Source: Microbacterium lacus (GTDB lineage Bacteria; Actinomycetota; Actinomycetes; Actinomycetales; Microbacteriaceae). From it: a stretch of DNA of 64,000 nucleotides. The DNA lies in contig NZ_BAAAPK010000001.1 in assembly GCF_039531105.1 (NCBI RefSeq), positions 930,001 to 994,000 on the forward strand, given 5' to 3'. Of the stretch, positions 1 to 64,000 are shown in pieces (within the stretch, counting starts at the first letter, position 1; the number at the start of each line of letters is the position of its first letter). The position numbers and the translations under genes were made by a program. Under the pieces are notes generated by a model. The model worked only from the letters and a program-made list of their open reading frames with translations, was not told the origin of the DNA and ran no database searches.

Positions 1-1419
1 GCGCCCCGCCGCATCCGGATGGCGGCGATCGAGCTCGAAGCCGCCGAGGCCGCGATCATCGAGGACGACGACCTCGACGCGCAGCTGCGGTACGCGACGG
101 CGCTCGCCGATTACGCGGATGCCGGCGGCTACGAGCACGAGACCGTCTGGGATCAGTGCACGGTGGCCGCACTCGGCGTCCCCTTCGAACGCGCGCGGTT
201 CCGCGAGCTCACTTCGCTGTCGGGTGGGGAGCAGAAGCGACTCGTGCTCGAGGCGCTGCTGCGGGGACCCGACGACGTGCTGCTGCTCGACGAGCCCGAC
301 AACTACCTGGATGTCCCGGGCAAGCGATGGCTGGAAGAGCAACTGCGCAGCACGACCAAGACGGTGCTGCTCGTCTCGCACGATCGCGAGCTGCTCGCGC
401 GCGGCGCGGACCGCATCGTGACTCTCGAGACCGGCGCGGCCGGGAGCACCGCCTGGGTGCACGGCGGCAGCTTCGCGACCTACCATCGGGCACGCATCGA
501 CCGGATGAATCGGCTCGACGAGCTGCGGCGCCGCTGGGACGAGCAGCACACCAAGCTCACGGCGCTCGTGGCGGCCTTGAAGGTCAAGGCGACCTCGAGC
601 GACGAGTTCGCCTCGCGCTACCGGGCCGCCCAGACCCGGCTCGCGAAGTTCGAGCAGGCCGGCCCGCCCGAGGAACGGCCGCCCGAGCAGGATATCCAGC
701 TGCGACTGCGCGGAGCGCGCACCGGCAAGCGCGCGGTGATCGCGGAGCGACTCGAGCTCACCGGTCTCATGAAGCCCTTCGACCTCGAAGTCTGGTTCGG
801 TGACCGCGTCGCCGTGCTCGGATCCAACGGCTCGGGCAAGTCGCACTTCCTCCGTCTCCTGGCCCGCGGCGGCACCGGCCCCGACACCCGCCTCGGACAC
901 GTCACCTCCGCCGGCGCGAACCTGGAGAAGGTCGCGCACACGGGCCGTGCCACCCTGGGCGCGCGCGTCGTCCCCGGCTGGTTCGCCCAGACCCACCGGC
1001 ATCCCGAGTTCCTCGGCCGCACGCTTCTCGAGCTGCTCCATCGTGGCGACGAGAACCGACCTGGACTGCCGAGGGATGCCGCGAGCTCGGCCCTGGATCG
1101 CTACGGCCTCGTCGGTCAGGCGCAGCAGAGCTTCGAGACGCTCTCGGGTGGGCAGCAGGCGCGGTTCCAGATCCTGCTGCTCGAGCTGTCGGGCACCACG
1201 CTGCTGCTGCTGGACGAGCCGACCGACAACCTCGACCTCGCCTCGGCTGAGGCACTCGAGCGGTCGCTGGCCCTCTTCGAGGGGACGGTGCTCGCCGTCA
1301 CGCACGACCGCTGGTTCGCGCGATCGTTCGACCGGTTCCTCGTGTTCGGCGCCGACGGTGCGGTGTACGAGTCCGACGAGCCGGTCTGGGACGAGGAGCG
1401 CGTGACCCGCGCGCGGTGA
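1..1419 (+). CDS. ABC-F family ATPase, 5' end missing
   Basis: The window opens inside this gene; the frame is open from base 1, so the first Walker A lies outside. Visible parts of the first nucleotide-binding domain are the signature LSGGEQ (217-234) and Walker B with DEPDNYLD (about 286-312). A basic, helical linker follows, then a second domain with Walker A GSNGSGKS (820-843), signature LSGGQQ (1141-1158) and Walker B LLLDEPTDNLD. Two domains in one chain without membrane segments define the ABC-F class, whose members act on ribosomes (translation factors or antibiotic protection) rather than in transport. The sequence does not tell which. It converges on the MFS gene downstream. Confidence 0.9.
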   Translation, partial: APRRIRMAAIELEAAEAAIIEDDDLDAQLRYATALADYADAGGYEHETVWDQCTVAALGVPFERARFRELTSLSGGEQKRLVLEALLRGPDDVLLLDEPDNYLDVPGKRWLEEQLRSTTKTVLLVSHDRELLARGADRIVTLETGAAGSTAWVHGGSFATYHRARIDRMNRLDELRRRWDEQHTKLTALVAALKVKATSSDEFASRYRAAQTRLAKFEQAGPPEERPPEQDIQLRLRGARTGKRAVIAERLELTGLMKPFDLEVWFGDRVAVLGSNGSGKSHFLRLLARGGTGPDTRLGHVTSAGANLEKVAHTGRATLGARVVPGWFAQTHRHPEFLGRTLLELLHRGDENRPGLPRDAASSALDRYGLVGQAQQSFETLSGGQQARFQILLLELSGTTLLLLDEPTDNLDLASAEALERSLALFEGTVLAVTHDRWFARSFDRFLVFGADGAVYESDEPVWDEERVTRAR

Positions 1420-1478
1420 AGGCGGTCAGTGCAGGCGGAAGTCGCCGCCTCTGCGCGGAACGGCCGGGCGTCGACGGG

Positions 1479-2939
1479 TCAGGCCCTGACGAGCTCGGGT
1501 GAAGCGGATGCCGGCCCCTCGGCATCCGTCTCGTCACCGGCGGCGTCGGTCGACGAGCGACCCGCCGGCAGCCACAGTGCGACGACCATCCCGACGAGCA
1601 GCACCACTGCTCCGACGAGGACTGCCGGCCGCGCCGCATCCACATAGAGGTCGGGGCGCAGCTCGCCGCCGGCGCCGACGAAGATCGCGGTCATCACCGC
1701 GGTGCCGAGGGCGAGGCCGATCTCTCGGATGGTCGAGTTGACTCCCGATGCCTTCGCGTGATCGATCATGCCGAGGGTCGCCAGCAGCGCGGTCGCCGAG
1801 GGTGCGAACACCAGGCCCATCCCGACGCCGGCCAGGATGAACGGCGCGACGAGCTGGGCGTAGGCCAGATCGGTCGACATCGTGACGGCGATCCAGAACA
1901 GGGCCACCGCTTGCAGCCCGAGCCCGGCGACCATGAGCACCCGGGTGCCCACGCGCGGAGCGATGAAGCCCGCGAGCGGTGCGACGAACATCGGGGCGAG
2001 CGTCCACGGTGTCGTCTGCACGGCCGCTTCGAGCGGCGTGGAGCCCTGCACGACCTGCATGTACTGGATCAGGATGAACACGGCCCCGAACGTCCCGAAG
2101 CTGAACGCGAAGCCCACGATGTTCGTCACCGAGAACGAGCGGTCCCCGAACAGGCGGAGCGGAATGAGGGGCGCCTTCGCTCGGGCCTGCCAGAGCACGA
2201 ACACGATCAGCAGCACGACAGCGCCGACGATCTCGGCGATCACGCCCGCCGAGCCCCAGCCGTCGTCGTTGCCGCGCACGATGGCGTGCACCAGAGCGAG
2301 CACGGCCGTCCCGGCGAGAACCGCACCCGCGATGTCGATGCGCGCACGCCGGCCGAAGTCGTTGTTCAGGACGACGAAGGCGAGCGGCATCGCGATCAGG
2401 GCGACCGGCACGTTGATCCAGAAGATCGCCTGCCAGCTCCAGCCCTCCATCACCGCACCGCCGACGAGGGGTCCGACCGCGACGCCGAGACCCGAGATCC
2501 CGCCCCAGATGCCGATCGCGAGCGGTCGCCGCTCGGGAGCAACCCCGCCCGAGATGAGGGCGAGCGACAGGGGGAGCACGCCGGCGGCGCCGAAGCCCTG
2601 CAGCGCGCGTGCGCCGATCAGCTGCGCGGGGTCGGTGCTGAGAGCTGCGAGCGCCGAGCCGACCCCGAAGATCGCGATGCCGATCAGGAACACCGTCCGG
2701 CGGCCGAACCGGTCGCCCAGCGCCGCCGCGACGAGGATCATGCTCGCGAACGACAGCGTGTACGCGTTCACGAACCATTGGAGCTCCTCGACGGACGCAC
2801 CGAGCCGATCGTGGAGGACGGGCAGGGCATTGGTCATGACGAGGTTGTCGAGGGTCGCCATGAACATCGGCAGGGATGCCGCGAGCACGACGAGTCCGAA
2901 GGCCCGGCGTCGGGTCGTGCGGGGAGTGAGGAGAGCCAT
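1479..2939 (-). CDS. MFS drug/solute exporter, DHA2 (EmrB/QacA) type
   Basis: The 486-residue protein has the major facilitator layout expected for the 14-helix DHA2 group: an N-terminal helix with MATLDNLVMTNALPVL, the loop motif GDRFGRRTVFLIG and the motif-C-like GPLVGGAVMEGWSWQAIFWINVP. It likely exports a drug or toxic metabolite with proton antiport. I chose the ATG at 2939 because AAAGGG stands just upstream and the protein then starts right before helix 1; a longer frame exists but would add 90 non-family residues. It is divergent from a TetR gene and two matching palindromes lie in the gap, so local repression with induction by ligand is likely. The substrate is unknown. Confidence 0.92.
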   Translation of the reverse strand: MALLTPRTTRRRAFGLVVLAASLPMFMATLDNLVMTNALPVLHDRLGASVEELQWFVNAYTLSFASMILVAAALGDRFGRRTVFLIGIAIFGVGSALAALSTDPAQLIGARALQGFGAAGVLPLSLALISGGVAPERRPLAIGIWGGISGLGVAVGPLVGGAVMEGWSWQAIFWINVPVALIAMPLAFVVLNNDFGRRARIDIAGAVLAGTAVLALVHAIVRGNDDGWGSAGVIAEIVGAVVLLIVFVLWQARAKAPLIPLRLFGDRSFSVTNIVGFAFSFGTFGAVFILIQYMQVVQGSTPLEAAVQTTPWTLAPMFVAPLAGFIAPRVGTRVLMVAGLGLQAVALFWIAVTMSTDLAYAQLVAPFILAGVGMGLVFAPSATALLATLGMIDHAKASGVNSTIREIGLALGTAVMTAIFVGAGGELRPDLYVDAARPAVLVGAVVLLVGMVVALWLPAGRSSTDAAGDETDAEGPASASPELVRA

Positions 2940-2962
2940 GACGGACCCTTTCGATGATTGTT

Positions 2963-3012
2963 GTAATCGAATGATTACCAAGATGGGGCAACTGTAGTAA
3001 TCGACTGATAAC
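2963..3012. promoter_or_regulatory. Two TetR-type operators between MFS and TetR genes
   Basis: GTAATC-gaat-GATTAC at 2963-2978 is a perfect 6-bp palindrome with a 4-bp centre. GTAATC-gact-GATAAC at 2997-3012 is the same box with one mismatch. Centres are 34 bp apart. The second box touches the regulator's start codon; the first lies about 24 bp upstream of the exporter start. This fits one repressor controlling both promoters. Confidence 0.75.
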
Positions 3013-3657
3013 ATGTCAAGCGTGGGTGCGAACAGGATCGACGACGCGGATGCCGGTACCGAGACCAAGGGCCGGATGAGCTCCGACGAGCGACGCGAGC
3101 AGATCGTCGAAGCCGCGATCGCCGTGTTCGGAGCCAAGGGATATGTGGGCACCACGACCGACGACGTCGCCCGTGCGGCATCCGTCTCCCAGCCGTATGT
3201 CGTGCGGCTGTTCGGCACGAAGGAGAACCTGTTCCTCGCGGCTCTCGGCAGCGCGCTCGATCGTCTTCTCGCCGCCTTCCGCAGCGCGCCGGCCGTCTCG
3301 GACCCGCACGCGCGCGGCGAGCTGATGGGGCAGACCTACCTGAACCTGCTCGAGGTGCGCGGTCTGCACCAGATCCTTTCCCAGGCGTTCCTGCTCGGCG
3401 CGCACCCGGTCATCGGGCCCGCCGCCCGCGGCGGCTTCGCCCAGGTGTGGCACTTCCTGCGCGATGAGGCGGGGTTCTCTCCGGAAGACGCGCAGAAGTT
3501 CCTCGCGACGGGCATGCTCATCAACACGATGGTGGGCCTGCGCATGACAGAGGAGTACGGCAGGGATGCCGGCATGACCGAGCTGTTCGACGAGTGCTTC
3601 CCCGTCAGCATCCAGATGGTGCTCGACGAGGCACCGCGCGTCGATGAGCCCTGGTGA
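3013..3657 (+). CDS. TetR family regulator of the divergent MFS exporter
   Basis: The 214-residue protein has a TetR N-terminal helix-turn-helix (about residues 28-75: ERREQIVEAAIAVFGAKGY, then DDVARAASVSQPYVVRLFG) and a helical ligand-binding C-terminal half. Its position back-to-back with the MFS gene and the two operator copies between them point to ligand-responsive repression of exporter and self. No Shine-Dalgarno precedes the ATG at 3013, and a box TCGACT stands exactly 6 nt upstream, so the transcript may be leaderless. An internal ATG at residue 22 with AGGG upstream is the alternative start. Confidence 0.9.
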   Translation: MSSVGANRIDDADAGTETKGRMSSDERREQIVEAAIAVFGAKGYVGTTTDDVARAASVSQPYVVRLFGTKENLFLAALGSALDRLLAAFRSAPAVSDPHARGELMGQTYLNLLEVRGLHQILSQAFLLGAHPVIGPAARGGFAQVWHFLRDEAGFSPEDAQKFLATGMLINTMVGLRMTEEYGRDAGMTELFDECFPVSIQMVLDEAPRVDEPW

Positions 3658-3685
3658 GCGCCCGCATCGCCGCGAGCGCCCCGGG

Positions 3686-3691
3686 TAGGCT
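3686..3691 (+). promoter_or_regulatory. -10 box TAGGCT, leaderless start of guaB3
   Basis: TAGGCT ends exactly 6 nt before the GTG at 3698, the spacing that recurs at nine other genes in this window. It predicts transcription starting at the start codon. Confidence 0.55.
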
Positions 3692-3697
3692 GAGGAC

Positions 3698-4822
3698 GTG
3701 AGCATGGAGATCGAGATCGGTCGCGCGAAGCGCGCGCGTCGCGCCTACACGTTCGACGACATCGCCGTCGTGCCGTCCCGGCGCACGCGCAACCCGGAAG
3801 ACGTGTCCACCGCGTGGACGATCGACGCGTTCCCGTTCGACATCCCGGTGCTCGGCGCGCCGATGGACTCCGTCGTGAGCCCGACCACGGCGATCGTGCT
3901 CGGCCAGCTCGGTGGGCTCGGCGTCCTCGACCTCGAAGGGCTGTGGACGCGCTACGAGAACCCCGAACCGCACCTCGAGGAGATCGCCTCGCTCGACGAC
4001 GCGACGGCGACGCGCCGCATGCAGGAGCTGTACGCCGAGCCGATCAAGCCCGAGCTCGTGCGCGATCGACTGGCGGAGATCCGCGCGGCCGGGGTGACGG
4101 TCGCCGGGGCACTCACGCCGCAGCGCACGCAGGAGCTCTATGGGACGGTCGTCGCGGCCGGCGTCGACCTGTTCGTCATCCGCGGCACGACGGTCTCGGC
4201 CGAGCACGTCTCGTCGGTGGACCAGCCGCTGAACCTCAAGAAATTCATCTACGACCTCGACGTCCCGGTGATCGTCGGCGGCGCCTCGACGTATACGGCG
4301 GCCCTTCACCTCATGCGCACCGGCGCCGCGGGTGTGCTCGTCGGCTTCGGCGGCGGGGCCGCGTCCACGACGCGCGCGACGCTCGGCATCCACGCCCCGA
4401 TGGCCACCGCCGTCTCGGACGTCGCCGGGGCGCGCCGCGACTACCTCGACGAGTCCGGCGGGCGCTACGTGCACGTGATCGCCGACGGCGGCGTAGGCAC
4501 GTCGGGCGACATCGTGAAGGCGCTGGCGATGGGGGCGGATGCCGTCATGCTCGGCGTCGCCCTCTCACGCGCGACCGACGCGCCGGGTCGCGGGTTCCAC
4601 TGGGGACCGGAGGCGCACCACCCCAAGCTCCCGCGCGGGCACCGCGTGCGCGTGGACCAGGTGACGACGCTCGAGTCGATCCTGTACGGCCCGGCGCCGG
4701 TCGCCGACGGCACCGCGAATCTCATCGGGGCGTTGAAGAAGTCGATGGCCACCACGGGATACTCCGATCTCAAGGAGTTCCAGCGGGTCGACGTCGTGGT
4801 CGCGCCGTACAGCACGGGATGA
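3698..4822 (+). CDS. guaB3: GuaB3 family IMP dehydrogenase-related protein
   Basis: The 374-residue TIM-barrel protein has the IMPDH/GMPR fold: APMDSVVSP near the N-terminus and the phosphate-binding stretch [18 protein letters not shown]. It lacks the CBS domain pair of true IMP dehydrogenase and belongs to the actinobacterial GuaB3 group. In the active-site loop, where IMPDH has GSICTTR, this protein has GAASTTR, so the catalytic cysteine is replaced by serine. Normal IMP dehydrogenation is therefore doubtful; a regulatory or reductase-like role in guanine nucleotide metabolism is possible. It overlaps SURF1 by 4 bases, and guaA follows two genes later. Start GTG 3698 fits the -10 box; ATG 3704 is an alternative. 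Confidence 0.88.
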
Positions 4823-5676
4823 GTTCCCCCGACGCGGACGTCGTGCCGCCGGACGAGGTCTTCCCGCCGACGCTGCGCGAAGTCATGCTGCGCCCGCGGT
4901 GGATCGGCGTGCTCGCGCTCTGCCTCGTGATCGCGGGCGTCTTCGCGTGGCTCGGCCAGTGGCAGCTCGGTCGCGCGCTGCAGTCGAACCCGATTCCTCC
5001 CGGTGCGACCGAGGTCGTGCAGCCGCTCGCCGATGTCGCCGCGCCGGGGGAGTACGTGCCCGAGCCGCTCGTCGGCCAGCGCGTCACCGCGACCGGCACG
5101 TGGATCCCCGGCGACTTCATCGTCGTCTCTTCCCGCTTCAACGACGGCGCCGAGGGCTACTGGGTGACGGGCCAGTTCCGCATCGCCGAGGAGGTGCCCG
5201 CCCAGCCGGTGTCGGTCGCGGTCGCGATCGGGTGGGTGCCCACGCGGGAGGAGGCGCTCGCCGCGGCTGCGGAGCTCGAGGAGCAGGCCCGCGCGGCGGG
5301 GTCCGACGACGCGCCGCTCGCGATCACCGGGCGCCTGATCTCGGACGAGGGGCCGGTCCCGCCCTCGCGCGCCGGCGACCCTCTCGAGCTCACCCGCATG
5401 TCGCCCGCGGCGCTGCTGTCGCGCTGGCACGACGTGGCGGGACTCGACGTCTACCGCGCGTACATCGCCGCGGAGGTTCCGCTGGCCGGCCTGCAGGCGA
5501 TCTCCTCACCCGCACCGGCGGACGCGCCGCTGAACTGGCTCAACATCTTCTACGCACTCGAGTGGGCGGTCTTCGCCGGCTTCGCGTTCTACCTCTGGTA
5601 TCGCCTCGCCCGGGACGCGTGGGAGAAAGAGGTCGAGGACCTCGAGGACGCCCAGGCGGCGGCCGAGGACGCCTAG
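4819..5676 (+). CDS. SURF1 family cytochrome oxidase assembly protein
   Basis: The 285-residue protein has the SURF1 layout: one membrane helix near residues 27-47 ([20 protein letters not shown]), a large outer domain with [15 protein letters not shown], and a second helix near the C-terminus ([20 protein letters not shown]). SURF1 proteins help insert heme a into cytochrome c oxidase. The start ATG overlaps the guaB3 stop as ATGA, so translation is coupled. The acidic tail ([17 protein letters not shown]) is common in actinobacterial members. Confidence 0.9.
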
Positions 5677-5685
5677 GCCCGCGGG

Positions 5686-5691
5686 TAGACT
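5686..5691 (+). promoter_or_regulatory. -10 box TAGACT, leaderless start of the DUF3817 gene
   Basis: TAGACT ends exactly 6 nt before the ATG at 5698. It suggests an internal promoter between SURF1 and the DUF3817-guaA pair. Confidence 0.55.
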
Positions 5692-5697
5692 GGAGCC

Positions 5698-6228
5698 ATG
5701 CCGCGCGCTCCCAAACTCGCCACGTTTCCGGCGATCCGCGGAGCGCTGAAGTTCTACGAGATCTGCTCCACGATCACCGGTATCGGCCTGCTGCTGCTGG
5801 TCACCGAGATGATCCTGAAGTACACCCCGCTGCACGTCGAGCTGTTCGTCGGCGGATCGGGTGGAGCGGTGTGGTTCGCACCGGTCATTGCGGGTGCGGA
5901 CTGCCAGTGGTGGTCGCTGTTCCTGCCGATGACGAACGCGTGCGAAATGACCTCGGTGGGCGACGGCTTCAACGTCTCGCAGTTCATCCTGGTCGCGCAC
6001 GGCTGGTTCTACGTCGTGTACCTGTTCTCGTGCTTCCGCATCTGGAGCCTCATGCGCTGGCCGTTCCCGCGGTTCATCGTCCTGGCGCTTGGCGGCATCG
6101 TGCCGTTCCTGTCGTTCTTCATGGAGGCGCGCGTCGCCCGCGAGGTGCGCCGCTACCTCGACGAGCGGGAAGCCGCCGAGACGGCATCCGATTCATCCAC
6201 CGTCCCCGCTTCGGAAGGTTCCCGGTGA
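5698..6228 (+). CDS. DUF3817 integral membrane protein
   Basis: The 176-residue protein has about three membrane helices: after [20 protein letters not shown], around [20 protein letters not shown], and [20 protein letters not shown]. This is the DUF3817 pattern, often found beside SURF1 or guaA in actinobacteria and of unknown function. A polar extracytoplasmic loop with two cysteines (DCQ and NAC) lies between helices 1 and 2 and could form a disulfide; this is longer than in minimal DUF3817 proteins. The stop overlaps the guaA start (GTGA). Confidence 0.8.
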
Positions 6229-7808
6229 CCGAGAAAACCGAGACGAGTCAGCGCCCGGCGCTCGTCGTCGACTTCGGCGCGCAGTACGCGCAGCTGATCG
6301 CCCGGCGCGTGCGCGAAGCGGGCGTGTACAGCGAGATCGTGCCGCACACCGCGACCGCCGCCGAGATCGCCGCGAAGAACCCCGTCGCGCTCATCCTCTC
6401 CGGCGGCCCGTCATCGGTGTACGAGCCGGGCGCGCCGACCCTCGACCCCGGCGTGTTCGAGCTCGGTGTGCCGACGCTCGGCATCTGCTACGGATTCCAG
6501 GTCATGGCGCAGGCGCTCGGCGGCGAGGTCGCGAACACCGGGCTGCGTGAATACGGCGCGACGGATGCCGCCCTCGCCGGTGACGGCGGCGTGCTGCTGG
6601 CCGGGCAGCCGGCGGAGCAGAACGTGTGGATGAGCCACGGGGATCAGGTCTCGCAGGCTCCCGAAGGTTTCGACGTGCTGGCCTCGACCTCGGCGACGCG
6701 GGTCGCCGCGTTCGCGAGCGACGAGCGGCGCATGTACGGCGTGCAGTGGCACCCCGAGGTCAAGCACAGCGATTTCGGGCAGCGCGTGATCGAGAACTTC
6801 CTGCACCGCGGGGCCGGCCTCGCCGCCGACTGGAACAGCGGGAACGTGATCGCCGAGCAGGTGGCGCGCATCCGCGAGCAGGTCGGCACGGGCCGCGTGA
6901 TCTGCGGGCTGTCCGGCGGCGTGGACTCCGCGGTCGCGGCGGCGCTCGTGCACGAGGCCGTCGGCGACCAGCTCGTCTGCATCTTCGTGGACCACGGGCT
7001 GCTGCGCAAGAACGAGCGCGAGCAGGTCGAGCAGGACTACGTGGCCTCCACCGGCGTACGCCTGGTCACGATCGACGCGCGCGAGCAGTTCCTGACGGCA
7101 CTCGCGGGGGTGAGCGACCCCGAGCAGAAGCGCAAGATCATCGGCCGCGAGTTCATCCGCTCGTTCGAGGCGGCCGAGAAGGAGCTCGTGGCCGAGGCCG
7201 CCGCGGACGGCGAGCCGATCCGCTTCCTCGTGCAGGGAACCCTGTACCCCGACGTCGTCGAATCCGGCGGGGGCACGGGCACGGCCAACATCAAGTCGCA
7301 CCACAACGTCGGCGGACTCCCGGAAGACCTGCAGTTCGAACTCGTCGAGCCGCTGCGGACCCTCTTCAAGGATGAGGTCCGCGCGATCGGCCGCGAACTG
7401 GGTCTACCGGAAGTGATCGTCGGACGCCAGCCGTTTCCGGGGCCCGGCCTCGGCATCCGGATCGTCGGTGAGGTCACCGCTGACCGTCTCGAGATTCTGC
7501 GTGACGCCGACGCGATCGCCCGTGAAGAGCTGACCCGCGCGGGGCTCGATGCCGATATCTGGCAGTGCCCGGTCGTTCTGCTCGCGGATGTCCGCTCGGT
7601 CGGCGTGCAGGGCGACGGCCGCACGTACGGTCACCCGATCGTGCTGCGACCGGTGTCGTCCGAGGACGCGATGACCGCCGACTGGACCCGCCTGCCCTAC
7701 GACGTCCTCGCGCGGATCTCGAACCGCATCACGAACGAGGTCCGCGAGGTCAATCGCGTCGTGCTCGATGTGACCTCCAAGCCGCCGGGGACGATCGAGT
7801 GGGAGTGA
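6225..7808 (+). CDS. guaA: GMP synthase, glutamine-hydrolysing
   Basis: The 527-residue enzyme makes GMP from XMP, glutamine and ATP. The N-terminal glutaminase domain has [16 protein letters not shown], the nucleophile in GICYGFQ and the His-Glu pair in QWHPEVKHS. The ATP-pyrophosphatase domain follows with the P-loop [15 protein letters not shown], then the dimerisation domain ending in [11 protein letters not shown]. Length and order are canonical. Start GTG 6225 overlaps the upstream stop. It ends just before a 20-bp-period repeat array. Confidence 0.98.
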
Positions 7809-7844
7809 CCCGGTAGCACCGCGCGCCGCTCCCCGGCTTTCCGG

Positions 7845-7984
7845 TTCCCGCCGAGGTGGTGGGTTTCCCGCCGAGATGGTGGGTTTCCCGCCGAGGTGGT
7901 GGGCACCATCTCGGCGAGAGAGGGACCGTCTTGGCGAGAGAGGGACCATCTCGGGGGGAGAGGGACCGTCTCGGCGGGAGGGAG
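7845..7984. repeat. 20-bp-period repeat array that flips strand midway
   Basis: Seven consecutive 20-nt units. Three read TTCCCGCCGAGRTGGTGGGY (from 7845, 7865, 7885); the next four are the reverse complement type ACCRTCTYGGCGRGAGAGGG (from 7905, 7925, 7945, 7965). There are no spacers between units. The head-to-head layout allows a long hairpin in RNA or cruciform DNA. The same unit and period recur at 44611-44790. It lies between guaA and the glycosyltransferase and may end guaA transcription. Confidence 0.85.
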
Positions 7985-8001
7985 AGGGGCAGGATGGGGG
8001 T

Positions 8002-9396
8002 GTGAGCGAATTCCCGGATGCCGAATACCTCGTGCTCTCGAGCCGTCTCATCCCCGATCGTGACGGCGGGTACACCCTGGCGACCCTCGCCCGGGCCCGC
8101 CAGATGGCCGCTGCCGGTGTCCATGAGGGCCGTGGTCCACTGCTGCTGACCCTGGACCCCGGCACGCCCGAGGAGCATGCCCGCCACCGTGCCGCGTTCG
8201 CGGGCCGCGACCTCGTGCTGCACCCCGACCGCATGCGCAACCTGTTCGACGAGGCCGCGGCGCCCCATGGCGGCGCGGCCGCCTGGATCCGCGCGGCCGC
8301 CGAGCCCGGCGCGCCCGATCCGGCGCTCGAGTACCGCAGGGTCTCGGACACGGAGGGTCGTCCGGTCCTCGGTCTCCCGGTCATCGCGGGCGACCCCGAC
8401 TGGCACGTCGCCACGGCACCGGTCGCCGCGTACGACGAGCGCGGCCACGTCGCCGGGGTCCTCGAGGGATTCGGGGCGCTCTACCGGGCGTGGCTCGCCT
8501 ACGTCGTCGCGCAGCTGCGCGCGGGGGATGCCGACCGCCCGGTCGTCGTCATCTGCGAGTCCCGCCAACTGGGCGAGCTCCTGGCGGGCTGGGATGATCC
8601 GGCGCTGCGTCTCGTGCACGCGATCCACACGATCCACCTCGAGCCCCCGTTCACTCCGGACGCGCCGACCAACCCGCTGTGGTCGCGCTGGTTCAGTCTC
8701 GCCGAGCGCTTCGACGCCGTGCTCTGGCCGACCACGACCCAGCGCGCAGACGTGCAGGACCGGTTCGGCGCCTCCCCGGTGCACGTCGTCGTGCCGCACG
8801 CCGTCCCCTCCGCGGCATCCGTCACCCCGCTGTCGGATCGGGCTCCCGGCCGCGTCGTGATGCTGAACCGGCTCGCGCCCGGCAAGCGGGTGGACCACGC
8901 GATCCGCGCGTTCGCGGCCGTCGTGGCAGAGGTGCCGGGCGCGACCCTCGACGTCTTCGGCGAGGGCGCCGAGCATGCGTCGCTGCAGGCGCTGATCGAC
9001 GAGCTCGGACTCGACGCGCACGTCGCTCTGCGCGGGCTGACCGAGGACCCGGGCCGTGAGCTGGATGCGGCATCCGTGTTCCTGTCCACCTCCGCGTTCG
9101 AGGGGCAGGGGCTCTCGATCGCCGAGTCGCTCGCGCACGGGTGCCCGGTCGTCGCCTACGACGTGCGGTACGGGCCCCGCGACCTGCTGGCCTCGGGCGG
9201 CGGCGTGCTCGTTCCGGATGCCGACATCGACGCCCTCGCCGGCGCACTCGTCGAGGTGCTCGGTGACGTGGAGCGACGTGCGCGGCTCTCCGCGGAAGCG
9301 GTGGTCGCCGCCCGCGCCGTCGACCCCGCGCACGCGATGACCTCGCTCGCGCAGGCGGTGCACGACGTCCTGGGGCGCCCCTCCCGGAGGACGTGA
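8002..9396 (+). CDS. GT4 family glycosyltransferase
   Basis: The 464-residue protein has a GT-B fold. The C-terminal half carries the GT4 nucleotide-sugar site: VVMLNRLAPGKRVDHAIRAF, then FEGQGLSIAESLAHGCPVVAY with the conserved glutamates. The overall plan resembles TagE/Gtf1-type glucosyltransferases acting on poly(glycerol-phosphate) or protein acceptors, but the acceptor cannot be told here. Start GTG 8002 is supported by CAGGAT ending 6 nt upstream and a G-rich stretch between. It stands alone on its transcript, followed 80 nt later by the crtI-like gene. Confidence 0.85.
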   Translation: MSEFPDAEYLVLSSRLIPDRDGGYTLATLARARQMAAAGVHEGRGPLLLTLDPGTPEEHARHRAAFAGRDLVLHPDRMRNLFDEAAAPHGGAAAWIRAAAEPGAPDPALEYRRVSDTEGRPVLGLPVIAGDPDWHVATAPVAAYDERGHVAGVLEGFGALYRAWLAYVVAQLRAGDADRPVVVICESRQLGELLAGWDDPALRLVHAIHTIHLEPPFTPDAPTNPLWSRWFSLAERFDAVLWPTTTQRADVQDRFGASPVHVVVPHAVPSAASVTPLSDRAPGRVVMLNRLAPGKRVDHAIRAFAAVVAEVPGATLDVFGEGAEHASLQALIDELGLDAHVALRGLTEDPGRELDAASVFLSTSAFEGQGLSIAESLAHGCPVVAYDVRYGPRDLLASGGGVLVPDADIDALAGALVEVLGDVERRARLSAEAVVAARAVDPAHAMTSLAQAVHDVLGRPSRRT

Positions 9397-9464
9397 CCGG
9401 AACATCGGGGAAACCCCGGGGGAATCAGGGGGATCGAACCGCCCAGGCTGCCGCGCGGAGCGGA

Positions 9465-9470
9465 TATCGT
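9465..9470 (+). promoter_or_regulatory. -10 box TATCGT, leaderless start of the crtI-like gene
   Basis: TATCGT ends exactly 6 nt before the ATG at 9477. It defines the start: the frame is open farther upstream but without a family-like N-terminus. Confidence 0.5.
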
Positions 9471-9476
9471 GACCTC

Positions 9477-11009
9477 ATGCGGGCCATCGTCGTCGGGAGC
9501 GGGTTCGGCGGTCTCGCCGCGGCCATCCGCCTGGCGGCCGCCGGTCATGAGGTGACCGTGCTCGAGAAGCGCGAACGCATCGGCGGACGGGCGTACCTGT
9601 ACGAACTGGACGGCTTCCGCTTCGACGGGGGGCCCACCGTGCTGACGGCGCCGTTCATGTTCGAGGAGCTGTTCGCGCTCGCCGGGGAGAAGCTCGAGGA
9701 CCACGTCCGGCTCGTGCCGCTGGACCCGTTCTACCGAGCCTTCGATGCGGACGGCGCGCACTTCGACTTCCACGCGGACGCCGAGCGGATGCGGGAGGAG
9801 GTCGCGCGCCGCAGTCCGGCCGACGCGGCGGGCTACACGCGGCTGAGCGGCCGGATCAGCCGCATCTTCGACGCGTTCTACCCCTACACCGAGCGCCCGA
9901 TGATGCAGCTGCACGTCATGCTGCGGATGCTGCCCTTCCTGCTGCGCCATCGTGCGGCGCTCGGCGTCCAGCGTCTGGTCGACGCCTGCATCCGCGATCC
10001 CTTCCTGCGCCGCGCGCTCGCCTTCCACCCGTTGCTGATCGGCGGTCACCCCGCGCACACGCCCGCGCTCTACGCGCTCATCGTCGAGTTCGAACGTCGC
10101 TGGGGCGTGCACTACGCGGTGGGCGGCACGGCGGCGATCGTCGACGCGCTCGGCGGGCTCCTCGAGCGCCTGGGCGGCCGCATCGAGTGCGGTGCGGAGG
10201 TGGAGCGGATCCTCACCGACGGCGGACGGGTGCGGGGTGTCCGGCTCGCCGACGGCAGTACGAGGGATGCCGACATCGTCGTCTCGAACGCGGATCCCGG
10301 TTTCACGTACGAGGCGCTGCTCGGTCCGTCCCGCGGCCTGGCCGCGCGACGGGCCAAGGCCGCGCGCCCCAGCATGTCGCTGCACGTCCTGTATTTCGGC
10401 GCCGATCGGACCTGGCCCGAGACGCCGCTGGCGCACCACAACCTCCTGCTCGGCGGGGACTCGCGACACGTCCTGGACCGCGTGTTCCGCCGCCCCCGCC
10501 GCACCGCCGGCAGGGAGCAGCTCGCCGCCGACGACCTGTTCCTCTATGTGCACCTGCCGACGCGCACCGACCGCTCGATCGCCCCCGAGGGCTGCGAGGC
10601 GATGTACGTGCTCGTCGCCGCGCCGCCGTTGCGGGATGCCGAGCACATCAGCCCCGAGACGGCGCGGGACGTGCGCGACATCGTCGTGCAGGTGCTGGAC
10701 GAACGCTACCTGCCGGGACTGAAAGACCACCTCGTCGTCGAGCACGCGATCGGACCCGAGCACTTCCGCGACGTCCTGAACACCCCCCACGGCGCGGCGT
10801 TCTCCCTGCAGCCGACGCTCTTCCAGTCCGGCTGGTTCCGGCCGCACAACCGCTCGCCGCGGGTGCAGGGGCTCTATCTCGTGGGAGCCGGGACGCACCC
10901 GGGGGCGGGCATCCCCGCCGTGCTCGCGTCGGGCAAAATCGCCGCCGATCTCGTCGCCCGCGACGCGACCGCGCGGCGCCCGGCCGTCCGGACGGCGGCC
11001 GCGCGATGA
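9477..11009 (+). CDS. CrtI-type FAD-dependent carotenoid desaturase/oxidoreductase
   Basis: The 510-residue protein starts with the dinucleotide-binding motif VVGSGFGGLAAAIRLAAAGH and continues with EKRERIGGRAY and FRFDGGPTVL, as in phytoene desaturases. The C-terminal motif GLYLVGAGTHPGAGIPAVL is the CrtI signature. Substrate may be phytoene or a later carotenoid, since this group also contains 3,4-desaturases and ketolases. No crtE, crtB or lycopene cyclase genes are in the window, so a biosynthetic operon is not shown. The stop overlaps the carotenoid oxygenase start (ATGA), linking desaturation or oxidation to cleavage. Confidence 0.87.
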   Translation: MRAIVVGSGFGGLAAAIRLAAAGHEVTVLEKRERIGGRAYLYELDGFRFDGGPTVLTAPFMFEELFALAGEKLEDHVRLVPLDPFYRAFDADGAHFDFHADAERMREEVARRSPADAAGYTRLSGRISRIFDAFYPYTERPMMQLHVMLRMLPFLLRHRAALGVQRLVDACIRDPFLRRALAFHPLLIGGHPAHTPALYALIVEFERRWGVHYAVGGTAAIVDALGGLLERLGGRIECGAEVERILTDGGRVRGVRLADGSTRDADIVVSNADPGFTYEALLGPSRGLAARRAKAARPSMSLHVLYFGADRTWPETPLAHHNLLLGGDSRHVLDRVFRRPRRTAGREQLAADDLFLYVHLPTRTDRSIAPEGCEAMYVLVAAPPLRDAEHISPETARDVRDIVVQVLDERYLPGLKDHLVVEHAIGPEHFRDVLNTPHGAAFSLQPTLFQSGWFRPHNRSPRVQGLYLVGAGTHPGAGIPAVLASGKIAADLVARDATARRPAVRTAAAR

Positions 11010-12451
11010 CGGCGACGTACGCCGCCGCCGGCTTCGGGGAGAGCCCCGAGGTCGCTCTCGACGACGTTCCGGTGACCGGTGCGCTGCCGACGTGGCTCAC
11101 CGGGTCTCTGCTGCGCAACGGCCCCGGCACCTTCCAGGTCGGCGACCGCCGATACCGGCACTGGTTCGACGGGCTCGCGATGCTGCACCGGTTCACGATC
11201 TCGGACGGTCGCGTCTCCTACGCCAACAGGTTCCTCGAGACCGAGTCGTACCGGGCCGCACGCGAGGAGGGACGCATCGCGTTCCCCGAGTTCGCCACGG
11301 ACCCCTGCCGCTCGCTGTTCGCCCGCGCGATGGCTGTCTTCGACCCGCAGGCCACCGACAGCGCGAAGGTCAACATCGCCCGGGTCGCCGAGCACTACCT
11401 CGCGCTCGCCGAGACGCCGATCCAGGTGGAGTTCGATCCCGAGACCCTCCGCACCGTCGGGGTGACCGGGTGGGACCGCTCGAACTTCGGTCGCATGACG
11501 ACCGTGCATCCGCACCTCGACGAGGAGCGTCACGAGGCGATCAACCTGGTCACCCGCTACGGAGCCCTGAGCACGTACGTCTTCCGGCGCGTCGACACGA
11601 CCGACCCGGGTCTGCTCGAGGGCACGACGTTCGCGAGCCGGGCCGTGGGGGAGCCGTCCTACATCCACTCGTTCGGGATGTCCGAGAAGCACGTGATCCT
11701 CGTGGAGTTCCCTCTCGTCGTGAACCCCGTGTCGCTGCTGCTCTGGCTGAAGCCCTACATCGAGAACTTCCGGTGGAAGCCGAACCGGGGGACCCGCATC
11801 CACGTGTTCGATCGGGCGACCGGGAAGCACGTGAAATCCGCGACCGCCGATCCGTTCTTCGCGTTCCACCACGTGAACGCGTACGACGACGGCGACGATG
11901 TGGTCGTCGACCTCGTCGCGTACGACGACGCATCGGTCATCCAGTCCTTCTACCTGCACCGGCTCGAGGATCCCGATGTGCAGATCCCGCCGGGGACGCT
12001 GCGGCGGCTGCGGGTGCCCCTGGGCGGCGCGACCGGTCGCCTGCACGCCGAGGTGATCTCGCCGACCGGGATCGAGCTGCCGAGCATCGACTATGCGCGA
12101 CGCAACACCAGCCCGGAGCTGCGCTACGTGTACGGCGTCGGTGTGCGCGGTGAGCGCGGCTTCTACGACCGGCTCGTGAAGATCGACGTCGCCGAGCGCT
12201 CGACGGCGTCGTGGTCGGAGGAGGGGTGCTATCCGGGTGAGGGCGTGTTCGTCGGGCGTCCGGGACGCGAGGTCGAGGATGACGGCGTAGTGCTCTCGGT
12301 CGTGCTGGACGCCGCCCGCGGAACGTCGTTCCTCCTCGTGCTGGATGCCGCGACCTTCACCGAGATCGCACGGGCCGAGCTCCCGCATCCGGTCCTGCTC
12401 GGCTATCACGGCCAGTTCTACGGCGACCTGCGTCCCGCCCACGGGTCGTAG
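11006..12451 (+). CDS. Carotenoid cleavage oxygenase family protein
   Basis: The 481-residue protein matches the carotenoid/stilbene oxygenase family: N-terminal LTGSLLRNGPGTFQVG and LHRFTISDGRVSYANRF, then the four iron-ligand histidine regions, seen as TVHPHLD, PSYIHSFGMSEKHV, FAFHHVNAYDDG and the C-terminal LLGYHGQFYGD. The iron(II) enzyme splits a polyene double bond with O2 to give apocarotenoid aldehydes, possibly retinal. It is translationally coupled to the CrtI-like gene. Its 3' end overlaps the convergent LigD-type gene by 34 bases. Confidence 0.87.
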   Translation: MTATYAAAGFGESPEVALDDVPVTGALPTWLTGSLLRNGPGTFQVGDRRYRHWFDGLAMLHRFTISDGRVSYANRFLETESYRAAREEGRIAFPEFATDPCRSLFARAMAVFDPQATDSAKVNIARVAEHYLALAETPIQVEFDPETLRTVGVTGWDRSNFGRMTTVHPHLDEERHEAINLVTRYGALSTYVFRRVDTTDPGLLEGTTFASRAVGEPSYIHSFGMSEKHVILVEFPLVVNPVSLLLWLKPYIENFRWKPNRGTRIHVFDRATGKHVKSATADPFFAFHHVNAYDDGDDVVVDLVAYDDASVIQSFYLHRLEDPDVQIPPGTLRRLRVPLGGATGRLHAEVISPTGIELPSIDYARRNTSPELRYVYGVGVRGERGFYDRLVKIDVAERSTASWSEEGCYPGEGVFVGRPGREVEDDGVVLSVVLDAARGTSFLLVLDAATFTEIARAELPHPVLLGYHGQFYGDLRPAHGS

Positions 12452-13650
12452 TCGGCGATCAGCTCCTCCTGTGCGGGGCGCTCACCCTCGGGCACGTGCT
12501 GCAGGTTGACGCGCACCCGATACCAGAGCGAACTCGACCCGCGCATGCCGTCGACGAGTTCATCGGCGGGGTGCAGCAGAGCGGCGGCGGCCGGATGCCG
12601 GTCCCGCCACTCCCGCAGGGCGTCGAGCGCCTCGGGCTTGGTCTTCGTGCGCGCGATCTCGATGAGCGGCATCGTGGACTGCCGCCGCCCGTCGCCGTCG
12701 CCCGCACGCGGCGGCTTCTCAGCCGGCCCCAGTTCGTCGGCGAGGGCCAGGAGCCCCTCGAGGGAGCCGATCGCGTCGTCGATCCCCTCGTGCGGGTCGC
12801 CGATCTCGGCGAAGCGCGCCGGGACCGTGAGCGCGGTGAACTCCTCGGGTCTGCGGCTGCCCACCTCGTCCCAGCGCAGGGGAGTGGAGACCCGGGCATC
12901 GGGCAGCGGGCGGATCGAATAGGCCGACGCCACGGTGCGGTCCTTCGCGTTCTGGTTGAAGTCCACGAACACGCTCTCGCCGCGCTCCTCCTTCCACCAC
13001 CGCGCGGTCGCGAGTCCCGGCGCGCGGTTCTCGATCTCGCGGGCGAGGGTCTCGGCCGCGAGGCGCACCTGGCGGAAGTCCCACCGCGGCGCGATGCGGA
13101 CGAGGATGTGCAGGCCGCGGGAACCGCTCGTCTTCGGCCAGCCGACGAGTCCCATATCTTCGAGCACGTCGCGGGCGATCATCGCGACGTCGACGATCTG
13201 CGCCCAGTCGACGCCGGGCATCGGGTCGAGGTCGACCCGGAGCTCGTCGGGGTGGTCGAGGTCCTCGGCGCGCACCGGGTGCGGGTTCAGGTCGAGGCAG
13301 CCGAGGTTGACGACCCACGCGAGACCGGCGGCGTCTCGGATCACGGTCTCCTCCGCCGATGTGCCGCGGGCGTAGTGGAGCGTCGCGGTGTCGATGAAGT
13401 CCGGGTGGCTCTCGGGAACGCGCTTCTGGAAGAACGCCTCCTGCTCGATGCCCTTCACGAAGCGCTTGAGCACCATCGGCCGGCCTCCCGCTCCGCGCAG
13501 CGCTCCCGATGCGACGGCGAGGAAGTAGCGGACGACGTCGAGCTTCGTGAGGCCCGGCGCGGGGAACACGATCTTGTCGGGGCTCGAGATCCGCACGGGC
13601 GTGCCGTCGATCTCGAGCATGGTCTCTTTGCGTGCCGCCACCTTCGCCAC
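12418..13650 (-). CDS. LigD polymerase-domain protein (NHEJ primase/polymerase)
   Basis: The protein (410 residues from GTG 13650) matches the stand-alone LigD polymerase domain of the archaeo-eukaryotic primase superfamily, which fills or extends ends during non-homologous end joining. Features are SSPDKIVFP near the start, the catalytic RVDLDPMPGVDW (two Asp) and KTSGSRGLHILVRI with the template-binding histidine, plus FVDFNQNAKDRTVASAYS. A C-terminal 100-residue tail is extra. No ligase domain or ku gene is in the window. Start is uncertain: GTG 13650, GTG 13641 (7 nt after TAGCGT) or ATG 13620 are all possible. Confidence 0.85.
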   Translation of the reverse strand: MAKVAARKETMLEIDGTPVRISSPDKIVFPAPGLTKLDVVRYFLAVASGALRGAGGRPMVLKRFVKGIEQEAFFQKRVPESHPDFIDTATLHYARGTSAEETVIRDAAGLAWVVNLGCLDLNPHPVRAEDLDHPDELRVDLDPMPGVDWAQIVDVAMIARDVLEDMGLVGWPKTSGSRGLHILVRIAPRWDFRQVRLAAETLAREIENRAPGLATARWWKEERGESVFVDFNQNAKDRTVASAYSIRPLPDARVSTPLRWDEVGSRRPEEFTALTVPARFAEIGDPHEGIDDAIGSLEGLLALADELGPAEKPPRAGDGDGRRQSTMPLIEIARTKTKPEALDALREWRDRHPAAAALLHPADELVDGMRGSSSLWYRVRVNLQHVPEGERPAQEELIADYDPWAGRRSP

Positions 13651-13698
13651 GCTAGCGGCGGCGGGCACCCCGGGACAGGGTCTTGACGCCGGAAAGCC

Positions 13699-13734
13699 GA
13701 AAGCCCGGCGCATCCGAGGATGTACCGGGCTTTC
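13699..13734. terminator. Hairpin after the BAX-inhibitor family gene
   Basis: GAAAGCCCGG (13699-13708) and CCGGGCTTTC (13725-13734) form a perfect 10-bp stem with a 16-nt loop, 11 bases past the stop of the minus-strand gene. There is no clear T-run. Confidence 0.65.
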
Positions 13735-13745
13735 GAGGATCGGAA

Positions 13746-14672
13746 CTAGTTGCTGCCGCGCAGGATCGCGAGGATGCGCAGGATCTCGACGTACAGCCAC
13801 ACGACGGTGACCATGATGCCGAAGGCGCCCAGCCAGGCGTACTGGCGGGGGGCGCCGTTGCGGACACCCTGCTGGATCTGGTCGAAGTCGAGGACGAGCG
13901 AGTAGGCCGCCATGATGACGACGAAGATGCCGATGATCAGGCCCAGCGGAATGCCCATGAACGTCTGGCTCAGCAGGCCGAACGCGCCGCCCGCGATCGG
14001 CACGTTGAAGAGCATGAGGCCGATGTTGATGAGCGAGAACACGAGGTATCCGATCATCGCGATCATGAAGACCTTCGTCGCGCGCTTGGAGGCGCGCACC
14101 TTGCCGCTCGCGAACAGAGCCAGGGTGACGCCGACGACGGTGAGGGTCGCGAGCGTCGCCTGAACCACGATGCCGGGCCAGATGAATTCGAAGAAGGCGG
14201 AGATTCCGCCGACGAACAGACCCTCGAACGCCGCGTACGCGAAGATGAACGCCGGGCGCACCTTCTTGCGCGACCCGAAGATCACGACCATCGACAGGAC
14301 GAACCCACCGAGCATGCCGATGAGCCACGGAGCCATGTTGGGGCTGGGGTTCTGCGCGCTCACGCCCGCCATCGTCCAGATCCATCCGGCGACGGCGCCG
14401 ACCACGAGGATCGCGAAGAGGCCGACCGTCTTCCAGACGGTGTCCTCGACGGACATGCGGTCGGTCTCGATCGCGCCGGCCGGGGGAGCGGCGTACATGC
14501 CCTCCAGCTGCGCCTGTGCCGCGGCATCCGTTCCCGCGGCCTGCGCGGTCGCGTACTGCGTCGGCGCGGCGGGCGGCGTCAAGCCCGGAGCCTGGCGGCC
14601 ACCGGGGTAGGTCTGCACGGCCTTCTTGTCCTGGAAGGCCGGATTGTCGAATGCGGGGTTTCTGAGGGCCAC
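13746..14672 (-). CDS. BAX-inhibitor-1 / YccA family membrane protein
   Basis: The 308-residue protein has a Pro/Ala-rich cytoplasmic N-terminus (about 100 residues, beginning ALRNPAFDNPAF) followed by seven membrane helices, ending with the conserved pattern SLVLDFDQIQQGVRNGAPRQ and a last helix WLYVEILRILAIL. This is the bacterial Bax1-I family with a long N-terminal extension typical of actinobacteria; related proteins are pH-sensitive calcium leak channels, but the role here is not shown. GTG 14672 was chosen because GGAG lies 10 nt upstream and family members begin with ALxNPAF. A 19-bp palindrome covers the promoter area. Confidence 0.85.
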   Translation of the reverse strand: MALRNPAFDNPAFQDKKAVQTYPGGRQAPGLTPPAAPTQYATAQAAGTDAAAQAQLEGMYAAPPAGAIETDRMSVEDTVWKTVGLFAILVVGAVAGWIWTMAGVSAQNPSPNMAPWLIGMLGGFVLSMVVIFGSRKKVRPAFIFAYAAFEGLFVGGISAFFEFIWPGIVVQATLATLTVVGVTLALFASGKVRASKRATKVFMIAMIGYLVFSLINIGLMLFNVPIAGGAFGLLSQTFMGIPLGLIIGIFVVIMAAYSLVLDFDQIQQGVRNGAPRQYAWLGAFGIMVTVVWLYVEILRILAILRGSN

Positions 14673-14698
14673 AGCTCTCACACTCCAAAGTCGGGGTT

Positions 14699-14717
14699 TC
14701 ACAGCACTGTGCTGTGA
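14699..14717. promoter_or_regulatory. Perfect 19-bp palindrome upstream of the Bax1-I gene
   Basis: TCACAGCAC-T-GTGCTGTGA has 9-bp arms around a single base. A half copy TGCTGTGA recurs at 14758-14765, near the divergent phosphodiesterase promoter. It looks like a repressor site controlling one or both genes; the regulator is unknown. Confidence 0.6.
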
Positions 14718-14786
14718 CATAACGATATCGGACCGTCCGCATTACCTCACGGGACCCTGCTGTGAGAGCCCTTTGAGAGCCGCCGG

Positions 14787-14792
14787 TAGCCT
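14787..14792 (+). promoter_or_regulatory. -10 box TAGCCT, leaderless start of the GDPD gene
   Basis: TAGCCT ends exactly 6 nt before the GTG at 14799. No Shine-Dalgarno is present. Confidence 0.55.
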
Positions 14793-14798
14793 GGTCAC

Positions 14799-15809
14799 GT
14801 GCCCCGCGCCCACCCGCTCGTGATCGGCCATCGCGGTGCGCCCGGGTACCGGCCGGAGCATTCCCGTTCCTCCTACGACCTCGCCCTCGCGATGGGCGTG
14901 GATGCCGTGGAGCCCGATGTCGTCGTCAGCAGGGACGGCGTCCTGGTCGTCCGTCACGAGAACGAGATCTCGGGCACCACGGACGTCGCCGATCGGCCCG
15001 AGTTCGCCGATCGCCGGACGACGAAGACGATCGACGGTGCCGAGCTGACCGGCTGGTTCACGGAGGACTTCACGTGGGCCGAGCTCGCGACGCTGCGGTG
15101 CCGGGAGCGGCTGCCGAAGATCCGGCCCTCGAGTGCGAGCTTCGACGACGAACAGAGTGTGCTGCGGTTGCGCGATGTGCTGGATCTCGTCCGCGACGCT
15201 TCGCAGGAGCACGGGCGGGAGATCGGCGTCGTCCTCGAGATCAAGCACGCGACGTACTTCTCGGGCATCGGCTGGGATCTCGCCGAGCTCGTCGAGTCGG
15301 AGCTCACCGCGGCGGGATGGGCGAACGGCGAGCATCCGCTCGTGATCGAGTCGTTCGAATCGACCGTCCTCGCCCGGGTGCGCGAGCGCGGCATCCGCGG
15401 GTCGTACGTCTATCTGCTCGAGGCCGCCGGCCGTCCGTACGATCTCGTCGCCGCGCTCGGGTCCGCGGCCCCGACTTATCGCGCCACCGCGGCGCCGGCC
15501 GGACTCGACGCCCTGATCGGCGTCGTCGACGGCATCAGCGTCGACAAGCGGATGATCCTCGCGCCCGACAAGCTCGGTCGGGTGACCGGGCCCTCATCCG
15601 TCGTCGCCGACGCGCACGCCCGCGGGCTGCGCGCCTTCACCTGGACATGCCGCCCGGAGAATGCATTCCTCGTGGCCCAGAACCGCACGCGTGGAGGTGC
15701 GGCCGCGTTCGGCGACTACGAGCGGGAGTGGGGCGTGATCCGAGACGCCGGTGTCGACGGCGTCTTCGTGGATCACGCCGATCTCGGAGTGGAGTTCTTC
15801 CGCCGCTGA
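14799..15809 (+). CDS. Glycerophosphodiester phosphodiesterase
   Basis: The 336-residue TIM-barrel enzyme has the GDPD motifs: IGHRGAPGYRPEHS (catalytic His-Arg and metal Glu), MGVDAVEPDVVVSRDGVLVVRHE and, near the C-terminus, DGVFVDHADLGVEF. Such enzymes hydrolyse glycerophosphodiesters to glycerol-3-phosphate and an alcohol, in phospholipid turnover or phosphate supply. There is no signal peptide, so it is cytoplasmic. An insert around residues 60-120 is typical of the actinobacterial GlpQ1-like subgroup. Start GTG 14799 is set by the -10 box spacing. Confidence 0.92.
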   Translation: MPRAHPLVIGHRGAPGYRPEHSRSSYDLALAMGVDAVEPDVVVSRDGVLVVRHENEISGTTDVADRPEFADRRTTKTIDGAELTGWFTEDFTWAELATLRCRERLPKIRPSSASFDDEQSVLRLRDVLDLVRDASQEHGREIGVVLEIKHATYFSGIGWDLAELVESELTAAGWANGEHPLVIESFESTVLARVRERGIRGSYVYLLEAAGRPYDLVAALGSAAPTYRATAAPAGLDALIGVVDGISVDKRMILAPDKLGRVTGPSSVVADAHARGLRAFTWTCRPENAFLVAQNRTRGGAAAFGDYEREWGVIRDAGVDGVFVDHADLGVEFFRR

Positions 15810-15834
15810 GTCGGGTGGCGGGGCCGCGCCTGCA

Positions 15835-15910
15835 GAACTCCACAGATCTGGGCGGCGGAGGGGCGGATCGGGCGCGATTCCGGTGCGCGGCGACCGATTC
15901 TGTGGAGTTC
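15835..15910. repeat. 76-bp element with 12-bp inverted ends
   Basis: GAACTCCACAGA (15835-15846) and TCTGTGGAGTTC (15899-15910) are perfect inverted arms around a GC-rich 52-nt centre. It fills the gap between two convergent genes and could be a two-way terminator or a small mobile element. A similarly built element with arms containing ACAACTCC lies at 27761-27854. Confidence 0.7.
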
Positions 15911-15934
15911 CGCGTGCCTGTCCGGTTCGGATCG

Positions 15935-17137
15935 TCAGGCGAACGTCGCGTCGAGAGCCGCTGACACGTCGGACAGGAGGTCGTCTGTGTCCTCTATGCC
16001 GACCGACAGGCGCAGATGCCCCAGACGCCGGAACGGCTCGGGGTAGGTCGCGACGCGCGGACCCTCGGCGCCCGTGTGCACGATGAGGGAGTCGTCGTGG
16101 CCGAGCGAGAATCCCGAAGTGATCAGGCGCAGATGAGCCACGAAGCGGTTCTGCGCCCCGGGGTCGCCGTCGACGGCGAACGCCATCATCCCGCCGTACC
16201 CGCGTCCGCCGAACTGGCGGGTGGCGAGGTCGTGTCCGGGGTGGGAGGGAAGGCCCGGGTAGTGCACGAACGCCACCCGGGAGTCGGCGTCCAGGAGGTC
16301 GGCGATCGCCTGTGCCGAGGCCTGGTGCTGGCGCAGGCGCAGTGGCAGCGTCACCGATCCGCGCTGGATCTGCCACGCGTTGAACGGGGAGATCACCCCG
16401 CCGACGTCGACCATCGCGTCCGCCTTGATCGGCTGGATGAGCTCGTGACGACCGAGCACCGCACCGCCCATCGCGTCGCCGTGGCCGTTGATGTACTTCG
16501 TCAGCGAGTGCACCACCAGATCGGCACCGTCTGCGATCGGACGGTACAGCGGTGGGGGCGTGAAGGTCGAGTCCACCATCAGGATCGCGCCGGCGTCATG
16601 GGCGATGCCCGCGAGAGCGGCGATGTCGGCGACCTTCGTGGTGGGGTTCGCGATCGCCTCGACGCAGACGAGGCGCGTCTCGGGACGCATCGCTGCGCGG
16701 ACGGCGTCCAGATCGGTCACGTCGACGAAGGTCGCCTGGATGCCGTAGCGCCGCGGGAGGAGTTCGGTCCACAGGCGCCAGGTCGCCTCGTAGACCACGT
16801 CGCTGACCACGACGTGGTCGCCGACGCGCACGTGGGTGAAGAACACGGCGTGCAGGGCGGCGACGCCGCTCGCGAGAGCGACCGCGTCCTCGCTGCCCTC
16901 GAGAGCGGCGAGCTTGGTCTCGAGGGCGGCCTGGTTCACACCGGTGTTGCGGGTGTACAGGCCGGGGGCGGTGGCCGACCAGCTGATCTCGCTCGGATCG
17001 TCGGGCAGCTGGTAGGAGTTCGCCATCACCAGCGGCGTCCGCAGCGCCTGTGTGCTGTCCAGGGCGACTCCGCCGTGCACGGACAGGCTCAGATCGCCCA
17101 GGGTGCCCGGCTGCGATCGATCGGGGCGCTCGGCCAT
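15935..17137 (-). CDS. Cys/Met-metabolism PLP enzyme (gamma-lyase/synthase family)
   Basis: The 400-residue protein belongs to the trans-sulfuration PLP family (cystathionine gamma-synthase, gamma-lyase, methionine gamma-lyase). Visible are the PLP-phosphate region ASGVAALHAVFF, the substrate-side TRNTGVNQAALE, EAIANPTTKVADI, the aspartate in MVDSTF and the PLP lysine in HSLTKYINGHGD. Reaction type cannot be assigned from motifs alone; a catabolic gamma-lyase fits the neighbourhood. It is divergent from an AsnC/Lrp regulator with a strong palindromic region between. ATG 17137 has AGGAAG upstream; a start at 17164 would run into that operator. Confidence 0.85.
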   Translation of the reverse strand: MAERPDRSQPGTLGDLSLSVHGGVALDSTQALRTPLVMANSYQLPDDPSEISWSATAPGLYTRNTGVNQAALETKLAALEGSEDAVALASGVAALHAVFFTHVRVGDHVVVSDVVYEATWRLWTELLPRRYGIQATFVDVTDLDAVRAAMRPETRLVCVEAIANPTTKVADIAALAGIAHDAGAILMVDSTFTPPPLYRPIADGADLVVHSLTKYINGHGDAMGGAVLGRHELIQPIKADAMVDVGGVISPFNAWQIQRGSVTLPLRLRQHQASAQAIADLLDADSRVAFVHYPGLPSHPGHDLATRQFGGRGYGGMMAFAVDGDPGAQNRFVAHLRLITSGFSLGHDDSLIVHTGAEGPRVATYPEPFRRLGHLRLSVGIEDTDDLLSDVSAALDATFA

Positions 17138-17171
17138 CGCTCTTCCTTTCCCGACGTTCATCACCTAAGCT

Positions 17172-17209
17172 GTGCGTGCAACATTAGCACGCACGAGTGT
17201 CATTCGTGC
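17172..17209. promoter_or_regulatory. Tandem inverted repeats, likely AsnC/Lrp operator
   Basis: GTGCGTG (17172-17178) pairs with CACGCAC (17188-17194). Overlapping it, GCACGA (17191-17196) pairs with TCGTGC (17204-17209). The three half-sites share the middle one, the layout expected for an Lrp-type dimer-of-dimers at a divergent promoter. Confidence 0.65.
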
Positions 17210-17227
17210 ACGTACTGAGGAGCCCGC

Positions 17228-17671
17228 ATGGTCGGACTGCACTTGGATGACATTGATCAGCGCATCCTTGCGGAGCTTTCCGTCGACGCCCGGCTGTCCC
17301 TTGTGACCCTTGCGAACCGGGTCCACCTCTCGCGCAACGCGGTGAAGCAGCGCATGGAGCGCATGGAGCGCGACGGCGTGATCGAGGGCTACACCCTGCG
17401 CCGCGGCTCCGGCCCCTCCCGGCGGGTCACGGCGATCATGCTCGTCTATCGCGCGGATCGCATGCGCGGCGCCGGGGTCGTCGCCGAGCTCGCCCGCATC
17501 CCCGAAGTGGTGCGCTGCGACATCCTCTCGGGTGAGTTCGACCTGCTCGTGACCGTGGTGGCGGAGTCGATGGACCGGGTCGGGGAGATCTGGGAGCACG
17601 TCTCCGCGCTGCCGGACGTGGAGAACACGGTGACCTCCGTCTCGCTCTCCCGGCCCATCGACCGTCCCTGA
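17228..17671 (+). CDS. Lrp/AsnC family regulator
   Basis: The 147-residue protein has the Lrp/AsnC plan: N-terminal helix-turn-helix (LDDIDQRILAELSVDARLS, then LANRVHLSRNAVKQRMERME) and a C-terminal RAM domain that binds amino acids. It is divergent from the Cys/Met PLP gene and 2 nt from the end of the convergent aspartase gene, so it probably controls the PLP gene and perhaps the wider amino-acid cluster in response to an amino acid. GAGG 7 nt upstream supports ATG 17228. Confidence 0.92.
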   Translation: MVGLHLDDIDQRILAELSVDARLSLVTLANRVHLSRNAVKQRMERMERDGVIEGYTLRRGSGPSRRVTAIMLVYRADRMRGAGVVAELARIPEVVRCDILSGEFDLLVTVVAESMDRVGEIWEHVSALPDVENTVTSVSLSRPIDRP

Positions 17672-17673
17672 TC

Positions 17674-19043
17674 TCATCCGACGAGCAGCTCCGCCGCTTC
17701 GGCCCGGGTCATTCCCGAGACCGCGGCGACGGCATCCGCGATCGGCGTGCCCGTGCGCAGGGCGCGATGCGCGGCGGCAGCGGCCGCTTCGTAGCCGATC
17801 GTGGGCACGAGCGCGGTGACCGTGCCGACGGAAACGGCGACGCGGTCGGCCAGGATCCGCTCGTCGGCGGTGATGCCCTCCACGCACAGCTCGCGCAGCA
17901 CCCGTACTCCGTTCGTGAGCCATGCCAGCGCCTGCAGCAGGGAGTGCGCGATGATCGGCTCGAACGCGTTCAGCTGCAGCTGGCCGCCCTCGGCAGCGAC
18001 GGCGACCGTCAGGTCAGCGCCCATCACCGCGAACGCGATCTGGTTGACGACCTCAGGGATCACCGGGTTGACCTTGCCCGGCATGATCGAGGAGCCGGCC
18101 TGTCGCGGCGGGAGCCGGAGTTCGCCGAACCCCGCCTGTGGTCCGCTTGCGAGCAGCCGCAGGTCGTTGCAGATCTTCGACAGCTTCACGGCGGTGCGCC
18201 GGAGCGCGCCGGAGGCGTGGAGGAAGCCGCCCGCATCCCACGAGGCCTCGAACAGGTGGTGCGCAGGCACGACGGGCAGGCCGGTGATCTCGCGCAGGTG
18301 GGCGAGGACGGCCTCGCGGTATCCGGCCGGCGCGGTGACGCCCGTGCCGATCGCCGTCCCGCCGAGGCTGCACTCCAGCAGCAGCGGCACCGCTTCGCCC
18401 AGGCGTGCGACGTCTTCGCGGATCGCGACGGCGAATGCGCCCAGTTCGTCCCCGACGGTCATCGGGACGGCATCCTGCAGCTGCGTCCGCCCGATCTTGC
18501 GGACCGTGCGATGCGCCGCACCGCGTTCGTCGAACGCGTCGGCCAGGGTCGCGAGCTCGTCGACGAGGCCGCTCAGCCCCGTCACGACCGCGAGCCGGAT
18601 CGCCGTCGGATAGACGTCGTTCGTGGACTGGCTGCCGTTGACGTCATCGATCGGGTGCACGATGTCGTAGCGGCCGAACCCTGTCCCGAGCGCTTCGAGC
18701 GCGGCGTTGGCGATCACTTCGTTCGCGTTCATGTTGCTGCTCGTGCCCGCTCCGCCCTGCACGACGTCGACGCAGAACTGCTCGTGCAGCTCGCCCGCGC
18801 GGATGCGACGGCAGGCCGTGACGATCGCGTCCCTGCGGGCCGGCGGGAGGAGGCCCAGGTCGCCGTTCGCCCGCGCCGCGGCCTCCTTCACCGCGGCGAG
18901 GGCGTTCACGAGCGCGGGATGGGCCGAGAGCATCGTCCCGCTGATCGGGAAGTCTCCCGCGCCCGCAGCGTGTGGATGCCCCAGTATGCGTCGGCGGGCA
19001 CCTCGCGCTCGCCGAGCGAGTCCCGCTCGATGCGCACGGTCAT
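17674..19043 (-). CDS. aspA: Aspartate ammonia-lyase, with an apparent 1-base frameshift
   Basis: Aspartase turns L-aspartate into fumarate and ammonia. Markers are GSQSTNDVYPTAIRLA, KIGRTQLQDAVPM and the signature loop GSSIMPGKVNPVIPEVVNQ, whose VIPEVVNQ is aspartase-like rather than fumarase-like. The N-terminus MTVRIERDSLGEREVPADAY starts at 19043 and overlaps the aldehyde dehydrogenase stop (ATGA), but runs out of frame after HTLRARET; the rest continues in another frame from FPISGTMLSAHP. One base is missing near 18948-18954, in the codon between GAG and TTC. Either this is a sequencing error or the gene is broken; an internal ATG at 18933 would lose the N-terminal strand. Confidence 0.85.
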
Positions 19044-20446
19044 GCGTTGATGCAGATGACCTTGGGCTGGGTCATCTCCTCGAATGCGAACCGCACGCCC
19101 TCGCGGCCCATGCTGCCGTACTTGGAACCGCCGAACGGCATGCTGTCGATGCGGTAGTCGGAGGAGTCGTTGATCATGACGCCTCCGCCGTCCAGTCGCT
19201 CGGCGACCCGCAGCGCGCGCGAGAGATCGGACGTGAAGGTCGCTGCGTGAAGGGCGTACTCCACGTCGTTCGCCTGCGCGATCGCCTCGTCCTCGGTGTC
19301 GAACGGAGTGAGGACGACCACCGGTGCGAACGCCTCGTCGGCCCACAGCTCGCACGAGAGCGACACGTTCTCGACCACCGTCGGCCAGTAGACGGACCCC
19401 TCGCGGCGGTGTCCGACCAGCACGCGGCCGCCTGCGGCGACGGCGTCCTGGACGCGACGTTCCGCGTTGCGAGCCGATCTCTCCGTGATCATCGGGCCGA
19501 CGTCGGTCGCCTCGTCCGTCGGGTCGCCGGCGATCAGAGCCTCGGTGCCGGCCACCATGCCGTCGCGAAAGGAGTCGTACACGCGCCGCTGCACCAGGAT
19601 GCGCTGCGCGCCGACGCAGTTCTGCCCCGCCGCCCAGAATGCGCCGGACACGCAGGCCTGCACGGCCGCATCGATGTCGGCGTCCTCGAACACGACGACG
19701 GGCGCGTTGCCGCCGAGCTCCATCGCCAGACGCTTCAGGCCCGCCGACCGGGCGATCGCCTCGCCGGTCACGAAGCCTCCGGTGAACGACACCAACCGCA
19801 CGTCGCGCGCGGCGACGAGGGCCTGGGCGAGGTGCCGGTCGCCGTGCACGACGGTGACGATCTCGTCCGGCAGCCCCGCTTCGATCAGCAGATCCACGAG
19901 GAAGTGCGCGGTGAGAGGCGTCTCCTGCGACGGCTTGAGGATGACGGCATTCCCACCCGCGATCGCGGGTCCGATCTTGTGCGCCACGAGGTTCAGCGCG
20001 TCATTGAACGGGGTGATCGCGACGACGATGCCGAGCGGTTCCCGCGTGAACCATCCGCGACGGTTCTCGGACCCCTCGAACGCGTCGAAGGGGATGACCT
20101 CTCCGGTCTGCGATCGCGCGGCCTCGGCCGAGAGGGAGAGAGTGGTCGTCGCACGCCGCACCTCCTTGCGCGCCTGCCGGATCGTCTTGCCCGCTTCACG
20201 GACGATGAGTGCCGCAGCGAGGTCCGCACGCTCGTGCAGGAGCCCGGCGGCGCGCTCGAGGACGTCGTGGCGGCTGAACCGCGACATTCCGCGCGCGATG
20301 CGCTCACCGATGCGTGCGCGATCGAGGATGCCGTCCGCCTGGTCGGCGTGACTCTGGGTGACGCGACCGATCTCGCTGCCGTCGTACGGGTTGCGCACGA
20401 TCACGTCCTCGGTCGCCTGGATGCGCACCATTGCCGGGGCGCTCAT
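19040..20446 (-). CDS. Aldehyde dehydrogenase (candidate aspartate-semialdehyde oxidase)
   Basis: The 468-residue NAD(P)-dependent aldehyde dehydrogenase has the catalytic cysteine in AAGQNCVGAQRI and the general-base glutamate in AMELGGNAPVVVF; cofactor-binding stretches are AITPFNDALNLV and FTGGFVTGEAIA. It resembles the lactaldehyde/succinate-semialdehyde group and is a non-phosphorylating enzyme. Its start overlaps the homoserine dehydrogenase stop and its stop overlaps the aspartase start, both as ATGA. In that position the logical substrate is L-aspartate 4-semialdehyde, giving aspartate. The substrate is inferred from order only. Confidence 0.88.
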   Translation of the reverse strand: MSAPAMVRIQATEDVIVRNPYDGSEIGRVTQSHADQADGILDRARIGERIARGMSRFSRHDVLERAAGLLHERADLAAALIVREAGKTIRQARKEVRRATTTLSLSAEAARSQTGEVIPFDAFEGSENRRGWFTREPLGIVVAITPFNDALNLVAHKIGPAIAGGNAVILKPSQETPLTAHFLVDLLIEAGLPDEIVTVVHGDRHLAQALVAARDVRLVSFTGGFVTGEAIARSAGLKRLAMELGGNAPVVVFEDADIDAAVQACVSGAFWAAGQNCVGAQRILVQRRVYDSFRDGMVAGTEALIAGDPTDEATDVGPMITERSARNAERRVQDAVAAGGRVLVGHRREGSVYWPTVVENVSLSCELWADEAFAPVVVLTPFDTEDEAIAQANDVEYALHAATFTSDLSRALRVAERLDGGGVMINDSSDYRIDSMPFGGSKYGSMGREGVRFAFEEMTQPKVICINA

Positions 20447-21504
20447 CGTCCGACCGCCACGGCCTCGTCGGCCGCGCGGGCGGCGTTGATCGCGATGATG
20501 TCCGACAGCAGGGCGAACGCGGTCTCGACCCGGCCCGCACCGGGCCCGGAAACCGTGACGGTGCCGAGCATGTCAGTGTCGAAGGACACCGCGTTCGTCG
20601 GCCCGCTGACACCTGCGAGGGGATCGCCGACCGGCAGGGCAACCGGCTCCACCCCGGCGGTCACGCCGCCGGCCGCATTGCGGAACGCCGAGCCCACGAG
20701 CTTCCAGCGCTTGCCCTCCGCCGCTGCCTGGACGATGTCGGCGGCGGTCACCTCCGAGATCCCGCGGCGCTGAACGTCCGCGGTCGTGAGGTTCGCTCCG
20801 AGCAGCTCGTTCGCGAGGATCACGACCTTCAGCTGCACGTCGGACCCTTCGATGTCGGCAGTGGGGTCGGCTTCGGCGTAGCCGAGTGCCTGCGCTTCGG
20901 CGACGGCGTCCTCGAGCGTCATTCCGAGCTCCATCTGTCCCAGCACGTAGTTGCTCGTGCCGTTGAGGATGCCGCGCACGGCGTTGATCTGCAGTCCCGC
21001 GAGGGTCTTCTCCGCCAGACGCAGCACCGGGGTGCCGCTGACGACGGCGCCCTCGTACGCGAAAGTCACGCCGTTCTCGGCGGCGATGCGATTCAGTTCG
21101 GTCCCCGCGAGGGCCACCGGCCCCTTGTTCGTCGTCGTGACGGACTTCCCCGACTCCAGTGCGGCGCGCACGTGCGAGACGGCCGGTTCGCCGTCGATCG
21201 GGTTGGTGAAGGTCGCCTCGACCACGATGTCGGCGGTGGTGTTGCGGATCACGTAGTCGTTCTGCGGTGCGGCGGTGCCGCCGTGCTTTCCGGCGAACGT
21301 CTCGCCCGCGGGCATCCGCAGGACCGCGTCGAGGTCGATCCCGTCCGCGACCATGAGCGAGCCCAGGCGCAGGTCGGTGATCGCGACCACGCGCAGCTCG
21401 AAGCCGAGCTCGTGCGTCAGCTCCTCGCCGCGGTCGCGGATGGTCTCGGCCAGCGCGCGGGCCACGCCGCCGAAGCCGATGAGGGCGATGTCGTGTCGGT
21501 TCAT
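20443..21504 (-). CDS. Homoserine dehydrogenase, short form without ACT domain
   Basis: The 353-residue protein has the HSDH nucleotide site (ALIGFGGVARALAETI) and the catalytic domain ILNGTSNYVLGQM ... YAEADPTADIEGSD, with the Asp-Lys pair four residues apart in SDVQLKVVI. Biosynthetic actinobacterial enzymes are about 430 residues with a C-terminal ACT domain for threonine feedback; that domain is absent here. This and the coupled aldehyde dehydrogenase and aspartase genes suggest a catabolic enzyme oxidising homoserine to aspartate semialdehyde. GAGGAG lies 5 nt upstream of ATG 21504. It is divergent from the permease operon. Confidence 0.88.
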   Translation of the reverse strand: MNRHDIALIGFGGVARALAETIRDRGEELTHELGFELRVVAITDLRLGSLMVADGIDLDAVLRMPAGETFAGKHGGTAAPQNDYVIRNTTADIVVEATFTNPIDGEPAVSHVRAALESGKSVTTTNKGPVALAGTELNRIAAENGVTFAYEGAVVSGTPVLRLAEKTLAGLQINAVRGILNGTSNYVLGQMELGMTLEDAVAEAQALGYAEADPTADIEGSDVQLKVVILANELLGANLTTADVQRRGISEVTAADIVQAAAEGKRWKLVGSAFRNAAGGVTAGVEPVALPVGDPLAGVSGPTNAVSFDTDMLGTVTVSGPGAGRVETAFALLSDIIAINAARAADEAVAVGR

Positions 21505-21699
21505 GAGGACTCCTCGGAAGGGGAAGGGACGGTCGAGCTCCAGCATCCGGGCGGGCCGTGTCGGTGCGCGCCTGCCGGATCGTCGGCGCGCACTGACGAT
21601 GTGTCGGTGGAGAGGCAGATCGCCCGTTTCCGGGTGGAGACCGGAGGATCGTGCTTTCCGACTTGTGGTCGCCGTGAGTCGCGAGTAACGTCCGTGAAA

Positions 21700-21733
21700 C
21701 ATTTACCGTGCTAAATGAACACACTGCCGTGTT
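21700..21733. promoter_or_regulatory. Two palindromes between hom-type and permease operons
   Basis: CATTTA-ccgtgc-TAAATG (21700-21717) and AACAC-actgcc-GTGTT (21718-21733) stand side by side, both with 6-nt centres, in an A+T-rich patch unusual for this genome. The patch is in the 285-nt divergent gap and most likely holds both promoters and operators, perhaps for one of the nearby IclR or AsnC regulators. Confidence 0.55.
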
Positions 21734-21789
21734 TATCCCACACGTCAGCGGTGCATCACCACCCGACCGAACGAAGGCGCGAGACCGCA

Positions 21790-23328
21790 ATGACCTCTTC
21801 TCCTCGCAGCACTGAGCTGCCCAACGCCATGCCGCACACCACGGCGACGCAAGTGCCCCTGCGTCGCCTGCAGCGAACGATGGACGCACGCCACCTCGTC
21901 ATGATCGCGCTCGGCGGCGTGATCGGATCCGGGCTGTTCCTCAGCTCCGGGTACACGATCGGTGTCGCGGGACCCCTCGGTGCCGTGATCGCCTACCTCG
22001 TGGGCGCCTTCGTCGTCTGGCTCGTGATGGCGTGTCTCGGGGAGCTCGCCCTCGCCTATCCGGTCTCGGGCGCGTTCCACGTCTACGCGGCGCGGTCGAT
22101 CAACCCCGCGACGGGCTTCACCACCGCGTGGCTGTACTGGCTGTGCTGGGTGGTCGCGCTCGGCTCGGAGTTCACGGCGGCCGGCATCCTGATGCAGCGC
22201 TGGTTCCCCTCCGTCGCCGTCTGGGTGTGGTGCCTCGTGTTCGCCGGCATCCTGTTCCTCCTCAATGCGATCTCGGCGCGGGTCTTCGGTGAGACGGAGT
22301 TCTGGTTCTCCCTCATCAAGGTCGTCGCGATCGTCGCGCTCATCGTCCTCGGCGGCATGGCGATCTTCGGGTTCACTCCGCTGTCCGCCGAGCACCCGGC
22401 CGCCGTGCTGTTCAGCAACTTCCAGACGCCGGAGGGCCTCTTCCCGAACGGCGCCATGGGCGTGCTCGTCACCTCGCTCGCCGTGTTCTATGCCTTCAGC
22501 GGCTCCGAGCTCATCGGGGTCGCCGCTGGCGAGACGAAGGATCCCGCCAAGAACATCCCCCGCGCGCTGCGCTCGACCGTGCTGCGCCTCCTCATCCTCT
22601 TCGTCGGATCGATCACCGTCATCGCCGCGCTCCTGCCCTACGACCAGGCCGGCGTCACCTCGAGCCCGTTCGTGGACGTCTTCGAATACGTGGGCGTGCC
22701 GTACGCGGCCGACATCATGAACTTCGTGATCATCACGGCACTGCTCTCGGCCGGCAACAGCGGACTCTTCTCCTGCGCCCGCATGCTGTTCTCGCTCGCC
22801 GAAGAGGGCCACGCGCCGAAGGCCCTCGGTCGGCTCACCCGGCGCGGCATCCCGATCGTGGCCCTCAGCGTCTCGATCTTCGTGGGACTCGCGTCGCTCC
22901 TGTCCAGCGTGATCGCCGCCGAGACCGTCTACCTCGTGCTCGTCTCGATCGCGGGCTTCGCGGTCGTGGCGGTGTGGATGTCGATCGTCGCGTCGCTGTA
23001 CTTCCACCGTCGCCGCTTCGTGCGCGAAGGCGGTGACGTCTCGGCGCTGCCCTACCGGACGCCGCTGTTCCCGTTCGTGCCCATCCTGGCCTTCGTCCTC
23101 TTGTCGATCTCGATCATCGCGATCGCGTTCGACCCGAACCAGGTCGCCGCCCTGTACTTCGGCATCCCCTTCGTCGGACTCTGCTACTTCTACTTCTGGC
23201 TGCGGTACGGACGTCGCGGGGCGAAGGAGGTCTCGGTGCTCGCAGGCGAGGCACCGGTCGACCCGGAGGAAGATCCCGCCGTCGAAGCGCCGACCCCGAT
23301 CGACGACGCCGCCGCACCGCGCCGATGA
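21790..23328 (+). CDS. Amino acid permease, APC/AAT family
   Basis: The 512-residue protein has 12 predicted helices and the amino-acid transporter N-terminus MIALGGVIGSGLFLSSGYTI, with FAFSGSELIGVAAGE-like motif YAFSGSELIGVAAGETKDP and the helix-8 stretch SAGNSGLFSCARMLFSLAEEG. This is the proton-symport AAT group (GabP, LysP, AroP relatives). Gene order suggests it imports the substrate of the homoserine-type pathway. The tail ends in an acidic Pro-rich segment. ATG 21790 has only a weak ribosome site; a start at 21715 would overlap the operator patch. The stop overlaps the racemase start (ATGA). Confidence 0.9.
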   Translation: MTSSPRSTELPNAMPHTTATQVPLRRLQRTMDARHLVMIALGGVIGSGLFLSSGYTIGVAGPLGAVIAYLVGAFVVWLVMACLGELALAYPVSGAFHVYAARSINPATGFTTAWLYWLCWVVALGSEFTAAGILMQRWFPSVAVWVWCLVFAGILFLLNAISARVFGETEFWFSLIKVVAIVALIVLGGMAIFGFTPLSAEHPAAVLFSNFQTPEGLFPNGAMGVLVTSLAVFYAFSGSELIGVAAGETKDPAKNIPRALRSTVLRLLILFVGSITVIAALLPYDQAGVTSSPFVDVFEYVGVPYAADIMNFVIITALLSAGNSGLFSCARMLFSLAEEGHAPKALGRLTRRGIPIVALSVSIFVGLASLLSSVIAAETVYLVLVSIAGFAVVAVWMSIVASLYFHRRRFVREGGDVSALPYRTPLFPFVPILAFVLLSISIIAIAFDPNQVAALYFGIPFVGLCYFYFWLRYGRRGAKEVSVLAGEAPVDPEEDPAVEAPTPIDDAAAPRR

Positions 23329-24461
23329 CCACCGCTGCGGGGTGGGTCGAGATCGACACGGGCGCGATCGCGCACAACCTCGATCTCGTCAGGACCCACC
23401 TCGGAGAAGGCGTCGCGCTCTGCGCCGTCCTGAAGGCGGACGCTTACGGGCACGGTGTCGATCTCGTCGCCCCCGTGCTCGTCGCCCGCCGGGTGGAGCG
23501 CCTCGGCATCACGGGCAACGTCGAGGCCCGCGCCGTCCGTGACGCGGGCTTCACCGGCCGCCTCCTGCGACTGCGCCCGGCGCTCGCCGACGAGATCCTG
23601 GACGGCGCCGCGTACGACATCGAGGAGTGGCTGGGTGGCCGCGAGCACGCGGAGGCGGTGACGGATGCCGCGTCCCGTCTCGGCAGACCGGTCCGGGTGC
23701 ACGTCTCCCTCAACTCCACGGGTCTCAGCCGCGACGGCATCCCTGTCGACACCGGCGTCGGGCGGGCGACGATCGCGTCGCTCGCGGGCAGGACTGGGCT
23801 GGACATCGTGGGTGTCGCGGCCCATTTCCCGCGCGAGGATGCGGTGGACGTCGAGCGCGGGGCCGCTGTGTTCGGCAGGGAGTCCGCCGTCGCGATCGAG
23901 CTGCTGGGCAACCGGCGGCTCGACCGCCACTGCGCCACGACGTACGCGGCGCTGAGCGTGCCGGCATCCCGCTTCGACATGGTGCGCATCGGTGCGGCGC
24001 TCTACGGCGACTCCCCGCTGCTCGACGGAGCGCTGAGGCCGGCGATGCGGGTGCTGTCCCGGGTCGCTGCGCTCAACGACTACGCCGCGGGCGGCACGGC
24101 CGGGTACGACCGCGCGTACACGCTGCAGCGCGACGCCCGTCTCGCCGTCATCCCTGTCGGGTACGCCGACGGCTACCACCGCGCGCTCGGGCAGCGGGCC
24201 GAGGTGCTGATCGGAGGGCGCCGGGCCCCGGTGGTGGATCGCCTCGCGATGAACACCCTGCTGGTCGACGTCAGCGACCTGCCGCGCACCCGGGTCGGCG
24301 ACGAGGTGGTGTTGTACGGCACACAGGGCGGCGATGCGATCACGTCCGCGGACATCGAGCGTGTGAGCGGGCAGATCGCCGCGGACCTGTACACCGCATG
24401 GGGGCGGCTCCTGCCGCGGCGTGCGGTCGAGGTGACCGTGCGGACGGCGTCGATAGGCTGA
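23325..24461 (+). CDS. Alanine racemase-fold PLP enzyme
   Basis: The 378-residue fold-type III PLP enzyme has the PLP lysine in AVLKADAYGHGVDL, the second catalytic tyrosine in GTAGYDRAYTL, and IPVGYADGYHR. In the C-terminal domain, where alanine racemases carry the Met-Asp motif (MDQ), this protein has LAMNTLLVD, so Asn replaces Asp. It is translationally coupled to the amino-acid permease, away from cell-wall genes, and so more likely serves catabolism of an imported D- or L-amino acid, perhaps with a broader substrate range. A housekeeping alr role is the alternative. Confidence 0.85.
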   Translation: MTTAAGWVEIDTGAIAHNLDLVRTHLGEGVALCAVLKADAYGHGVDLVAPVLVARRVERLGITGNVEARAVRDAGFTGRLLRLRPALADEILDGAAYDIEEWLGGREHAEAVTDAASRLGRPVRVHVSLNSTGLSRDGIPVDTGVGRATIASLAGRTGLDIVGVAAHFPREDAVDVERGAAVFGRESAVAIELLGNRRLDRHCATTYAALSVPASRFDMVRIGAALYGDSPLLDGALRPAMRVLSRVAALNDYAAGGTAGYDRAYTLQRDARLAVIPVGYADGYHRALGQRAEVLIGGRRAPVVDRLAMNTLLVDVSDLPRTRVGDEVVLYGTQGGDAITSADIERVSGQIAADLYTAWGRLLPRRAVEVTVRTASIG

Positions 24462-24475
24462 GACGGGAGGTGCGC

Positions 24476-25216
24476 ATGGACGGCCCGTCATCGCTGGCGC
24501 AGGGGCTGACACTCCTCGGTGCGGTCGTGGACCGCGAGCGCTCCGGGCGCCCGGGGCACAACGCGTCCCGACTCGCCGAGATCACCGGCATGGAGCGGAG
24601 CCGGGTGTCGCGGCTCACTCAGGAGCTGCGTGCCATGGACTTCCTCGGGCGCGGCGAGGGATCCGCCTTCGCGGTCGGGCCGGCGTTCTTCCGCACCGCC
24701 GGTGCACTCAACGCCCCGTGGCTGCGCGTCGCCCGGCGCGAGCTGCGGCTCCTCGCCGCCCGCTTCTCGATGACCGCCCGCATCACCGCCTGCGACGGAC
24801 CTCAGGCGCTGCTCCTGCGGTTCGAATCGGGTGCCGCCGCGGTCGACCCGTCCATCCGCGCGGGTATGGTCAGCCCGGTGTGGAGCACCGGCGCGGGCCG
24901 CGCGCTGCTCCTGGACCACGATCGCGCCGCGCTGACGGGGCTCCTCGAAGGCGTGCAGTTCGTCGGGGTCGGTGGGCCGGCGGCCGCGCGGAGTGTGGAC
25001 GAGGTCGCTGCGCTCGTGGACCGCGATCGCGGGCAGGGAATCGTGCGCGCCGTCGACGAGTACGTCGCCGGCATCACCGAACATGCCGTGCCGATCCGTG
25101 TCGAGGGCACGATCATCGCCTCGATCTCGGCCGAAGGTCCACCGGTCACGGTGTCTGTGGCCGGGCAGCTGCAGCGCGCGCTGATCGCCGCAGCCGCGCG
25201 ACTCGGGTCGGAGTGA
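24476..25216 (+). CDS. IclR family regulator
   Basis: The 246-residue protein has an N-terminal winged helix (LTLLGAVVDRERSGRP ... SRLAEITGMERSRVSRLTQE) and a C-terminal IclR ligand-binding domain with SPVWSTGAGRALLL. It follows the racemase by 14 nt with GGGAGG before ATG 24476, so it is probably the last gene of the permease-racemase operon and its local regulator. A box TAGGCT at 24454-24459 could also give it its own promoter. Confidence 0.87.
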   Translation: MDGPSSLAQGLTLLGAVVDRERSGRPGHNASRLAEITGMERSRVSRLTQELRAMDFLGRGEGSAFAVGPAFFRTAGALNAPWLRVARRELRLLAARFSMTARITACDGPQALLLRFESGAAAVDPSIRAGMVSPVWSTGAGRALLLDHDRAALTGLLEGVQFVGVGGPAAARSVDEVAALVDRDRGQGIVRAVDEYVAGITEHAVPIRVEGTIIASISAEGPPVTVSVAGQLQRALIAAAARLGSE

Positions 25217-25221
25217 CCCGC

Positions 25222-26013
25222 TCAGCGCACGTCGGGCGCGCCGAGGAGCGTGGACAGCCGATCGGCCGCGATCCGGCAGCGGCCACCGACCTCGGTGGCG
25301 CGGTCGACGAGCGCCCGGCGCTCGCCGACGACCTGCACGGCCGCGATCACCTCGCCGCGGAAGTCCCGCACCGGCGCCGACACCGAGAAGAGGCCCGCCT
25401 CGGCCTCCTCATCGACGATCGCGTATCCGCGCTCCTTCGAGTCGCGCAGGCGCTCGAGGAAGACTTCGAGCGACGCGGGGGCGTTCGGGCCGGCACCGGT
25501 GAAGCGGATGCCGGTGAACACGTCGCGGATCTCCTCGTCGTCGGCATCCCACAGCACCGCACGGCCCGCATCACTGCACCACGCAGGGTAGGCGCGGCCG
25601 ATCCAGGAGCCGATCATCCGTGAGGTGGCCGGGATGCTCTCGACGACGGTCACGGTGTCTGCGCCGTGCAGCACGCCGATGAAGCAGCTCTCGCCGGTCG
25701 CGTCGGCGAGTTCGTCGAGCAGCGAGAGCCCTTCCGTGCGCAGCCGGACCGCGGTGATCTCCTGCGCCTGCGCGTACCAGGCCCACGACAGCCGGTACCC
25801 GCGGCCGCCGTCGCGTGTGAGGTAGCCGCGCCGATCGAGCGCCGCGAGGGTCCGCGAGACCTGCGAGCGGTCACGGCCGAGGTGCTCTGCCACGGCGGTC
25901 ACGCTCGCGCCGTTCTGCGACGAGCTGCCGGTCAGCGCCGCGAGGGCGCCGATCACCTCGAATCCGCGGCCCATGCTGCTGAGGGCGGGCGGCATCGCCG
26001 GGGACTGCGGCAT
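25222..26013 (-). CDS. IclR family regulator next to the decarboxylase
   Basis: The 263-residue protein has the IclR plan: helix-turn-helix near residues 40-65 (AVAEHLGRDRSQVSRTLAAL) and an effector domain with IGSWIGRAYPAWCSDAGRAVL and DEEAEAGLFSVSAPVRDF. It lies 32 nt downstream of the TPP decarboxylase on the same strand. A TAGGCT box ends exactly 6 nt before ATG 26013, so it also has its own leaderless promoter. It converges tail-to-tail with the other IclR gene, 5 nt apart. Confidence 0.9.
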   Translation of the reverse strand: MPQSPAMPPALSSMGRGFEVIGALAALTGSSSQNGASVTAVAEHLGRDRSQVSRTLAALDRRGYLTRDGGRGYRLSWAWYAQAQEITAVRLRTEGLSLLDELADATGESCFIGVLHGADTVTVVESIPATSRMIGSWIGRAYPAWCSDAGRAVLWDADDEEIRDVFTGIRFTGAGPNAPASLEVFLERLRDSKERGYAIVDEEAEAGLFSVSAPVRDFRGEVIAAVQVVGERRALVDRATEVGGRCRIAADRLSTLLGAPDVR

Positions 26014-26019
26014 GCTTCG

Positions 26020-26025
26020 AGCCTA
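26020..26025 (-). promoter_or_regulatory. -10 box TAGGCT, leaderless start of IclR gene
   Basis: On the minus strand TAGGCT ends exactly 6 nt before the ATG at 26013, inside the short gap after the decarboxylase. Confidence 0.5.
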
Positions 26026-26045
26026 GCCGGGCGTCGCACCGCGGC

Positions 26046-27716
26046 TCAGTCCCGAGGCCGGTTGGCCGCAGCGGCGGCGGTGGCCAGCGAGCGGAGGACG
26101 GGCGGCACGTCTTCGGGTGGGACGACCGCCTGAATGAGCGTGAGCCCGTCGAACGCGCGTGCGTCGGCGAGTGCTCGGCGCAGCGCGCCGGCCGTGTCGA
26201 CCCGCACCCCGGCGCCGCGCCCGGACGGTCCCATCGCCGCCACGAGTGCCGCCCAGTCCCAGCCGGCGATGTCGTTGTACTCCTCGCGCAGGCCGTGGAT
26301 CACCCGCTCGACCGTGTACCCGCTGTTGTCGACGAGCACGATGATCGCCGGGACCCGGTGGCGGAGCAGGGTGCCGAGCTCGGCGATCGTGAGCTGGGCG
26401 GCCCCGTCGCCGATCAGGAGGACCGGCTGGCGGTCCGGCTGCGCGAGGGCGGCTCCGAGCAGCGCGGGCAAGGTGAAACCGATCGATGCCCACAGCGGCT
26501 GGCCGACGAAGACGACGTCGTGGGGCAGCCGGTGATCGGCCATCCCGTAGAACGCGGTGCCCTGGTCGGCGAGCACCGTGTCGCCCGGCCGGATCGCGGC
26601 ACCCACTGCGTCCCAGAGCAAGGCCTGACTCAGCGGGGCCCGGTCGGGGACGGGTGCCGGGGGAGCGGCATCCGCTCGGCTGTCGACCGCGGTGGGGAGG
26701 TCGGCGGCCCGCACCGCCGCGGTCACGGCGTCCAGGGCGTCCGCCATCGCGAGCGGAGTGAACTCCCGGTCGCCGATGCGCGCGGATTCGCCGCGGATCT
26801 CGATCGTGCGCGCGGGGTCCAGCCGTTGCGTGAAGAACCCGCTCGTGAGATCGGTGAACTGCACGCCGGCCATGACCAGAAGGTCGGCATCCTCGATCGC
26901 CGCGCGGACGGCCGGATCGCTCGATGCGCCCAGATACGAGCCCAGGTACGCGGGGCTGGACTCGTCGACCACGCGCCGGCCCCACAGGAGCGTCGCGTGC
27001 GGGATCCGCTGCTCCAACAGCGCGTGCAGGTGCGCCTCCGCGCCCACCCGGTTCACGAGGATGTCGGCCAGAACCGCGACGGATGCCGCGCGCCCCGCGA
27101 GCCCGGACACCACCTCGGTGAACTCGGTCAGCGCGGCGAGGTCGGTGATCGGGTCCCGTTCGGGCAACGGACCTGCTGCGGGGGCGATCGGCGTCTCGGC
27201 GACGTCGGCCGGCAGCATCAGGTACACCGGCAGGCGGCGGTCTCGTGCGACGCGAAGCACCCGGTCGATCTCAGCGGCGGCGTTCTCGGCGGTCAGGACC
27301 GCCTGTGCGGCGGTGACCTCCGCGCTCATCCGGGCGAAGTGTCCGAAGTCGCCGTCGCCCAGGGAATGGTGGGTGGCCCGGCCGGCGGCCTGTGTCGCGA
27401 GGGTCGGCGCGCCGGCGATGTGCACGACCGGGACGTGCTCGGCGGAGCTTCCGGCGACGGCATTGATCGCCGACAGCTCCCCGACGCCGAACGTCGTGCT
27501 GAGCGCGCCGAGTCCGTTCAGTCGCGCATAGCCGTCCGCGGCGTAGCCCGCACCCAGCTCGTTCGCGCAGCCGACCCATTCGATGAGCGGATGCCGCTCG
27601 ACGTGGTCCAGGAACGCGAGCGTGAAATCGCCCGGCACCCCGAACAGGTGGCGGACGCCGAGGGAGGCGAGCCGGTCGAGGAGGTGATCGGCGACGGTGT
27701 ACGGGGCTTCAGTCAC
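26046..27716 (-). CDS. TPP-dependent 2-oxo acid decarboxylase (indolepyruvate/pyruvate type)
   Basis: The 556-residue enzyme has the three-domain TPP plan: FGVPGDFTLAFLDHV, the catalytic glutamate in CANELGAGYAADGYAR, the His-His pair in RATHHSLGDGDF as in pyruvate/indolepyruvate decarboxylases, and the TPP motif IGDGAAQLTIAEL ... VLVDNSGYTVE. It likely decarboxylates an aromatic or branched 2-oxo acid to an aldehyde (Ehrlich route or indole acetic acid synthesis); the exact substrate is not visible. GTG 27716 gives the usual length; the frame is open much farther upstream but through the inverted-repeat region. Confidence 0.87.
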   Translation of the reverse strand: MTEAPYTVADHLLDRLASLGVRHLFGVPGDFTLAFLDHVERHPLIEWVGCANELGAGYAADGYARLNGLGALSTTFGVGELSAINAVAGSSAEHVPVVHIAGAPTLATQAAGRATHHSLGDGDFGHFARMSAEVTAAQAVLTAENAAAEIDRVLRVARDRRLPVYLMLPADVAETPIAPAAGPLPERDPITDLAALTEFTEVVSGLAGRAASVAVLADILVNRVGAEAHLHALLEQRIPHATLLWGRRVVDESSPAYLGSYLGASSDPAVRAAIEDADLLVMAGVQFTDLTSGFFTQRLDPARTIEIRGESARIGDREFTPLAMADALDAVTAAVRAADLPTAVDSRADAAPPAPVPDRAPLSQALLWDAVGAAIRPGDTVLADQGTAFYGMADHRLPHDVVFVGQPLWASIGFTLPALLGAALAQPDRQPVLLIGDGAAQLTIAELGTLLRHRVPAIIVLVDNSGYTVERVIHGLREEYNDIAGWDWAALVAAMGPSGRGAGVRVDTAGALRRALADARAFDGLTLIQAVVPPEDVPPVLRSLATAAAAANRPRD

Positions 27717-27760
27717 GGTGTCAGTGAAGCAGATCGGGCGCGGTGCGCGGGCTGTCGTGC

Positions 27761-27854
27761 GCACAACTCCTGCTCTCCGTGTGCTGCAGCTCTCGTCCGC
27801 CGCGACATCCCGCGGCCCGTGGGCGTGCCCCCCGCACGAAAGCAGGAGTTGTGC
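27761..27854. repeat. 94-bp element with 14-bp inverted ends
   Basis: GCACAACTCCTGCT (27761-27774) and AGCAGGAGTTGTGC (27841-27854) are perfect inverted arms. The element fills the divergent gap between the decarboxylase and the GNAT gene. The arms resemble those of the 15835-15910 element (GCA-N-AACTCC), suggesting one repeat family. Confidence 0.7.
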
Positions 27855-27903
27855 ACACCGGTCGGACGCGATGGGATGGATCGAGGCGGCGGAAGGGGCC
27901 GGC

Positions 27904-28488
27904 ATGGGCGGGACGCACGTGATCAGGGCGCTGACACCCGAGACGTTTCCGGCCTGGCTCGCGCTCGCCGAGAAGCACAACGGCGTGTGGGGCGGGTGCT
28001 ACTGCTCCTACTTCCACGGCGACACCGCGCACACGGTGAAGGACGACCACGACGGGGCGACCTTCAAGAAGCGCCTCGTCGACGAGGGCGTCGCCCACGC
28101 GGCGCTCGTGTTCGACGGGGATCAGGCGATCGCGTGGTGCGAGTACGGCAGCCCCGAGGAGCTGCCCGGCATCTACCACCGCAAGCAGTACGACGCGGGT
28201 GAGGAGAATCCGGCGCCGTGGCGGATCACGTGCTTCTTCGTCGACCGGGATCACCGCCGCTCCGGCGTCGCCCGTGAGGCGCTCGACGGCGCCCTCGATC
28301 TGATCGCGCAAGCGGGTGGCGGGGAGGTCGTGTCGTTCCCGAACGAGCTCGTGCCGGGCAAGCGCACGTCGTCCTCCTTCCTGCACAACGGCACGCGGGC
28401 GATGTTCGAGAAAGCCGGCTTCACGTTCGAACGGCATATCGGCAAGAGCAAGACCGTCATGCGGATCACGGTGCCACCGGCCGACTGA
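27904..28488 (+). CDS. GNAT family N-acetyltransferase
   Basis: The 194-residue protein has a GNAT core: CFFVDRDHRRSGVAREALDGAL is the acetyl-CoA binding strand-loop-helix (V-x-x-x-x-R-x-x-G-x-A), and the C-terminus has NGTRAMFEKAGFTFERHIG. The N-terminal part has WGGCYCSYFHGD, which recurs in a cytoplasmic GNAT subgroup of unknown substrate. GAAGGGG upstream supports ATG 27904. It is divergent from the decarboxylase and followed by a small gene. Confidence 0.8.
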   Translation: MGGTHVIRALTPETFPAWLALAEKHNGVWGGCYCSYFHGDTAHTVKDDHDGATFKKRLVDEGVAHAALVFDGDQAIAWCEYGSPEELPGIYHRKQYDAGEENPAPWRITCFFVDRDHRRSGVAREALDGALDLIAQAGGGEVVSFPNELVPGKRTSSSFLHNGTRAMFEKAGFTFERHIGKSKTVMRITVPPAD

Positions 28489-28534
28489 AGCGCGGCCGTA
28501 GACTGCATCGACACCGCACGGATGGGGAGTGGAC

Positions 28535-28807
28535 ATGAGCGTCGAGTGGCACCGCAAGCACCTCGGAGACGGGGTTCCCGAGCAGGCGCCCGGCGAGGAG
28601 ACGATCCTCGGTGCGGCCGGCGACGAAGTGCCGCCCGGCGGCCGCGTCGCGGGCTCGTTCGACCAGGAGTTCCCCGGCGCCGATCCCTACGCGGGCATCC
28701 CTGCCGACGAGATCGGCCTGCCGCCGCTCAGCGAAGCCGAGCAGGAAGCGGTCGCGCGCGAGGCGGACCGGCTCGCAGACGACCCGGACGCCCGCGCCGG
28801 CCTCTGA
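28535..28807 (+). CDS. Small acidic protein of unknown function
   Basis: The 90-residue protein is rich in Gly, Pro, Asp and Glu, with no membrane segment or known motif. A conserved-looking end SEAEQEAVAREADRLADDP may form a helix. GGGGAG 5 nt before ATG 28535 is a good ribosome site, and a TAGACT box at 28499-28504 lies 30 nt upstream, giving a normal leadered transcript. GTG 28529 is an in-frame alternative. I do not recognise the family. Confidence 0.65.
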   Translation: MSVEWHRKHLGDGVPEQAPGEETILGAAGDEVPPGGRVAGSFDQEFPGADPYAGIPADEIGLPPLSEAEQEAVAREADRLADDPDARAGL

Positions 28808-28865
28808 GCCGCGGCCCGTGTGTCGGGGCGAGTCGCCCTGCCCGCCCGTGCCCCTGCGGCCGACT

Positions 28866-28871
28866 TAGGAT
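28866..28871 (+). promoter_or_regulatory. -10 box TAGGAT, leaderless start of selO
   Basis: TAGGAT ends exactly 6 nt before the ATG at 28878; no Shine-Dalgarno is present. Confidence 0.55.
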
Positions 28872-28877
28872 CCCGAC

Positions 28878-30353
28878 ATGACCTCCGTCGTGCACAGGCC
28901 CGAGCGTGCCGGCACGCGTCACCCCGTGCTCACGCACGAGTGGGCCGCGCTCCTGCCCGAACTGTCGCTGCCGTCCGTTCCCGCCCTCCCGCCCGAGCCC
29001 CGGCTCCTCGCGCTGAACGAGCCTCTCGCGCACGAGCTGAACCTGGACGTCGATGCCCTCCGCTCCGCCGACGGCATCCGCTTCCTGAGCGGTGAGCCGG
29101 GGGATGCCCGTCCGGTCGCCCAGGTCTATGCGGGGCACCAGTGGGGCCGCTTCCAGCCGATCCTCGGCGACGGCCGCGCGGCCCTGCTCGGCGAGATCCG
29201 CGACGTCGACGGCCGCCTGCGCGATGTCCACGTGAAGGGTTCCGGGCCGACGCCGATGTCGCGCGGCGACGGGTACGCCGTGATCGGCCCCATGCTGCGC
29301 GAGTACCTGATGGGCGAGGCGATGCACGCGCTCGGTGTGCCGACGACGCGTGCGCTCGCCGTCGTGGCGACCGGGGCCGTGCGGCCGATGGACGGGCTGC
29401 CCGGGGCGATCCTCGTGCGGACGGCCACGAGCCATGTCCGCTACGGCTCGTTCGAGTACGTGCGGGTGCACGGCGATCTCGGTCTGCTGCGGCGACTCGC
29501 GGACCTCGTGATCGCCCGCCACTACCCGCGCGCCGCCGGGGCCCGGCATCCATATCGCGCTCTCCTCACCGAGATCGTCGAGGCTGTCGCGCGGCTCACC
29601 GCGGATTGGATGCGCCTCGGCTTCGTGCACGGAGTGCTCAGCACGGACAACGTCCTCGTCGGCGCGGAGACGATCGACTACGGACCCTGCGCGTTCCTGG
29701 ACACCTACGAACCGGACGCCTTCTTCAGCTCGATCGACGAGTTCGGGCGATACGCGCACGAGCGGCAGCCGGAGATCATGCGGTGGAACCTCGACCGGCT
29801 CGGCGAGGCTGTCGCCCCGTTGCTGCACGACGACCTCGCGGAGGCGCTGTCGATCGCGGCCGACATCGTCGCGGGATTCGGCGAGGCCTTCGCGCGTGCG
29901 CGACGGGAGGCCTTCCGGCGCAAGCTCGGTCTGGTCGGCGATGTCGACGCGGCCACGGTCGACAAACTCACGGATGCCGCGCTCGCGCTCCTGGCCGATC
30001 ACGGTGTCGACTTCACCGGCTTCTGGCGCGACCTCGCGGCGGCGGCCGAGGGCGACGAGCGGGCCCTGCGCTCACGCTTCCTCGGCGAGGTCCTGGCGCT
30101 GGAGGAGTGGCTCGTCGCGTGGAAGGCACAGGGACCGGATGCCGCGGTCATCCGGGCGGTGAACCCCGTGTACATCGCGCGGAACCACATCGTCGAAGAG
30201 GTGCTGCAGGCCGCGACCGACGGCGACCTCGCCCCGTTCGACGAGCTGGTCGATCTCCTGCGCGACCCGTACACCGAGCGTCCGGACGCCCGCCGATTCG
30301 CGCTGCCCGCCCCGGACGGCACGCCGCGTCACCGGACGTTCTGCGGCACCTGA
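28878..30353 (+). CDS. selO: SelO / YdiU protein adenylyltransferase
   Basis: The 491-residue protein belongs to the pseudokinase-like SelO family, which transfers AMP from ATP to Ser/Thr/Tyr of target proteins, in bacteria linked to redox stress. Visible are YAGHQWGRFQPILGDGRA, HVKGSGPTPMSRGDGYA, HGVLSTDNVLVG and the metal-binding DYGPCAFLD. The C-terminus is RHRTFCGT; actinobacterial members end with a Cys rather than selenocysteine. Met content is normal, unlike the genes starting just downstream. It converges on the FAD/NAD(P)-binding gene. Confidence 0.93.
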   Translation: MTSVVHRPERAGTRHPVLTHEWAALLPELSLPSVPALPPEPRLLALNEPLAHELNLDVDALRSADGIRFLSGEPGDARPVAQVYAGHQWGRFQPILGDGRAALLGEIRDVDGRLRDVHVKGSGPTPMSRGDGYAVIGPMLREYLMGEAMHALGVPTTRALAVVATGAVRPMDGLPGAILVRTATSHVRYGSFEYVRVHGDLGLLRRLADLVIARHYPRAAGARHPYRALLTEIVEAVARLTADWMRLGFVHGVLSTDNVLVGAETIDYGPCAFLDTYEPDAFFSSIDEFGRYAHERQPEIMRWNLDRLGEAVAPLLHDDLAEALSIAADIVAGFGEAFARARREAFRRKLGLVGDVDAATVDKLTDAALALLADHGVDFTGFWRDLAAAAEGDERALRSRFLGEVLALEEWLVAWKAQGPDAAVIRAVNPVYIARNHIVEEVLQAATDGDLAPFDELVDLLRDPYTERPDARRFALPAPDGTPRHRTFCGT

Positions 30354-30371
30354 CGAGCGGCGCGGCCGGTC

Positions 30372-32300
30372 TCAGCGGGCGACGAGCTCGCCGAGGTCGG
30401 CCCGCGCCGCGGCGATGCTCTCCGCGATCGCCCCGGCGATCCGATCGGTCTGCCGGAACGGCAGCGCGTTGGACCCCGGTCGCGTGAAGGCGCCCGCCTC
30501 GGTGAGCGAGGTGAACGGGCCGATCGCGAACAGCGTGGGGTGCGCGGCGCCGGTGGCGTCGATCACCCGGCCGTCGGCATCCACCTCGATGCGCCCGAGC
30601 GAGCCCTCGAACGACGCGTCCGCGACGCGGAACTCCCGTCCGTGGACCGCCGCGAGTTCGCGCAGTGCGCTGTTCTCGCTGACGGCGGCCCCCGAGCCGG
30701 GCAGCCACGCGTCCACGAGGGCACCGGCGACGGTCTCGCCCGGCACGCGCGGGCTCGACGCGACGAACCCGCGGCCGGTCTCCACCCGCACGGTCACGTC
30801 CGGACCCAGGAACCGCACGACGCCGGCCTCGGAGAGCGCGAGGAGCTCCTCGAGCCGGTGGGCGGGCGGACCGCTCGCGACGTAGCTGAAGAACGTGTGC
30901 CACGTGACGGGCAGGCTCTCCGCGCGCGAGCGCGCGCTCCACTTCTCCGGTGGCACGTCCGCGAGAGCGAGGAAGGACAGCAGGATCGCGAGGAAGACCG
31001 CCTGCGCGCTGCTGCGCTCCTGCGTCGTGCGGAGGGTCAGATCATCCGTGATGTGCTGGCGGATGCGGCGCTGCAGGTCATCGTCGGACGAGAACTCCTC
31101 GCCGTCGAGCGGACGGTCGAGGGTCGGGACGTCGAAGCGATCCAGCGGGTCCGGCACGACCTCCGCGACGGCGGCCCGGAGGGCCGCGGTGTCGCCGGCA
31201 TGCGCGCGCAGCACGTCCTGGAACTGTTCCCACGTACCGGCGACCCGCTCGGGGTGCCCCGTGAACAGTTCGCGGTAGTGGCTCCAGACGAGCTCCTGTG
31301 CGATGAGCGGCCAGACGTCCCGCTCGAAGTCGACAGCTTCGGGGCGTGCGACGAGGGCGGCGACCGCCTCCTTCGTCACGACGTGCAGCTGCGGCGGGTC
31401 GCCCTGCAGAACGGACGAGACTTTCGAGCGGTAGGGGATGCCGCGCCGCGAGCCGATGTGCAGGCGGGGCTCGAGCCCGGAGGGTTCGTAGCGCAGCGAG
31501 CCGTCGTCATCGCGGTGGAAGCGACCGCCGCGACCTTCGCCGAGCAGCACGAGCAGGTCGACCGCCGCCAGTCCCATCCCGCGCACGATGACGTCCGCGC
31601 CGGGGGCGAGGGCGGACAGATCGGCGTCGGCGGTGAAAGCGGGGGGTACGTAGGTCAGGCGTTCGCGGGCGGCCTGGGCGATGAGCGCGGCCGTCTCGGC
31701 TGCGGGTTCGCGTCCGTTGTGGCCGACCGCGTAGACGACGACATCGGCATCGAGCTCCAGCCCGTCGACGAGGCGGACGCGGTGCCGTTCCGCTGCTGTC
31801 GCCACGCCGGCGACCGTTCCGGTCAGCCGGTGGACGCGCACGTGCCCCGGAGCCGCATCCACGACCCCGCGCCAGAACCAGTCGAGGTAGTACGACTGCA
31901 GTCGGCGCGTGGGGAAGCTCTCGCCCCGGAGCGTCGCGATCTCGGCGAGGACGGCGGGATCGTCGATCGTCACGTCCTCGAGCCCGCCGTCGCGGACGAG
32001 CTCCGCCCACGCGATGAGCGTGGGTCCCGGCCGGATGGGCCCGTCGATCGTGCAGGTGTCGTCCGTGAACACGGTGACGTCCTGCGCCATCGAATTGAGC
32101 TTGAGCAGCGGCGACTGGTCCGCGCGCCAGATGCGTCCCGCACCGGGCGGGTGCGGATCGATCAGCGTGATCTCCAGCGGCGACTGATCGGTGCGGGCGA
32201 GGAGACGCTCGAGGAGCATGACCGCGCGCGGGCCCGCGCCCACCACGACGAGGCGTGTGGTCTGCGCGGAGTCCCGGGGCGCGGCATCCGTCATCGTCAC
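30372..32300 (-). CDS. FAD/NAD(P)-binding oxidoreductase, last gene of block A minus operon
   Basis: The 642-residue protein opens with the nucleotide motif RLVVVGAGPRAVMLLERLL and continues as the NAD_binding_9 type of flavoprotein (PHPPGAGRIWRADQSPLLKLN), with a second glycine motif near DVIVRGMGLAAVDLLVLLG. It may oxidise a small molecule or feed electrons to the flavin enzymes; no substrate is known for this group. Start GTG 32300 overlaps the stop of the NtaA-type gene (GTGA). It has few sulfur residues for its size: 4 internal Met and 1 Cys. Confidence 0.83.
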   Translation of the reverse strand: MTMTDAAPRDSAQTTRLVVVGAGPRAVMLLERLLARTDQSPLEITLIDPHPPGAGRIWRADQSPLLKLNSMAQDVTVFTDDTCTIDGPIRPGPTLIAWAELVRDGGLEDVTIDDPAVLAEIATLRGESFPTRRLQSYYLDWFWRGVVDAAPGHVRVHRLTGTVAGVATAAERHRVRLVDGLELDADVVVYAVGHNGREPAAETAALIAQAARERLTYVPPAFTADADLSALAPGADVIVRGMGLAAVDLLVLLGEGRGGRFHRDDDGSLRYEPSGLEPRLHIGSRRGIPYRSKVSSVLQGDPPQLHVVTKEAVAALVARPEAVDFERDVWPLIAQELVWSHYRELFTGHPERVAGTWEQFQDVLRAHAGDTAALRAAVAEVVPDPLDRFDVPTLDRPLDGEEFSSDDDLQRRIRQHITDDLTLRTTQERSSAQAVFLAILLSFLALADVPPEKWSARSRAESLPVTWHTFFSYVASGPPAHRLEELLALSEAGVVRFLGPDVTVRVETGRGFVASSPRVPGETVAGALVDAWLPGSGAAVSENSALRELAAVHGREFRVADASFEGSLGRIEVDADGRVIDATGAAHPTLFAIGPFTSLTEAGAFTRPGSNALPFRQTDRIAGAIAESIAAARADLGELVAR

Positions 32301-33664
32301 ACCCCGACTGGTGCCCCGGTGCGCACCGCGGGCAGGCCGAGCAGGTCGTGCAGGGTGGCGCCGTCCTCGTAGGTGTCGCGGTAGGAGCCGCGTTCCTGCA
32401 GGAGCGGCACGACGCGGTCGGTGAATTCATCCAGGCCGTGCGGGGTGAGGTGGCCGACGACCGTGAAGCCGTCCGTCGCGCGCTCCTGCACGTAACGGTC
32501 GATCTCGCCCGCCACGAACTCGGGGGTGCCGACGAACGTGTGGTTGGCCGTGAGCCGGATGATCAGATCGCGGATGCTGAGATTCTCGGCTGCGGCCGTC
32601 TCGCGCAGCTTCGCGATGCGCGCCCGTACTGCGGCGTGCCGGTTCGCGAAGCCCTGGGCGCTCTCCGGGCCGGTGTCGGGCTCGACCTCCGGCAGCGGGC
32701 CGTCGGGGTCGTACCCGCTGAAGTCGCGGTTCCACACCTGCTCGAGGTACGTGATCGCCGTCTCGGGCCGCACCTGGGCCAGGGCGATCTCGCGCGAGCG
32801 CTCGCGGGCCTCCTCGGCGGTGTCGCCGAGCACGAACGTGGCCGCGGGAAGGATCTTGAGCGACTCCTCGTCACGTCCGCGGGCGGCCAGGCGCCCCTTC
32901 ACATCGCGGTAGAAGTCCTGCGCATCCTCGAACTCGGTGTGCAGGGAGAAGATCACATCGGCGTGGTCGGTTGCGAAGTCCCGGCCGTCGGCGGAGTCCC
33001 CGGCCTGCACGATCACCGGGCGTCCCTGCGGCGAGGCGGGCACGTCGAACAGGGCGTCCACGTCGAACAAGCGCGTCTGGTGGCGCACCCGCGCGATGCG
33101 CTCCGCGTCCAGGTAGACGCCGGCATCGGCATCCGCCACGATCGCGTCGTCCTGCCACGACCCCCACAGGGCCTTCGAGATCTCGGCGAACTCCGACGCG
33201 CGGACGTATCGGTCGGCGTGGTCCAGGTACCCGCCGCGCCGGAAGTTCGCGCCGTGGAAGGCATCCGAACTCGTGACCGCGTTCCAGCCGGCTCTTCCAC
33301 CGGACAGATGGTCGATCGTCGCGAGCTGGCGGGCGAGCTCGTACGGCTCGTTGAAGGTCGTGCTGAGCGTGCCGACCAGACCGATGTGCTCGGTGACGGC
33401 GGCGAGGGCGGCGAGCACGGCGAGTGTGTTCGGCCGGCCGAGCACGTCGAGCTCGTGGATCCGCCCGCGATGCTCGCGCAGTCGCAGACCCTCGGCCAGG
33501 AAGAGGTAGTCGAACCGCCCGCGCTCGGCCGTGCGGGCGAAGTACTCGAAGGACGCGAAGTCGATCTGGCTGCCGGCGGTCGGGTCGGTCCAGACCGTGG
33601 TGTTGTTCACACCGGGGAAGTGCGCGGCCAGGTGGATCTGACGCTTCGCGGGATTCAAGCTCAT
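32297..33664 (-). CDS. NtaA/SnaA/DszA family FMN-dependent monooxygenase (block A)
   Basis: The 455-residue luciferase-like enzyme has the NtaA-family pattern: AAHFPGVNNTTVWTDP, RGRFDYLFLAEGL, STTFNEPYELARQLATIDHLSGGRAGWNAVT and SPQGRPVIVQAGDSADGRDFA. Members use reduced FMN and O2 to cleave C-N or C-S bonds (nitrilotriacetate, S-substituted cysteines, dibenzothiophene sulfone). The protein has no Met after the initiator and no Cys. It overlaps both neighbours by 4 bases. The closest paralogue in the window is at 48589-49959, again right after a luciferase-like gene. Confidence 0.9.
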   Translation of the reverse strand: MSLNPAKRQIHLAAHFPGVNNTTVWTDPTAGSQIDFASFEYFARTAERGRFDYLFLAEGLRLREHRGRIHELDVLGRPNTLAVLAALAAVTEHIGLVGTLSTTFNEPYELARQLATIDHLSGGRAGWNAVTSSDAFHGANFRRGGYLDHADRYVRASEFAEISKALWGSWQDDAIVADADAGVYLDAERIARVRHQTRLFDVDALFDVPASPQGRPVIVQAGDSADGRDFATDHADVIFSLHTEFEDAQDFYRDVKGRLAARGRDEESLKILPAATFVLGDTAEEARERSREIALAQVRPETAITYLEQVWNRDFSGYDPDGPLPEVEPDTGPESAQGFANRHAAVRARIAKLRETAAAENLSIRDLIIRLTANHTFVGTPEFVAGEIDRYVQERATDGFTVVGHLTPHGLDEFTDRVVPLLQERGSYRDTYEDGATLHDLLGLPAVRTGAPVGV

Positions 33665-34857
33665 GCCGAAACCTCCGATCGGGTGTGGCGACTTGCGCGA
33701 CGCGGCAGTCCGAGTCGCTCGCGCAGGGTGGGTGCGCCGTCGTCGCCGACGAGCAGCGCGGACGCGCGGGGGAGGACTTCCTCGGCGATCGCGTTGAGGT
33801 CGGCGGGCAGTCGCGCGGGCCGCAGACGGATGCCGTCGACACCTGCCTCGGCGAACGCCCGGATCTCGGCCACCACGTCGTCGGGGGTGCCGACCACGAT
33901 GCGCGCGTCCGTGACGAGGGGCGCGCGGGCTTCGAGTCGATCCCATGCCTCGCGTGCGGCATCCGCGGTGTCTTCGACGAGCACGATCAGATCGACGAAC
34001 ACCCGCAGCGGTTCCGGCTCGGTCCGCACCTGGGCCGCGGCCTCGGCGAGCTCGGCCAGGATCGCGCCGGTCCCGGCAGGATCGGCGGGCGTCACGAACA
34101 CGACGTCGGCGTGCTCGGCGGCGAAGCGGTAGGGGATGCTCTGGTGCGCGAGCGCCGTGACGAGGGGCTGCCCCTGGGGGGAGCGGGGCACGATCGAAGC
34201 GCCGGTGATCGAGAAGAACTCGCCCGAGAAGTCGAGGTTGTGGATGCGGTCGCGGTCGACGAAGCGGCCGGACTCGAGATCGCGGATGATCGCGTCGTCC
34301 TCCCACGAGTCGGCGAGTCCGCGGATCGCCTGGGCGACCTCGCCGGCCTCGCGGAACGCCGCGACGAGCTGCGGATCTTCCTCCACATGGCCCGATTCCG
34401 GCAGGCCGGTGGGTCCGTCCGCGCGGCGTCCGAAGTTCGCCCGCTCGGCCGGCGTCGAGCCCGCGACGAGGCGCACGCCCGCGCGGCCGAGGCTCGCGTG
34501 GTCGAGCGTCTGCAGGCCGGTGGCGACGTGGAACGGCTCGGGGTGGGTCGTGGTGACGGTGGGAACTAGTCCCACGCGCGTGGTCAGCGGAGCCAGGAAC
34601 GACGCGAGAAGCACGGCGTCGAGGCGCCCGCGGACGCGGTCGGTGCGCGGCTCGGGCGCGGTGTCGAAGCGCTCGCCGAGGGCGAGGGCGTCCTCGATCG
34701 TGACGAAGGCGACTCCCGCCTCGTCCGCGGCTCGGACGAGGTCGCGCCAATAGGCTGCGGTCGTCAGAGCTGCGGGCCGAGCGGAGTGCTCACGCCAGGC
34801 GGCCGGGTGCCAACCGGCACCGTCCAGTGCGACGGCGACATGCACGCGATCGGTCAT
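33661..34857 (-). CDS. Luciferase-like flavin-dependent monooxygenase (block A)
   Basis: The 398-residue protein is an LLM-class TIM barrel: AALDGAGWHPAAWREHS-like start, LVPTVTTTHPEPFHVATGL and ITGASIVPRSPQGQPLV, with DADIVFV-type strand ADVVFVTPADPAG. It is the first gene of the minus operon, with GAGGAG before ATG 34857, and overlaps the NtaA-type gene (ATGA). It has no internal Met and no Cys. It is clearly paralogous to 47374-48570 (shared GWHPAAWRE and TVTTTHxEPFH). Probable role: FMNH2-dependent oxygenation of an organosulfur or related compound. Confidence 0.88.
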   Translation of the reverse strand: MTDRVHVAVALDGAGWHPAAWREHSARPAALTTAAYWRDLVRAADEAGVAFVTIEDALALGERFDTAPEPRTDRVRGRLDAVLLASFLAPLTTRVGLVPTVTTTHPEPFHVATGLQTLDHASLGRAGVRLVAGSTPAERANFGRRADGPTGLPESGHVEEDPQLVAAFREAGEVAQAIRGLADSWEDDAIIRDLESGRFVDRDRIHNLDFSGEFFSITGASIVPRSPQGQPLVTALAHQSIPYRFAAEHADVVFVTPADPAGTGAILAELAEAAAQVRTEPEPLRVFVDLIVLVEDTADAAREAWDRLEARAPLVTDARIVVGTPDDVVAEIRAFAEAGVDGIRLRPARLPADLNAIAEEVLPRASALLVGDDGAPTLRERLGLPRRASRHTRSEVSA

Positions 34858-34939
34858 GGTCCACTCCTCACCGCGCCGCGAGAACGACGCGATGATCACT
34901 GTCGCCGGGGGAGCGGCGGCGCTCAAATCGCTTCGTAAC

Positions 34940-35023
34940 GTGACGTCGCGGGGCGTCCGGATCAGGGATCCCCGAGGCGGAATGTGACGTCCCGTGACGG
35001 ATCGCAACGTCGCATGACGTTCG
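34940..35023. promoter_or_regulatory. 10-bp-phased GTGACG array, block A divergent promoter
   Basis: Four 10-nt units follow each other exactly: GTGACGTCCC (34984), GTGACGGATC (34994), GCAACGTCGC (35004), ATGACGTTCG (35014). A lone GTGACGTCGC stands at 34940. Units 3 and 4 also form AACGTC-gcat-GACGTT (35006-35021). The 10-bp period puts all copies on one DNA face. The array lies between the two divergent operons of block A, so it could serve both. Confidence 0.7.
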
Positions 35024-35116
35024 CGGCCGCGCCCCGCCGCTCCTCCGCTCTACGGTCGAGCCGATCCACCGATCCACCCCATGACCCCGATCCCTGCCGG
35101 AGAGGCCAGATCCGCC

Positions 35117-36529
35117 ATGACCAGTCCCGTTCTCGCGCCCAGCGCCCTGGATGCCCTCGTCGCGGCACTCCAGGAGCGGCATCCCGAGATCGAGGTGCGG
35201 CCCTCGTCGCCGGCGACGGTGGACTACCTGCACGACGCGGCCACCCGCCTGGCGCCCGCCGGCTCCGCATCCACGATCGGCCCGGCCGTCGCACTCCCGG
35301 CCTCGCCCGAGCACGTGCAGGACCTCGTGCGGATCGCCGCAGAGCACGGTGTGCCCGTCGTGCCGCGTGGCGCCGGCAGCGGGCTCTCCGGCGGCGCGTC
35401 GGCGACCACAGGCGAGCTCGTGATCTCGACGGAGCGGCTGACGCGGATCCTCGAGGTCTCGCCCGAGGACGAAGTCGCGGTGGTCGAGCCCGGCGTCCTG
35501 AACGCCGAGCTGAACGCCCACCTCGCCCCGCTCGGGCTGTTCTACGCGCCCGATCCGGCCAGCTGGCGGATCTCCTCGATCGGGGGGAACATCGCCACGA
35601 ACGCCGGCGGACTGCGCTGCGCGAAATACGGCGTCACCCGCGAGTCGGTGCTTGCGCTGGATGTCGTCCTCGCCGACGGGAGCCTCATCTCGGTCGGGCA
35701 CCGATCGATCAAGGGGGTCACGGGGCTCGACCTCGTGTCGCTGTTCGTCGGATCCGAAGGGGTCCTCGGCATCGTCGTCGCGGCCACCGTCCGCCTCCGG
35801 CCGATTCCGGCCGCACGCCGCACGGTGACCGCGTTCTTCGACTCGACCGCTGAGGGGGCCGCCGCGCTGGCGGCGATCACCGCATCCCGGGTCCGGCCGA
35901 GCATCGTGGAGTTCTTCGACGAGCCGACCCTCGTGAGCATCGACCGGCATTCGCACTCCCGCCTGCGCGAACGCGGTGGCTCGCTCCTGCTGATCGAGCT
36001 CGACGGTTTCGGCATCGCCGAGCAGTTCGCCGAGCTCCGCGACGCGCTCACCGCGGTCGGCGGTCGCGTGCAGGCCGAGACGGATGCCGACGGCGAGGTG
36101 CTGTGGGAACTCCGCCGCTCCGGACGCGGGTTCGACCTGGACAGCTGGTTCTCGGGTGGCGACATCGCCGTGCCGAAGTCGCGGATCCCCGAGGTGTACG
36201 CGTACTTCGCGGTTCTGCAGGAGCGGTACGGCGTCGAGGTCAGCGCGGTCGCCCATGCCGGCGACGGCAATCTGCACCCGCTGATCACGCTGCGGATCCC
36301 GGACGGTGCCGATCCGTCCGCACCCCCGGCCACGCTGCACGACGCCACGGACGACCTCGTCCGCTTCGCTCTGAGCGTCGGCGGCACCGTGAGCGGGGAG
36401 CACGGCATCGGCACGGTCAAGCGAGAGCTCGCGGCCGTCGAACTGTCCCCGCGGACGCTCGCCGCCCAGCACGCCCTCAAGGCGGCGCTGGACCCCACCG
36501 GCCTGTTCAACCCCGGCAAAGCCTTCTGA
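35117..36529 (+). CDS. GlcD-type FAD-linked oxidase (2-hydroxy acid dehydrogenase family)
   Basis: The 470-residue protein has the vanillyl-alcohol-oxidase-type FAD domain: VPRGAGSGLSGGASAT, SSIGGNIATNAGGLRCAKYG, SEGVLGIV, then the C-terminal cap with AHAGDGNLHP and SGEHGIGTVKREL. Such enzymes oxidise glycolate, lactate or other 2-hydroxy acids. It starts the plus-strand operon of block A, which suggests it handles a carbon fragment left after the transported compound is cleaved. It has no internal Met and a single Cys. ATG 35117 has GGAGAGG 11 nt upstream. Confidence 0.87.
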   Translation: MTSPVLAPSALDALVAALQERHPEIEVRPSSPATVDYLHDAATRLAPAGSASTIGPAVALPASPEHVQDLVRIAAEHGVPVVPRGAGSGLSGGASATTGELVISTERLTRILEVSPEDEVAVVEPGVLNAELNAHLAPLGLFYAPDPASWRISSIGGNIATNAGGLRCAKYGVTRESVLALDVVLADGSLISVGHRSIKGVTGLDLVSLFVGSEGVLGIVVAATVRLRPIPAARRTVTAFFDSTAEGAAALAAITASRVRPSIVEFFDEPTLVSIDRHSHSRLRERGGSLLLIELDGFGIAEQFAELRDALTAVGGRVQAETDADGEVLWELRRSGRGFDLDSWFSGGDIAVPKSRIPEVYAYFAVLQERYGVEVSAVAHAGDGNLHPLITLRIPDGADPSAPPATLHDATDDLVRFALSVGGTVSGEHGIGTVKRELAAVELSPRTLAAQHALKAALDPTGLFNPGKAF

Positions 36530-36569
36530 CCTTCACCTCGCCCCACAGCACACCAAGGAGAACGATCAC

Positions 36570-38231
36570 ATGTCCACACAGCACCGCACCCGAGGGCGAC
36601 GCGCCCTCCTGACCGGCATCGGCCTGATCGCCGGCGTCGCACTCATCGCCGGCTGCGCCTCCGGCGGCACCGCACCTGCCGCCGACGAGAGCGCCGCGCC
36701 CACGGAGGGCGGCGACATCACGTTCCTGATCGATTCGCTCGGCGCCACCTGGATCCCCAACAACAGCTCGATCTCGAGCTACCAGGGGCACATCTGGGGA
36801 CACGTCACCGACAAGCTCATCTATGTCGACGCGGAGGGCAACCTGAGCCCGTGGGTCGCGGAGAGCTGGGAGGAGAGCGAGGACAAGACCGAGTTCACGA
36901 TCAACCTCAAGGACGGCGTCACCTTCTCGGACGGCACGCCGCTCGATGCCGCGGCGGTCGTCGCGAACATCGACATCTGGGCGAAGGGCCGCCCCGACGA
37001 GGGCATCAACCGCATCGGGCTGTTCCCCGCCGCCAATTACGACCGGGCCGAGGCCGTGGACGAGACCACGGTCAAGGTGTACTTCACCGCGCCGACGCTG
37101 AGCTTCATCCCCACGCTCGCCTACCACGGCTCGATCCTGCTGTCGCCGGAGACCCTCGCGCTGCCGGCCGATCAGCAGGCCGACCTGTCCAATGACATCG
37201 GCAGCGGGCCGTTCGTGGTGGAGTCGTGGGCCGAGGGCGACAGTGTCGTGCTCACCAAGCGCGACGACTACGACTGGGGTCCGGAGGCGCTGAACCACGA
37301 CGGCGCGGCGTACCTCGACTCGATCACGTACAAGCAGGTCGCCGAGCCGACCCTGCGGACGTCGTCCGTGCAGTCCGGCCAGGCCGACGTCGCCTACAAC
37401 GCGAGCCCGCAGGAGCTGGATCCGCTCAAGGACGAGGGCTTCGAGATCGCGGTGCCCCGCTATCTCGGCTTCGTGAACGGGTACGCGCTGAACACCACGG
37501 TCGCACCCTTCGACGACCCGCTCGTCCGGCAGGCCGTCCAGCACGGCATCGACCGCGACGAGATCCTGTCCACGGTCTACACGAGCGACTGGCAGGCGGC
37601 GGAGTCGTTCATCCAGAGCAACGTTCCCGAGGCGACCGATCACAGCGACCAGTTCGCGTTCGACCCCGACCAGGCCGCCGATCTGCTCGACGAGGCCGGG
37701 TGGGTCGAGGGCGCGGACGGCGTCCGCACGAAGGACGGGCAGGAACTCGCGTTCACGCTGTACCCGAACCCGTACCTGGCCACCTCGCAGGCCGTCGACG
37801 AGCTCGTCGCGCAGCAGCTGTCCGACCTGGGCTTCGCCGTGACCCTCGAGGCCTACGATGTGCCGACGTACGGGCAGAAGGTCATCGGCAATGCCGCGAT
37901 CCCCGCGAACGAGATCACGCGCAGCTTCGTCGACGTCGGAACCGTCGCCGGTGTCCTCACGAGCCAGAAGAAGGGCGACGAGGACTGGTTCAAGGTCGGC
38001 ACGAGCGACCAGACGCTCAACGACCTCTCCAACCAGATCGCCACGGCGACCGATCGTGACGACCGCGCCGCCGTCGCCGACGAGCTGCAGGAGTACGTGC
38101 TCGCGCAGGCGTACTTCGTTCCGCTCACGCAGATCGTGCAGCGCGTGTACGTGCAGAACCCCGCCCTCGAGGGCGTCACGTACAACGGCCTGGCCTACGC
38201 GTACTACCTCGACGCGTACCTGACCGAGTGA
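36570..38231 (+). CDS. Oligopeptide-type ABC transporter substrate-binding lipoprotein
   Basis: The 553-residue protein is an SBP_bac_5 member with a lipoprotein signal: RRALLTGIGLIAGVALIAGC, lipidated Cys29. Mature-part landmarks are SWEESEDKTEFTINLKDGVTF, GSGPFVVESW and AVQHGIDRDEIL. Family ligands are peptides, nickel, opines or other polar organics. Apart from the start Met and the lipobox Cys I find no Met or Cys in the whole protein, which is exceptional at this length. AAGGAGA 8 nt before the ATG. It leads a complete Dpp-like ABC set (36570-41864). Confidence 0.93.
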   Translation: MSTQHRTRGRRALLTGIGLIAGVALIAGCASGGTAPAADESAAPTEGGDITFLIDSLGATWIPNNSSISSYQGHIWGHVTDKLIYVDAEGNLSPWVAESWEESEDKTEFTINLKDGVTFSDGTPLDAAAVVANIDIWAKGRPDEGINRIGLFPAANYDRAEAVDETTVKVYFTAPTLSFIPTLAYHGSILLSPETLALPADQQADLSNDIGSGPFVVESWAEGDSVVLTKRDDYDWGPEALNHDGAAYLDSITYKQVAEPTLRTSSVQSGQADVAYNASPQELDPLKDEGFEIAVPRYLGFVNGYALNTTVAPFDDPLVRQAVQHGIDRDEILSTVYTSDWQAAESFIQSNVPEATDHSDQFAFDPDQAADLLDEAGWVEGADGVRTKDGQELAFTLYPNPYLATSQAVDELVAQQLSDLGFAVTLEAYDVPTYGQKVIGNAAIPANEITRSFVDVGTVAGVLTSQKKGDEDWFKVGTSDQTLNDLSNQIATATDRDDRAAVADELQEYVLAQAYFVPLTQIVQRVYVQNPALEGVTYNGLAYAYYLDAYLTE

Positions 38232-38305
38232 TCATCGCGCGTGTGCGCCCGGAGCCGTCCGGGCGCACACGCGTCCCCGCCCCGTCGAGCCGGAGGGAAC
38301 ATCCC

Positions 38306-39322
38306 ATGCTCCGCACCTACGGACCGTACGCTCTGCGCCGAATCGGCCAGGCGGTCGTCGTGGTGCTCCTGGCGTACCTGTTCACGTTCTTCGTGATCAG
38401 CATCCTGCCGGGCGACCCCATCACGAGCACGCTGCGCAATCCCGAGAACGGGTTCACCGAGGAGGACATCGCGCGGATCGTGTCCTACTACGGCCTGGAC
38501 CAGCCGCTGCTCGTGCAGCTCGCCGGCTCGCTCGGTCGCTTCGTCACAGGCGACTTCGGCATCTCGCTGCGCTCGAACCTCCCGGTGAGTCAGCTGATCC
38601 TCGACGCACTCGGCTCGACGCTGCAGCTGGCCGGGGCCGCCCTCCTGGTCGCGATCGTGCTGGCGGTCACGATCGCCTACGGAACGCAGTTCCTGCCTCC
38701 GCGGTTCGGGCAAGGAGTTCTGCGCTCCCTGCCGTCGCTCTTCCTCTCCGTCCCCAATTTCGTGATCGGTCTCCTGCTGATCAACGTCTTCGCGTTCGGT
38801 CTCGGCCTGTTCACGATGATCGACACCGAGACCCCCTGGGGCACGTTCTTCGCCGCGCTCGCGCTCGGCATCCCCGTGTCGGCGCAGCTGGCCGAAGTGC
38901 TCATCGCGAACCTGGACCACGAGTCGCGGCAGGAGTACATCGCCGTCGCCCGCTCGCGCGGTCTCGGGCAGAGCAGGCTGTTCCTCCGGCACCTCGTCAA
39001 GCCGTCCTCCCTCCCGGCCGTCACCGTGCTCGCCCTCATGGTGGGCGAGCTGCTCGGCGGAGCGCTCATCACGGAGTCGATCTTCGGACGCGTCGGCATC
39101 GGCACCCTGGTGGAGGGCGCCGTGGCCAGCCAGGACCTCCCCGTCCTGCAAGCCGTCGTCTCGCTCGCGGCGCTCGTCTTCGTCGTGGTGAACCTGCTCG
39201 CCGACCTCGCCTACCCGCTGCTGGATCCCCGGGTCACGGTCGGCGGACGCGCGCGCGCCGTCTCGCCCGCGGCCGATCAGGACATCCGCTCCGACCTGCA
39301 GGAGGAGGTGAGCATCGTATGA
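38306..39322 (+). CDS. Dpp-type ABC permease 1
   Basis: The 338-residue protein is the DppB-like permease: first helix after YALRRIGQAVVVVLLAYLFTF, the periplasmic ILPGDPITSTL region, and the EAA loop AVARSRGLGQSRLFLRHLVKPSSLP. Six helices are predicted. Only two internal Met and no Cys, low for a membrane protein. CGGAGGG supports ATG 38306. Its stop overlaps the next permease (ATGA). Confidence 0.92.
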   Translation: MLRTYGPYALRRIGQAVVVVLLAYLFTFFVISILPGDPITSTLRNPENGFTEEDIARIVSYYGLDQPLLVQLAGSLGRFVTGDFGISLRSNLPVSQLILDALGSTLQLAGAALLVAIVLAVTIAYGTQFLPPRFGQGVLRSLPSLFLSVPNFVIGLLLINVFAFGLGLFTMIDTETPWGTFFAALALGIPVSAQLAEVLIANLDHESRQEYIAVARSRGLGQSRLFLRHLVKPSSLPAVTVLALMVGELLGGALITESIFGRVGIGTLVEGAVASQDLPVLQAVVSLAALVFVVVNLLADLAYPLLDPRVTVGGRARAVSPAADQDIRSDLQEEVSIV

Positions 39323-40167
39323 CCGGTGCCGCCCTGACCCAGGCGCCCCGCGCGCTGACACGCCCCCGGGTGCGCGCTCTCGCTGTCCCGCCGAGCGTGC
39401 TGCTGTCCTTCGTCGTCGTGACGATCGTCCTCGCGTTCTCGCTCGCGCCGGGCTTGTTCGCCCACCAGGACCCCGCGAAGGGCGACCCGGCCGACAAGTT
39501 CCTGCCGCCCTCTCTGGCGCACCTGCTCGGGACCGATCAGCTCGGGCGCGACATGTTCGCGCGCGTCGTCTTCGGTGCGCAGTCCTCGGTGACGAGCGCT
39601 CTCGTCGCCGTCGTGATCGGCGTGGTGGTCGGGGGCCTCATCGGGCTCGTCGCCGGCTTCCTCGGTTCGTGGATCGACGTCGTCCTCGCCCGCTTCGTCG
39701 ACGTATTGCTGGCGATCCCCGCCTTCCTGCTGGCCGTCGTGATCGTGAGTTCGCTCGGTTTCCAGACCATCAACGCCGCGATCGCGACCGGGGTGTCCGC
39801 GGTCGCCGTGTTCGCCCGGGTCATGCGGGCCGAGGTGATCAAGGTGCGCCGGTCGGTGTTCGTCGAAGCGGCGACGCTGCAGGGCGGATCCGCCGCGCAC
39901 ATCCTGTTCCGGCACGTGCTGCCCAACGCGTCCCGCTCGCTCATCCCGCTCGCCGTGCTGCAGTTCGGACTGTCGATCCTCGTGATCGCGAGCCTGGCCT
40001 TCCTCGGGTACGGCGATCCGCCGCCCGCGTCGGACTGGGGCCTGCTCATCTCCTCCGGCAAGGACTATCCGCGCTCGCCGTGGCTCGTGTTCTGGCCCGC
40101 GATCGTGACGATCCTCACGGTGCTGTCGATCAATCGCATCAGTCGCTGGCTGCGAGGAACCTCGTGA
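39319..40167 (+). CDS. Dpp-type ABC permease 2
   Basis: The 282-residue protein is the DppC-like partner: HLLGTDQLGRDMFARVVFGAQSS near the N-terminus, then helices with the EAA loop VEAATLQGGSAAHILFRHVLPN and the end LAFLGYGDPPPASDWGLLI. Start overlaps the upstream permease. Two internal Met, no Cys. With the SBP and the double ATPase it completes an importer. Confidence 0.92.
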   Translation: MTGAALTQAPRALTRPRVRALAVPPSVLLSFVVVTIVLAFSLAPGLFAHQDPAKGDPADKFLPPSLAHLLGTDQLGRDMFARVVFGAQSSVTSALVAVVIGVVVGGLIGLVAGFLGSWIDVVLARFVDVLLAIPAFLLAVVIVSSLGFQTINAAIATGVSAVAVFARVMRAEVIKVRRSVFVEAATLQGGSAAHILFRHVLPNASRSLIPLAVLQFGLSILVIASLAFLGYGDPPPASDWGLLISSGKDYPRSPWLVFWPAIVTILTVLSINRISRWLRGTS

Positions 40168-40190
40168 GCCGCGCAGACAGGAGTCCCGTC

Positions 40191-41864
40191 GTGACCACCG
40201 CTCCCGATGCCCTGCTGCAGGTGCAGGACCTCTCCGTGTCGTACGGCGGCACCGAGGTCGTCCACGATGTCGGATTCTCCGTCCGCCCCGGCAGCAGCCT
40301 CGCCCTGATCGGGGAGTCCGGCTCGGGCAAGTCCACGATCGCCCGGGCCGTGCTGCGGCTCCTGCCCGCCGAAGCGCGGGCATCGGGCGACGTGCGCTTC
40401 GCGGGGACGGACGTGCTGTCGCTTCCGGAGCGGAGCTTCCGTGCCCTCCGGGGAACGGGCTTCGGCTTCGTCCCGCAGGACCCGGCGAACGCGCTGAACG
40501 CGGTCCGCACGATCGGCGCGCAGGCGCGTGAAGCGGCGGCACTGGCAGGGCTCACGCGCGCCGACGAGCAGCGCGAGGCGATCCTGGACATCTTCGCGCG
40601 CGTGGGTCTGCCCGACCCGGCGCGCGTGTTCGACTCCTACCCGCACCAGCTGTCCGGCGGCATGCTGCAGCGGGTGCTGATCGGCCTGGCGGTGCTCCCG
40701 CGGCCGAAGCTCCTCGTCGCCGACGAACCGACGAGCGCGCTGGATGTCACGATCCAGAAGCGCATCCTCGACCTGCTCACCGATCTGCAGACCTCGCTCG
40801 GCATCAGCCTGCTGCTCATCACCCACGACCTCGCGATCGCCGCCGAGCGCACCGACGAGATCGTCGTGCTCAAGGACGGCGCCGTGCAGGAGGCCGGGCG
40901 CACCGCCGAGGTCTTCGACTTCGCGGCCTCGGCGTACACCGCGCGCCTGCAGAGCGACGCGCCGGCGCTGAACCCGACCCGGTATCGTGACGCGCCGCGA
41001 CGACCCGCGGTGACGGATGCCGCTCCCCGCGTGGACGTCCGCGCGGTGTCCAAGGCATTCACGGTCGACGGCACGTCCCGGACGGTCGTGGACGCCGTGT
41101 CGTTCCAGGTTCCTGCGGGCACGACGCACGCCCTGGTCGGCGAATCCGGATCGGGCAAGACGACGACCGTGCGGCTCCTGCTCGGTCTGGAGCACGCGGA
41201 CGCCGGCGAGATCCGGGTGGACGGCGAGACGGTGACCGGCCGTTCGCCGGCCGCGCTGCGCGGCATCCGCCGTCACCTCCAGCTGGTGTATCAGAACCCC
41301 TTCACGTCGCTCGACCCGTCGTGGACCGTGCAGCGCATCGTGCGCGAGCCGCTGGACCGCTATCGGGTCGGCACGCGTCGGGATCGCGCGCGGGCGGTGA
41401 CGGAGGCGCTCTCGGCCGTCGGGCTGAGCGCGGAGCTCGGCCGCCGGCGTCCCGGGGCGCTCTCGGGCGGCCAGCGGCAGCGGGTCGCGATCGCGCGGGC
41501 CCTCGTGCTCGAACCCGACGTCATCGTGCTGGACGAGCCTACCTCCGCGCTGGACGTCAGCGTCCAGGCGGACATCTTCGACGTCCTGTTCCGCCTGCAG
41601 GAGCAGCGCGGCCTCACCTACCTGTTCGTCTCGCACGACCTCGCGCTCGTGCGGCAGATCGCCGACACGGTGTCGGTGCTCAAGGACGGCCGCGTGATCG
41701 AAGCGGGGTCGGTGACCGAGGTCTTGGAGAACCCGCGCGAGGAGTACACGAAGACCCTCGTGCGCTCGATCCCCCGTCCCCGGTCGTCCCGTGCCGCGTC
41801 CGCGCCGGTGCCCGGCGCCGTGGCGGCGCCCACCGCCACGGCCGCGCTGACACCCACCGCGTGA
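40191..41864 (+). CDS. Fused double ABC ATPase (DppD-DppF type)
   Basis: The 557-residue protein joins two ATPase domains. Domain 1: Walker A GESGSGKST, signature LSGGM, Walker B LLVADEPTSALD. Domain 2: Walker A GESGSGKTT, signature LSGGQ, Walker B VIVLDEPTSALD, H-loop SHDLAL. It powers the two Dpp-type permeases. One internal Met, no Cys. I chose GTG 40191 because ACAGGAG stands 7 nt upstream; GTG 40164, overlapping the permease stop, is possible. The Ala/Pro-rich tail is a likely disordered end. Confidence 0.92.
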   Translation: MTTAPDALLQVQDLSVSYGGTEVVHDVGFSVRPGSSLALIGESGSGKSTIARAVLRLLPAEARASGDVRFAGTDVLSLPERSFRALRGTGFGFVPQDPANALNAVRTIGAQAREAAALAGLTRADEQREAILDIFARVGLPDPARVFDSYPHQLSGGMLQRVLIGLAVLPRPKLLVADEPTSALDVTIQKRILDLLTDLQTSLGISLLLITHDLAIAAERTDEIVVLKDGAVQEAGRTAEVFDFAASAYTARLQSDAPALNPTRYRDAPRRPAVTDAAPRVDVRAVSKAFTVDGTSRTVVDAVSFQVPAGTTHALVGESGSGKTTTVRLLLGLEHADAGEIRVDGETVTGRSPAALRGIRRHLQLVYQNPFTSLDPSWTVQRIVREPLDRYRVGTRRDRARAVTEALSAVGLSAELGRRRPGALSGGQRQRVAIARALVLEPDVIVLDEPTSALDVSVQADIFDVLFRLQEQRGLTYLFVSHDLALVRQIADTVSVLKDGRVIEAGSVTEVLENPREEYTKTLVRSIPRPRSSRAASAPVPGAVAAPTATAALTPTA

Positions 41865-41883
41865 GCTCGAAGGAGAAGCACCC

Positions 41884-43086
41884 ATGACCACGCTGACCGA
41901 CACCCGCGCCCCGCGCCCCGCGCTCATCCGCGCGCTCACGGCGCCGAAGGGCTTCGGCGACCAGACCCTGCGCGATCGCCGTCCCGATGCGATCGAGCTT
42001 CTGGGCGGCATCCCCGACCCGTCTGTCCTGCCCTCGCGGGAGATCGCCGAGGCGACGGCCCGCGTGCTCGCCCAGCCGGGCGCACCTGCGCTGCAGTACT
42101 CGCGCACCGAGGGCATCCCGGCGCTGCGCGAGTGGATCGCCGCGCGCGAGGGTGTGCCCGTCGAGCGCGTCGTGATCACGAACGGTGGGTTTCACGGGCT
42201 CGCCCTCGCGGTGCAGACCGTGCTCGAACGCGGCGACCTCGTCGCGGTCGACAACCCGATCTTCCCGCTGTTCCTGCGCGGGCTCGAGCTGTCCGACGCG
42301 CGGATCCTGCCGATCGGCGTCGGCCGGACGGGCATCGACGTCGACGACCTGGCCGACCGCCTGCGTGCGGGGGAGCGCACCGCCGCGCTGTACACGGTGC
42401 CGGACTTCCACAACCCTTCGCAGTCGACGCTGCCGACCGATCAGCGCCGCGAGCTCGTGCGCCTGGCCGAGCAGTACGGGTTCGTGGTGTTCGCGGACAA
42501 TCCGTACCGCGAGCTGCGCTTCCGCGGCGAGCAGGAGTCCGTCGAGCCGTTCCACGACTCCGACCTCGTGTGGCACGTCAACACGTTCACCAAGACCCTC
42601 GGCCCGGGCCTGCGGCTCGGGTGGGTCGTGCTGCCCGCTCACGCGGTGCCGGACGTCGTGGCGCTCCGCAGCCGACAGGACGGGCACTCGTCGACGTTCG
42701 TGCAGGCCGTGATCGCCGAGCTGCTGACGTCCGATCCGCTGCTGTTCGACGCGACGCTCGAGCGGGCGCGGGCGCTGTACCGCGAGCGTGCGGACGCGCT
42801 CGCCGACGGGCTGGAGGCCGAGGCTCCCGGTGCGTTCGAGATCGACCGGCCCGACGGCGGGCTGTTCCTGTGGCCGCGGCTGCGCGATGACGGGGTCGAT
42901 GCGGCGCGCCTCGCGGCAGACGCGAGCGCGGAGGGCGTGGAGTACCAGCAGGGCGCGTTCTTCGCGTCGGGGCCGGGGACGGATGCCGAGCGCCGGCTCC
43001 GGCTCGCGTATGGCGACACGTCCGCCGAGCAGCTGCGCGAGGCCGCGCACCGCCTCGGCCGGGCGCTGCGCCGTCAGGGCGTCTGA
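41884..43086 (+). CDS. PLP-dependent aminotransferase, class I/II (aminoadipate type)
   Basis: The 400-residue fold-type I aminotransferase has the PLP lysine in NTFTKTLGPGLRLGWVVLP, the tyrosine/asparagine pocket PDFHNPSQSTLP and FADNPYRELRF. It resembles the multi-substrate 2-aminoadipate/MocR-core group, without a DNA-binding domain. It ends the block A operon, 20 nt after the ATPase, with AAGGAG upstream, and may remove the amino group of the imported compound or of its product. No internal Met and no Cys. Confidence 0.88.
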   Translation: MTTLTDTRAPRPALIRALTAPKGFGDQTLRDRRPDAIELLGGIPDPSVLPSREIAEATARVLAQPGAPALQYSRTEGIPALREWIAAREGVPVERVVITNGGFHGLALAVQTVLERGDLVAVDNPIFPLFLRGLELSDARILPIGVGRTGIDVDDLADRLRAGERTAALYTVPDFHNPSQSTLPTDQRRELVRLAEQYGFVVFADNPYRELRFRGEQESVEPFHDSDLVWHVNTFTKTLGPGLRLGWVVLPAHAVPDVVALRSRQDGHSSTFVQAVIAELLTSDPLLFDATLERARALYRERADALADGLEAEAPGAFEIDRPDGGLFLWPRLRDDGVDAARLAADASAEGVEYQQGAFFASGPGTDAERRLRLAYGDTSAEQLREAAHRLGRALRRQGV

Positions 43087-43113
43087 CCGTCCGAGTGGCG
43101 TCCTGCCGGACGG
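43087..43113 (+). terminator. Hairpin ending the block A plus operon
   Basis: CCGTCCG (43087-43093) and CGGACGG (43107-43113) form a 7-bp stem directly after the aminotransferase stop. No T-run follows. Confidence 0.5.
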
Positions 43114-43213
43114 ATCCCCGGTGAGCAGGTGGCGCCGGGGGTGGCGCCGGGGACGACGCCGGGCCTGAATCCGGGCTCGTGCACGGCTCCACCCTGCCGA
43201 CTCGGCGCGGGGT

Positions 43214-44551
43214 TCAGAAGGGTGCGTCGGAGGTGTCGTCGGTGGGCGCGAACGTGACGGCCGGCGGGTACGTCGTGGGCATGTCGAGATACACGGTGCC
43301 GGTGGGGGAGATCCATTCGAGGACGCCTCCCGGGAGTTGTCGAACCCGCCAGGGGGTGAACTGCTTCATCGAATGATGCCGTTGACACAAATGCGCGAGG
43401 TTTCCCGTGTCGGTGGGTCCGCCTCTGGCGTGGTCGATGGTGTGGTCCACTTCGCAGCGGATCGCGGGGACCCGGCAGCCGGGGAACCGGCAGTGCTGAT
43501 CTCGGGCTCGGAGCTGCCGGTCGATCTGTGCGGTGCGCTGATAGGTGTCGGTGTGCAGGACTGTTCCGGTGATCGGGTGGGTGAGGATCCTCTCCCACGG
43601 GGACCGGGTGCCGGCCGCGAGATGCCGGGCGGTGTCCGGGTCGATCGGACCGGTGCCGACGAGGGTTGCGGGCTCGGAGGAGGAGCCGATCAGGGAGAGG
43701 ACGGGCACCACGATCTGCACTTTCGCGCGGATCGCCCCGAGCGTGCCGGCTCCGTCGTCGTCCCGGGTGGGATCCGCGCCGGGCTGGGCGGTGAGGAGCA
43801 TGTCCACCGCGAGGTCGGCGCGAATCTGGTCCATCGTCCGGGTGTCCGTCGTGATCACCGCGAGGTCCGCGTCGTCCGATCCCGCGGGTGGGGTGACACG
43901 GGTGTCGACGATGACCCGGGCTTGCTGGGTGAGCCGGTCGTAGACCGCGTCAGCAAGCAGTGACGGGATCGGCATCATGAGTGTCGACATGCCCTCGGTC
44001 CCGCGGATCACCTTCACGCACCGGGTCGCGTTCGCGGCGTCGTGGCGTTCCTGGACGCTGATCGGGTGCACCTGCTCGGCCAGCACCCGCAACCGCGAGG
44101 CCACGCGCCCGGCGGTGTCCGAGGTGCACAGATCAGCGGCGGCCGCATCGAACTCCCGTCGGTTCTCTGGGGGAAGGATCGAGCCGGCGTCCTGCACGGC
44201 CCGGACGTGCCCGCGGGTTATCCGCCCGTCCTCCCAGGCAGAAAGGGTCGCCGGGTAGTCGCCGACGAGCATGGCCGCCTCCCCGATCTGGCGTTGCAGG
44301 GACCGGTCGGACACGTGCGTGGCGACCGCGATCTCGGACGCGACCGTCCGCAGCACCATGTCCGCCTGCCGCTCCCGGGCAGAGACACCGGTCAGCACAT
44401 CGTCGACGAGGTCCGCCGCCTGCGCGAGCACCCGCACCCGCGCCGCTTCTGCCGCGGCGATCGCCTGGTCGAACGCGGCGACCTGGTCGCGCAGGCTGCG
44501 CAACATGTCGGTCTGCGAGTCGGTGAATCCGACCACCGTGTTCGAATACAT
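43214..44551 (-). CDS. DUF222 / HNH endonuclease domain protein (13E12 type)
   Basis: The 445-residue protein has the DUF222 N-terminal region (helical, with MVLRTVASEIAVATHVSDRS) and a C-terminal HNH nuclease: CRFPGCRVPAIRCEVDHT, then NLAHLCQRHHSMKQF, with zinc-binding Cys pairs and the catalytic His. These 13E12-type genes are multi-copy in actinobacteria and several in Mycobacterium tuberculosis are LexA-controlled; the cellular target is unknown. A LexA-box-like palindrome covers the start codon here. Met content is normal, so the gene is foreign in character to the sulfur-poor blocks on both sides. Confidence 0.9.
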   Translation of the reverse strand: MYSNTVVGFTDSQTDMLRSLRDQVAAFDQAIAAAEAARVRVLAQAADLVDDVLTGVSARERQADMVLRTVASEIAVATHVSDRSLQRQIGEAAMLVGDYPATLSAWEDGRITRGHVRAVQDAGSILPPENRREFDAAAADLCTSDTAGRVASRLRVLAEQVHPISVQERHDAANATRCVKVIRGTEGMSTLMMPIPSLLADAVYDRLTQQARVIVDTRVTPPAGSDDADLAVITTDTRTMDQIRADLAVDMLLTAQPGADPTRDDDGAGTLGAIRAKVQIVVPVLSLIGSSSEPATLVGTGPIDPDTARHLAAGTRSPWERILTHPITGTVLHTDTYQRTAQIDRQLRARDQHCRFPGCRVPAIRCEVDHTIDHARGGPTDTGNLAHLCQRHHSMKQFTPWRVRQLPGGVLEWISPTGTVYLDMPTTYPPAVTFAPTDDTSDAPF

Positions 44552-44556
44552 GTTCT
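44543..44556. promoter_or_regulatory. LexA (SOS) box-like palindrome over the HNH start
   Basis: CGAATACATGTTCT matches the Gram-positive SOS consensus CGAACRNRYGTTYG at 12 of 14 positions on either strand. It spans the start codon of the HNH gene, where a bound repressor would block expression. Confidence 0.5.
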
Positions 44557-44610
44557 AAAGTCACCGCCACCCACCGACATCGCCGCTGGCCGACAGGTAC
44601 CCTTCGCCGC

Positions 44611-44790
44611 CCCCTCTCGACATGGTGGGTTTCCCCCCGAGATGGTGGGTTTCCTCCCGAGATGGTGGGAGCCACCTCGGTGCAAGTTCAACAATCTCGC
44701 GGCGGAACCCACCATCTCGGCGGGAGACCCACCATCTCGGCGGGAGACCCACCATCTCGGCGGGAGACCCACCACCTCGGCGGGAGCAGC
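44611..44790. repeat. Second 20-bp-period repeat array that flips strand
   Basis: Nine 20-nt steps. Units at 44611, 44631, 44651 are of the CCCGAGATGGTGGGT orientation. Two degenerate steps follow at 44671 and 44691. Units at 44711, 44731, 44751 (identical, ACCATCTCGGCGGGAGACCC) and 44771 are in the opposite orientation. Same unit, period and head-to-head layout as at 7845-7984. It lies between the HNH start and the end of the GNAT gene. Confidence 0.85.
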
Positions 44791-44815
44791 GGGGCGCGGG
44801 CGGCGGGCGGCAGCC

Positions 44816-45520
44816 TCAGGCGGGCGTGCGCACGAAGGAGAACGTCGTGTGCCGGCGCAGCGCGAAGCCGAGGCGCTCGTACACCGCGATCGCGCCCACG
44901 TTCGTCGCCGCGGCGTGCAGCATCGCCCGATCGCCGCGCTCCTGAATGTGGAACGCCACGTCCAGCACCAGGCGCGAGGCGAGTCCCCGGCCGCGGTGCT
45001 CGGCATCCGTCGCCACCGCACTGATCTCGGTCCAGCCCTCGGGATGCAGTCGCTCGCCCGCCATCGCCACCAGCCGACCCTCGTGCCGGATGCCGATGTA
45101 GCGCCCCAGTTCGTGCGTCCGGGGCCGGAACGGGCCGGGCTGGTTGCGCTCGACGAGCGCCAGCATCTCCGGCACGTCGTCCACTCCGAGCTCGATCGCC
45201 TCCTCGAACGGCCGCGGCGCGAGCGCCGGGGTCTCCACGAGCTGAACACCGTCGCCGCGCCCCAGAATCTCCCAGCCCTCGGGCGGCAGCTCATCGGTGC
45301 TCGAGAGACCGATCTCGGCCGCGGGTCCGACGAGCTGGGCCAGCGCGTCCCACACCCGGGGGTCCTCCCACGTGCGCACGGCGACGAAGGGGGCGACATC
45401 GGCGGGGTACTGGCGGACCAGGTCGTCACCTATCGCGAACTGCGCGTGCGGACCGGCGAGCGAGTGCCATGCCGGGTTGTCCAGCACGGCATCCTGCTGC
45501 CTCCAAAGGGTCTGGGTCAT
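44816..45520 (-). CDS. GNAT family acetyltransferase
   Basis: The 234-residue protein has its GNAT core in the C-terminal half: EISAVATDAEHRGRGLASRLV (acetyl-CoA loop) and AMLHAAATNVGAIAVYERLGF, the FR47-like pattern. The N-terminal half is a degenerate second GNAT-like domain. GAAGGA before ATG 45520. Met content is normal, so I do not count it in the sulfur-poor set. Substrate unknown. Confidence 0.85.
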   Translation of the reverse strand: MTQTLWRQQDAVLDNPAWHSLAGPHAQFAIGDDLVRQYPADVAPFVAVRTWEDPRVWDALAQLVGPAAEIGLSSTDELPPEGWEILGRGDGVQLVETPALAPRPFEEAIELGVDDVPEMLALVERNQPGPFRPRTHELGRYIGIRHEGRLVAMAGERLHPEGWTEISAVATDAEHRGRGLASRLVLDVAFHIQERGDRAMLHAAATNVGAIAVYERLGFALRRHTTFSFVRTPA

Positions 45521-45564
45521 TCGTGAAGTCCTTCGTCAGCGTTCTGCGTGGTACGAGAGTGTCA

Positions 45565-45601
45565 GTTCGTGTCGGCTCGGATTCGTCGAGGCGACACGAA
45601 C
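45565..45601. promoter_or_regulatory. Inverted repeat GTTCGTGTCG ... CGACACGAAC
   Basis: Perfect 10-bp arms at 45565-45574 and 45592-45601 with a 17-nt loop, in the divergent gap between the GNAT gene and the AhpD-like gene. It could be an operator or an RNA hairpin; no -35/-10 pair can be fixed. Confidence 0.5.
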
Positions 45602-45735
45602 CGACACATCTCGAAGCGCAACCGCGGTCGCGCCCAGGGTGTTCCGCTTCCGCGTCTTTGTGTGTCATCGCCGCACAGTGTCATGCGCCGCGCATGGCAT
45701 CGTCGAAAGTCCGACCGGCATGACAGGAGAGCACG

Positions 45736-46089
45736 ATGGCCGACTACTTCGACCGCGAGAACGACCGCACTTATACGCGCGTCTACAAGAGCGAGACGCC
45801 CGACATCCTGCAGGCGTTCGCGCAGTTCGACGATGCCGTGTTCGCCGGGGAGGGCCGGGAGATCCCGTTGAAGTACCGGGAGCTCATCGCGGTCGCCGTC
45901 GGCATCAGCACGCAGTGCGTCTACTGCATCGACGGCCACACCCAGCGCGCGATCAAGGCCGGTGCGACGCAGGCCGAGCTCGCCGAGGCGGCGTGGGTCT
46001 CGACCGCGATCCGCGCCGGCGGCGGCTTCGCGCACGGCCGCCTCGCGTTCAAGTTCGGCGACCAGAGCGCGGTGGCCCACCAGCACTGA
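45736..46089 (+). CDS. Carboxymuconolactone decarboxylase / AhpD-like protein
   Basis: The 117-residue protein has the AhpD-like core with the redox pair STQCVYCIDGHTQRA followed by AGATQAELAEAAWVS. CxxC plus the downstream His is the peroxidase-type active site; such proteins often accompany flavin monooxygenases and may remove peroxides made by uncoupled flavin. It has no internal Met, and its only two Cys are the functional pair. AGGAG before ATG 45736. It opens block B. Confidence 0.88.
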   Translation: MADYFDRENDRTYTRVYKSETPDILQAFAQFDDAVFAGEGREIPLKYRELIAVAVGISTQCVYCIDGHTQRAIKAGATQAELAEAAWVSTAIRAGGGFAHGRLAFKFGDQSAVAHQH

Positions 46090-46100
46090 GGACCGATCGT

Positions 46101-46140
46101 GTGACGTCGGGTGACGCGGGGTGACGTCGGGTGACGGGCG
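46101..46140. promoter_or_regulatory. 10-bp-phased GTGACG array, block B promoter
   Basis: Four consecutive 10-nt units: GTGACGTCGG, GTGACGCGGG, GTGACGTCGG, GTGACGGGCG at 46101, 46111, 46121, 46131. It lies 78-117 nt before the first monooxygenase gene. Same motif and period as at 34984-35023. Confidence 0.75.
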
Positions 46141-46217
46141 CGGGGCCGCAGTCATGTCGCACCTGCCAGCGTGAACGGGCCGTGACAGACGCGGCCGCAT
46201 CACGAATCGGAGAGCCC

Positions 46218-47273
46218 ATGACGAGCGAGCGGATGCTGGTCCCCCGAGCCGGATTCATCCTGGCCGGCACCCACCCCGAGGACGACCCGCGCGCAGGACT
46301 CGAGCAGACCCTGCGCCTGTTCTCGTTCGCCGAGGATCTCGGGTACGACGTGGCCGGCATCCGTCAACGACACCTCGAGCGGGGGATCTCCTCCGCGCTG
46401 CCGTTCCTCGCCGCGGCGACGCAGCGGACGCGGTCGATCCGGCTCGAGACCGGCGTCGTGCCCCTGGGCTACGAGACGCCGTTCCGCCTCGCCGAGGACT
46501 TCGGCACGGTCGACGCCCTCTCGGGAGGGCGGGTCAACGTCGGCATCAGCAGCTCCGCGCCGCACGGCGATCTGCTCGCGGGGCTCGGGCGCGGCGACGC
46601 GCCGGTCGATGCGTACGCGCTCATCGAGCGGTTCCTGGAAGCGCTCGAAGGGCATCCGCTCGCGAGCGAACCGCTGCAGACGCCGTACGGCCCGCAGATC
46701 CCGCGCATCGAGCCGCATATCCCGGGCCTGCGCGACCGCGTGTGGCTCGGCGGCGGATCGGAGCGCTCCGTGCGCTGGGCCGCACGGCACGGACTCAAGC
46801 TCCTGCTCGGCAACCTGAGCGACGCGGGCGGCCACGACCGGTTCGAGCCGGCGCAGCGCGCGCACCTGGACGCGTACTACTCCGAGTTCGTCGGGAGCGG
46901 CATCCCCACGGTCGGTGTGGAACGGGTGATCGTGCCGACCACGACCGCGACCGCGCCGCAGCGCGAGCACTACCGCGCGTACGCCGAGGCGCGCGACGCC
47001 CGGACCGCCGCCCCGGCGGAGATCGGCCCGCGTCGCGTCGTGTTCCAGCGCGATCTCGTGGGCACCGCCGCGCAGATCATCGAGCGCCTCGGCGAGGACC
47101 CGTCGATCGACGGCCGCACCGAGCTCCGCGTCGCGCTGCCGTACGGCTTCGCCGAAGACGAATACCGGCAGATCCTCTTCGACATCCGTCACGCCGTGCT
47201 GCCCGCGCTCGGCTGGACGCCCGCGTCCGAACGCGGCGCCGCGTCGTTGATTACCGCGGATGACCGCGCATGA
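46218..47273 (+). CDS. Luciferase-like flavin-dependent monooxygenase 1 (block B)
   Basis: The 351-residue protein is a bacterial-luciferase-fold enzyme: RLFSFAEDLGYDVAGIRQRHLE, RLETGVVPLGYETPFRLAEDFGTVDALSGGRVNVGIS and VWLGGGSERSVRWAARHGLKLL. Not closely related to the duplicated LLM pair; nearer to the general luciferase-like group with alkanesulfonate monooxygenase relatives. One Met (residue 6) besides the start, no Cys. ATG 46218 follows a weak GGAGAG. Likely FMNH2- and O2-dependent. Confidence 0.85.
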   Translation: MTSERMLVPRAGFILAGTHPEDDPRAGLEQTLRLFSFAEDLGYDVAGIRQRHLERGISSALPFLAAATQRTRSIRLETGVVPLGYETPFRLAEDFGTVDALSGGRVNVGISSSAPHGDLLAGLGRGDAPVDAYALIERFLEALEGHPLASEPLQTPYGPQIPRIEPHIPGLRDRVWLGGGSERSVRWAARHGLKLLLGNLSDAGGHDRFEPAQRAHLDAYYSEFVGSGIPTVGVERVIVPTTTATAPQREHYRAYAEARDARTAAPAEIGPRRVVFQRDLVGTAAQIIERLGEDPSIDGRTELRVALPYGFAEDEYRQILFDIRHAVLPALGWTPASERGAASLITADDRA

Positions 47274-47289
47274 CCCCTCTTGACGGCGC
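47250..47289. promoter_or_regulatory. 10-bp-phased (A/T)TGACC/G array before the second LLM gene
   Basis: Units ATTACCGCGG (47250), ATGACCGCGC (47260), ATGACCCCTC (47270), TTGACGGCGC (47280) repeat every 10 nt. The first units overlap the 3' end of the upstream gene, including its stop codon. Position is 85-124 nt before ATG 47374. Confidence 0.55.
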
Positions 47290-47373
47290 CACGCGCGACG
47301 GGCGCGGGATGCCGCGAGGCTGGCGACAGCGGACAGACGGGCTCCGCGACCTGAGTGAGGAACGGGAGACTCC

Positions 47374-48570
47374 ATGACCACCACCGATCGACTGCGTCTG
47401 GGCGTGGCGCTCGAAGGCGCCGGCTGGCACCCCGCCGCGTGGCGCGAAGAGTCTTCGCGCCCGACGGAGCTGTTCACACCGAACTACTGGGCCGATCTGG
47501 TGCGACGAGCGGATGCCGCCGGCATCGACTTCGCCACGATCGAGGACTCGTTCGCCGTGCAGTCCGGCTCGCCGTTCGGTGCCGACGACCGCACGGACGA
47601 GGTGCGTGGCCGGCTGGACGCGCTGCTGATCGCCTCGCGCGTCGCCCCGGTGACCCGCCGGATCGGGCTGATCCCCACGGTGACCACGACCCACACCGAG
47701 CCCTTCCACATCTCCACCGGGATCGCCACTCTGGACTACACCAGCCTCGGCCGCGCCGGATGGCAGCCGAAGGTGTCGCCGCGCGCCGACGAGGCGCGGC
47801 ACTTCGGACGCCGCGACATCCCCGAGTTCACCGACCGAGAAGACCCTCGGCTGTGGGAGATCGCCGCCGAGCTGTTCGCCGAGGCGGAGGACGTCGTCGA
47901 AGCGGTGCGCCGGCTCTGGGACAGCTGGGAGGACGACGCGGAGATCCGCGACGTCGCGACCGACCGATTCCTGGATGCCGACAAGCTGCACACCGTCGAC
48001 TTCGAGCGACGCTCCTTCCGTGTGCGCGGTCCGTCGATCACGCCGCGACCGCCCCAGGGGCAGCCCGTGATCGCCGCGCTCGCGCACGCCGAGATCCCGT
48101 ACCGCTTCGCCGCGGCATCCGCGGACGTCGTCTTCGTCACCCCGCAGGACATCGCCGGTGCGACCGCGATCCTCGATGAGGTCCGCCGTGCGGAGCGCGA
48201 CGTCGCTCGAACCGGGGAGCCGCTCCGGGTGTTCGCCGACCTGGTCGTGTTCCTGGACGCCGACGAACCGGCATCCGATCGCCTCGAGCGACTCGATGCC
48301 CTCGGCCGGCCGCTCTCCTCGGACGCCCGCATCTTCGCCGGGTCGGCCGCACAGCTCGCCGACGAGATCGCCGCGCTCGGCGAGCTCGGCTACGCGGGGG
48401 TGCGGCTGCGCCCCGGCGTCGCGACCGACGACCTGCCCCGTATCGCCGACGACCTGGTGCCCGAACTGCGCCGACGTGACCTGCTGGCCGGAGACGGAGG
48501 ATCCCTGCGCGGCGTCCTCGGCCTGCCGACCTCCGTCCCCAACCGCTACGCGCCGGCGCTCGCCGGCTGA
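47374..48570 (+). CDS. Luciferase-like flavin-dependent monooxygenase 2 (block B)
   Basis: The 398-residue LLM-class protein is the same length as and paralogous to 33661-34857: GVALEGAGWHPAAWREESS, LIPTVTTTHTEPFHISTGIATLDYTSLGRAG split by the FMN barrel, and ITPRPPQGQPVIAALAHAEI. GGGAG before ATG 47374. No internal Met and no Cys. Followed 18 nt later by the NtaA-type paralogue, the same order as in block A. Confidence 0.88.
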   Translation: MTTTDRLRLGVALEGAGWHPAAWREESSRPTELFTPNYWADLVRRADAAGIDFATIEDSFAVQSGSPFGADDRTDEVRGRLDALLIASRVAPVTRRIGLIPTVTTTHTEPFHISTGIATLDYTSLGRAGWQPKVSPRADEARHFGRRDIPEFTDREDPRLWEIAAELFAEAEDVVEAVRRLWDSWEDDAEIRDVATDRFLDADKLHTVDFERRSFRVRGPSITPRPPQGQPVIAALAHAEIPYRFAAASADVVFVTPQDIAGATAILDEVRRAERDVARTGEPLRVFADLVVFLDADEPASDRLERLDALGRPLSSDARIFAGSAAQLADEIAALGELGYAGVRLRPGVATDDLPRIADDLVPELRRRDLLAGDGGSLRGVLGLPTSVPNRYAPALAG

Positions 48571-48588
48571 CCCACTCAGGAGCAGACG

Positions 48589-49959
48589 ATGAGCACGAGA
48601 GCACGCAAGCAGATCATCCTCGCCGCCTACGTCGGCGGTGTGAACGAGCACACCGCCTGGGAGCACCCCGACGCGGGCAGTCAGATCGCTTTCGACACGT
48701 TCCGCCAGGTCGCCCAGACCGCCGAGCGCGGGCGGTTCGACTACTTCTTCCTCGCGGAGGGCCTCGCGCTGCGCGAACGCGCCGGCCGTGTGTTCGAGCA
48801 CGACATCGCCGGGCGTCCGGACACGCTCGCGGTGCTCGCCTCCCTCGCCGCGGTGACCGACCACATCGGTCTGATCGGAACGCTGAGCTCGACCTTCAAC
48901 GAGCCGTACGAGCTTGCCCGGCAGCTCGCGAGCCTGGACCACCTCTCCGGCGGTCGCGCGGGCTGGAACGTCGTGACGAGCTGGGACGCCTTCACCGGGC
49001 AGAACTTCCGGCGCGGCGGGTTCCTCACGCGTGAGGAGCGCTACACCCGGGCCGAGGAGTTCGTGCGCACGGTGCAGGAGCTGTGGGACTCGTGGGCGGA
49101 GGACGCGATCGTCGCCGACAAGCAGAGCGGGCGCTTCCTGGCCGACGACACGGTCGGGCGCTTCTCCCACGCCGGTGCGCAGTTCGACATCGAGGGCCGG
49201 TTCACGGTGCCGCGGAGTCCCCAGGGGCGCCCGGTCCTCGTGCAGGCGGGGATCTCGCCGCAGGGCCGGGACTTCGCGGCCGCGAACTCCGATCTGATCT
49301 TCTCGCCGTTCTCGCGTCAGCCCGAGGCGCAGGAGTTCTACGCCGACGTCAAGTCGCGGGCGCGGAGCTTCGGGCGCAACCCCGACGACCTCAAGATCAT
49401 CCCCGGCGCCGGCTTCGTGCTCGGCGATTCGCGGGCGGATGCCGAGGAGAAGGCCCGGCACATCCTCGAGCAGCAGCTCAGCGACAAGGCCGTGCAGGTC
49501 CAGTTCGAGCAGCTGTGGAACCGCGATCTGTCGGCGTACGACATCGACGGGCCGCTGCCGAGCATCGACCCGGATCCCGAGGCCCCGCCCATCATCCAGG
49601 GGAAGGCCTTCATCTACCAGGACCGCTTCGAGACCGTGCGGCGCTGGCGTGCTCTGGCGGAGGAGAAGGGCCTCAGCATCCGCGGTGTCGCCGCCGAGGT
49701 GTCGGCGCGCGCCGACTTCATCGGGACGCCCGAGCAGGTCGCCGATGCGCTTGACGCGTTCATCCAGAACGACGGCGCCGACGGGGTCGTCCTCGGCGGG
49801 CACGTCACGCCTGGCGGCATCGACGAGTTCGTCGACAAGGTCGTGCCCCTCCTGCAGGAGCGCGGATCGCTGCGCACCGAGTACACGGGCTCGACGCTGC
49901 GCGAGAACCTCGGCCTGCCCGTCCCCGAGCGTCGCGGCGCGCTCGCCGCGACGGTGTGA
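48589..49959 (+). CDS. NtaA/SnaA/DszA family FMN-dependent monooxygenase (block B)
   Basis: The 456-residue enzyme is paralogous to 32297-33664: AAYVGGVNEHTAWEHP, RGRFDYFFLAEGLAL, STFNEPYELARQLASLDHLS, GRAGWNVVTSWDAF and SPQGRPVLVQAGISPQGRDFA. Related characterised enzymes oxidise nitrilotriacetate, dibenzothiophene sulfone and S-substituted N-acetyl-cysteines. The nearby acetyltransferase and amino-acid transporter favour the last type. No internal Met and no Cys. AGGAG before ATG 48589. Confidence 0.9.
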   Translation: MSTRARKQIILAAYVGGVNEHTAWEHPDAGSQIAFDTFRQVAQTAERGRFDYFFLAEGLALRERAGRVFEHDIAGRPDTLAVLASLAAVTDHIGLIGTLSSTFNEPYELARQLASLDHLSGGRAGWNVVTSWDAFTGQNFRRGGFLTREERYTRAEEFVRTVQELWDSWAEDAIVADKQSGRFLADDTVGRFSHAGAQFDIEGRFTVPRSPQGRPVLVQAGISPQGRDFAAANSDLIFSPFSRQPEAQEFYADVKSRARSFGRNPDDLKIIPGAGFVLGDSRADAEEKARHILEQQLSDKAVQVQFEQLWNRDLSAYDIDGPLPSIDPDPEAPPIIQGKAFIYQDRFETVRRWRALAEEKGLSIRGVAAEVSARADFIGTPEQVADALDAFIQNDGADGVVLGGHVTPGGIDEFVDKVVPLLQERGSLRTEYTGSTLRENLGLPVPERRGALAATV

Positions 49960-49969
49960 GGGGGCGATC

Positions 49970-50806
49970 ATGACCGACACGCTCAGCACGGCGACGATCG
50001 ACCGGGCGGACTTCGGCCGCGGCTGGGAGGCCTGGCATCGTGAACATGAGGCCCGCCGGGCGGACCCGCACGGCTTCCTCGCGATCACCGGCCTGCACTG
50101 GCTCACCGCCGCGCCGCAACTCATCCCCGGCGTTCCGGGCGCGTGGTCCACGGGCCCGGAGGGCCCGGTGGTGGCCCTCACCGACGACGATGTGCTGACC
50201 TTCGACGGTGAGGTGCTGCGCGGCATCCATACGTTCGGGGAGATCCCCGAGCGCGGGGGACTCACGGTCGCCTACGACGGCGGTGTGGCCGAAGTGGCCA
50301 AGCGCGGCGGGCACGACATCGTCCGTCCCCGCAGGCCGGATCACCCGTTCCTCGCCGCGTACGACGGTACGCCGGTCTATGCGCCTCACCCGCAGTGGCG
50401 TGTTCCGGCGCGTTTCGTCGAGTATGCGACGCCGCGTCGCACCGAAGTCGGTGCCGCGGTGGACGGGCTGACGCACGTTTACGAGTCGCCCGGGTACGTG
50501 GAGTTCACGCTGCGGGGGGAGACCCACCGGCTCATCGCGTTCGAGGGATACGCGCCGGGCGAGCTCGTCGTGCTGTTCACCGACGAGACGAGCGGGCGGA
50601 CCACCTACGCCGCGAATCGGACGGTCGGCGTGCCGGCCCCGGACGCCGACGGCGGGACGGTGATCGACTTCACGCGCGCCGTCAACCTTCCCTGCGCCTA
50701 CACCGACTTCGCGACCTGCCCCCTCCCGCCGGCCGGGAACCACCTGCCGATCGCCGTGGAAGCGGGGGAGAAGACGCCGCTCGCGCGGGTGCACGCCACC
50801 CTCTGA
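49970..50806 (+). CDS. DUF1684 domain protein
   Basis: The 278-residue protein matches DUF1684: WHREHEARRADPHGFLAITGLHWL at the start, FVEYATPRR and, near the end, INLPCAYTDFATCPLPPAGNHLP-type NLPCAYTDFATCPLPPAGN with two Cys and likely His/Asn ligands. Function is unknown. It sits 10 nt after the NtaA-type gene with GAGGGGG upstream, so it is part of the operon. No internal Met. No signal peptide. Confidence 0.82.
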   Translation: MTDTLSTATIDRADFGRGWEAWHREHEARRADPHGFLAITGLHWLTAAPQLIPGVPGAWSTGPEGPVVALTDDDVLTFDGEVLRGIHTFGEIPERGGLTVAYDGGVAEVAKRGGHDIVRPRRPDHPFLAAYDGTPVYAPHPQWRVPARFVEYATPRRTEVGAAVDGLTHVYESPGYVEFTLRGETHRLIAFEGYAPGELVVLFTDETSGRTTYAANRTVGVPAPDADGGTVIDFTRAVNLPCAYTDFATCPLPPAGNHLPIAVEAGEKTPLARVHATL

Positions 50807-50809
50807 CGA

Positions 50810-50855
50810 GGGGTGCCACCTCGTTACGCGGTGTTGCTCGCCCCGCGGGCACCCC
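50810..50855 (+). terminator. Inverted repeat after the DUF1684 gene
   Basis: GGGGTGCC (50810-50817) and GGCACCCC (50848-50855) are perfect arms just after the stop. It may attenuate transcription between DUF1684 and the GNAT gene, which has its own promoter-like box. Confidence 0.45.
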
Positions 50856-50868
50856 GGCGCCGCCCGCT

Positions 50869-50874
50869 GATACT
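50869..50874 (+). promoter_or_regulatory. -10-like box GATACT before the GNAT gene
   Basis: GATACT ends exactly 6 nt before the ATG at 50881, the leaderless spacing seen elsewhere in the window. Confidence 0.4.
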
Positions 50875-50880
50875 GGAACC

Positions 50881-51426
50881 ATGTCGGGTGCAGACGCGCC
50901 GGCGGTCCCCTCCGCGGAGTGGCTCGTCGAGCAGGTGGAGTGGACCGATCCGCGTGCGCACGCGCTGCGTGACGCGATGGACGCCGAGATCGGACCCCGG
51001 TACGCGGGCAGGCTCGACGACGTGCCGCAGGACGTCGCGGAACGGATCGGGGCGGCGCTGTCCGTCGCGCCGGAGACGATCGTCGCGACGGTGATCGTGA
51101 CGAATGCCGAGGGCGAAGCCGTCGGTCACGCCGCGCTCCGCGACCTCGGCGCGGAATTCGCGGGGTCGCTCGAGGTCAAGCGGGTGTACGTCGCTCCGGA
51201 CGCCCGGGGCAGCGGCGTGAGCCGTCTGCTGATGGCGGAACTCGAGCGGATCGCCGCCGACCTCGGCGCGCAGCGGCTGATCCTGCAGACCGGAGACCGC
51301 CAGCCCGAAGCCGTCGCCCTGTACGAGCGGATCGGCTACACGCGCATCCCGATCTATCCGCCGTACCTCGAGATCGCCTTCTCGCAGTGCTTCGAGAAGC
51401 CGGTCGCCCGGAGGGCCGCCGCATGA
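50881..51426 (+). CDS. GNAT family N-acetyltransferase (block B)
   Basis: The 181-residue protein has the GNAT signature: LEVKRVYVAPDARGSGVSRLLM (acetyl-CoA loop) and LQTGDRQPEAVALYERIGY. In Bacillus, organosulfur operons (ytm/yxe types) pair an NtaA-family monooxygenase with an acetyltransferase that N-acetylates S-substituted cysteines before oxidation; that role is plausible here but is inferred from context. Two internal Met, one Cys. The stop overlaps the oxidase start (ATGA). Confidence 0.85.
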   Translation: MSGADAPAVPSAEWLVEQVEWTDPRAHALRDAMDAEIGPRYAGRLDDVPQDVAERIGAALSVAPETIVATVIVTNAEGEAVGHAALRDLGAEFAGSLEVKRVYVAPDARGSGVSRLLMAELERIAADLGAQRLILQTGDRQPEAVALYERIGYTRIPIYPPYLEIAFSQCFEKPVARRAAA

Positions 51427-52526
51427 GCGACACCGCCGAGGTGGTCGTCGTCGGCGGCGGTGCGATGGGGGCGGCATCCGCGTGGCAGCTCGCCCGCCGC
51501 GGCGTCGACGTCACGCTCCTCGAGCAGTTCGAGCCGGGCCACCGGCACGGCGCGTCGCACGGCGCGTCCCGCAACTTCAATCTCAGCTACGAGGATCCGG
51601 GGCTCCTGGCCTGGCTGCATGAAGCCGACGGGCTGTGGCAGGAGCTCGAGGCCGAGACCGGTTCCGAGCTGCTGACCCGCACCGGGATCATCAACCACGG
51701 TCCGGGCCGCGACCAGAACCGTGCCGTGCAGGCGCTGCGGGACGGCGGCTTCGACGTCGAGCATCTGGACGCGCGCGAGGCGGCCGATCGCTGGCCCGGC
51801 TTCCGCTTCGCCGGTCCGGTCTTCCACACCCCGCAGGCGGGCCGTCTGCACGCAGACCGGGCCGTCGCGGCGCTCGGCTCGGCGGCGGCGGTGCGCGGCG
51901 CGCGGATCCGCCATCAGACGGCGGTGCTGGACGGGTCGGCCGGCGACGACGGCGTCCGGGTGCGCGTGCGGACCGCGGACGGGAGCGAGGATACGATCCG
52001 CGCACGACGCGCGATCATCACGGCCGGGGCATGGACGACGGATGTCCTCACCGCGCTCGGCATCGAGGCGTCCCTGCCGCCGCTGCGAGTCACGCAGGAG
52101 CAGCCGGCGTTCTTCGCGCCGCGCGACGGGTCGACCGCGTGGCCGGGATTCAACCACACCCCTGCGGCCGACGATGCCGCCACCGCGTGGTTCCCGAGCG
52201 GTGTGTACGGCATGGGCTCGCCGGGGGAGGGCATCAAGGCCGGCTGGCACGGGGTCGGACCCGAGACCCACCCCGATCGCCGCACCTACGTTCCCGACCC
52301 AGGCCTGTCGGACGCGATCGTCCGGTACGCGCGGGAGTGGCTCCCGGGGGTGGATTCCGCCGCGTTCTCCGAGATCACGTGCACGTACACCTCGACCCCG
52401 GACTCCGCGTTCGTCCTGGAGCGGATCGGACCGGTCGCCCTCGGCGCCGGCTTCTCGGGTCACGGGTTCAAGTTCACGCCGGTGATCGGTCGCGTGCTGG
52501 CGGACTTGGTCGTCGACCCGCGCTGA
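51423..52526 (+). CDS. FAD-dependent amine oxidase, sarcosine/N-methyl-amino-acid oxidase type
   Basis: The 367-residue flavoprotein has the DAO/MSOX plan: VVVGGGAMGAASAWQLARRG, RHGASHGASRNFNLSYE, and the C-terminal GAGFSGHGFKFTPVIGRVLADL. The cysteine in EITCTYTSTPDSAFV sits where monomeric sarcosine oxidase holds its covalent FAD. It oxidises a secondary or primary amine to an imine, releasing peroxide. Coupled to the acetyltransferase. Two internal Met; the only Cys is the flavin-linking one. Confidence 0.88.
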   Translation: MSDTAEVVVVGGGAMGAASAWQLARRGVDVTLLEQFEPGHRHGASHGASRNFNLSYEDPGLLAWLHEADGLWQELEAETGSELLTRTGIINHGPGRDQNRAVQALRDGGFDVEHLDAREAADRWPGFRFAGPVFHTPQAGRLHADRAVAALGSAAAVRGARIRHQTAVLDGSAGDDGVRVRVRTADGSEDTIRARRAIITAGAWTTDVLTALGIEASLPPLRVTQEQPAFFAPRDGSTAWPGFNHTPAADDAATAWFPSGVYGMGSPGEGIKAGWHGVGPETHPDRRTYVPDPGLSDAIVRYAREWLPGVDSAAFSEITCTYTSTPDSAFVLERIGPVALGAGFSGHGFKFTPVIGRVLADLVVDPR

Positions 52527-52540
52527 TCAGGCGCCGCGCG

Positions 52541-52585
52541 GCGAAAGGGACGGGATCCGATCGAATCGGATCCCGCCCCTTTCGC
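52541..52585. terminator. Strong bidirectional terminator
   Basis: GCGAAAGGG-a-CGGGATCCGAT then a 3-nt loop and ATCGGATCCCG-c-CCCTTTCGC form a stem of about 20 bp. It lies between the convergent oxidase and ABC binding-protein genes. Confidence 0.9.
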
Positions 52586-52591
52586 GTGCCG

Positions 52592-53593
52592 TCACGGCTT
52601 GGGCAGCCCGGGCGGGTTGACCAGCGACTCGGTGACGCCCTCGGACTCCAGGCCCCAGAACTCGAGCAGCTCGGTGTAGGTGCCGTCCTCGATGATCTTG
52701 TTGAGCACGATGCTGACCGGTTCGATCAGGCCGTTGCCCTTCGCGGTGCCGGCCGCGATGTTCGCGGTGTCGGGCCAGCCGCCGGGCACGATGCCGACGA
52801 GCTTCGTGTCACCGGTCTCCAGCGCCGCCCAGGCGGCAGTCGCGTTCGGGCCGAAGTTGGCGTCGGCGCGACCCGACTGCAGCGCGAGCGTGGCCGCGGC
52901 GGTGTCGTCGTAGTACTGCAGCTCGGCGGGTGCCTTGCCGTCCGCTTCGAGTTCCTCGTTCCAGCGCAGGAGGACCTGCTCTTGGTTCGTCCCCGAACCG
53001 ACGATGATCTTCAGGCCCGAGATGTCGGCGGCCTCGCTGATCGAGTCGATGTCGCTGTCGGCTTTGACGTAGAAGCCCAGGAGGTCCTCGCGGTAGCTCG
53101 CGAAGTCGTAGAGCTCCTTGCGCTCCTCCGTGACCGTGACGTTGGAGGTGATCAGGTCGTACTTGCCCGACTGGATGCCCAGCGGCCAGTCCGCCCACGC
53201 CACGACCTGCGGGTTGTACTCGAGGCCGAGTCCCTCCGCGATCAGCAGGCCGATGTTCGGTTCGGTGCCGGCGACGTCGGTCGCGGCGGACGTGCCGTCG
53301 GGCTGGTAGCTCAGCGGCGGGACGAACGCCCCGACCGCGACGGTGAGCTTGCCCTCTTCGATCGGCTCGAATCCGCTCGCCTTCAGGGCTTCGACGGCCT
53401 CGGGAACGGGGTCGGTGTGGAACCACTCGATCTCGCCGGTCGCGGTGTTCGTCTCGGTCGGCTTCGGGCTGGATGCCGCGGCCTCGGCCGCGCCGCCGTT
53501 CAGATTCACGGCGGCGAACACGCCGCCGACGATCGCGGCCACCGCGACGACGCCGACGCCGATCGCGATGCCCTGCTTCTTGCTGATTGCCAT
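52592..53593 (-). CDS. Polar amino acid ABC transporter substrate-binding protein, no lipobox
   Basis: The 333-residue protein is an SBP_bac_3 member: KLTVAVGAFVPPLSY, AEGLGLEYNPQVVAWADWPLGIQSGKYDLITSN-type region (VAWADWPLGIQSGKYDL) and SGLKIIVGSGTNQEQVL. It binds a polar amino acid or derivative. Gram-positive binding proteins are normally lipoproteins, but this one has no Cys at all: the N-terminus QGIAIGVGVVAVAAIVGGVF is a single hydrophobic helix that would anchor or direct secretion. No Met after the start. Third gene of the minus operon, 46 nt after the ATPase. Confidence 0.9.
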   Translation of the reverse strand: MAISKKQGIAIGVGVVAVAAIVGGVFAAVNLNGGAAEAAASSPKPTETNTATGEIEWFHTDPVPEAVEALKASGFEPIEEGKLTVAVGAFVPPLSYQPDGTSAATDVAGTEPNIGLLIAEGLGLEYNPQVVAWADWPLGIQSGKYDLITSNVTVTEERKELYDFASYREDLLGFYVKADSDIDSISEAADISGLKIIVGSGTNQEQVLLRWNEELEADGKAPAELQYYDDTAAATLALQSGRADANFGPNATAAWAALETGDTKLVGIVPGGWPDTANIAAGTAKGNGLIEPVSIVLNKIIEDGTYTELLEFWGLESEGVTESLVNPPGLPKP

Positions 53594-53639
53594 GCTGTGT
53601 CTCTCTTTCGGGTGGTGCGTTCTGAGCCGACGGGGCGCG

Positions 53640-54440
53640 TCAGGCCAGAACCTTGGCGAGGAACTCCCGCGTGCGCGGGTGCTCCGGGTTCGTGAGGACC
53701 TTCTCGGGGGATCCGTCCTCGATCACGTGACCGCCGTCGATGAAGACGACGCGGTCGGCGACTTCGCGGGCGAAGCCGATCTCGTGGGTCACGATGATGA
53801 GGGTTGTGCCGCCGCGGGCGAGATCGCGGATCACGTCCAGCACTTCGCCGACGAGCTCGGGGTCCAGCGCACTCGTGGGCTCGTCGAACAGCAGCACCTT
53901 GGGGTTCAGAGCGAGGGCGCGCGCGATCGCGACGCGCTGCTGCTGGCCGCCGGACAGCTGTCGCGGGTAGTGCTCCGCCTTGTCGGTGAGGCCGACCCGC
54001 TCCAGCAGCGACAGGGCGAGCTCGCGCGCGGCATCCTTGCTGAGCACGCCGAGGTCGACGGGCGCCTCGGTGATGTTCTCCAGCGCGGTGAGGTGCGGGA
54101 AGAGGTTGAAGTTCTGGAAGACGATGCCGATCTGCGTGCGCCGCTTCAGGATCTCCTTCTCGCGCAGCTCGTAGAGCTTGTCTCCCCGCCGCTCGTAGCC
54201 GATCAGCTGCCCGTCGACCGTGACCGATCCGCGATCGACGGACTCGAGGTGGTTGATCGTGCGCAGCAGCGTCGACTTTCCCGAGCCGCTCGGCCCCAGG
54301 ATCGCGACGACCTCGCCGGGCGCGATCGTGAGGTCGATCCCGGAGAGCACCTCGACCCCCGCGTAGGACTTGTGGACGTTGTGGATCTCGACGAGTCCCG
54401 TCGTCGTGATCCGCGGAGCGGCAGCGGTGTGCGTGCTCAT
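53640..54440 (-). CDS. Polar amino acid ABC transporter ATPase, Met-free
   Basis: The 266-residue ATPase is a GlnQ-type protein: Walker A GPSGSGKST, QNFNLFPHLTALEN, signature LSGGQQQRVAIARALAL, Walker B VLLFDEPTSALDPE, H-loop THEIGFAREVAD. Positions that are usually Met in this family hold other residues: ALALNPKVLLF for ALAMxPKVMLF, VTHEIGFA for VTHEMGFA, FPHLT for FPHMT. No internal Met and no Cys. Start ATG 54440 has GAGGAG upstream and overlaps the permease stop (ATGA). Confidence 0.95.
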   Translation of the reverse strand: MSTHTAAAPRITTTGLVEIHNVHKSYAGVEVLSGIDLTIAPGEVVAILGPSGSGKSTLLRTINHLESVDRGSVTVDGQLIGYERRGDKLYELREKEILKRRTQIGIVFQNFNLFPHLTALENITEAPVDLGVLSKDAARELALSLLERVGLTDKAEHYPRQLSGGQQQRVAIARALALNPKVLLFDEPTSALDPELVGEVLDVIRDLARGGTTLIIVTHEIGFAREVADRVVFIDGGHVIEDGSPEKVLTNPEHPRTREFLAKVLA

Positions 54441-55510
54441 CGGGTCTCCTCGTTCGCGTCGATGGCGGCATCCGGCCGGACGGGAAGGTCGGCGGATACG
54501 GGTTCCCGCGGAGGTGCCTTCGCGCCGTCTTCGCCCAGGCGCGCCCACTGCACCGCGGTCCACCGGCGGAACCGCTGCAGGGGAGTCGGCGGCAGCGTGC
54601 GGACAGATCCCCGGGCGTAGTACCGCTCGATGTAGTACTGCGCGATGCTCAGGATCGTGGTGATGATCGTGTACCAGACCACCGCCACGAGCAGGAGCGG
54701 GATCACGCGGCTGTTGCGGTTGTAGATCACCTGGACCGCGTAGAACAGCTCCGGGATCGCGATCACGAACACCACCGAGGCGCCCTTGACGAGGCCGATC
54801 ACCTCGTTCGTCGCGTTCGGGATGATCGAGCGCATCGCCTGCGGGAGGATGATGCGGAATAGTCGCTTGCGGGCCGGGATGCCGAGCGCGGCAGCCGCTT
54901 CGTGCTGGCCCTGGTCCACGGAGATCAGGCCGCCGCGGATGATCTCCGCCGAGTAGGCAGCCTGGTGCAGACCGAGCCCCAGGATCGCCGCCGCAAAGGC
55001 GCTGATGAGCTGGACGGTCGGGAACTCCACGATCCAGAAGTCGGTCGTGAACGGCGTCCCGAGCCCGAGCGTCGGGTAGAGGTAGCCGAGGTTGTACCAG
55101 ACGATGATCTGCACCACGAGCGGCACCGAGCGGAAGAACCAGATGTACGCCCAGGAGATCGAGTTGAGCAGCGTCGACTTCGACAGCCGGCCCAGCGCCA
55201 GCACCGTTCCGAGGATGAAGCCGATGGATGCCGAGATCGCGGTGAGCGAGAGCGTGTAGCCGATGCCGATCAGGACGGGCTCGGAGAAGAAGTACGACGC
55301 GAAGACGTTCCACTCGTAGTTCTCGTTCGTGAACAGCGACCACACGAACTGCGCGATCGCGAAGATCAGGATCGCGCTGAGCACCCACCGGAACCAGTGG
55401 CGGGTGTGGACGACGCGCACGTCGCCGAGGTCGACGCGTTCGGCCCGCGCCGGTGGGCCGCCCTGTTCCGGCGCGGATACCGCGACGGGCGCTGTGGTGA
55501 TCGTGCTCAT
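54437..55510 (-). CDS. Polar amino acid ABC transporter permease
   Basis: The 357-residue HisM/GlnP-type permease has about five to six helices, with FFRSVPLVVQIIVWYNLG, the inner-loop AYSAEIIRGGLISVDQGQHEAAAALGIPA (EAA region) and PQAMRSIIPNATNEVIGLVKG. N- and C-terminal tails are long and polar. One internal Met and no Cys. First gene of the minus operon with AGAGGAA before ATG 55510. It completes the importer with 53640-54440 and 52592-53593. Confidence 0.92.
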   Translation of the reverse strand: MSTITTAPVAVSAPEQGGPPARAERVDLGDVRVVHTRHWFRWVLSAILIFAIAQFVWSLFTNENYEWNVFASYFFSEPVLIGIGYTLSLTAISASIGFILGTVLALGRLSKSTLLNSISWAYIWFFRSVPLVVQIIVWYNLGYLYPTLGLGTPFTTDFWIVEFPTVQLISAFAAAILGLGLHQAAYSAEIIRGGLISVDQGQHEAAAALGIPARKRLFRIILPQAMRSIIPNATNEVIGLVKGASVVFVIAIPELFYAVQVIYNRNSRVIPLLLVAVVWYTIITTILSIAQYYIERYYARGSVRTLPPTPLQRFRRWTAVQWARLGEDGAKAPPREPVSADLPVRPDAAIDANEETR

Positions 55511-55593
55511 GTCTGTTCCTCTTCGGTCGGAGGCCGCGGAGGGGACCGCGGGTGCTCGGCAAACCTAGGAGGGCCAAGCGGCGGCCGCACGCC

Positions 55594-55633
55594 GCGTCAT
55601 CACATGACGCAATGACCGGTCATCGGCCGTAAC
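55594..55633. promoter_or_regulatory. Palindromes GCGTCAT-N3-ATGACGC and ATGACCGGTCAT
   Basis: GCGTCAT-cac-ATGACGC (55594-55610) and the perfect 12-mer ATGACCGGTCAT (55612-55623) lie upstream of the permease operon. On the minus strand, GTTACG (55633) and ATGACC (55623) are 10 nt apart and two weaker copies follow at the same step. This ties the site to the TGAC-type arrays of the monooxygenase operons. Confidence 0.55.
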
Positions 55634-55744
55634 ACGCGCTCGGTGCGCCCTGCGGGACGGACCGATGTGTCGCCGGGGGTCGTCTGATTTCGGTGTGTTT
55701 CACCCCGCCGCGACAGCAGGCGCGGAGGTCCGGAGACTCGGTGT

Positions 55745-56599
55745 ATGCCCCTGCTCATCGACGCTCACGAACTCGCGTCCGAGATCGATTCGGGGCGTCC
55801 TGTGCGCCTGCTCGATGTGCGGTGGAGACTGAATGCGCCGGAGGGGCGACCCGCCTACGTCGCGGGGCACCTGCCCGGCGCCGTCTACGTCGACCTCGAG
55901 CGCGAGCTCGCCGAGACCGGGCACCCCGAGATCGGTCGGTATCCCCTCCCGGCTCTGGCGGACCTGCAGCACTCCGCCCGGCGCTGGGGGGTGAACGACG
56001 GCGACCTGGTCGTCGTCTACGACGACAACGATGCGGTCGCGGCCGCGCGGGCGTGGTGGCTGCTGCGGAGCCGCGGCGTGGACATCCGGGTGCTGGACGG
56101 CGGCATCCGCGCCTGGGTCGGTGCGGGCTTCCCGGTGCAACGCGGAGATGTCCTGCCGAAGCGTGGTGACATCACTCTGAGGGACGCCGACCCCGGTGTC
56201 GCGACGATCGACGACGCCGCCCGGGCCCCCGGCGAGGGCCATCTGATCGACGTCCGCGCACCCGAGCACTATCGCGGACTCGCCGCCGGCACCGAAGCCG
56301 CCGCGGGGCACATCCCCGGCGCCCTGAACATCCCCACCGTCGCGCACATCGCGCGCGACGGCACGCTGCGCGCGCCCGCGGAGATCCGGGCGACCATCGA
56401 GGCGGCATCCGTCGACCCCGACGCGCCGATCGTCCTCTACTGCAGCACGGGGATCGCTTCGGCGCACTCGGCGCTCGCTTTCGCGACCGCGGGGATCGAT
56501 GCGCGCCTGTTCATCGGCTCATGGAGCCAGTGGTCGCTCGCGCCGAACCGGCCCGTCGCGGTCGGGCCGACGCCGACGGGAGTCCTGCAGGGCTGGTGA
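55745..56599 (+). CDS. Thiosulfate/mercaptopyruvate sulfurtransferase (tandem rhodanese)
   Basis: The 284-residue protein has two rhodanese domains. The first is inactive (DNDAVAAARAWW), the second has the active-site loop VLYCSTGIASAHSALA with the persulfide cysteine. It moves sulfur from thiosulfate or 3-mercaptopyruvate to an acceptor. That Cys is the only one in the protein, and there is no internal Met. It lies beside the organosulfur-type transporter and an FMN reductase, supporting a sulfur-assimilation role for the region. Confidence 0.92.
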   Translation: MPLLIDAHELASEIDSGRPVRLLDVRWRLNAPEGRPAYVAGHLPGAVYVDLERELAETGHPEIGRYPLPALADLQHSARRWGVNDGDLVVVYDDNDAVAAARAWWLLRSRGVDIRVLDGGIRAWVGAGFPVQRGDVLPKRGDITLRDADPGVATIDDAARAPGEGHLIDVRAPEHYRGLAAGTEAAAGHIPGALNIPTVAHIARDGTLRAPAEIRATIEAASVDPDAPIVLYCSTGIASAHSALAFATAGIDARLFIGSWSQWSLAPNRPVAVGPTPTGVLQGW

Positions 56600-56608
56600 G
56601 TCGCGGGC

Positions 56609-57106
56609 TCAGCGCGCCTGCAGGTACGGCCACTGCCCGTCGAGCCACTCCGCGATGATCCGGGCGCGCTCGTCGGATTCGGACGCCGGGAACGCGAGCC
56701 CCCGCGTCGGGACGGAGGCCCCGAGTTCGACGAGCAGGGGGCGCAGGGTGTGCTCGACGGCGAGCGTGTGCGCGGGGCTGCCGATCGTCAGGATCGGCAC
56801 GGCTGTCACGGACGCCAGCCCATTCGTCGGATAGCGGTCGAGGAACGCCTTGAGCAGCCCGGTGTAGCTGGCCTTGTAGGTCGGGCTCGCCACGATCAGC
56901 AGGTCTGCGCCGGCGACGCGGCCCAGCAGCTCGTCGATGCGCGGTGCGGGGAAGCGGAAGAGCTCGTCCGCCACGTCGGCGAGGTCGATCGTCGGGTGCA
57001 CCGTCGCGTCGCTGCGTCGAGCGAGCTGCGCGGCGAGTTCTTCCGCGATGAGACGCGTGCGCGACTGAGGCTGCGGGTTGCCGACGAGGACGACGATCGA
57101 GGACAT
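56609..57106 (-). CDS. NAD(P)H-dependent FMN reductase (SsuE/MsuE type)
   Basis: The 165-residue flavodoxin-like protein has VVLVGNPQPQSRTRLIAEEL, the FMN-binding VASPTYKASYTGLLKAFLDRYP and SPAHTLAVEHTLRPLLVELGA, as in SsuE/MsuE. These enzymes supply FMNH2 to two-component monooxygenases; this is the only candidate reductase in the window for the five luciferase-like enzymes. No internal Met, no Cys. AGGAG 6 nt before ATG 57106. It is convergent with the rhodanese gene. Confidence 0.92.
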   Translation of the reverse strand: MSSIVVLVGNPQPQSRTRLIAEELAAQLARRSDATVHPTIDLADVADELFRFPAPRIDELLGRVAGADLLIVASPTYKASYTGLLKAFLDRYPTNGLASVTAVPILTIGSPAHTLAVEHTLRPLLVELGASVPTRGLAFPASESDERARIIAEWLDGQWPYLQAR

Positions 57107-57279
57107 GGCTGCTCCTGGGTGCGTGGCGGCGGTCCGAGCCGCCTGGATCCGCACGTTACCGACACTTGCCGGCCGTCGGTGCGCCGGGCGTAACAGCGCG
57201 GAACGGGGGGGGCTGCGCTCGCGCCCGGATGTCAGTCCGAGGCGGCAGGAGCCGACCCAACCGTGGCCGCACTGAGGAG

Positions 57280-57355
57280 TGGACGCGACGGCGGGAGTCG
57301 AACCCGCAACGCTGCCGGGTATGAGCCGGAGCCCGGGACCGCCCGGATCGCCGCG
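57280..57355 (-). tRNA. tRNA-like gene, CAU anticodon, degenerate D-arm
   Basis: On the minus strand a 76-nt sequence has a 7-bp acceptor stem (CGCGGCG with CGTCGCG, one G-U), anticodon loop CTCATAC (CAU), a perfect T-arm GCGGG-TTCGACT-CCCGC, and an encoded U73-CCA end. The D-arm (CCGG-GCGGTC-CCGG) lacks the usual A14 and A21, and the outer pair of the anticodon stem is mismatched. It may be a decayed tRNA-Met or tRNA-Ile2, or a divergent tRNA. No initiator-type GGG/CCC stem. Confidence 0.45.
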
Positions 57356-57450
57356 ATGTCTTGACGCTAACCCGATCCTGCGGCAGGCGTCCGGATTGTG
57401 AAGGGGGGTTGCGCAATGCGTCGGCGTGTGACGCCTCGCGCGTGGTGCGG

Positions 57451-57456
57451 CAGACT
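57451..57456 (+). promoter_or_regulatory. -10-like box CAGACT before the copper operon
   Basis: CAGACT ends exactly 6 nt before the ATG at 57463; leaderless start is likely. Confidence 0.45.
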
Positions 57457-57462
57457 GGAAGC

Positions 57463-58068
57463 ATGACCTCCCGCGCGATCCGCACCCTTCGGGGCGGCAT
57501 CGCAGCGGCCGTGGCGATCGAGGTCGCCCTGCTCTCGCACGTGCTGGCCGGCGGCGCCGCGCCGGACGCGCTCCTGGTGGCGCTCACGTTCGTCGTCTCC
57601 TGGATCGTGTGCCTCGCTCTCGCCGGCCGCCGTCTGTCGCTCGTGCGCCTCGCGCTCGCGGTCGGGCTCAGCCAGTTCGCGTTCCACGCCGCCTTCAGCG
57701 TCTTGGGCACGCCTCAGGCCGCCGCCGCGAGCGGTGGCGTTCACGCCCACCACGCGATGACGATGGATGCCGCTCCGCACGCGACCGCGATGGTCGCGGC
57801 GGACCCGCTGATGTGGGCCGCCCACGCCCTGGCCGCGGTCGTCACGATCGCCGCGCTGTACCGCGGGGAGCGGGCCGTTCGCGCTCTGCTGGAGCCGCTG
57901 GTCACCCTCGTCCGCGCGGTCGTGCACGTCGTCATGGTCACGCCCGCGCGCCCGCGTCGGCTCGCCGCCGCCCGCATCGAGAACAGCGTCCTCCCAGGCC
58001 GCCGCTGGGTCGCCGAGCCCGCGACGCGGCGCGGGCCGCCGCGCGGCATCCTTCTCCCCGCGATCTAG
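57463..58068 (+). CDS. Membrane protein with His/Met-rich loop, copper operon
   Basis: The 201-residue protein has three to four helices (GGIAAAVAIEVALLSHVLAGG, LLVALTFVVSWIVCLALAG, then WAAHALAAVVTIAALY) and a loop with HAHHAMTMDAAPHATAM, a likely Cu(I)/Cu(II) ligand set. It precedes copC and a PCuAC gene, so a role in copper sensing or transfer at the membrane is probable. No named family is evident to me. Confidence 0.75.
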   Translation: MTSRAIRTLRGGIAAAVAIEVALLSHVLAGGAAPDALLVALTFVVSWIVCLALAGRRLSLVRLALAVGLSQFAFHAAFSVLGTPQAAAASGGVHAHHAMTMDAAPHATAMVAADPLMWAAHALAAVVTIAALYRGERAVRALLEPLVTLVRAVVHVVMVTPARPRRLAAARIENSVLPGRRWVAEPATRRGPPRGILLPAI

Positions 58069-58171
58069 GCGACCTCCGCGTCGCCATCGGAGTGCGCCTC
58101 GTCCGCGAGGCGCTGCCCGCGCGTACGCCGACGGACGGCTGTGCCCGGGCGAGAAGAGAAGGAAGTGCGCG

Positions 58172-58837
58172 ATGCGTGCACGGCGTTCGGTGTTCCTCGG
58201 CGCCGCCGTGATCGGTGTGCTGATCTTCGGATCGGCGCAGTCGGCCGCGGCCCATGACGAGCTCGTGGGCAGCGACCCCGCCTCGGGGGAGGTGCGGCAA
58301 AGCCTGCCCGAAAGCGTCGAACTGACGTTCTCGGGCGAGCTCATGGAGCTCGGCGCGATCGTCGAGGTCCGCGACGCGGGCGGCGTCGATCACGCCGCCG
58401 GCGACCCCGAGATCGACGGGACGGTCGTGACCGTCCCGGTCGACCCGGGCGGCGGCGACGGCTCGTACGCCGTGGTGTGGCGCGTCGTGTCCTCTGACGG
58501 GCATCCGATCTCGGGATCGGTGCCGTTCGTGGTCGGTTCACCCTCCCCGGAGCGCACCGACACGCCGTCCGCGACGCCGACGCCGACTGCCGTCGACGCC
58601 GAGGCGACGGATGCCGCGCCGCCCGCCTCGAGCGCGTGGGCGCCCGGCGGCTGGGCGCGCACGGCGGCTGTCGCCGCCGGAGGCGCGACTCTCGCTCTCC
58701 TTCTCCTCATCGTGGGGATCACCCTCGGTCGCCGGCGAGCCGCCGCCGACCGCGCGACCGGCATCCGATCCGGCGCACCGGCTGAATCCGCGAAGCGCGC
58801 ATCCGCGCCCGCACCACACGAAAAGGACCGTTCATGA
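58172..58837 (+). CDS. CopC domain copper-binding protein
   Basis: The 221-residue protein has a signal peptide (SVFLGAAVIGVLIFGSAQSAAA) whose cleavage puts His at the mature N-terminus (AHDELVGSDPASG), the CopC copper site, with the second ligand region DGHPISGSVPFVV. A Thr/Pro/Ala-rich linker and a C-terminal helix (AAVAAGGATLALLLLIVGIT) anchor it to the membrane. It carries copper outside the cell. AAGGAAG before ATG 58172; overlaps the next gene (ATGA). Confidence 0.93.
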   Translation: MRARRSVFLGAAVIGVLIFGSAQSAAAHDELVGSDPASGEVRQSLPESVELTFSGELMELGAIVEVRDAGGVDHAAGDPEIDGTVVTVPVDPGGGDGSYAVVWRVVSSDGHPISGSVPFVVGSPSPERTDTPSATPTPTAVDAEATDAAPPASSAWAPGGWARTAAVAAGGATLALLLLIVGITLGRRRAAADRATGIRSGAPAESAKRASAPAPHEKDRS

Positions 58838-59367
58838 ACACCCTGCACACCCGCACACCGCTCGCCGCCCTGGCGGCGACCGCCGCACTCCTGCTCGCCC
58901 TCACCGGCTGCGCGGGCACGGCGACCGCCGAGCCCTCGGCGACGACCGCTCCCGAGGCCGACTCGATCACCGTCGAGGACGCCTGGGTCAAGACCGCCGA
59001 AGAGGGCATGTCCGCCGCGTTCGGGACGATCGAGAACACCGGCGACACGGACGTGGTGATCGTCGGTGCGAGCACCGCGGCATCCCCGATGATCGAACTC
59101 CACGAGACCGTCGAGGACGACTCCGGCGCGATGGTGATGCGCCAGAAGGAGGGCGGGTTCGTGATCCCGGCCGGCGACCACCTGCACCTGGAGCCCGGCG
59201 GCAACCACATCATGCTGATGGGCCTCGCGGACCCGATCGTCGCGGGCGACGAGGTCACCTTCACCCTCGAATTCGAGGACGGCTCGACGCTCGAGTTCAC
59301 CGCTCCCGGCAAGGACTACGAGGGCGCGAACGAGACGTACGAGGGCGACATGGACATGGATCGGTAG
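58834..59367 (+). CDS. PCuAC-type periplasmic copper chaperone lipoprotein
   Basis: The 177-residue lipoprotein (lipobox LALTGC, Cys26) has the PCuAC copper motif H-M-x10-M-x21-H-x-M, seen as ELHETVEDDSGAMVM then GDHLHLEPGGNHIMLMGL. Such chaperones deliver Cu(I) to the CuA/CuB sites of cytochrome oxidase. Start overlaps the copC stop; the DyP gene starts right after its TAG. The SURF1 gene at 4819 is another oxidase-assembly factor in this window. Confidence 0.93.
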   Translation: MNTLHTRTPLAALAATAALLLALTGCAGTATAEPSATTAPEADSITVEDAWVKTAEEGMSAAFGTIENTGDTDVVIVGASTAASPMIELHETVEDDSGAMVMRQKEGGFVIPAGDHLHLEPGGNHIMLMGLADPIVAGDEVTFTLEFEDGSTLEFTAPGKDYEGANETYEGDMDMDR

Positions 59368-60591
59368 ATGTCCCGCCACGACCCGAACGACGGTCGTGCG
59401 CGCCTCAGCCGGCGGCAGCTCCTCCTCGGAGGAGCCGTCGCCGGCGTCGGGGCGGTCGCGGCCGCGGGAGCGGATCGCATCCTCGATCCGCCCGCGGCCG
59501 TCGCCGCACCGGAGGAGCTCAACGGCACTCAGACGATCGCCTTCCACGGATCCCGCCAGGCGGGCGTCGACACTCCCGTGCAAGCGCATGCCGCCTACTT
59601 CGGGCTGACTCTGCGTCCCGAGGTCGATCGTGCGGCGCTCGCTCGGCTCATGCGGATCCTCACCGACGACGCGGCGCGACTGACGCAGGGCGAGCCGGCG
59701 CTCGCCGACTCCGAGCCCGAGCTCGCGCTCGTTCCGGCGCGGCTCACGGTGACGTTCGGCTACGGTCCCGAGTTCGTCCGGCGGGCCGGCGGCCCGACCC
59801 CTGCGTGGCTCGCGCCTCTGCCCGCGTTCACGATCGACCGGCTCGAGCCGGCGTGGAGCGGCGGCGACCTGCTCGTGCACGTGGCGGCCGACGACCCCAT
59901 CACCGTGGCGCACGCGAGCCGGATGCTGCTGAAGGACACTCGCTCGTTCGCCGAGCTCGCCTGGACGCAGATCGGATTCCGCCGCGCGTACGGATCGGAA
60001 GCGCACGGGGTCACGATGCGCAACCTCTTCGGGCAGGTCGATGGCACCGTGAACCCGACGCCGGAGACCACCGACTTCGATCGGGTGGTGTGGATCGACG
60101 CGCCCGGATCCTGGCTGCATAACGGTACGAGCCTGGTGATCCGGCGGATCAGCCTGAACCTCGAGACGTGGGACCGGCTCGACCGCTCGGGCCGGGAGCA
60201 GTCCGTCGGGCGCACGCTCGCGAACGGGGCGCCGCTGACCGGAGTGAACGAGCGCGACGAACCGGACTTCGCGGCGACGACCCCGCTCGGTTTCCCGGTG
60301 ATCGCCGACTTCTCGCACCTCCGCCGCGCGCGCAGCGACGATCCCGACGAGCGGATCTTCCGCCGTTCGTACAACTACGACCTTGCGGGCACCGGCGGCG
60401 CGATCTCGGACTCGGGGCTCATCTTCGGGTCGTACCAGCGGGACGTGGCGCGGCAGTTCACCCCGATCCAGAGGCGCTTGGACGAACTGGACCTCCTGAA
60501 CGAGTGGACGACCCCGATCGGGTCCTCCGTCTTCGCCCTCCCGCCGGGCTGCGCGCCGGGCGGGTTCATCGGGGAGGGCATCCTCGGCTGA
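59368..60591 (+). CDS. DyP-type heme peroxidase, Tat-exported
   Basis: The 407-residue protein has a twin-arginine signal (LSRRQLLLGGAVAGVGAVAA), so it is folded with heme before export. The DyP motif GxxDG is GQVDG (in NLFGQVDGTVNP) and the proximal heme His is in DFSHLRRAR. It resembles the EfeB/YwbN class. With no spacing after the PCuAC stop it is in the copper operon; EfeB-like proteins usually sit with iron genes, so this setting is unusual. Confidence 0.92.
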   Translation: MSRHDPNDGRARLSRRQLLLGGAVAGVGAVAAAGADRILDPPAAVAAPEELNGTQTIAFHGSRQAGVDTPVQAHAAYFGLTLRPEVDRAALARLMRILTDDAARLTQGEPALADSEPELALVPARLTVTFGYGPEFVRRAGGPTPAWLAPLPAFTIDRLEPAWSGGDLLVHVAADDPITVAHASRMLLKDTRSFAELAWTQIGFRRAYGSEAHGVTMRNLFGQVDGTVNPTPETTDFDRVVWIDAPGSWLHNGTSLVIRRISLNLETWDRLDRSGREQSVGRTLANGAPLTGVNERDEPDFAATTPLGFPVIADFSHLRRARSDDPDERIFRRSYNYDLAGTGGAISDSGLIFGSYQRDVARQFTPIQRRLDELDLLNEWTTPIGSSVFALPPGCAPGGFIGEGILG

Positions 60592-60626
60592 GTCCTCCGC
60601 CCCGAAAGCCCCGCAGTGCCGAGATC

Positions 60627-60632
60627 TAGGAT
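60627..60632 (+). promoter_or_regulatory. -10 box TAGGAT before the glycosidase-like gene
   Basis: TAGGAT ends exactly 6 nt before the ATG at 60639; GAGGGG between them could also act as a ribosome site. Confidence 0.5.
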
Positions 60633-60638
60633 GAGGGG

Positions 60639-63600
60639 ATGGCGCAGGCGACACGGCGGGGGATCCTCGCCGTCGTCACCGCGATCGTGCTCCTCGCGCT
60701 CGGCGCGGGCGTCGGCGTGGTCCTGGGCGATGCGCTCGGCATCCGCACCGAACCGTCCGCGCAGATGACGCCCGCCGCCCCCGTCGCCCCCGCCTCGGCG
60801 ACGGTCGTGCTGCCGCCGGAGTTCACCGAGGTCGAGGCGCCCGACACCGAGCGCATGCGGGTCGCCCTCGAGAGCCTCTCGGATGCCGCCGCCGCGGCAT
60901 CCGGAACGGCGGGCGCGGCATCCCTGACCGTCGTCACCGGCGCGGGCGACCCCGCCGATGAGACGTACGAGCTGACCGGGACCCCCGATGCGCTGCGGGT
61001 CGAGGCCGCCGGGGAGGCCGGAGCCGTCCGCGGCGTGTACGACCTCGCCGCGCAGATCCGGGCCGGCCGGTCGGTGGCCGAGCGGCTCGGGGAGACCGTG
61101 AGCTCGCGCCTGCCGCTGCGTATGGTGGACATGGGGGCGGTCGCGGTGGAGCCGGACCCCGCGCAGTGGGAGGCGGGCACCGACTACTCGCACGCATCCA
61201 AGGCGTTCGCCGACGTGATCCTCGCCGACGCGCCCTACATCGATCAGGAGTCGCTCGCGGACGCGTACGCGGACTTCGACGCGTTCCTCCGGCATTCGCT
61301 CGCGAACGGGTACAACGCGGTCGCCTTCCCCGGCCTCGTCGAGTTCCTCACGTTCGACGACGTGCAGGTCTACGCGGCCGGCGACGACCATCGCGCGAAG
61401 GCGCTCGCGCTGCGCGACGCGTTCGCGCCCATGTGGGACCGGGCCGACGAGCTCGGCGTGAAGGTGTTCCTCCGCACCGACATGCTGACCCTCACGACCC
61501 CGCTCGAGCAGTACCTGACCGATCAGTTCGGGTCACTGGACACCGAGAACGCCGACCTCTGGGACGTGTACGCCGCGGGCCTCGACGAGCTGTACGCCGC
61601 GGAGCCCGCCCTGGACGGTGTCCTCATCCGCATCGGCGAGGCCGGCCGCGTGTACGACGTCGACGGCTGGGACGCGTACTCGAAGCTCGCCGTCACCTCG
61701 GTCGACGCCGTCCGCACGATGCTGCAGACGCTCACCGCGCAGGCCGAAGGCGCGGACCGCGAGGTGATCTTCCGCTCGTGGAGCGTCGGGATCGGCGCCG
61801 TCGGCGACATGCACACGAGCGACGCCTCGTACGACGCGGTGCTCGGCGGGATCGACTCGCCCGCCCTCATCGTGTCCACGAAGTACACGCTCGGCGACTT
61901 CTACAGCTGGCTGCCGCTGAACACGACGCTCGCCCAGGGCGACCAACGGCGCATCGTGGAGTTCCAGAGCCGCCGCGAGTTCGAGAACTTCGGCGCGTTC
62001 CCGAACGACCTGGGCACGCAGTACCAGTTCGCGCTCCAGGAGCTGCTGGCGGCGAATCCGAAGATCGAGGGCGTATGGACCTGGACGCAGGACGGCGGCC
62101 CCTGGCGGGCGGGCCCCATGACGCTCTACCTGAAGGCCGGGTTCTGGCAGCTCTACGAACTGAACACGGTGCTCGCCGCCGACCTCGCCCGCGACCCCGA
62201 CGCCGATGTCGCCCGCATCATGCAGGACTGGGCGCGGCAGTGGTTCTCGGAGGACCCGGCGACCGTCGACGCGATCGTGGGGGCGATGACGCTCTCGCGA
62301 CCGGCGATCGAGCAGGGCATGTACATCCAGCCGTTCGCTGAGCAGCGGGTGTTCGCGATCGGCCTCGAGCCTCCGCCGATGATGTGGATCTTCGAGTGGG
62401 ACATCCTCACCGGCGACTCCGCCGTGCTGGATGTCCTCTATGCGATCTCGCGCGACGCCACGGGCGGAGACATCGATGCGGCGATCGCGGGCGGTGCGCA
62501 GGCGGTGGCGGATGCCGAGACGATGCGCGACCTGATCTCCTCCACCGACCCGGCCACCTGGCGCGACGCGGCGCTGCGCGACGCCTTCACCGGGACGATG
62601 GACTACGAGGTGGACGTGCTGCGGCTTCTGACCTCGTACCGGGCGATGATCCTGCACCAGGCGCAGTGGCACGACACGCTCTCTCCCGACGCGTACGCGA
62701 CGTGGCAGTCCGACCGCGACCGGTTCGAGGCGCTCGCCGCGCAGCACGTCGAGACCTACGCCGGCGACATCGACTTTCCGGCCTTCAACCTGACCGCCGC
62801 CGAGCTCGGGGTGCAGCGCGCCGACCGCGACCTCGCGATGGCGTGGACCGCGCGTGTGCTCCTGCTCCTGGCCGGCCTGTGGCTCGTGATCGGAATGGTG
62901 TCCTCGCGCACCCGCCTCGTCCGCCGGCCGGGTGCGGCGGCGGCACGTGCCGCGTGGCTCGGGGCGACCCGCCCGTGGCGTGCGCGGGAGTCCACCCTCG
63001 GGATGCTCGGCACGGACCGGGTGCTGCTGATCGGCATCCCGGCCGCGCTCCTCGTGGGCACGCGTGCGGTGCAGACGTCGTTCCTCTCGTGGACGCACCT
63101 CGCGCTCACCCTCGGCGCGTGGCTCGTGTTCGCGCTCGTCGTGCGCCTTCTGGTCGGGCGCCGCTCGCCGTGGCCCGTGATCGCCGCGGTCGGCGGCGTG
63201 ATCGTGCTGCGATGCATCCTCGCGCTTCTCGCGCTGTCCTTCACGGGGCCCGGCGGCTACTGGTTCGCGTTCTGGACCGAGCCCGTGCCGCGGACGCTCT
63301 ACATCGCGGTGGCGTTCGCTCTGTTCGTGTGGGTGTTCGTCGCCGCCGGGTGGGCGCTCAGCACCCAGCTCGGCGCGCGGCGGGCGACCGGTGTCGTGTT
63401 GACCGGTGTGGGCGCGGGGCTCGCTGTGCCGGCCGCGGTCGTCGCCTTCATCGGGCTCGAGCGGGCCCTCACGCTCTGGAACGACGAGATGGGGCTGCTG
63501 CCGTGGGGCCTCGCACGCATCCTCGGCATCACGGTCTACCTCGACATCCCGGTCTCCGCCGCCTGGTACGCGGTCGGAGTTGGCCTGGTGATCGCTGCGG

Positions 63601-63650
63601 TCGGGGTGCTGCTGACGCTTCCGCGGCGCTCGCGGATCAGCGCGACGTGA
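60639..63650 (+). CDS. Large membrane-anchored protein, glycoside hydrolase (alpha-glucuronidase)-like
   Basis: The 1003-residue protein has an N-terminal helix (GILAVVTAIVLLALGAGVGV), a 700-residue extracytoplasmic part and about seven C-terminal helices. The outer part starts like the carbohydrate-enzyme N-domain found before GH67/GH20 barrels (DALRVEAAGEAGAVRGVYDLA) and continues into a TIM-barrel-like region with HSLANGYNAVAFPGLVEF and VFLRTDMLTLTTP, then ENFGAFPNDLGTQYQ and EGVWTWTQDGGPW. A catalytic pair cannot be set by eye. The C-terminal membrane block is unusual for a glycosidase and suggests cell-surface polymer handling. Confidence 0.7.
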   Translation: MAQATRRGILAVVTAIVLLALGAGVGVVLGDALGIRTEPSAQMTPAAPVAPASATVVLPPEFTEVEAPDTERMRVALESLSDAAAAASGTAGAASLTVVTGAGDPADETYELTGTPDALRVEAAGEAGAVRGVYDLAAQIRAGRSVAERLGETVSSRLPLRMVDMGAVAVEPDPAQWEAGTDYSHASKAFADVILADAPYIDQESLADAYADFDAFLRHSLANGYNAVAFPGLVEFLTFDDVQVYAAGDDHRAKALALRDAFAPMWDRADELGVKVFLRTDMLTLTTPLEQYLTDQFGSLDTENADLWDVYAAGLDELYAAEPALDGVLIRIGEAGRVYDVDGWDAYSKLAVTSVDAVRTMLQTLTAQAEGADREVIFRSWSVGIGAVGDMHTSDASYDAVLGGIDSPALIVSTKYTLGDFYSWLPLNTTLAQGDQRRIVEFQSRREFENFGAFPNDLGTQYQFALQELLAANPKIEGVWTWTQDGGPWRAGPMTLYLKAGFWQLYELNTVLAADLARDPDADVARIMQDWARQWFSEDPATVDAIVGAMTLSRPAIEQGMYIQPFAEQRVFAIGLEPPPMMWIFEWDILTGDSAVLDVLYAISRDATGGDIDAAIAGGAQAVADAETMRDLISSTDPATWRDAALRDAFTGTMDYEVDVLRLLTSYRAMILHQAQWHDTLSPDAYATWQSDRDRFEALAAQHVETYAGDIDFPAFNLTAAELGVQRADRDLAMAWTARVLLLLAGLWLVIGMVSSRTRLVRRPGAAAARAAWLGATRPWRARESTLGMLGTDRVLLIGIPAALLVGTRAVQTSFLSWTHLALTLGAWLVFALVVRLLVGRRSPWPVIAAVGGVIVLRCILALLALSFTGPGGYWFAFWTEPVPRTLYIAVAFALFVWVFVAAGWALSTQLGARRATGVVLTGVGAGLAVPAAVVAFIGLERALTLWNDEMGLLPWGLARILGITVYLDIPVSAAWYAVGVGLVIAAVGVLLTLPRRSRISAT

Positions 63651-64000
63651 GCGTCTGATCGAACGCGCCGCGACGCGTCGAGACGATGTCCTTGCCGAGC
63701 GGCATGAGCGAGACCGGCACGAGCTTGAAGTCGGCGATGCCGAGCGGGATGCCGATGATCGTGATGCACAGCGCGATGCCCGAGACGATGTGACCGAGCG
63801 CGAGCCACCAGCCCGCCAGGATCACCCAGACGACGTTGCCGAGGAAGGATCCGACGCCCGCGGTCGGCTTGGAGACGACCTCGCGGCCGAACGGCCACAG
63901 TGCGTACATGCCGATGCGGAAGGATGCGATGCCCCACGGGATCGTGAGGATGAGGATGCAGAGCACGACTCCCGCGAGCAGATAGCCGAGGAAGAGCCAG
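63637..64000 (-). CDS. YccF domain membrane protein, 5' end outside window
   Basis: The visible 120 residues match the YccF family: GVVLCILILTIPWGIASFRIG, a polar loop ending PLGREVV-type LWPFGREVVSK, and a second YccF repeat GHIVSGIALCITIIGIPLGIADFKLVPVSLMPLGKDIV. Two duplicated hydrophobic units with the (I)P(L/W)G(I)A motif are the hallmark. The frame is open to base 64000, so the start is missing. It overlaps the end of the convergent gene by 14 bases. Function unknown. Confidence 0.88.
   Translation of the reverse strand, partial: WLFLGYLLAGVVLCILILTIPWGIASFRIGMYALWPFGREVVSKPTAGVGSFLGNVVWVILAGWWLALGHIVSGIALCITIIGIPLGIADFKLVPVSLMPLGKDIVSTRRGAFDQTLTSR

Follow-up and report, generated by a model that had tools for sequence, protein, structure and literature searches.

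The window analysed here is a stretch of 64,000 nucleotides of Microbacterium lacus (contig NZ_BAAAPK010000001.1, positions 930,001 to 994,000). Across its positions 30372-57106 our own gene caller finds 23 genes, which together with five operator-like arrays make up the island listed below. Genes are referred to by their first coordinate; several of the family assignments score under the curated cut-offs.

30372..32294, minus strand: FAD/NAD(P)-binding protein, 640 aa, 3 Met and 1 Cys (Pfam NAD_binding_9)
32297..33664, minus strand: NtaA/DmoA-family FMN monooxygenase, 0 Met and 0 Cys (TIGR03860, 427.5 bits; cut-off 279.7)
33661..34857, minus strand: NtaA-like monooxygenase, the adjoining partner of 32297, 398 aa from an ATG (start corrected), 0 Met and 0 Cys (TIGR03860, 217 bits, below cut-off)
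34985..35018, plus strand: operator-like array, 14/16, with four RTGACG-type units spaced by 10 bp, between 33661 and 35117
35117..36529, plus strand: GlcD-like FAD-linked 2-hydroxyacid oxidase, 0 Met and 1 Cys
36570..38231, plus strand: peptide/nickel-type substrate-binding lipoprotein, 0 Met, its sole Cys in the lipobox (nearest TIGR04028, 339 bits; cut-off 468.5)
38306..39322, plus strand: ABC permease (Opp/Nik type), 2 Met
39319..40167, plus strand: ABC permease (Opp/Nik type), 2 Met
40191..41864, plus strand: fused double ABC ATPase (DppD-DppF type), 1 Met
41884..43086, plus strand: PLP aminotransferase without the HTH part, 0 Met and 0 Cys (nearest solved structure, 2-aminoadipate transaminase)
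43214..44551, minus strand: DUF222-HNH gene, 10 Met and 6 Cys, a probable intruder
44816..45520, minus strand: GNAT acetyltransferase, recurring in Microbacterium islands (10 loci)
45736..46089, plus strand: AhpD-like protein with CVYC, 0 Met (TIGR00778, 54.8 bits; cut-off 27.8)
46102..46135, plus strand: operator-like array, 16/16, upstream of 46218
46218..47273, plus strand: luciferase-like monooxygenase, 1 Met (near TIGR04027 and TIGR03558, under both cut-offs)
47251..47284, plus strand: operator-like array, 16/16, upstream of 47374 and overlapping the end of 46218
47374..48570, plus strand: NtaA-like monooxygenase beside its larger partner, 0 Met and 0 Cys
48589..49959, plus strand: NtaA-family monooxygenase, 0 Met and 0 Cys (closest solved structure YtnJ/MoxC, E about 1e-96)
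49970..50806, plus strand: DUF1684 protein, 0 Met and 2 Cys
50804..50837, plus strand: operator-like array, 14/16, upstream of 50881
50881..51426, plus strand: GNAT acetyltransferase, 2 Met and 1 Cys
51423..52526, plus strand: sarcosine-oxidase-like flavoenzyme, 2 Met and 1 Cys
52592..53593, minus strand: amino-acid/cystine-type binding protein, 0 Met and 0 Cys
53640..54440, minus strand: GlnQ/TcyN-type ABC ATPase, 0 Met and 0 Cys
54437..55510, minus strand: amino-acid ABC permease, 1 Met
55599..55632, minus strand: operator-like array, 14/16, between 54437 and 55745
55745..56599, plus strand: 3-mercaptopyruvate-sulfurtransferase-like rhodanese, 0 Met and 1 Cys (below cut-off)
56609..57106, minus strand: SsuE-like FMN reductase, 0 Met and 0 Cys (TIGR03567, 105 bits; cut-off 164)

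The proteins of this island are poor in methionine and cysteine. Leaving out the HNH gene 43214-44551 and the GNAT gene 44816-45520, as the preliminary description did, the counted set comprises 21 proteins, and the hand count given there proved exact: 15 Met and 10 Cys in 7,639 internal residues, that is 25 where the rate of 701 sampled genes predicts 146.6. With the start of 33661 corrected, 24 Met+Cys stand in 7,625 residues against 147.7 expected from a larger sample of 1,378 genes in eighty 20-kb stretches of the same genome (1.6 Mb; binomial p 6e-37, a value that takes no account of between-gene variance). We also drew 21 baseline proteins 2,000 times. Methionine makes up 0.18% of the island (z -6.5; lowest draw 0.86%) and cysteine 0.13% (z -3.1; lowest draw 0.20%), and the remaining 18 amino acids all stay within |z| <2. 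The depletion is thus confined to Met and Cys.

Do unrelated loci reach equally low values? The 1.6-Mb sample holds scattered low genes only and no comparable cluster: over 980 six-gene runs the sample minimum is 0.53% Met+Cys, against 0.27% in the island. Among proteins of at least 150 aa, 13 of 20 from the island have no more than 0.3% Met+Cys (37 of 1,166 in the sample), and 12 of the 20 lack internal Met altogether (47 of 1,166), as does the AhpD-like 45736. The single other low cluster of plainly sulfur-related content, C1:673172-676916, encodes MetY and an NtaA-type monooxygenase, which fits a sulfur-sparing reading. Depletion had been claimed for the island as a whole. This holds for most of its proteins, but the GNAT 50881 (1.67%) and the AhpD-like 45736 (1.72%, from its CxxC) are not depleted and the GNAT 44816 (1.3%) is little so; in the SoxA-like protein and the FAD/NAD(P) protein the depletion is mild. 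A gradient emerges, with the monooxygenases, binding protein and ATPase most depleted and the permeases and GNATs least; the enclosed DUF222-HNH gene, at 3.6% Met+Cys, serves as an internal control. The second residue is small (A, G, S, T, P or C) in 20 of 21 island proteins versus 396 of 633 in the baseline (p 0.001; 417 of 633 and p 0.004 with Val added), so that most initiator methionines could also be removed.

Arrays scoring at least 14 occur five times in promoter regions of the island versus 0 in 1.6 Mb of the same genome, a count to be read with the fact that the motif was derived from a set of sequences holding three or more of the window's five arrays, so that only 18 further island loci and 10 cys loci test it afresh. 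In the own-genome sample 12 arrays turn up at a score of 13, four of them intergenic. In the 18 island loci, from 14 other Microbacterium genomes, all 25 arrays scoring at least 13 are intergenic (12% of the DNA is intergenic), orthologous promoters of one genus being non-independent samples, and control periods of 8, 9, 11, 12 and 13 gave no comparable pattern. In nine of ten other, sulfate-assimilating Microbacterium the array lies directly upstream of cysI, whose operon in these relatives is a sulfite-reductase operon; this connects the island with sulfur control. No array was found at the cys locus L257, at the second low-sulfur locus L105, upstream of 45736 and 56609 in the window, or, at a score of at least 13, in L025, L030 and L036 among eight relatives scanned.

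Proteins poor in Met and Cys, under an array shared with cysI, look like a sulfur-starvation regulon that costs almost no sulfur. The island is very likely an organosulfur-scavenging regulon whose presumably abundant proteins have lost Met and Cys, their synthesis being required under sulfur shortage. A putative sulfur regulator would bind the array head to tail, and the two ABC transporters would import cystine-like and peptide-like conjugates, to be N-acetylated by the GNATs. The flavin monooxygenases, supplied with FMNH2 by the SsuE-like reductase, may then oxidise the substrate and cut its C-S bond, as CmoO and CmoJ do, and the AhpD-like and rhodanese proteins may handle sulfenic or sulfane sulfur.

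Which sulfur source would such a regulon serve? The genome gave no match to PF01507 (CysD/CysH), present in 14 of 14 control genomes, or to PF01077 (NIR_SIR, sulfite reductase), present in 11 of 14. The source is therefore probably reduced organosulfur, for example S-alkylcysteines; judged by gene content, the island probably scavenges sulfur from organic compounds, and what it yields for the cell to use is expected to be a thiol or cysteine, not sulfite. Carriers of the monooxygenase pair do not lack PF01507 more often than others (present in 7 of 22, against 47 of 119 genomes overall). The five genomes with the closest relatives of 48589 (at least 75%) all lack PF01507, too few to weigh. The ytmI-ytnM operon is reportedly grouped with S-alkylcysteine salvage, whose deacetylase is of the M20 type. 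The island has a candidate CmoJ-type NtaA-family monooxygenase (TIGR03860 above cut-off, with YtnJ/MoxC, presumably CmoJ, as closest solved structure), and the GNATs 50881 and 44816 are, by family match, candidates for the N-acetyltransferase. An MsnO8-type monooxygenase, presumably CmoO-like, was not found in the island (46218 scores 54.7 bits against 166.95), although relatives L022, L030, L032 and L095 pass that cut-off. An M20-type deacetylase is likewise absent from the island; an undepleted homologue (45%) lies elsewhere in the genome, and seven relative loci have one.

The presence of an SsuE-like reductase and luciferase-like monooxygenases might instead mark a sulfite-releasing locus for the use of sulfonates or sulfate esters (Ssu/Seu-like). 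This we hold unlikely: SsuD models reach only 46-51 bits where the cut-offs are 510 and 518, and with no NIR_SIR match in the genome, there would be no known enzyme to reduce the sulfite. Given its many flavoenzymes, the island might also avoid Met and Cys not for economy of sulfur but against oxidation, by peroxide leaking from flavin monooxygenases and by reactive sulfur species that these enzymes make. That account is quite improbable, since transporter parts and PLP enzymes (41884; MetY in locus L105) are purged equally, non-actinobacterial NtaA homologues are normal, and of 18 luciferase-like paralogues found outside both sulfur loci of this genome, all 16 examined keep 3-8 Met.

Still less probable is an effect of family, export or lineage, these families being inherently poor in Met and Cys. 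Some paralogues do point that way: the only rhodanese paralogue sampled (0.34%) matches 55745, six SBP_bac_5 paralogues of 36570 span 0.2-2.1%, four SBP_bac_3 paralogues of 52592 lie at about 0.7, 0.7, 1.0 and 4.5%, and certain secreted proteins have zero. The cytoplasmic proteins speak against it. Nineteen ABC-ATPase paralogues of the same genome carry 0.96-3.43% Met+Cys versus 0 in 53640, and the GlcD-like oxidase 35117 falls far below its two. Depletion thus goes beyond the family for the monooxygenases, the ATPase and the oxidase, does not do so for the rhodanese (one paralogue), and is doubtful in this respect for the two binding proteins. For 30372, 49970, 50881, 51423 and 54437, the matches seen held no paralogue or homologue beyond actinobacterial island relatives. 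Nor are orthologues equally low in all genera: 44-45 NtaA homologues from outside the actinobacteria have 1.3-5.4% Met+Cys, and actinobacterial relatives are low. The monooxygenase pair of 22 Microbacterium genomes (44 proteins, 18,786 residues) contains three Met+Cys in all, the binding-protein family of 52592 has 0 Met and 0 Cys in 14 of 14 members, and the FAD/NAD(P) family of 30372 averages 0.89% (15 members across 26 Microbacterium loci). The purge is maintained over long divergence in many species. Rarity across the sample and normal non-actinobacterial NtaA homologues support the sulfur-sparing interpretation of the preliminary description; the array before cysI and the Rhodococcus proteomics cited below point indirectly to induction when sulfur is scarce. 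Its claim that 52592 lost the lipobox Cys is confirmed (an N-terminal hydrophobic segment is present). Its statement that Ile or Leu replaces GlnQ-type Met was not confirmed, no alignment column reaching 30% Met or Cys in 22 own-genome ABC-ATPase paralogues.

A bias of the local DNA, whether through base composition, avoidance of ATG or a recent foreign origin, has next to no chance: ATG is also down in frame 2 (0.37 of baseline), but it stands at 0.13 in frame, 0.96 in frame 1 and 0.81 antisense, Cys codons are at 0.28 in frame versus 0.90-1.01 otherwise, GC resembles the rest of the genome, the 18 other amino acids are normal, and the enclosed HNH gene has 3.6%. The depletion sits mainly in the coding frame. 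In frame 2 ATG is rare to begin with, and the drop there also hits AAG/AAA (0.38) and TGG (0.60).

Adaptive removal of Met and Cys under sulfur limitation is reportedly seen in cyanobacterial light-harvesting proteins and in low-sulfur proteins of Pseudomonas putida; these are the same adaptation in other proteins and other lineages. In the parts of the report available, induced sulfur-acquisition proteins of Rhodococcus qingshengii IGTS8 are poor in Met and Cys (MetY has a single Met and 0 Cys), dibenzothiophene in place of sulfate raises the levels of NtaA-type, cystine-type ABC and sarcosine-oxidase proteins, and the NtaA-type 'ScmK', TcyC/TcyA-like ABC parts and SoxA rise without sulfate (PMC8557817). 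The likeness to our island is by protein type only; selected proteins were counted there, against a contiguous near-zero stretch with paralogue and 22-genome comparisons and a common array here. Up-regulated oxygenases of Gordonia sp. NB4-1Y show milder depletion (0.88-1.33% Met+Cys versus 3.01% in the proteome), and the available text describes no island or operator (PMC7661421). In S-alkylcysteine salvage of B. subtilis, CmoJ is a homologue of YxeK and DszA, and that system, as far as the source's available text goes, shares with the island, by protein family, GNAT, cystine-type ABC, luciferase-like and NtaA-type components (PMC10863075). The island lacks its M20 deacylase and MsnO8-type enzyme, both present in relative L022, and adds a doubled monooxygenase pair, a peptide-type ABC transporter, the GlcD-like oxidase and DUF1684. 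CysR and SsuR of Corynebacterium glutamicum likewise control sulfur genes transcriptionally in an actinobacterium, according to the source excerpts, through inverted repeats with A/T-rich arms (TGAAtnnAAt) (PMC2580772). The island's array does not fit such ROK-regulon sites, consisting of G+C-rich RTGACG direct repeats every 10 bp.

Sulfur sparing is thus already published, Actinobacteria included (Rhodococcus, Gordonia); to judge from the available parts of these reports, it was seen there as a bias within lists of induced proteins, and what is new is the extent, near-absolute over co-located operons, together with the array. We give even chances to a broader proposal: a putative global sulfur regulator of Microbacterium would bind head to tail on RTGACG units spaced by one turn of the helix; its own regulon would be selected against protein sulfur strongly enough for a binding protein's lipid anchor to have been swapped for a membrane helix, sparing one cysteine; and species without sulfate or sulfite reduction would run their whole sulfur supply on reduced organosulfur through the same regulon. 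By linking organosulfur genes with those for sulfate reduction, the phased array provides a regulatory handle that can be expected to point to the putative regulator, and the missing sulfate and sulfite reduction yields a clear prediction of usable sulfur sources. Being near-absolute, present across many species and different in degree between protein types, the depletion might be used to recognise sulfur-starvation genes without recourse to homology.

How poor in sulfur are the proteins of the island at 30372-57106? The genome comprises 3.54 Mb in 8 contigs and is 99.99% complete, with the window at C1:930001-994000. A hand count of the preliminary description, covering 21 proteins, was borne out: the 7,639 internal residues include 15 Met and 10 Cys, compared to 147 Met+Cys predicted at the genome rate (the HNH gene and the GNAT gene 44816 left out, as before). 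With a corrected start and a larger baseline sample (1,378 genes, 453,963 residues, 1.937% Met+Cys), the island total is 24 versus 147.7 predicted. Met and Cys are the only ones of all 20 amino acids that fall outside the baseline range, based on 633 proteins of at least 110 aa. Left out of both the amino-acid and the codon baseline was a second low-sulfur locus of the same genome, L105:13172-16916 (G000:C1:673172-676916), which encodes three proteins with one Met and no Cys each: an O-acetylhomoserine sulfhydrylase, an NtaA-type monooxygenase and a divergent 350-aa protein.

Are many unrelated loci equally low? Single low proteins do exist, but proteins of at least 150 aa with at most 0.3% Met+Cys account for 37 of 1,166 sampled versus 13 of 20 in the island. 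The island proteins also differ in their second residue, which is A, G, S, T, P or C in 20 of 21 versus 396 of 633 in the baseline (p 0.001; 0.004 with Val counted). When the second residue is small, the initiator Met can usually be removed by methionine aminopeptidase and reused; this bias is a small but fitting addition to the sulfur-sparing picture. Separately, a 337-aa protein without Met or Cys is encoded at L209:4553-5566 (G000:C1:1424553-1425566), and L207:7099-9678 holds a binding lipoprotein (0 Met, 1 Cys) adjoining a 308-aa protein (0, 0).

Could the depletion be a property of the protein families? Luciferase-family matches in this genome number 24, with five in the island, one in the second sulfur locus and 18 others; 16 of these 18 were examined, and all 16 contain 3-8 Met. 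ABC-ATPase paralogues (n=19) contain 0.96-3.43% Met+Cys versus zero in the GlnQ/TcyN-type ATPase 53640, and the two GlcD-like paralogues 0.92 and 4.25% versus 0.21% in the island oxidase. A family effect is rejected as the cause for monooxygenases, ATPase and GlcD-like oxidase. It is retained for the rhodanese, whose one sampled paralogue in this genome is equally low (0.34%), and partly so for the binding proteins, with 0.2-2.1% in six SBP_bac_5 paralogues and about 0.7-1.0% in three of four SBP_bac_3 paralogues. Non-actinobacterial NtaA-type homologues (44-45 sequences, mostly 34-43% identical) contain 1.3-5.4% Met+Cys. In a tree of 136 NtaA-type proteins, which left out homologues outside 330-520 aa, the sulfur-poor ones fall into few groups, with 7 label changes versus 40 in shuffles, a difference to which near-copies contribute. 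The earlier claim that Ile or Leu occupies Met positions of GlnQ-type ATPases could not be upheld, as the ABC-ATPase alignment has no conserved Met column to compare.

The frame test led us to reject an artefact of base composition or ATG avoidance: relative to baseline, ATG stands at 0.13 in frame, 0.96 in frame 1, 0.37 in frame 2 (where it is a rare word, 0.14% in the baseline, and other words drop too) and 0.81 antisense, and Cys codons at 0.28, 1.01, 0.90 and 1.01, respectively. Depletion concerns mainly in-frame ATG and Cys codons, so it is the protein that is under selection. The DUF222-HNH gene in mid-island, with 3.6% Met+Cys, serves as an internal control from the same DNA. It is preceded by 264 bp of GAGATGGTGGGTTTCC-like short direct and inverted repeats, and gene and repeat stretch (43214-44815) are probably a mobile intruder. 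A gene for tRNA-Met at 57280-57355 (minus strand, anticodon CAT) borders the Met-poor island, by chance or as a possible integration site.

How far does the depletion extend? Relatives of 48589, the larger member of a pair of adjacent NtaA-type monooxygenases, are 99% identical in a Microbacterium MAG and 89% in M. oxydans. Across 22 Microbacterium genomes, our own included (loci L163-L184; matches at E <= 1e-140, best locus per genome), the pair amounts to 44 proteins and 18,786 residues with 3 Met+Cys, and in 17 of the 22 the larger member is only 51-59% identical to 48589. Weaker NtaA-family matches, which 81 of 119 genomes of the genus have at E <= 1e-40, were left out of this count; L185-L192 were called, and neighbouring NtaA-like proteins there contain 0-7 Met+Cys. 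Such more distant pairs are partly less depleted, with 3-7 per protein at, for example, L185 and L186. Over 26 Microbacterium loci, mean Met+Cys is 0.03% for the larger pair member (n=28), 0.05% for the smaller (n=30), 0.05% for the ATPase (n=14), 0.5-0.8% for permeases, 1.0% for SoxA-like proteins and 1.3-1.9% for GNATs, which are near ordinary and one of the exceptions among the island families; members of the 52592 binding-protein family have neither Met nor Cys in 14 of 14. This order (binding protein, enzymes and ATPase first, permeases and acetyltransferases last) would fit a pressure that scales with protein abundance, as it is the order expected in that case. In Streptomyces, Saccharopolyspora, mycobacterial, Nocardioides and Brachybacterium loci the monooxygenases are low too, with the majority of neighbours ordinary; loci of at most 64% GC (26 of 80) were left out of the cross-genus locus and family comparisons. 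A contig labelled Stenotrophomonas maltophilia (L028) encodes a 77% identical 48589 that falls within the Microbacterium group, probably through contamination.

The proposed loss of the lipobox Cys from 52592, a cystine-type binding protein, is confirmed and extends to its family, with no Cys in 14 of 14 Microbacterium members. The 12 N-termini examined have KKQG in common, and after it come a hydrophobic segment and a linker rich in Ala and Pro, an arrangement suggestive of an uncleaved anchor. Brachybacterium homologues carry a lipobox (LAAC) in four of four, and the other binding protein, 36570, has retained its lipobox Cys.

On reading the promoters of the island and its relatives, we noticed TKAC words at 10-bp spacing. 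This candidate operator was scored as an array of four units (maximum 16), the unit consensus being (G/A)TGACG followed by G/C-rich positions. Five island arrays score at least 14 (34985, 46102, 47251, 50804 and 55599); 1.6 Mb of the same genome yielded none at that score and 12 at score 13, four of them intergenic. Because at least three of the five island arrays served to define the motif, it was tested on 18 stretches of 14 other Microbacterium genomes, picked by monooxygenase and blind to the motif. There, 25 of 25 arrays scoring at least 13 are intergenic, with 12% of the DNA intergenic, as are 11 of 11 scoring at least 14; control periods of 8, 9, 11, 12 and 13 bp gave 1-10 arrays, at most two intergenic. 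The array promoters are partly orthologous and hence not independent events. Among arrays with a nearby gene start, 23 of 24 precede a gene below 1% Met+Cys, which is weakly informative given a median of 0.84% for all 289 genes there. Arrays are absent upstream of 45736 and 56609, from the relatives L025, L030 and L036, and from the second low-sulfur locus. Searches of promoters for inverted-repeat operators and single 8-mers gave nothing convincing, a footprint of one promoter alone gave no clear signal, a look for the regulator gene among families recurring in at least four of 26 loci revealed no DNA-binding protein evident by eye, and Rfam at gathering threshold has no match in 28000-60000. 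By eye, many promoters of 33661-type pairs in L169-L184 share a -35-like TTGNNN with CACAGTGG/GACAGTG about 17 bp downstream.

Is the array tied to sulfate assimilation? PF01507 (CysD/CysH) and PF01077 (sulfite reductase) have no match in the M. lacus genome; all 14 control genomes have the former and 11 of them the latter. Across the genus the sulfate-assimilation operon has a patchy distribution: PF01507 occurs in 47 of 119 genomes, nearly always twice, as expected of CysD plus CysH, and 46 of the 47 have a strong sulfite-reductase-type match. G010 has such a match without PF01507, and G013 a weak PF01507 match without it. From the 47 genomes we chose ten cys loci blind to the motif, six with and four without the monooxygenase pair. 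In nine, including three of the four without the pair, the intergenic space immediately before cysI holds an array, at a distance of 33-92 bp from the called start; L257 has none at score 13 or above. The 200 kb of cys loci contain 11 arrays at that threshold, all intergenic; of the two not before cysI, one (L254) precedes the gene for the ABC binding protein of the operon and one (L260) lies elsewhere. Met makes up 0.26% of CysI and 0.23% of CysN, compared to 1.03% of other genes there; CysI and CysH retain Cys (0.92% and 2.43%). The idea that missing sulfate reduction drives the island was rejected for want of association: 7 of 22 pair carriers have PF01507 versus 47 of 119 genomes overall, and genomes lacking PF01507 show no enrichment of the pair.

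Sulfur sparing in Actinobacteria is known, as papers on Rhodococcus IGTS8 (PMC8557817) and Gordonia NB4-1Y (PMC7661421) describe. Among open-licence PMC papers we found no report of an island this depleted or of the array, and nothing on Microbacterium sulfur auxotrophy, on TGACG direct repeats with sulfur in Actinobacteria, or of relevance on sulfur-poor operons.

What might the island do? The best-placed model, judged from gene content, is organosulfur uptake, oxidation and C-S cleavage; several family assignments score below curated cut-offs. Two ABC systems would import cystine-like and peptide-like organosulfur, which could optionally be N-acetylated, then undergo flavin-dependent oxidation and C-S cleavage, with the released sulfur handled thereafter. 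The closest solved structure to 48589 is YtnJ/MoxC, and PMC10863075 describes S-alkylcysteine breakdown by the CmoO/CmoJ route. Adjacent NtaA-type pairs lie at 47374-49959 and 32297-34857; in PDB 7e36, 48589 matches chain B better and 47374 chain A, so that the pair may form a heterodimer. Two enzymes of related islands, one an M20 hydrolase and the other of MsnO8 type, are missing from the island studied here. An M20 hydrolase of the same genome was rejected as a regulon member, being neither depleted nor preceded by an array. As no sulfite reductase was found, this strain would profit more from a thiol or cysteine as the released product than from sulfite.
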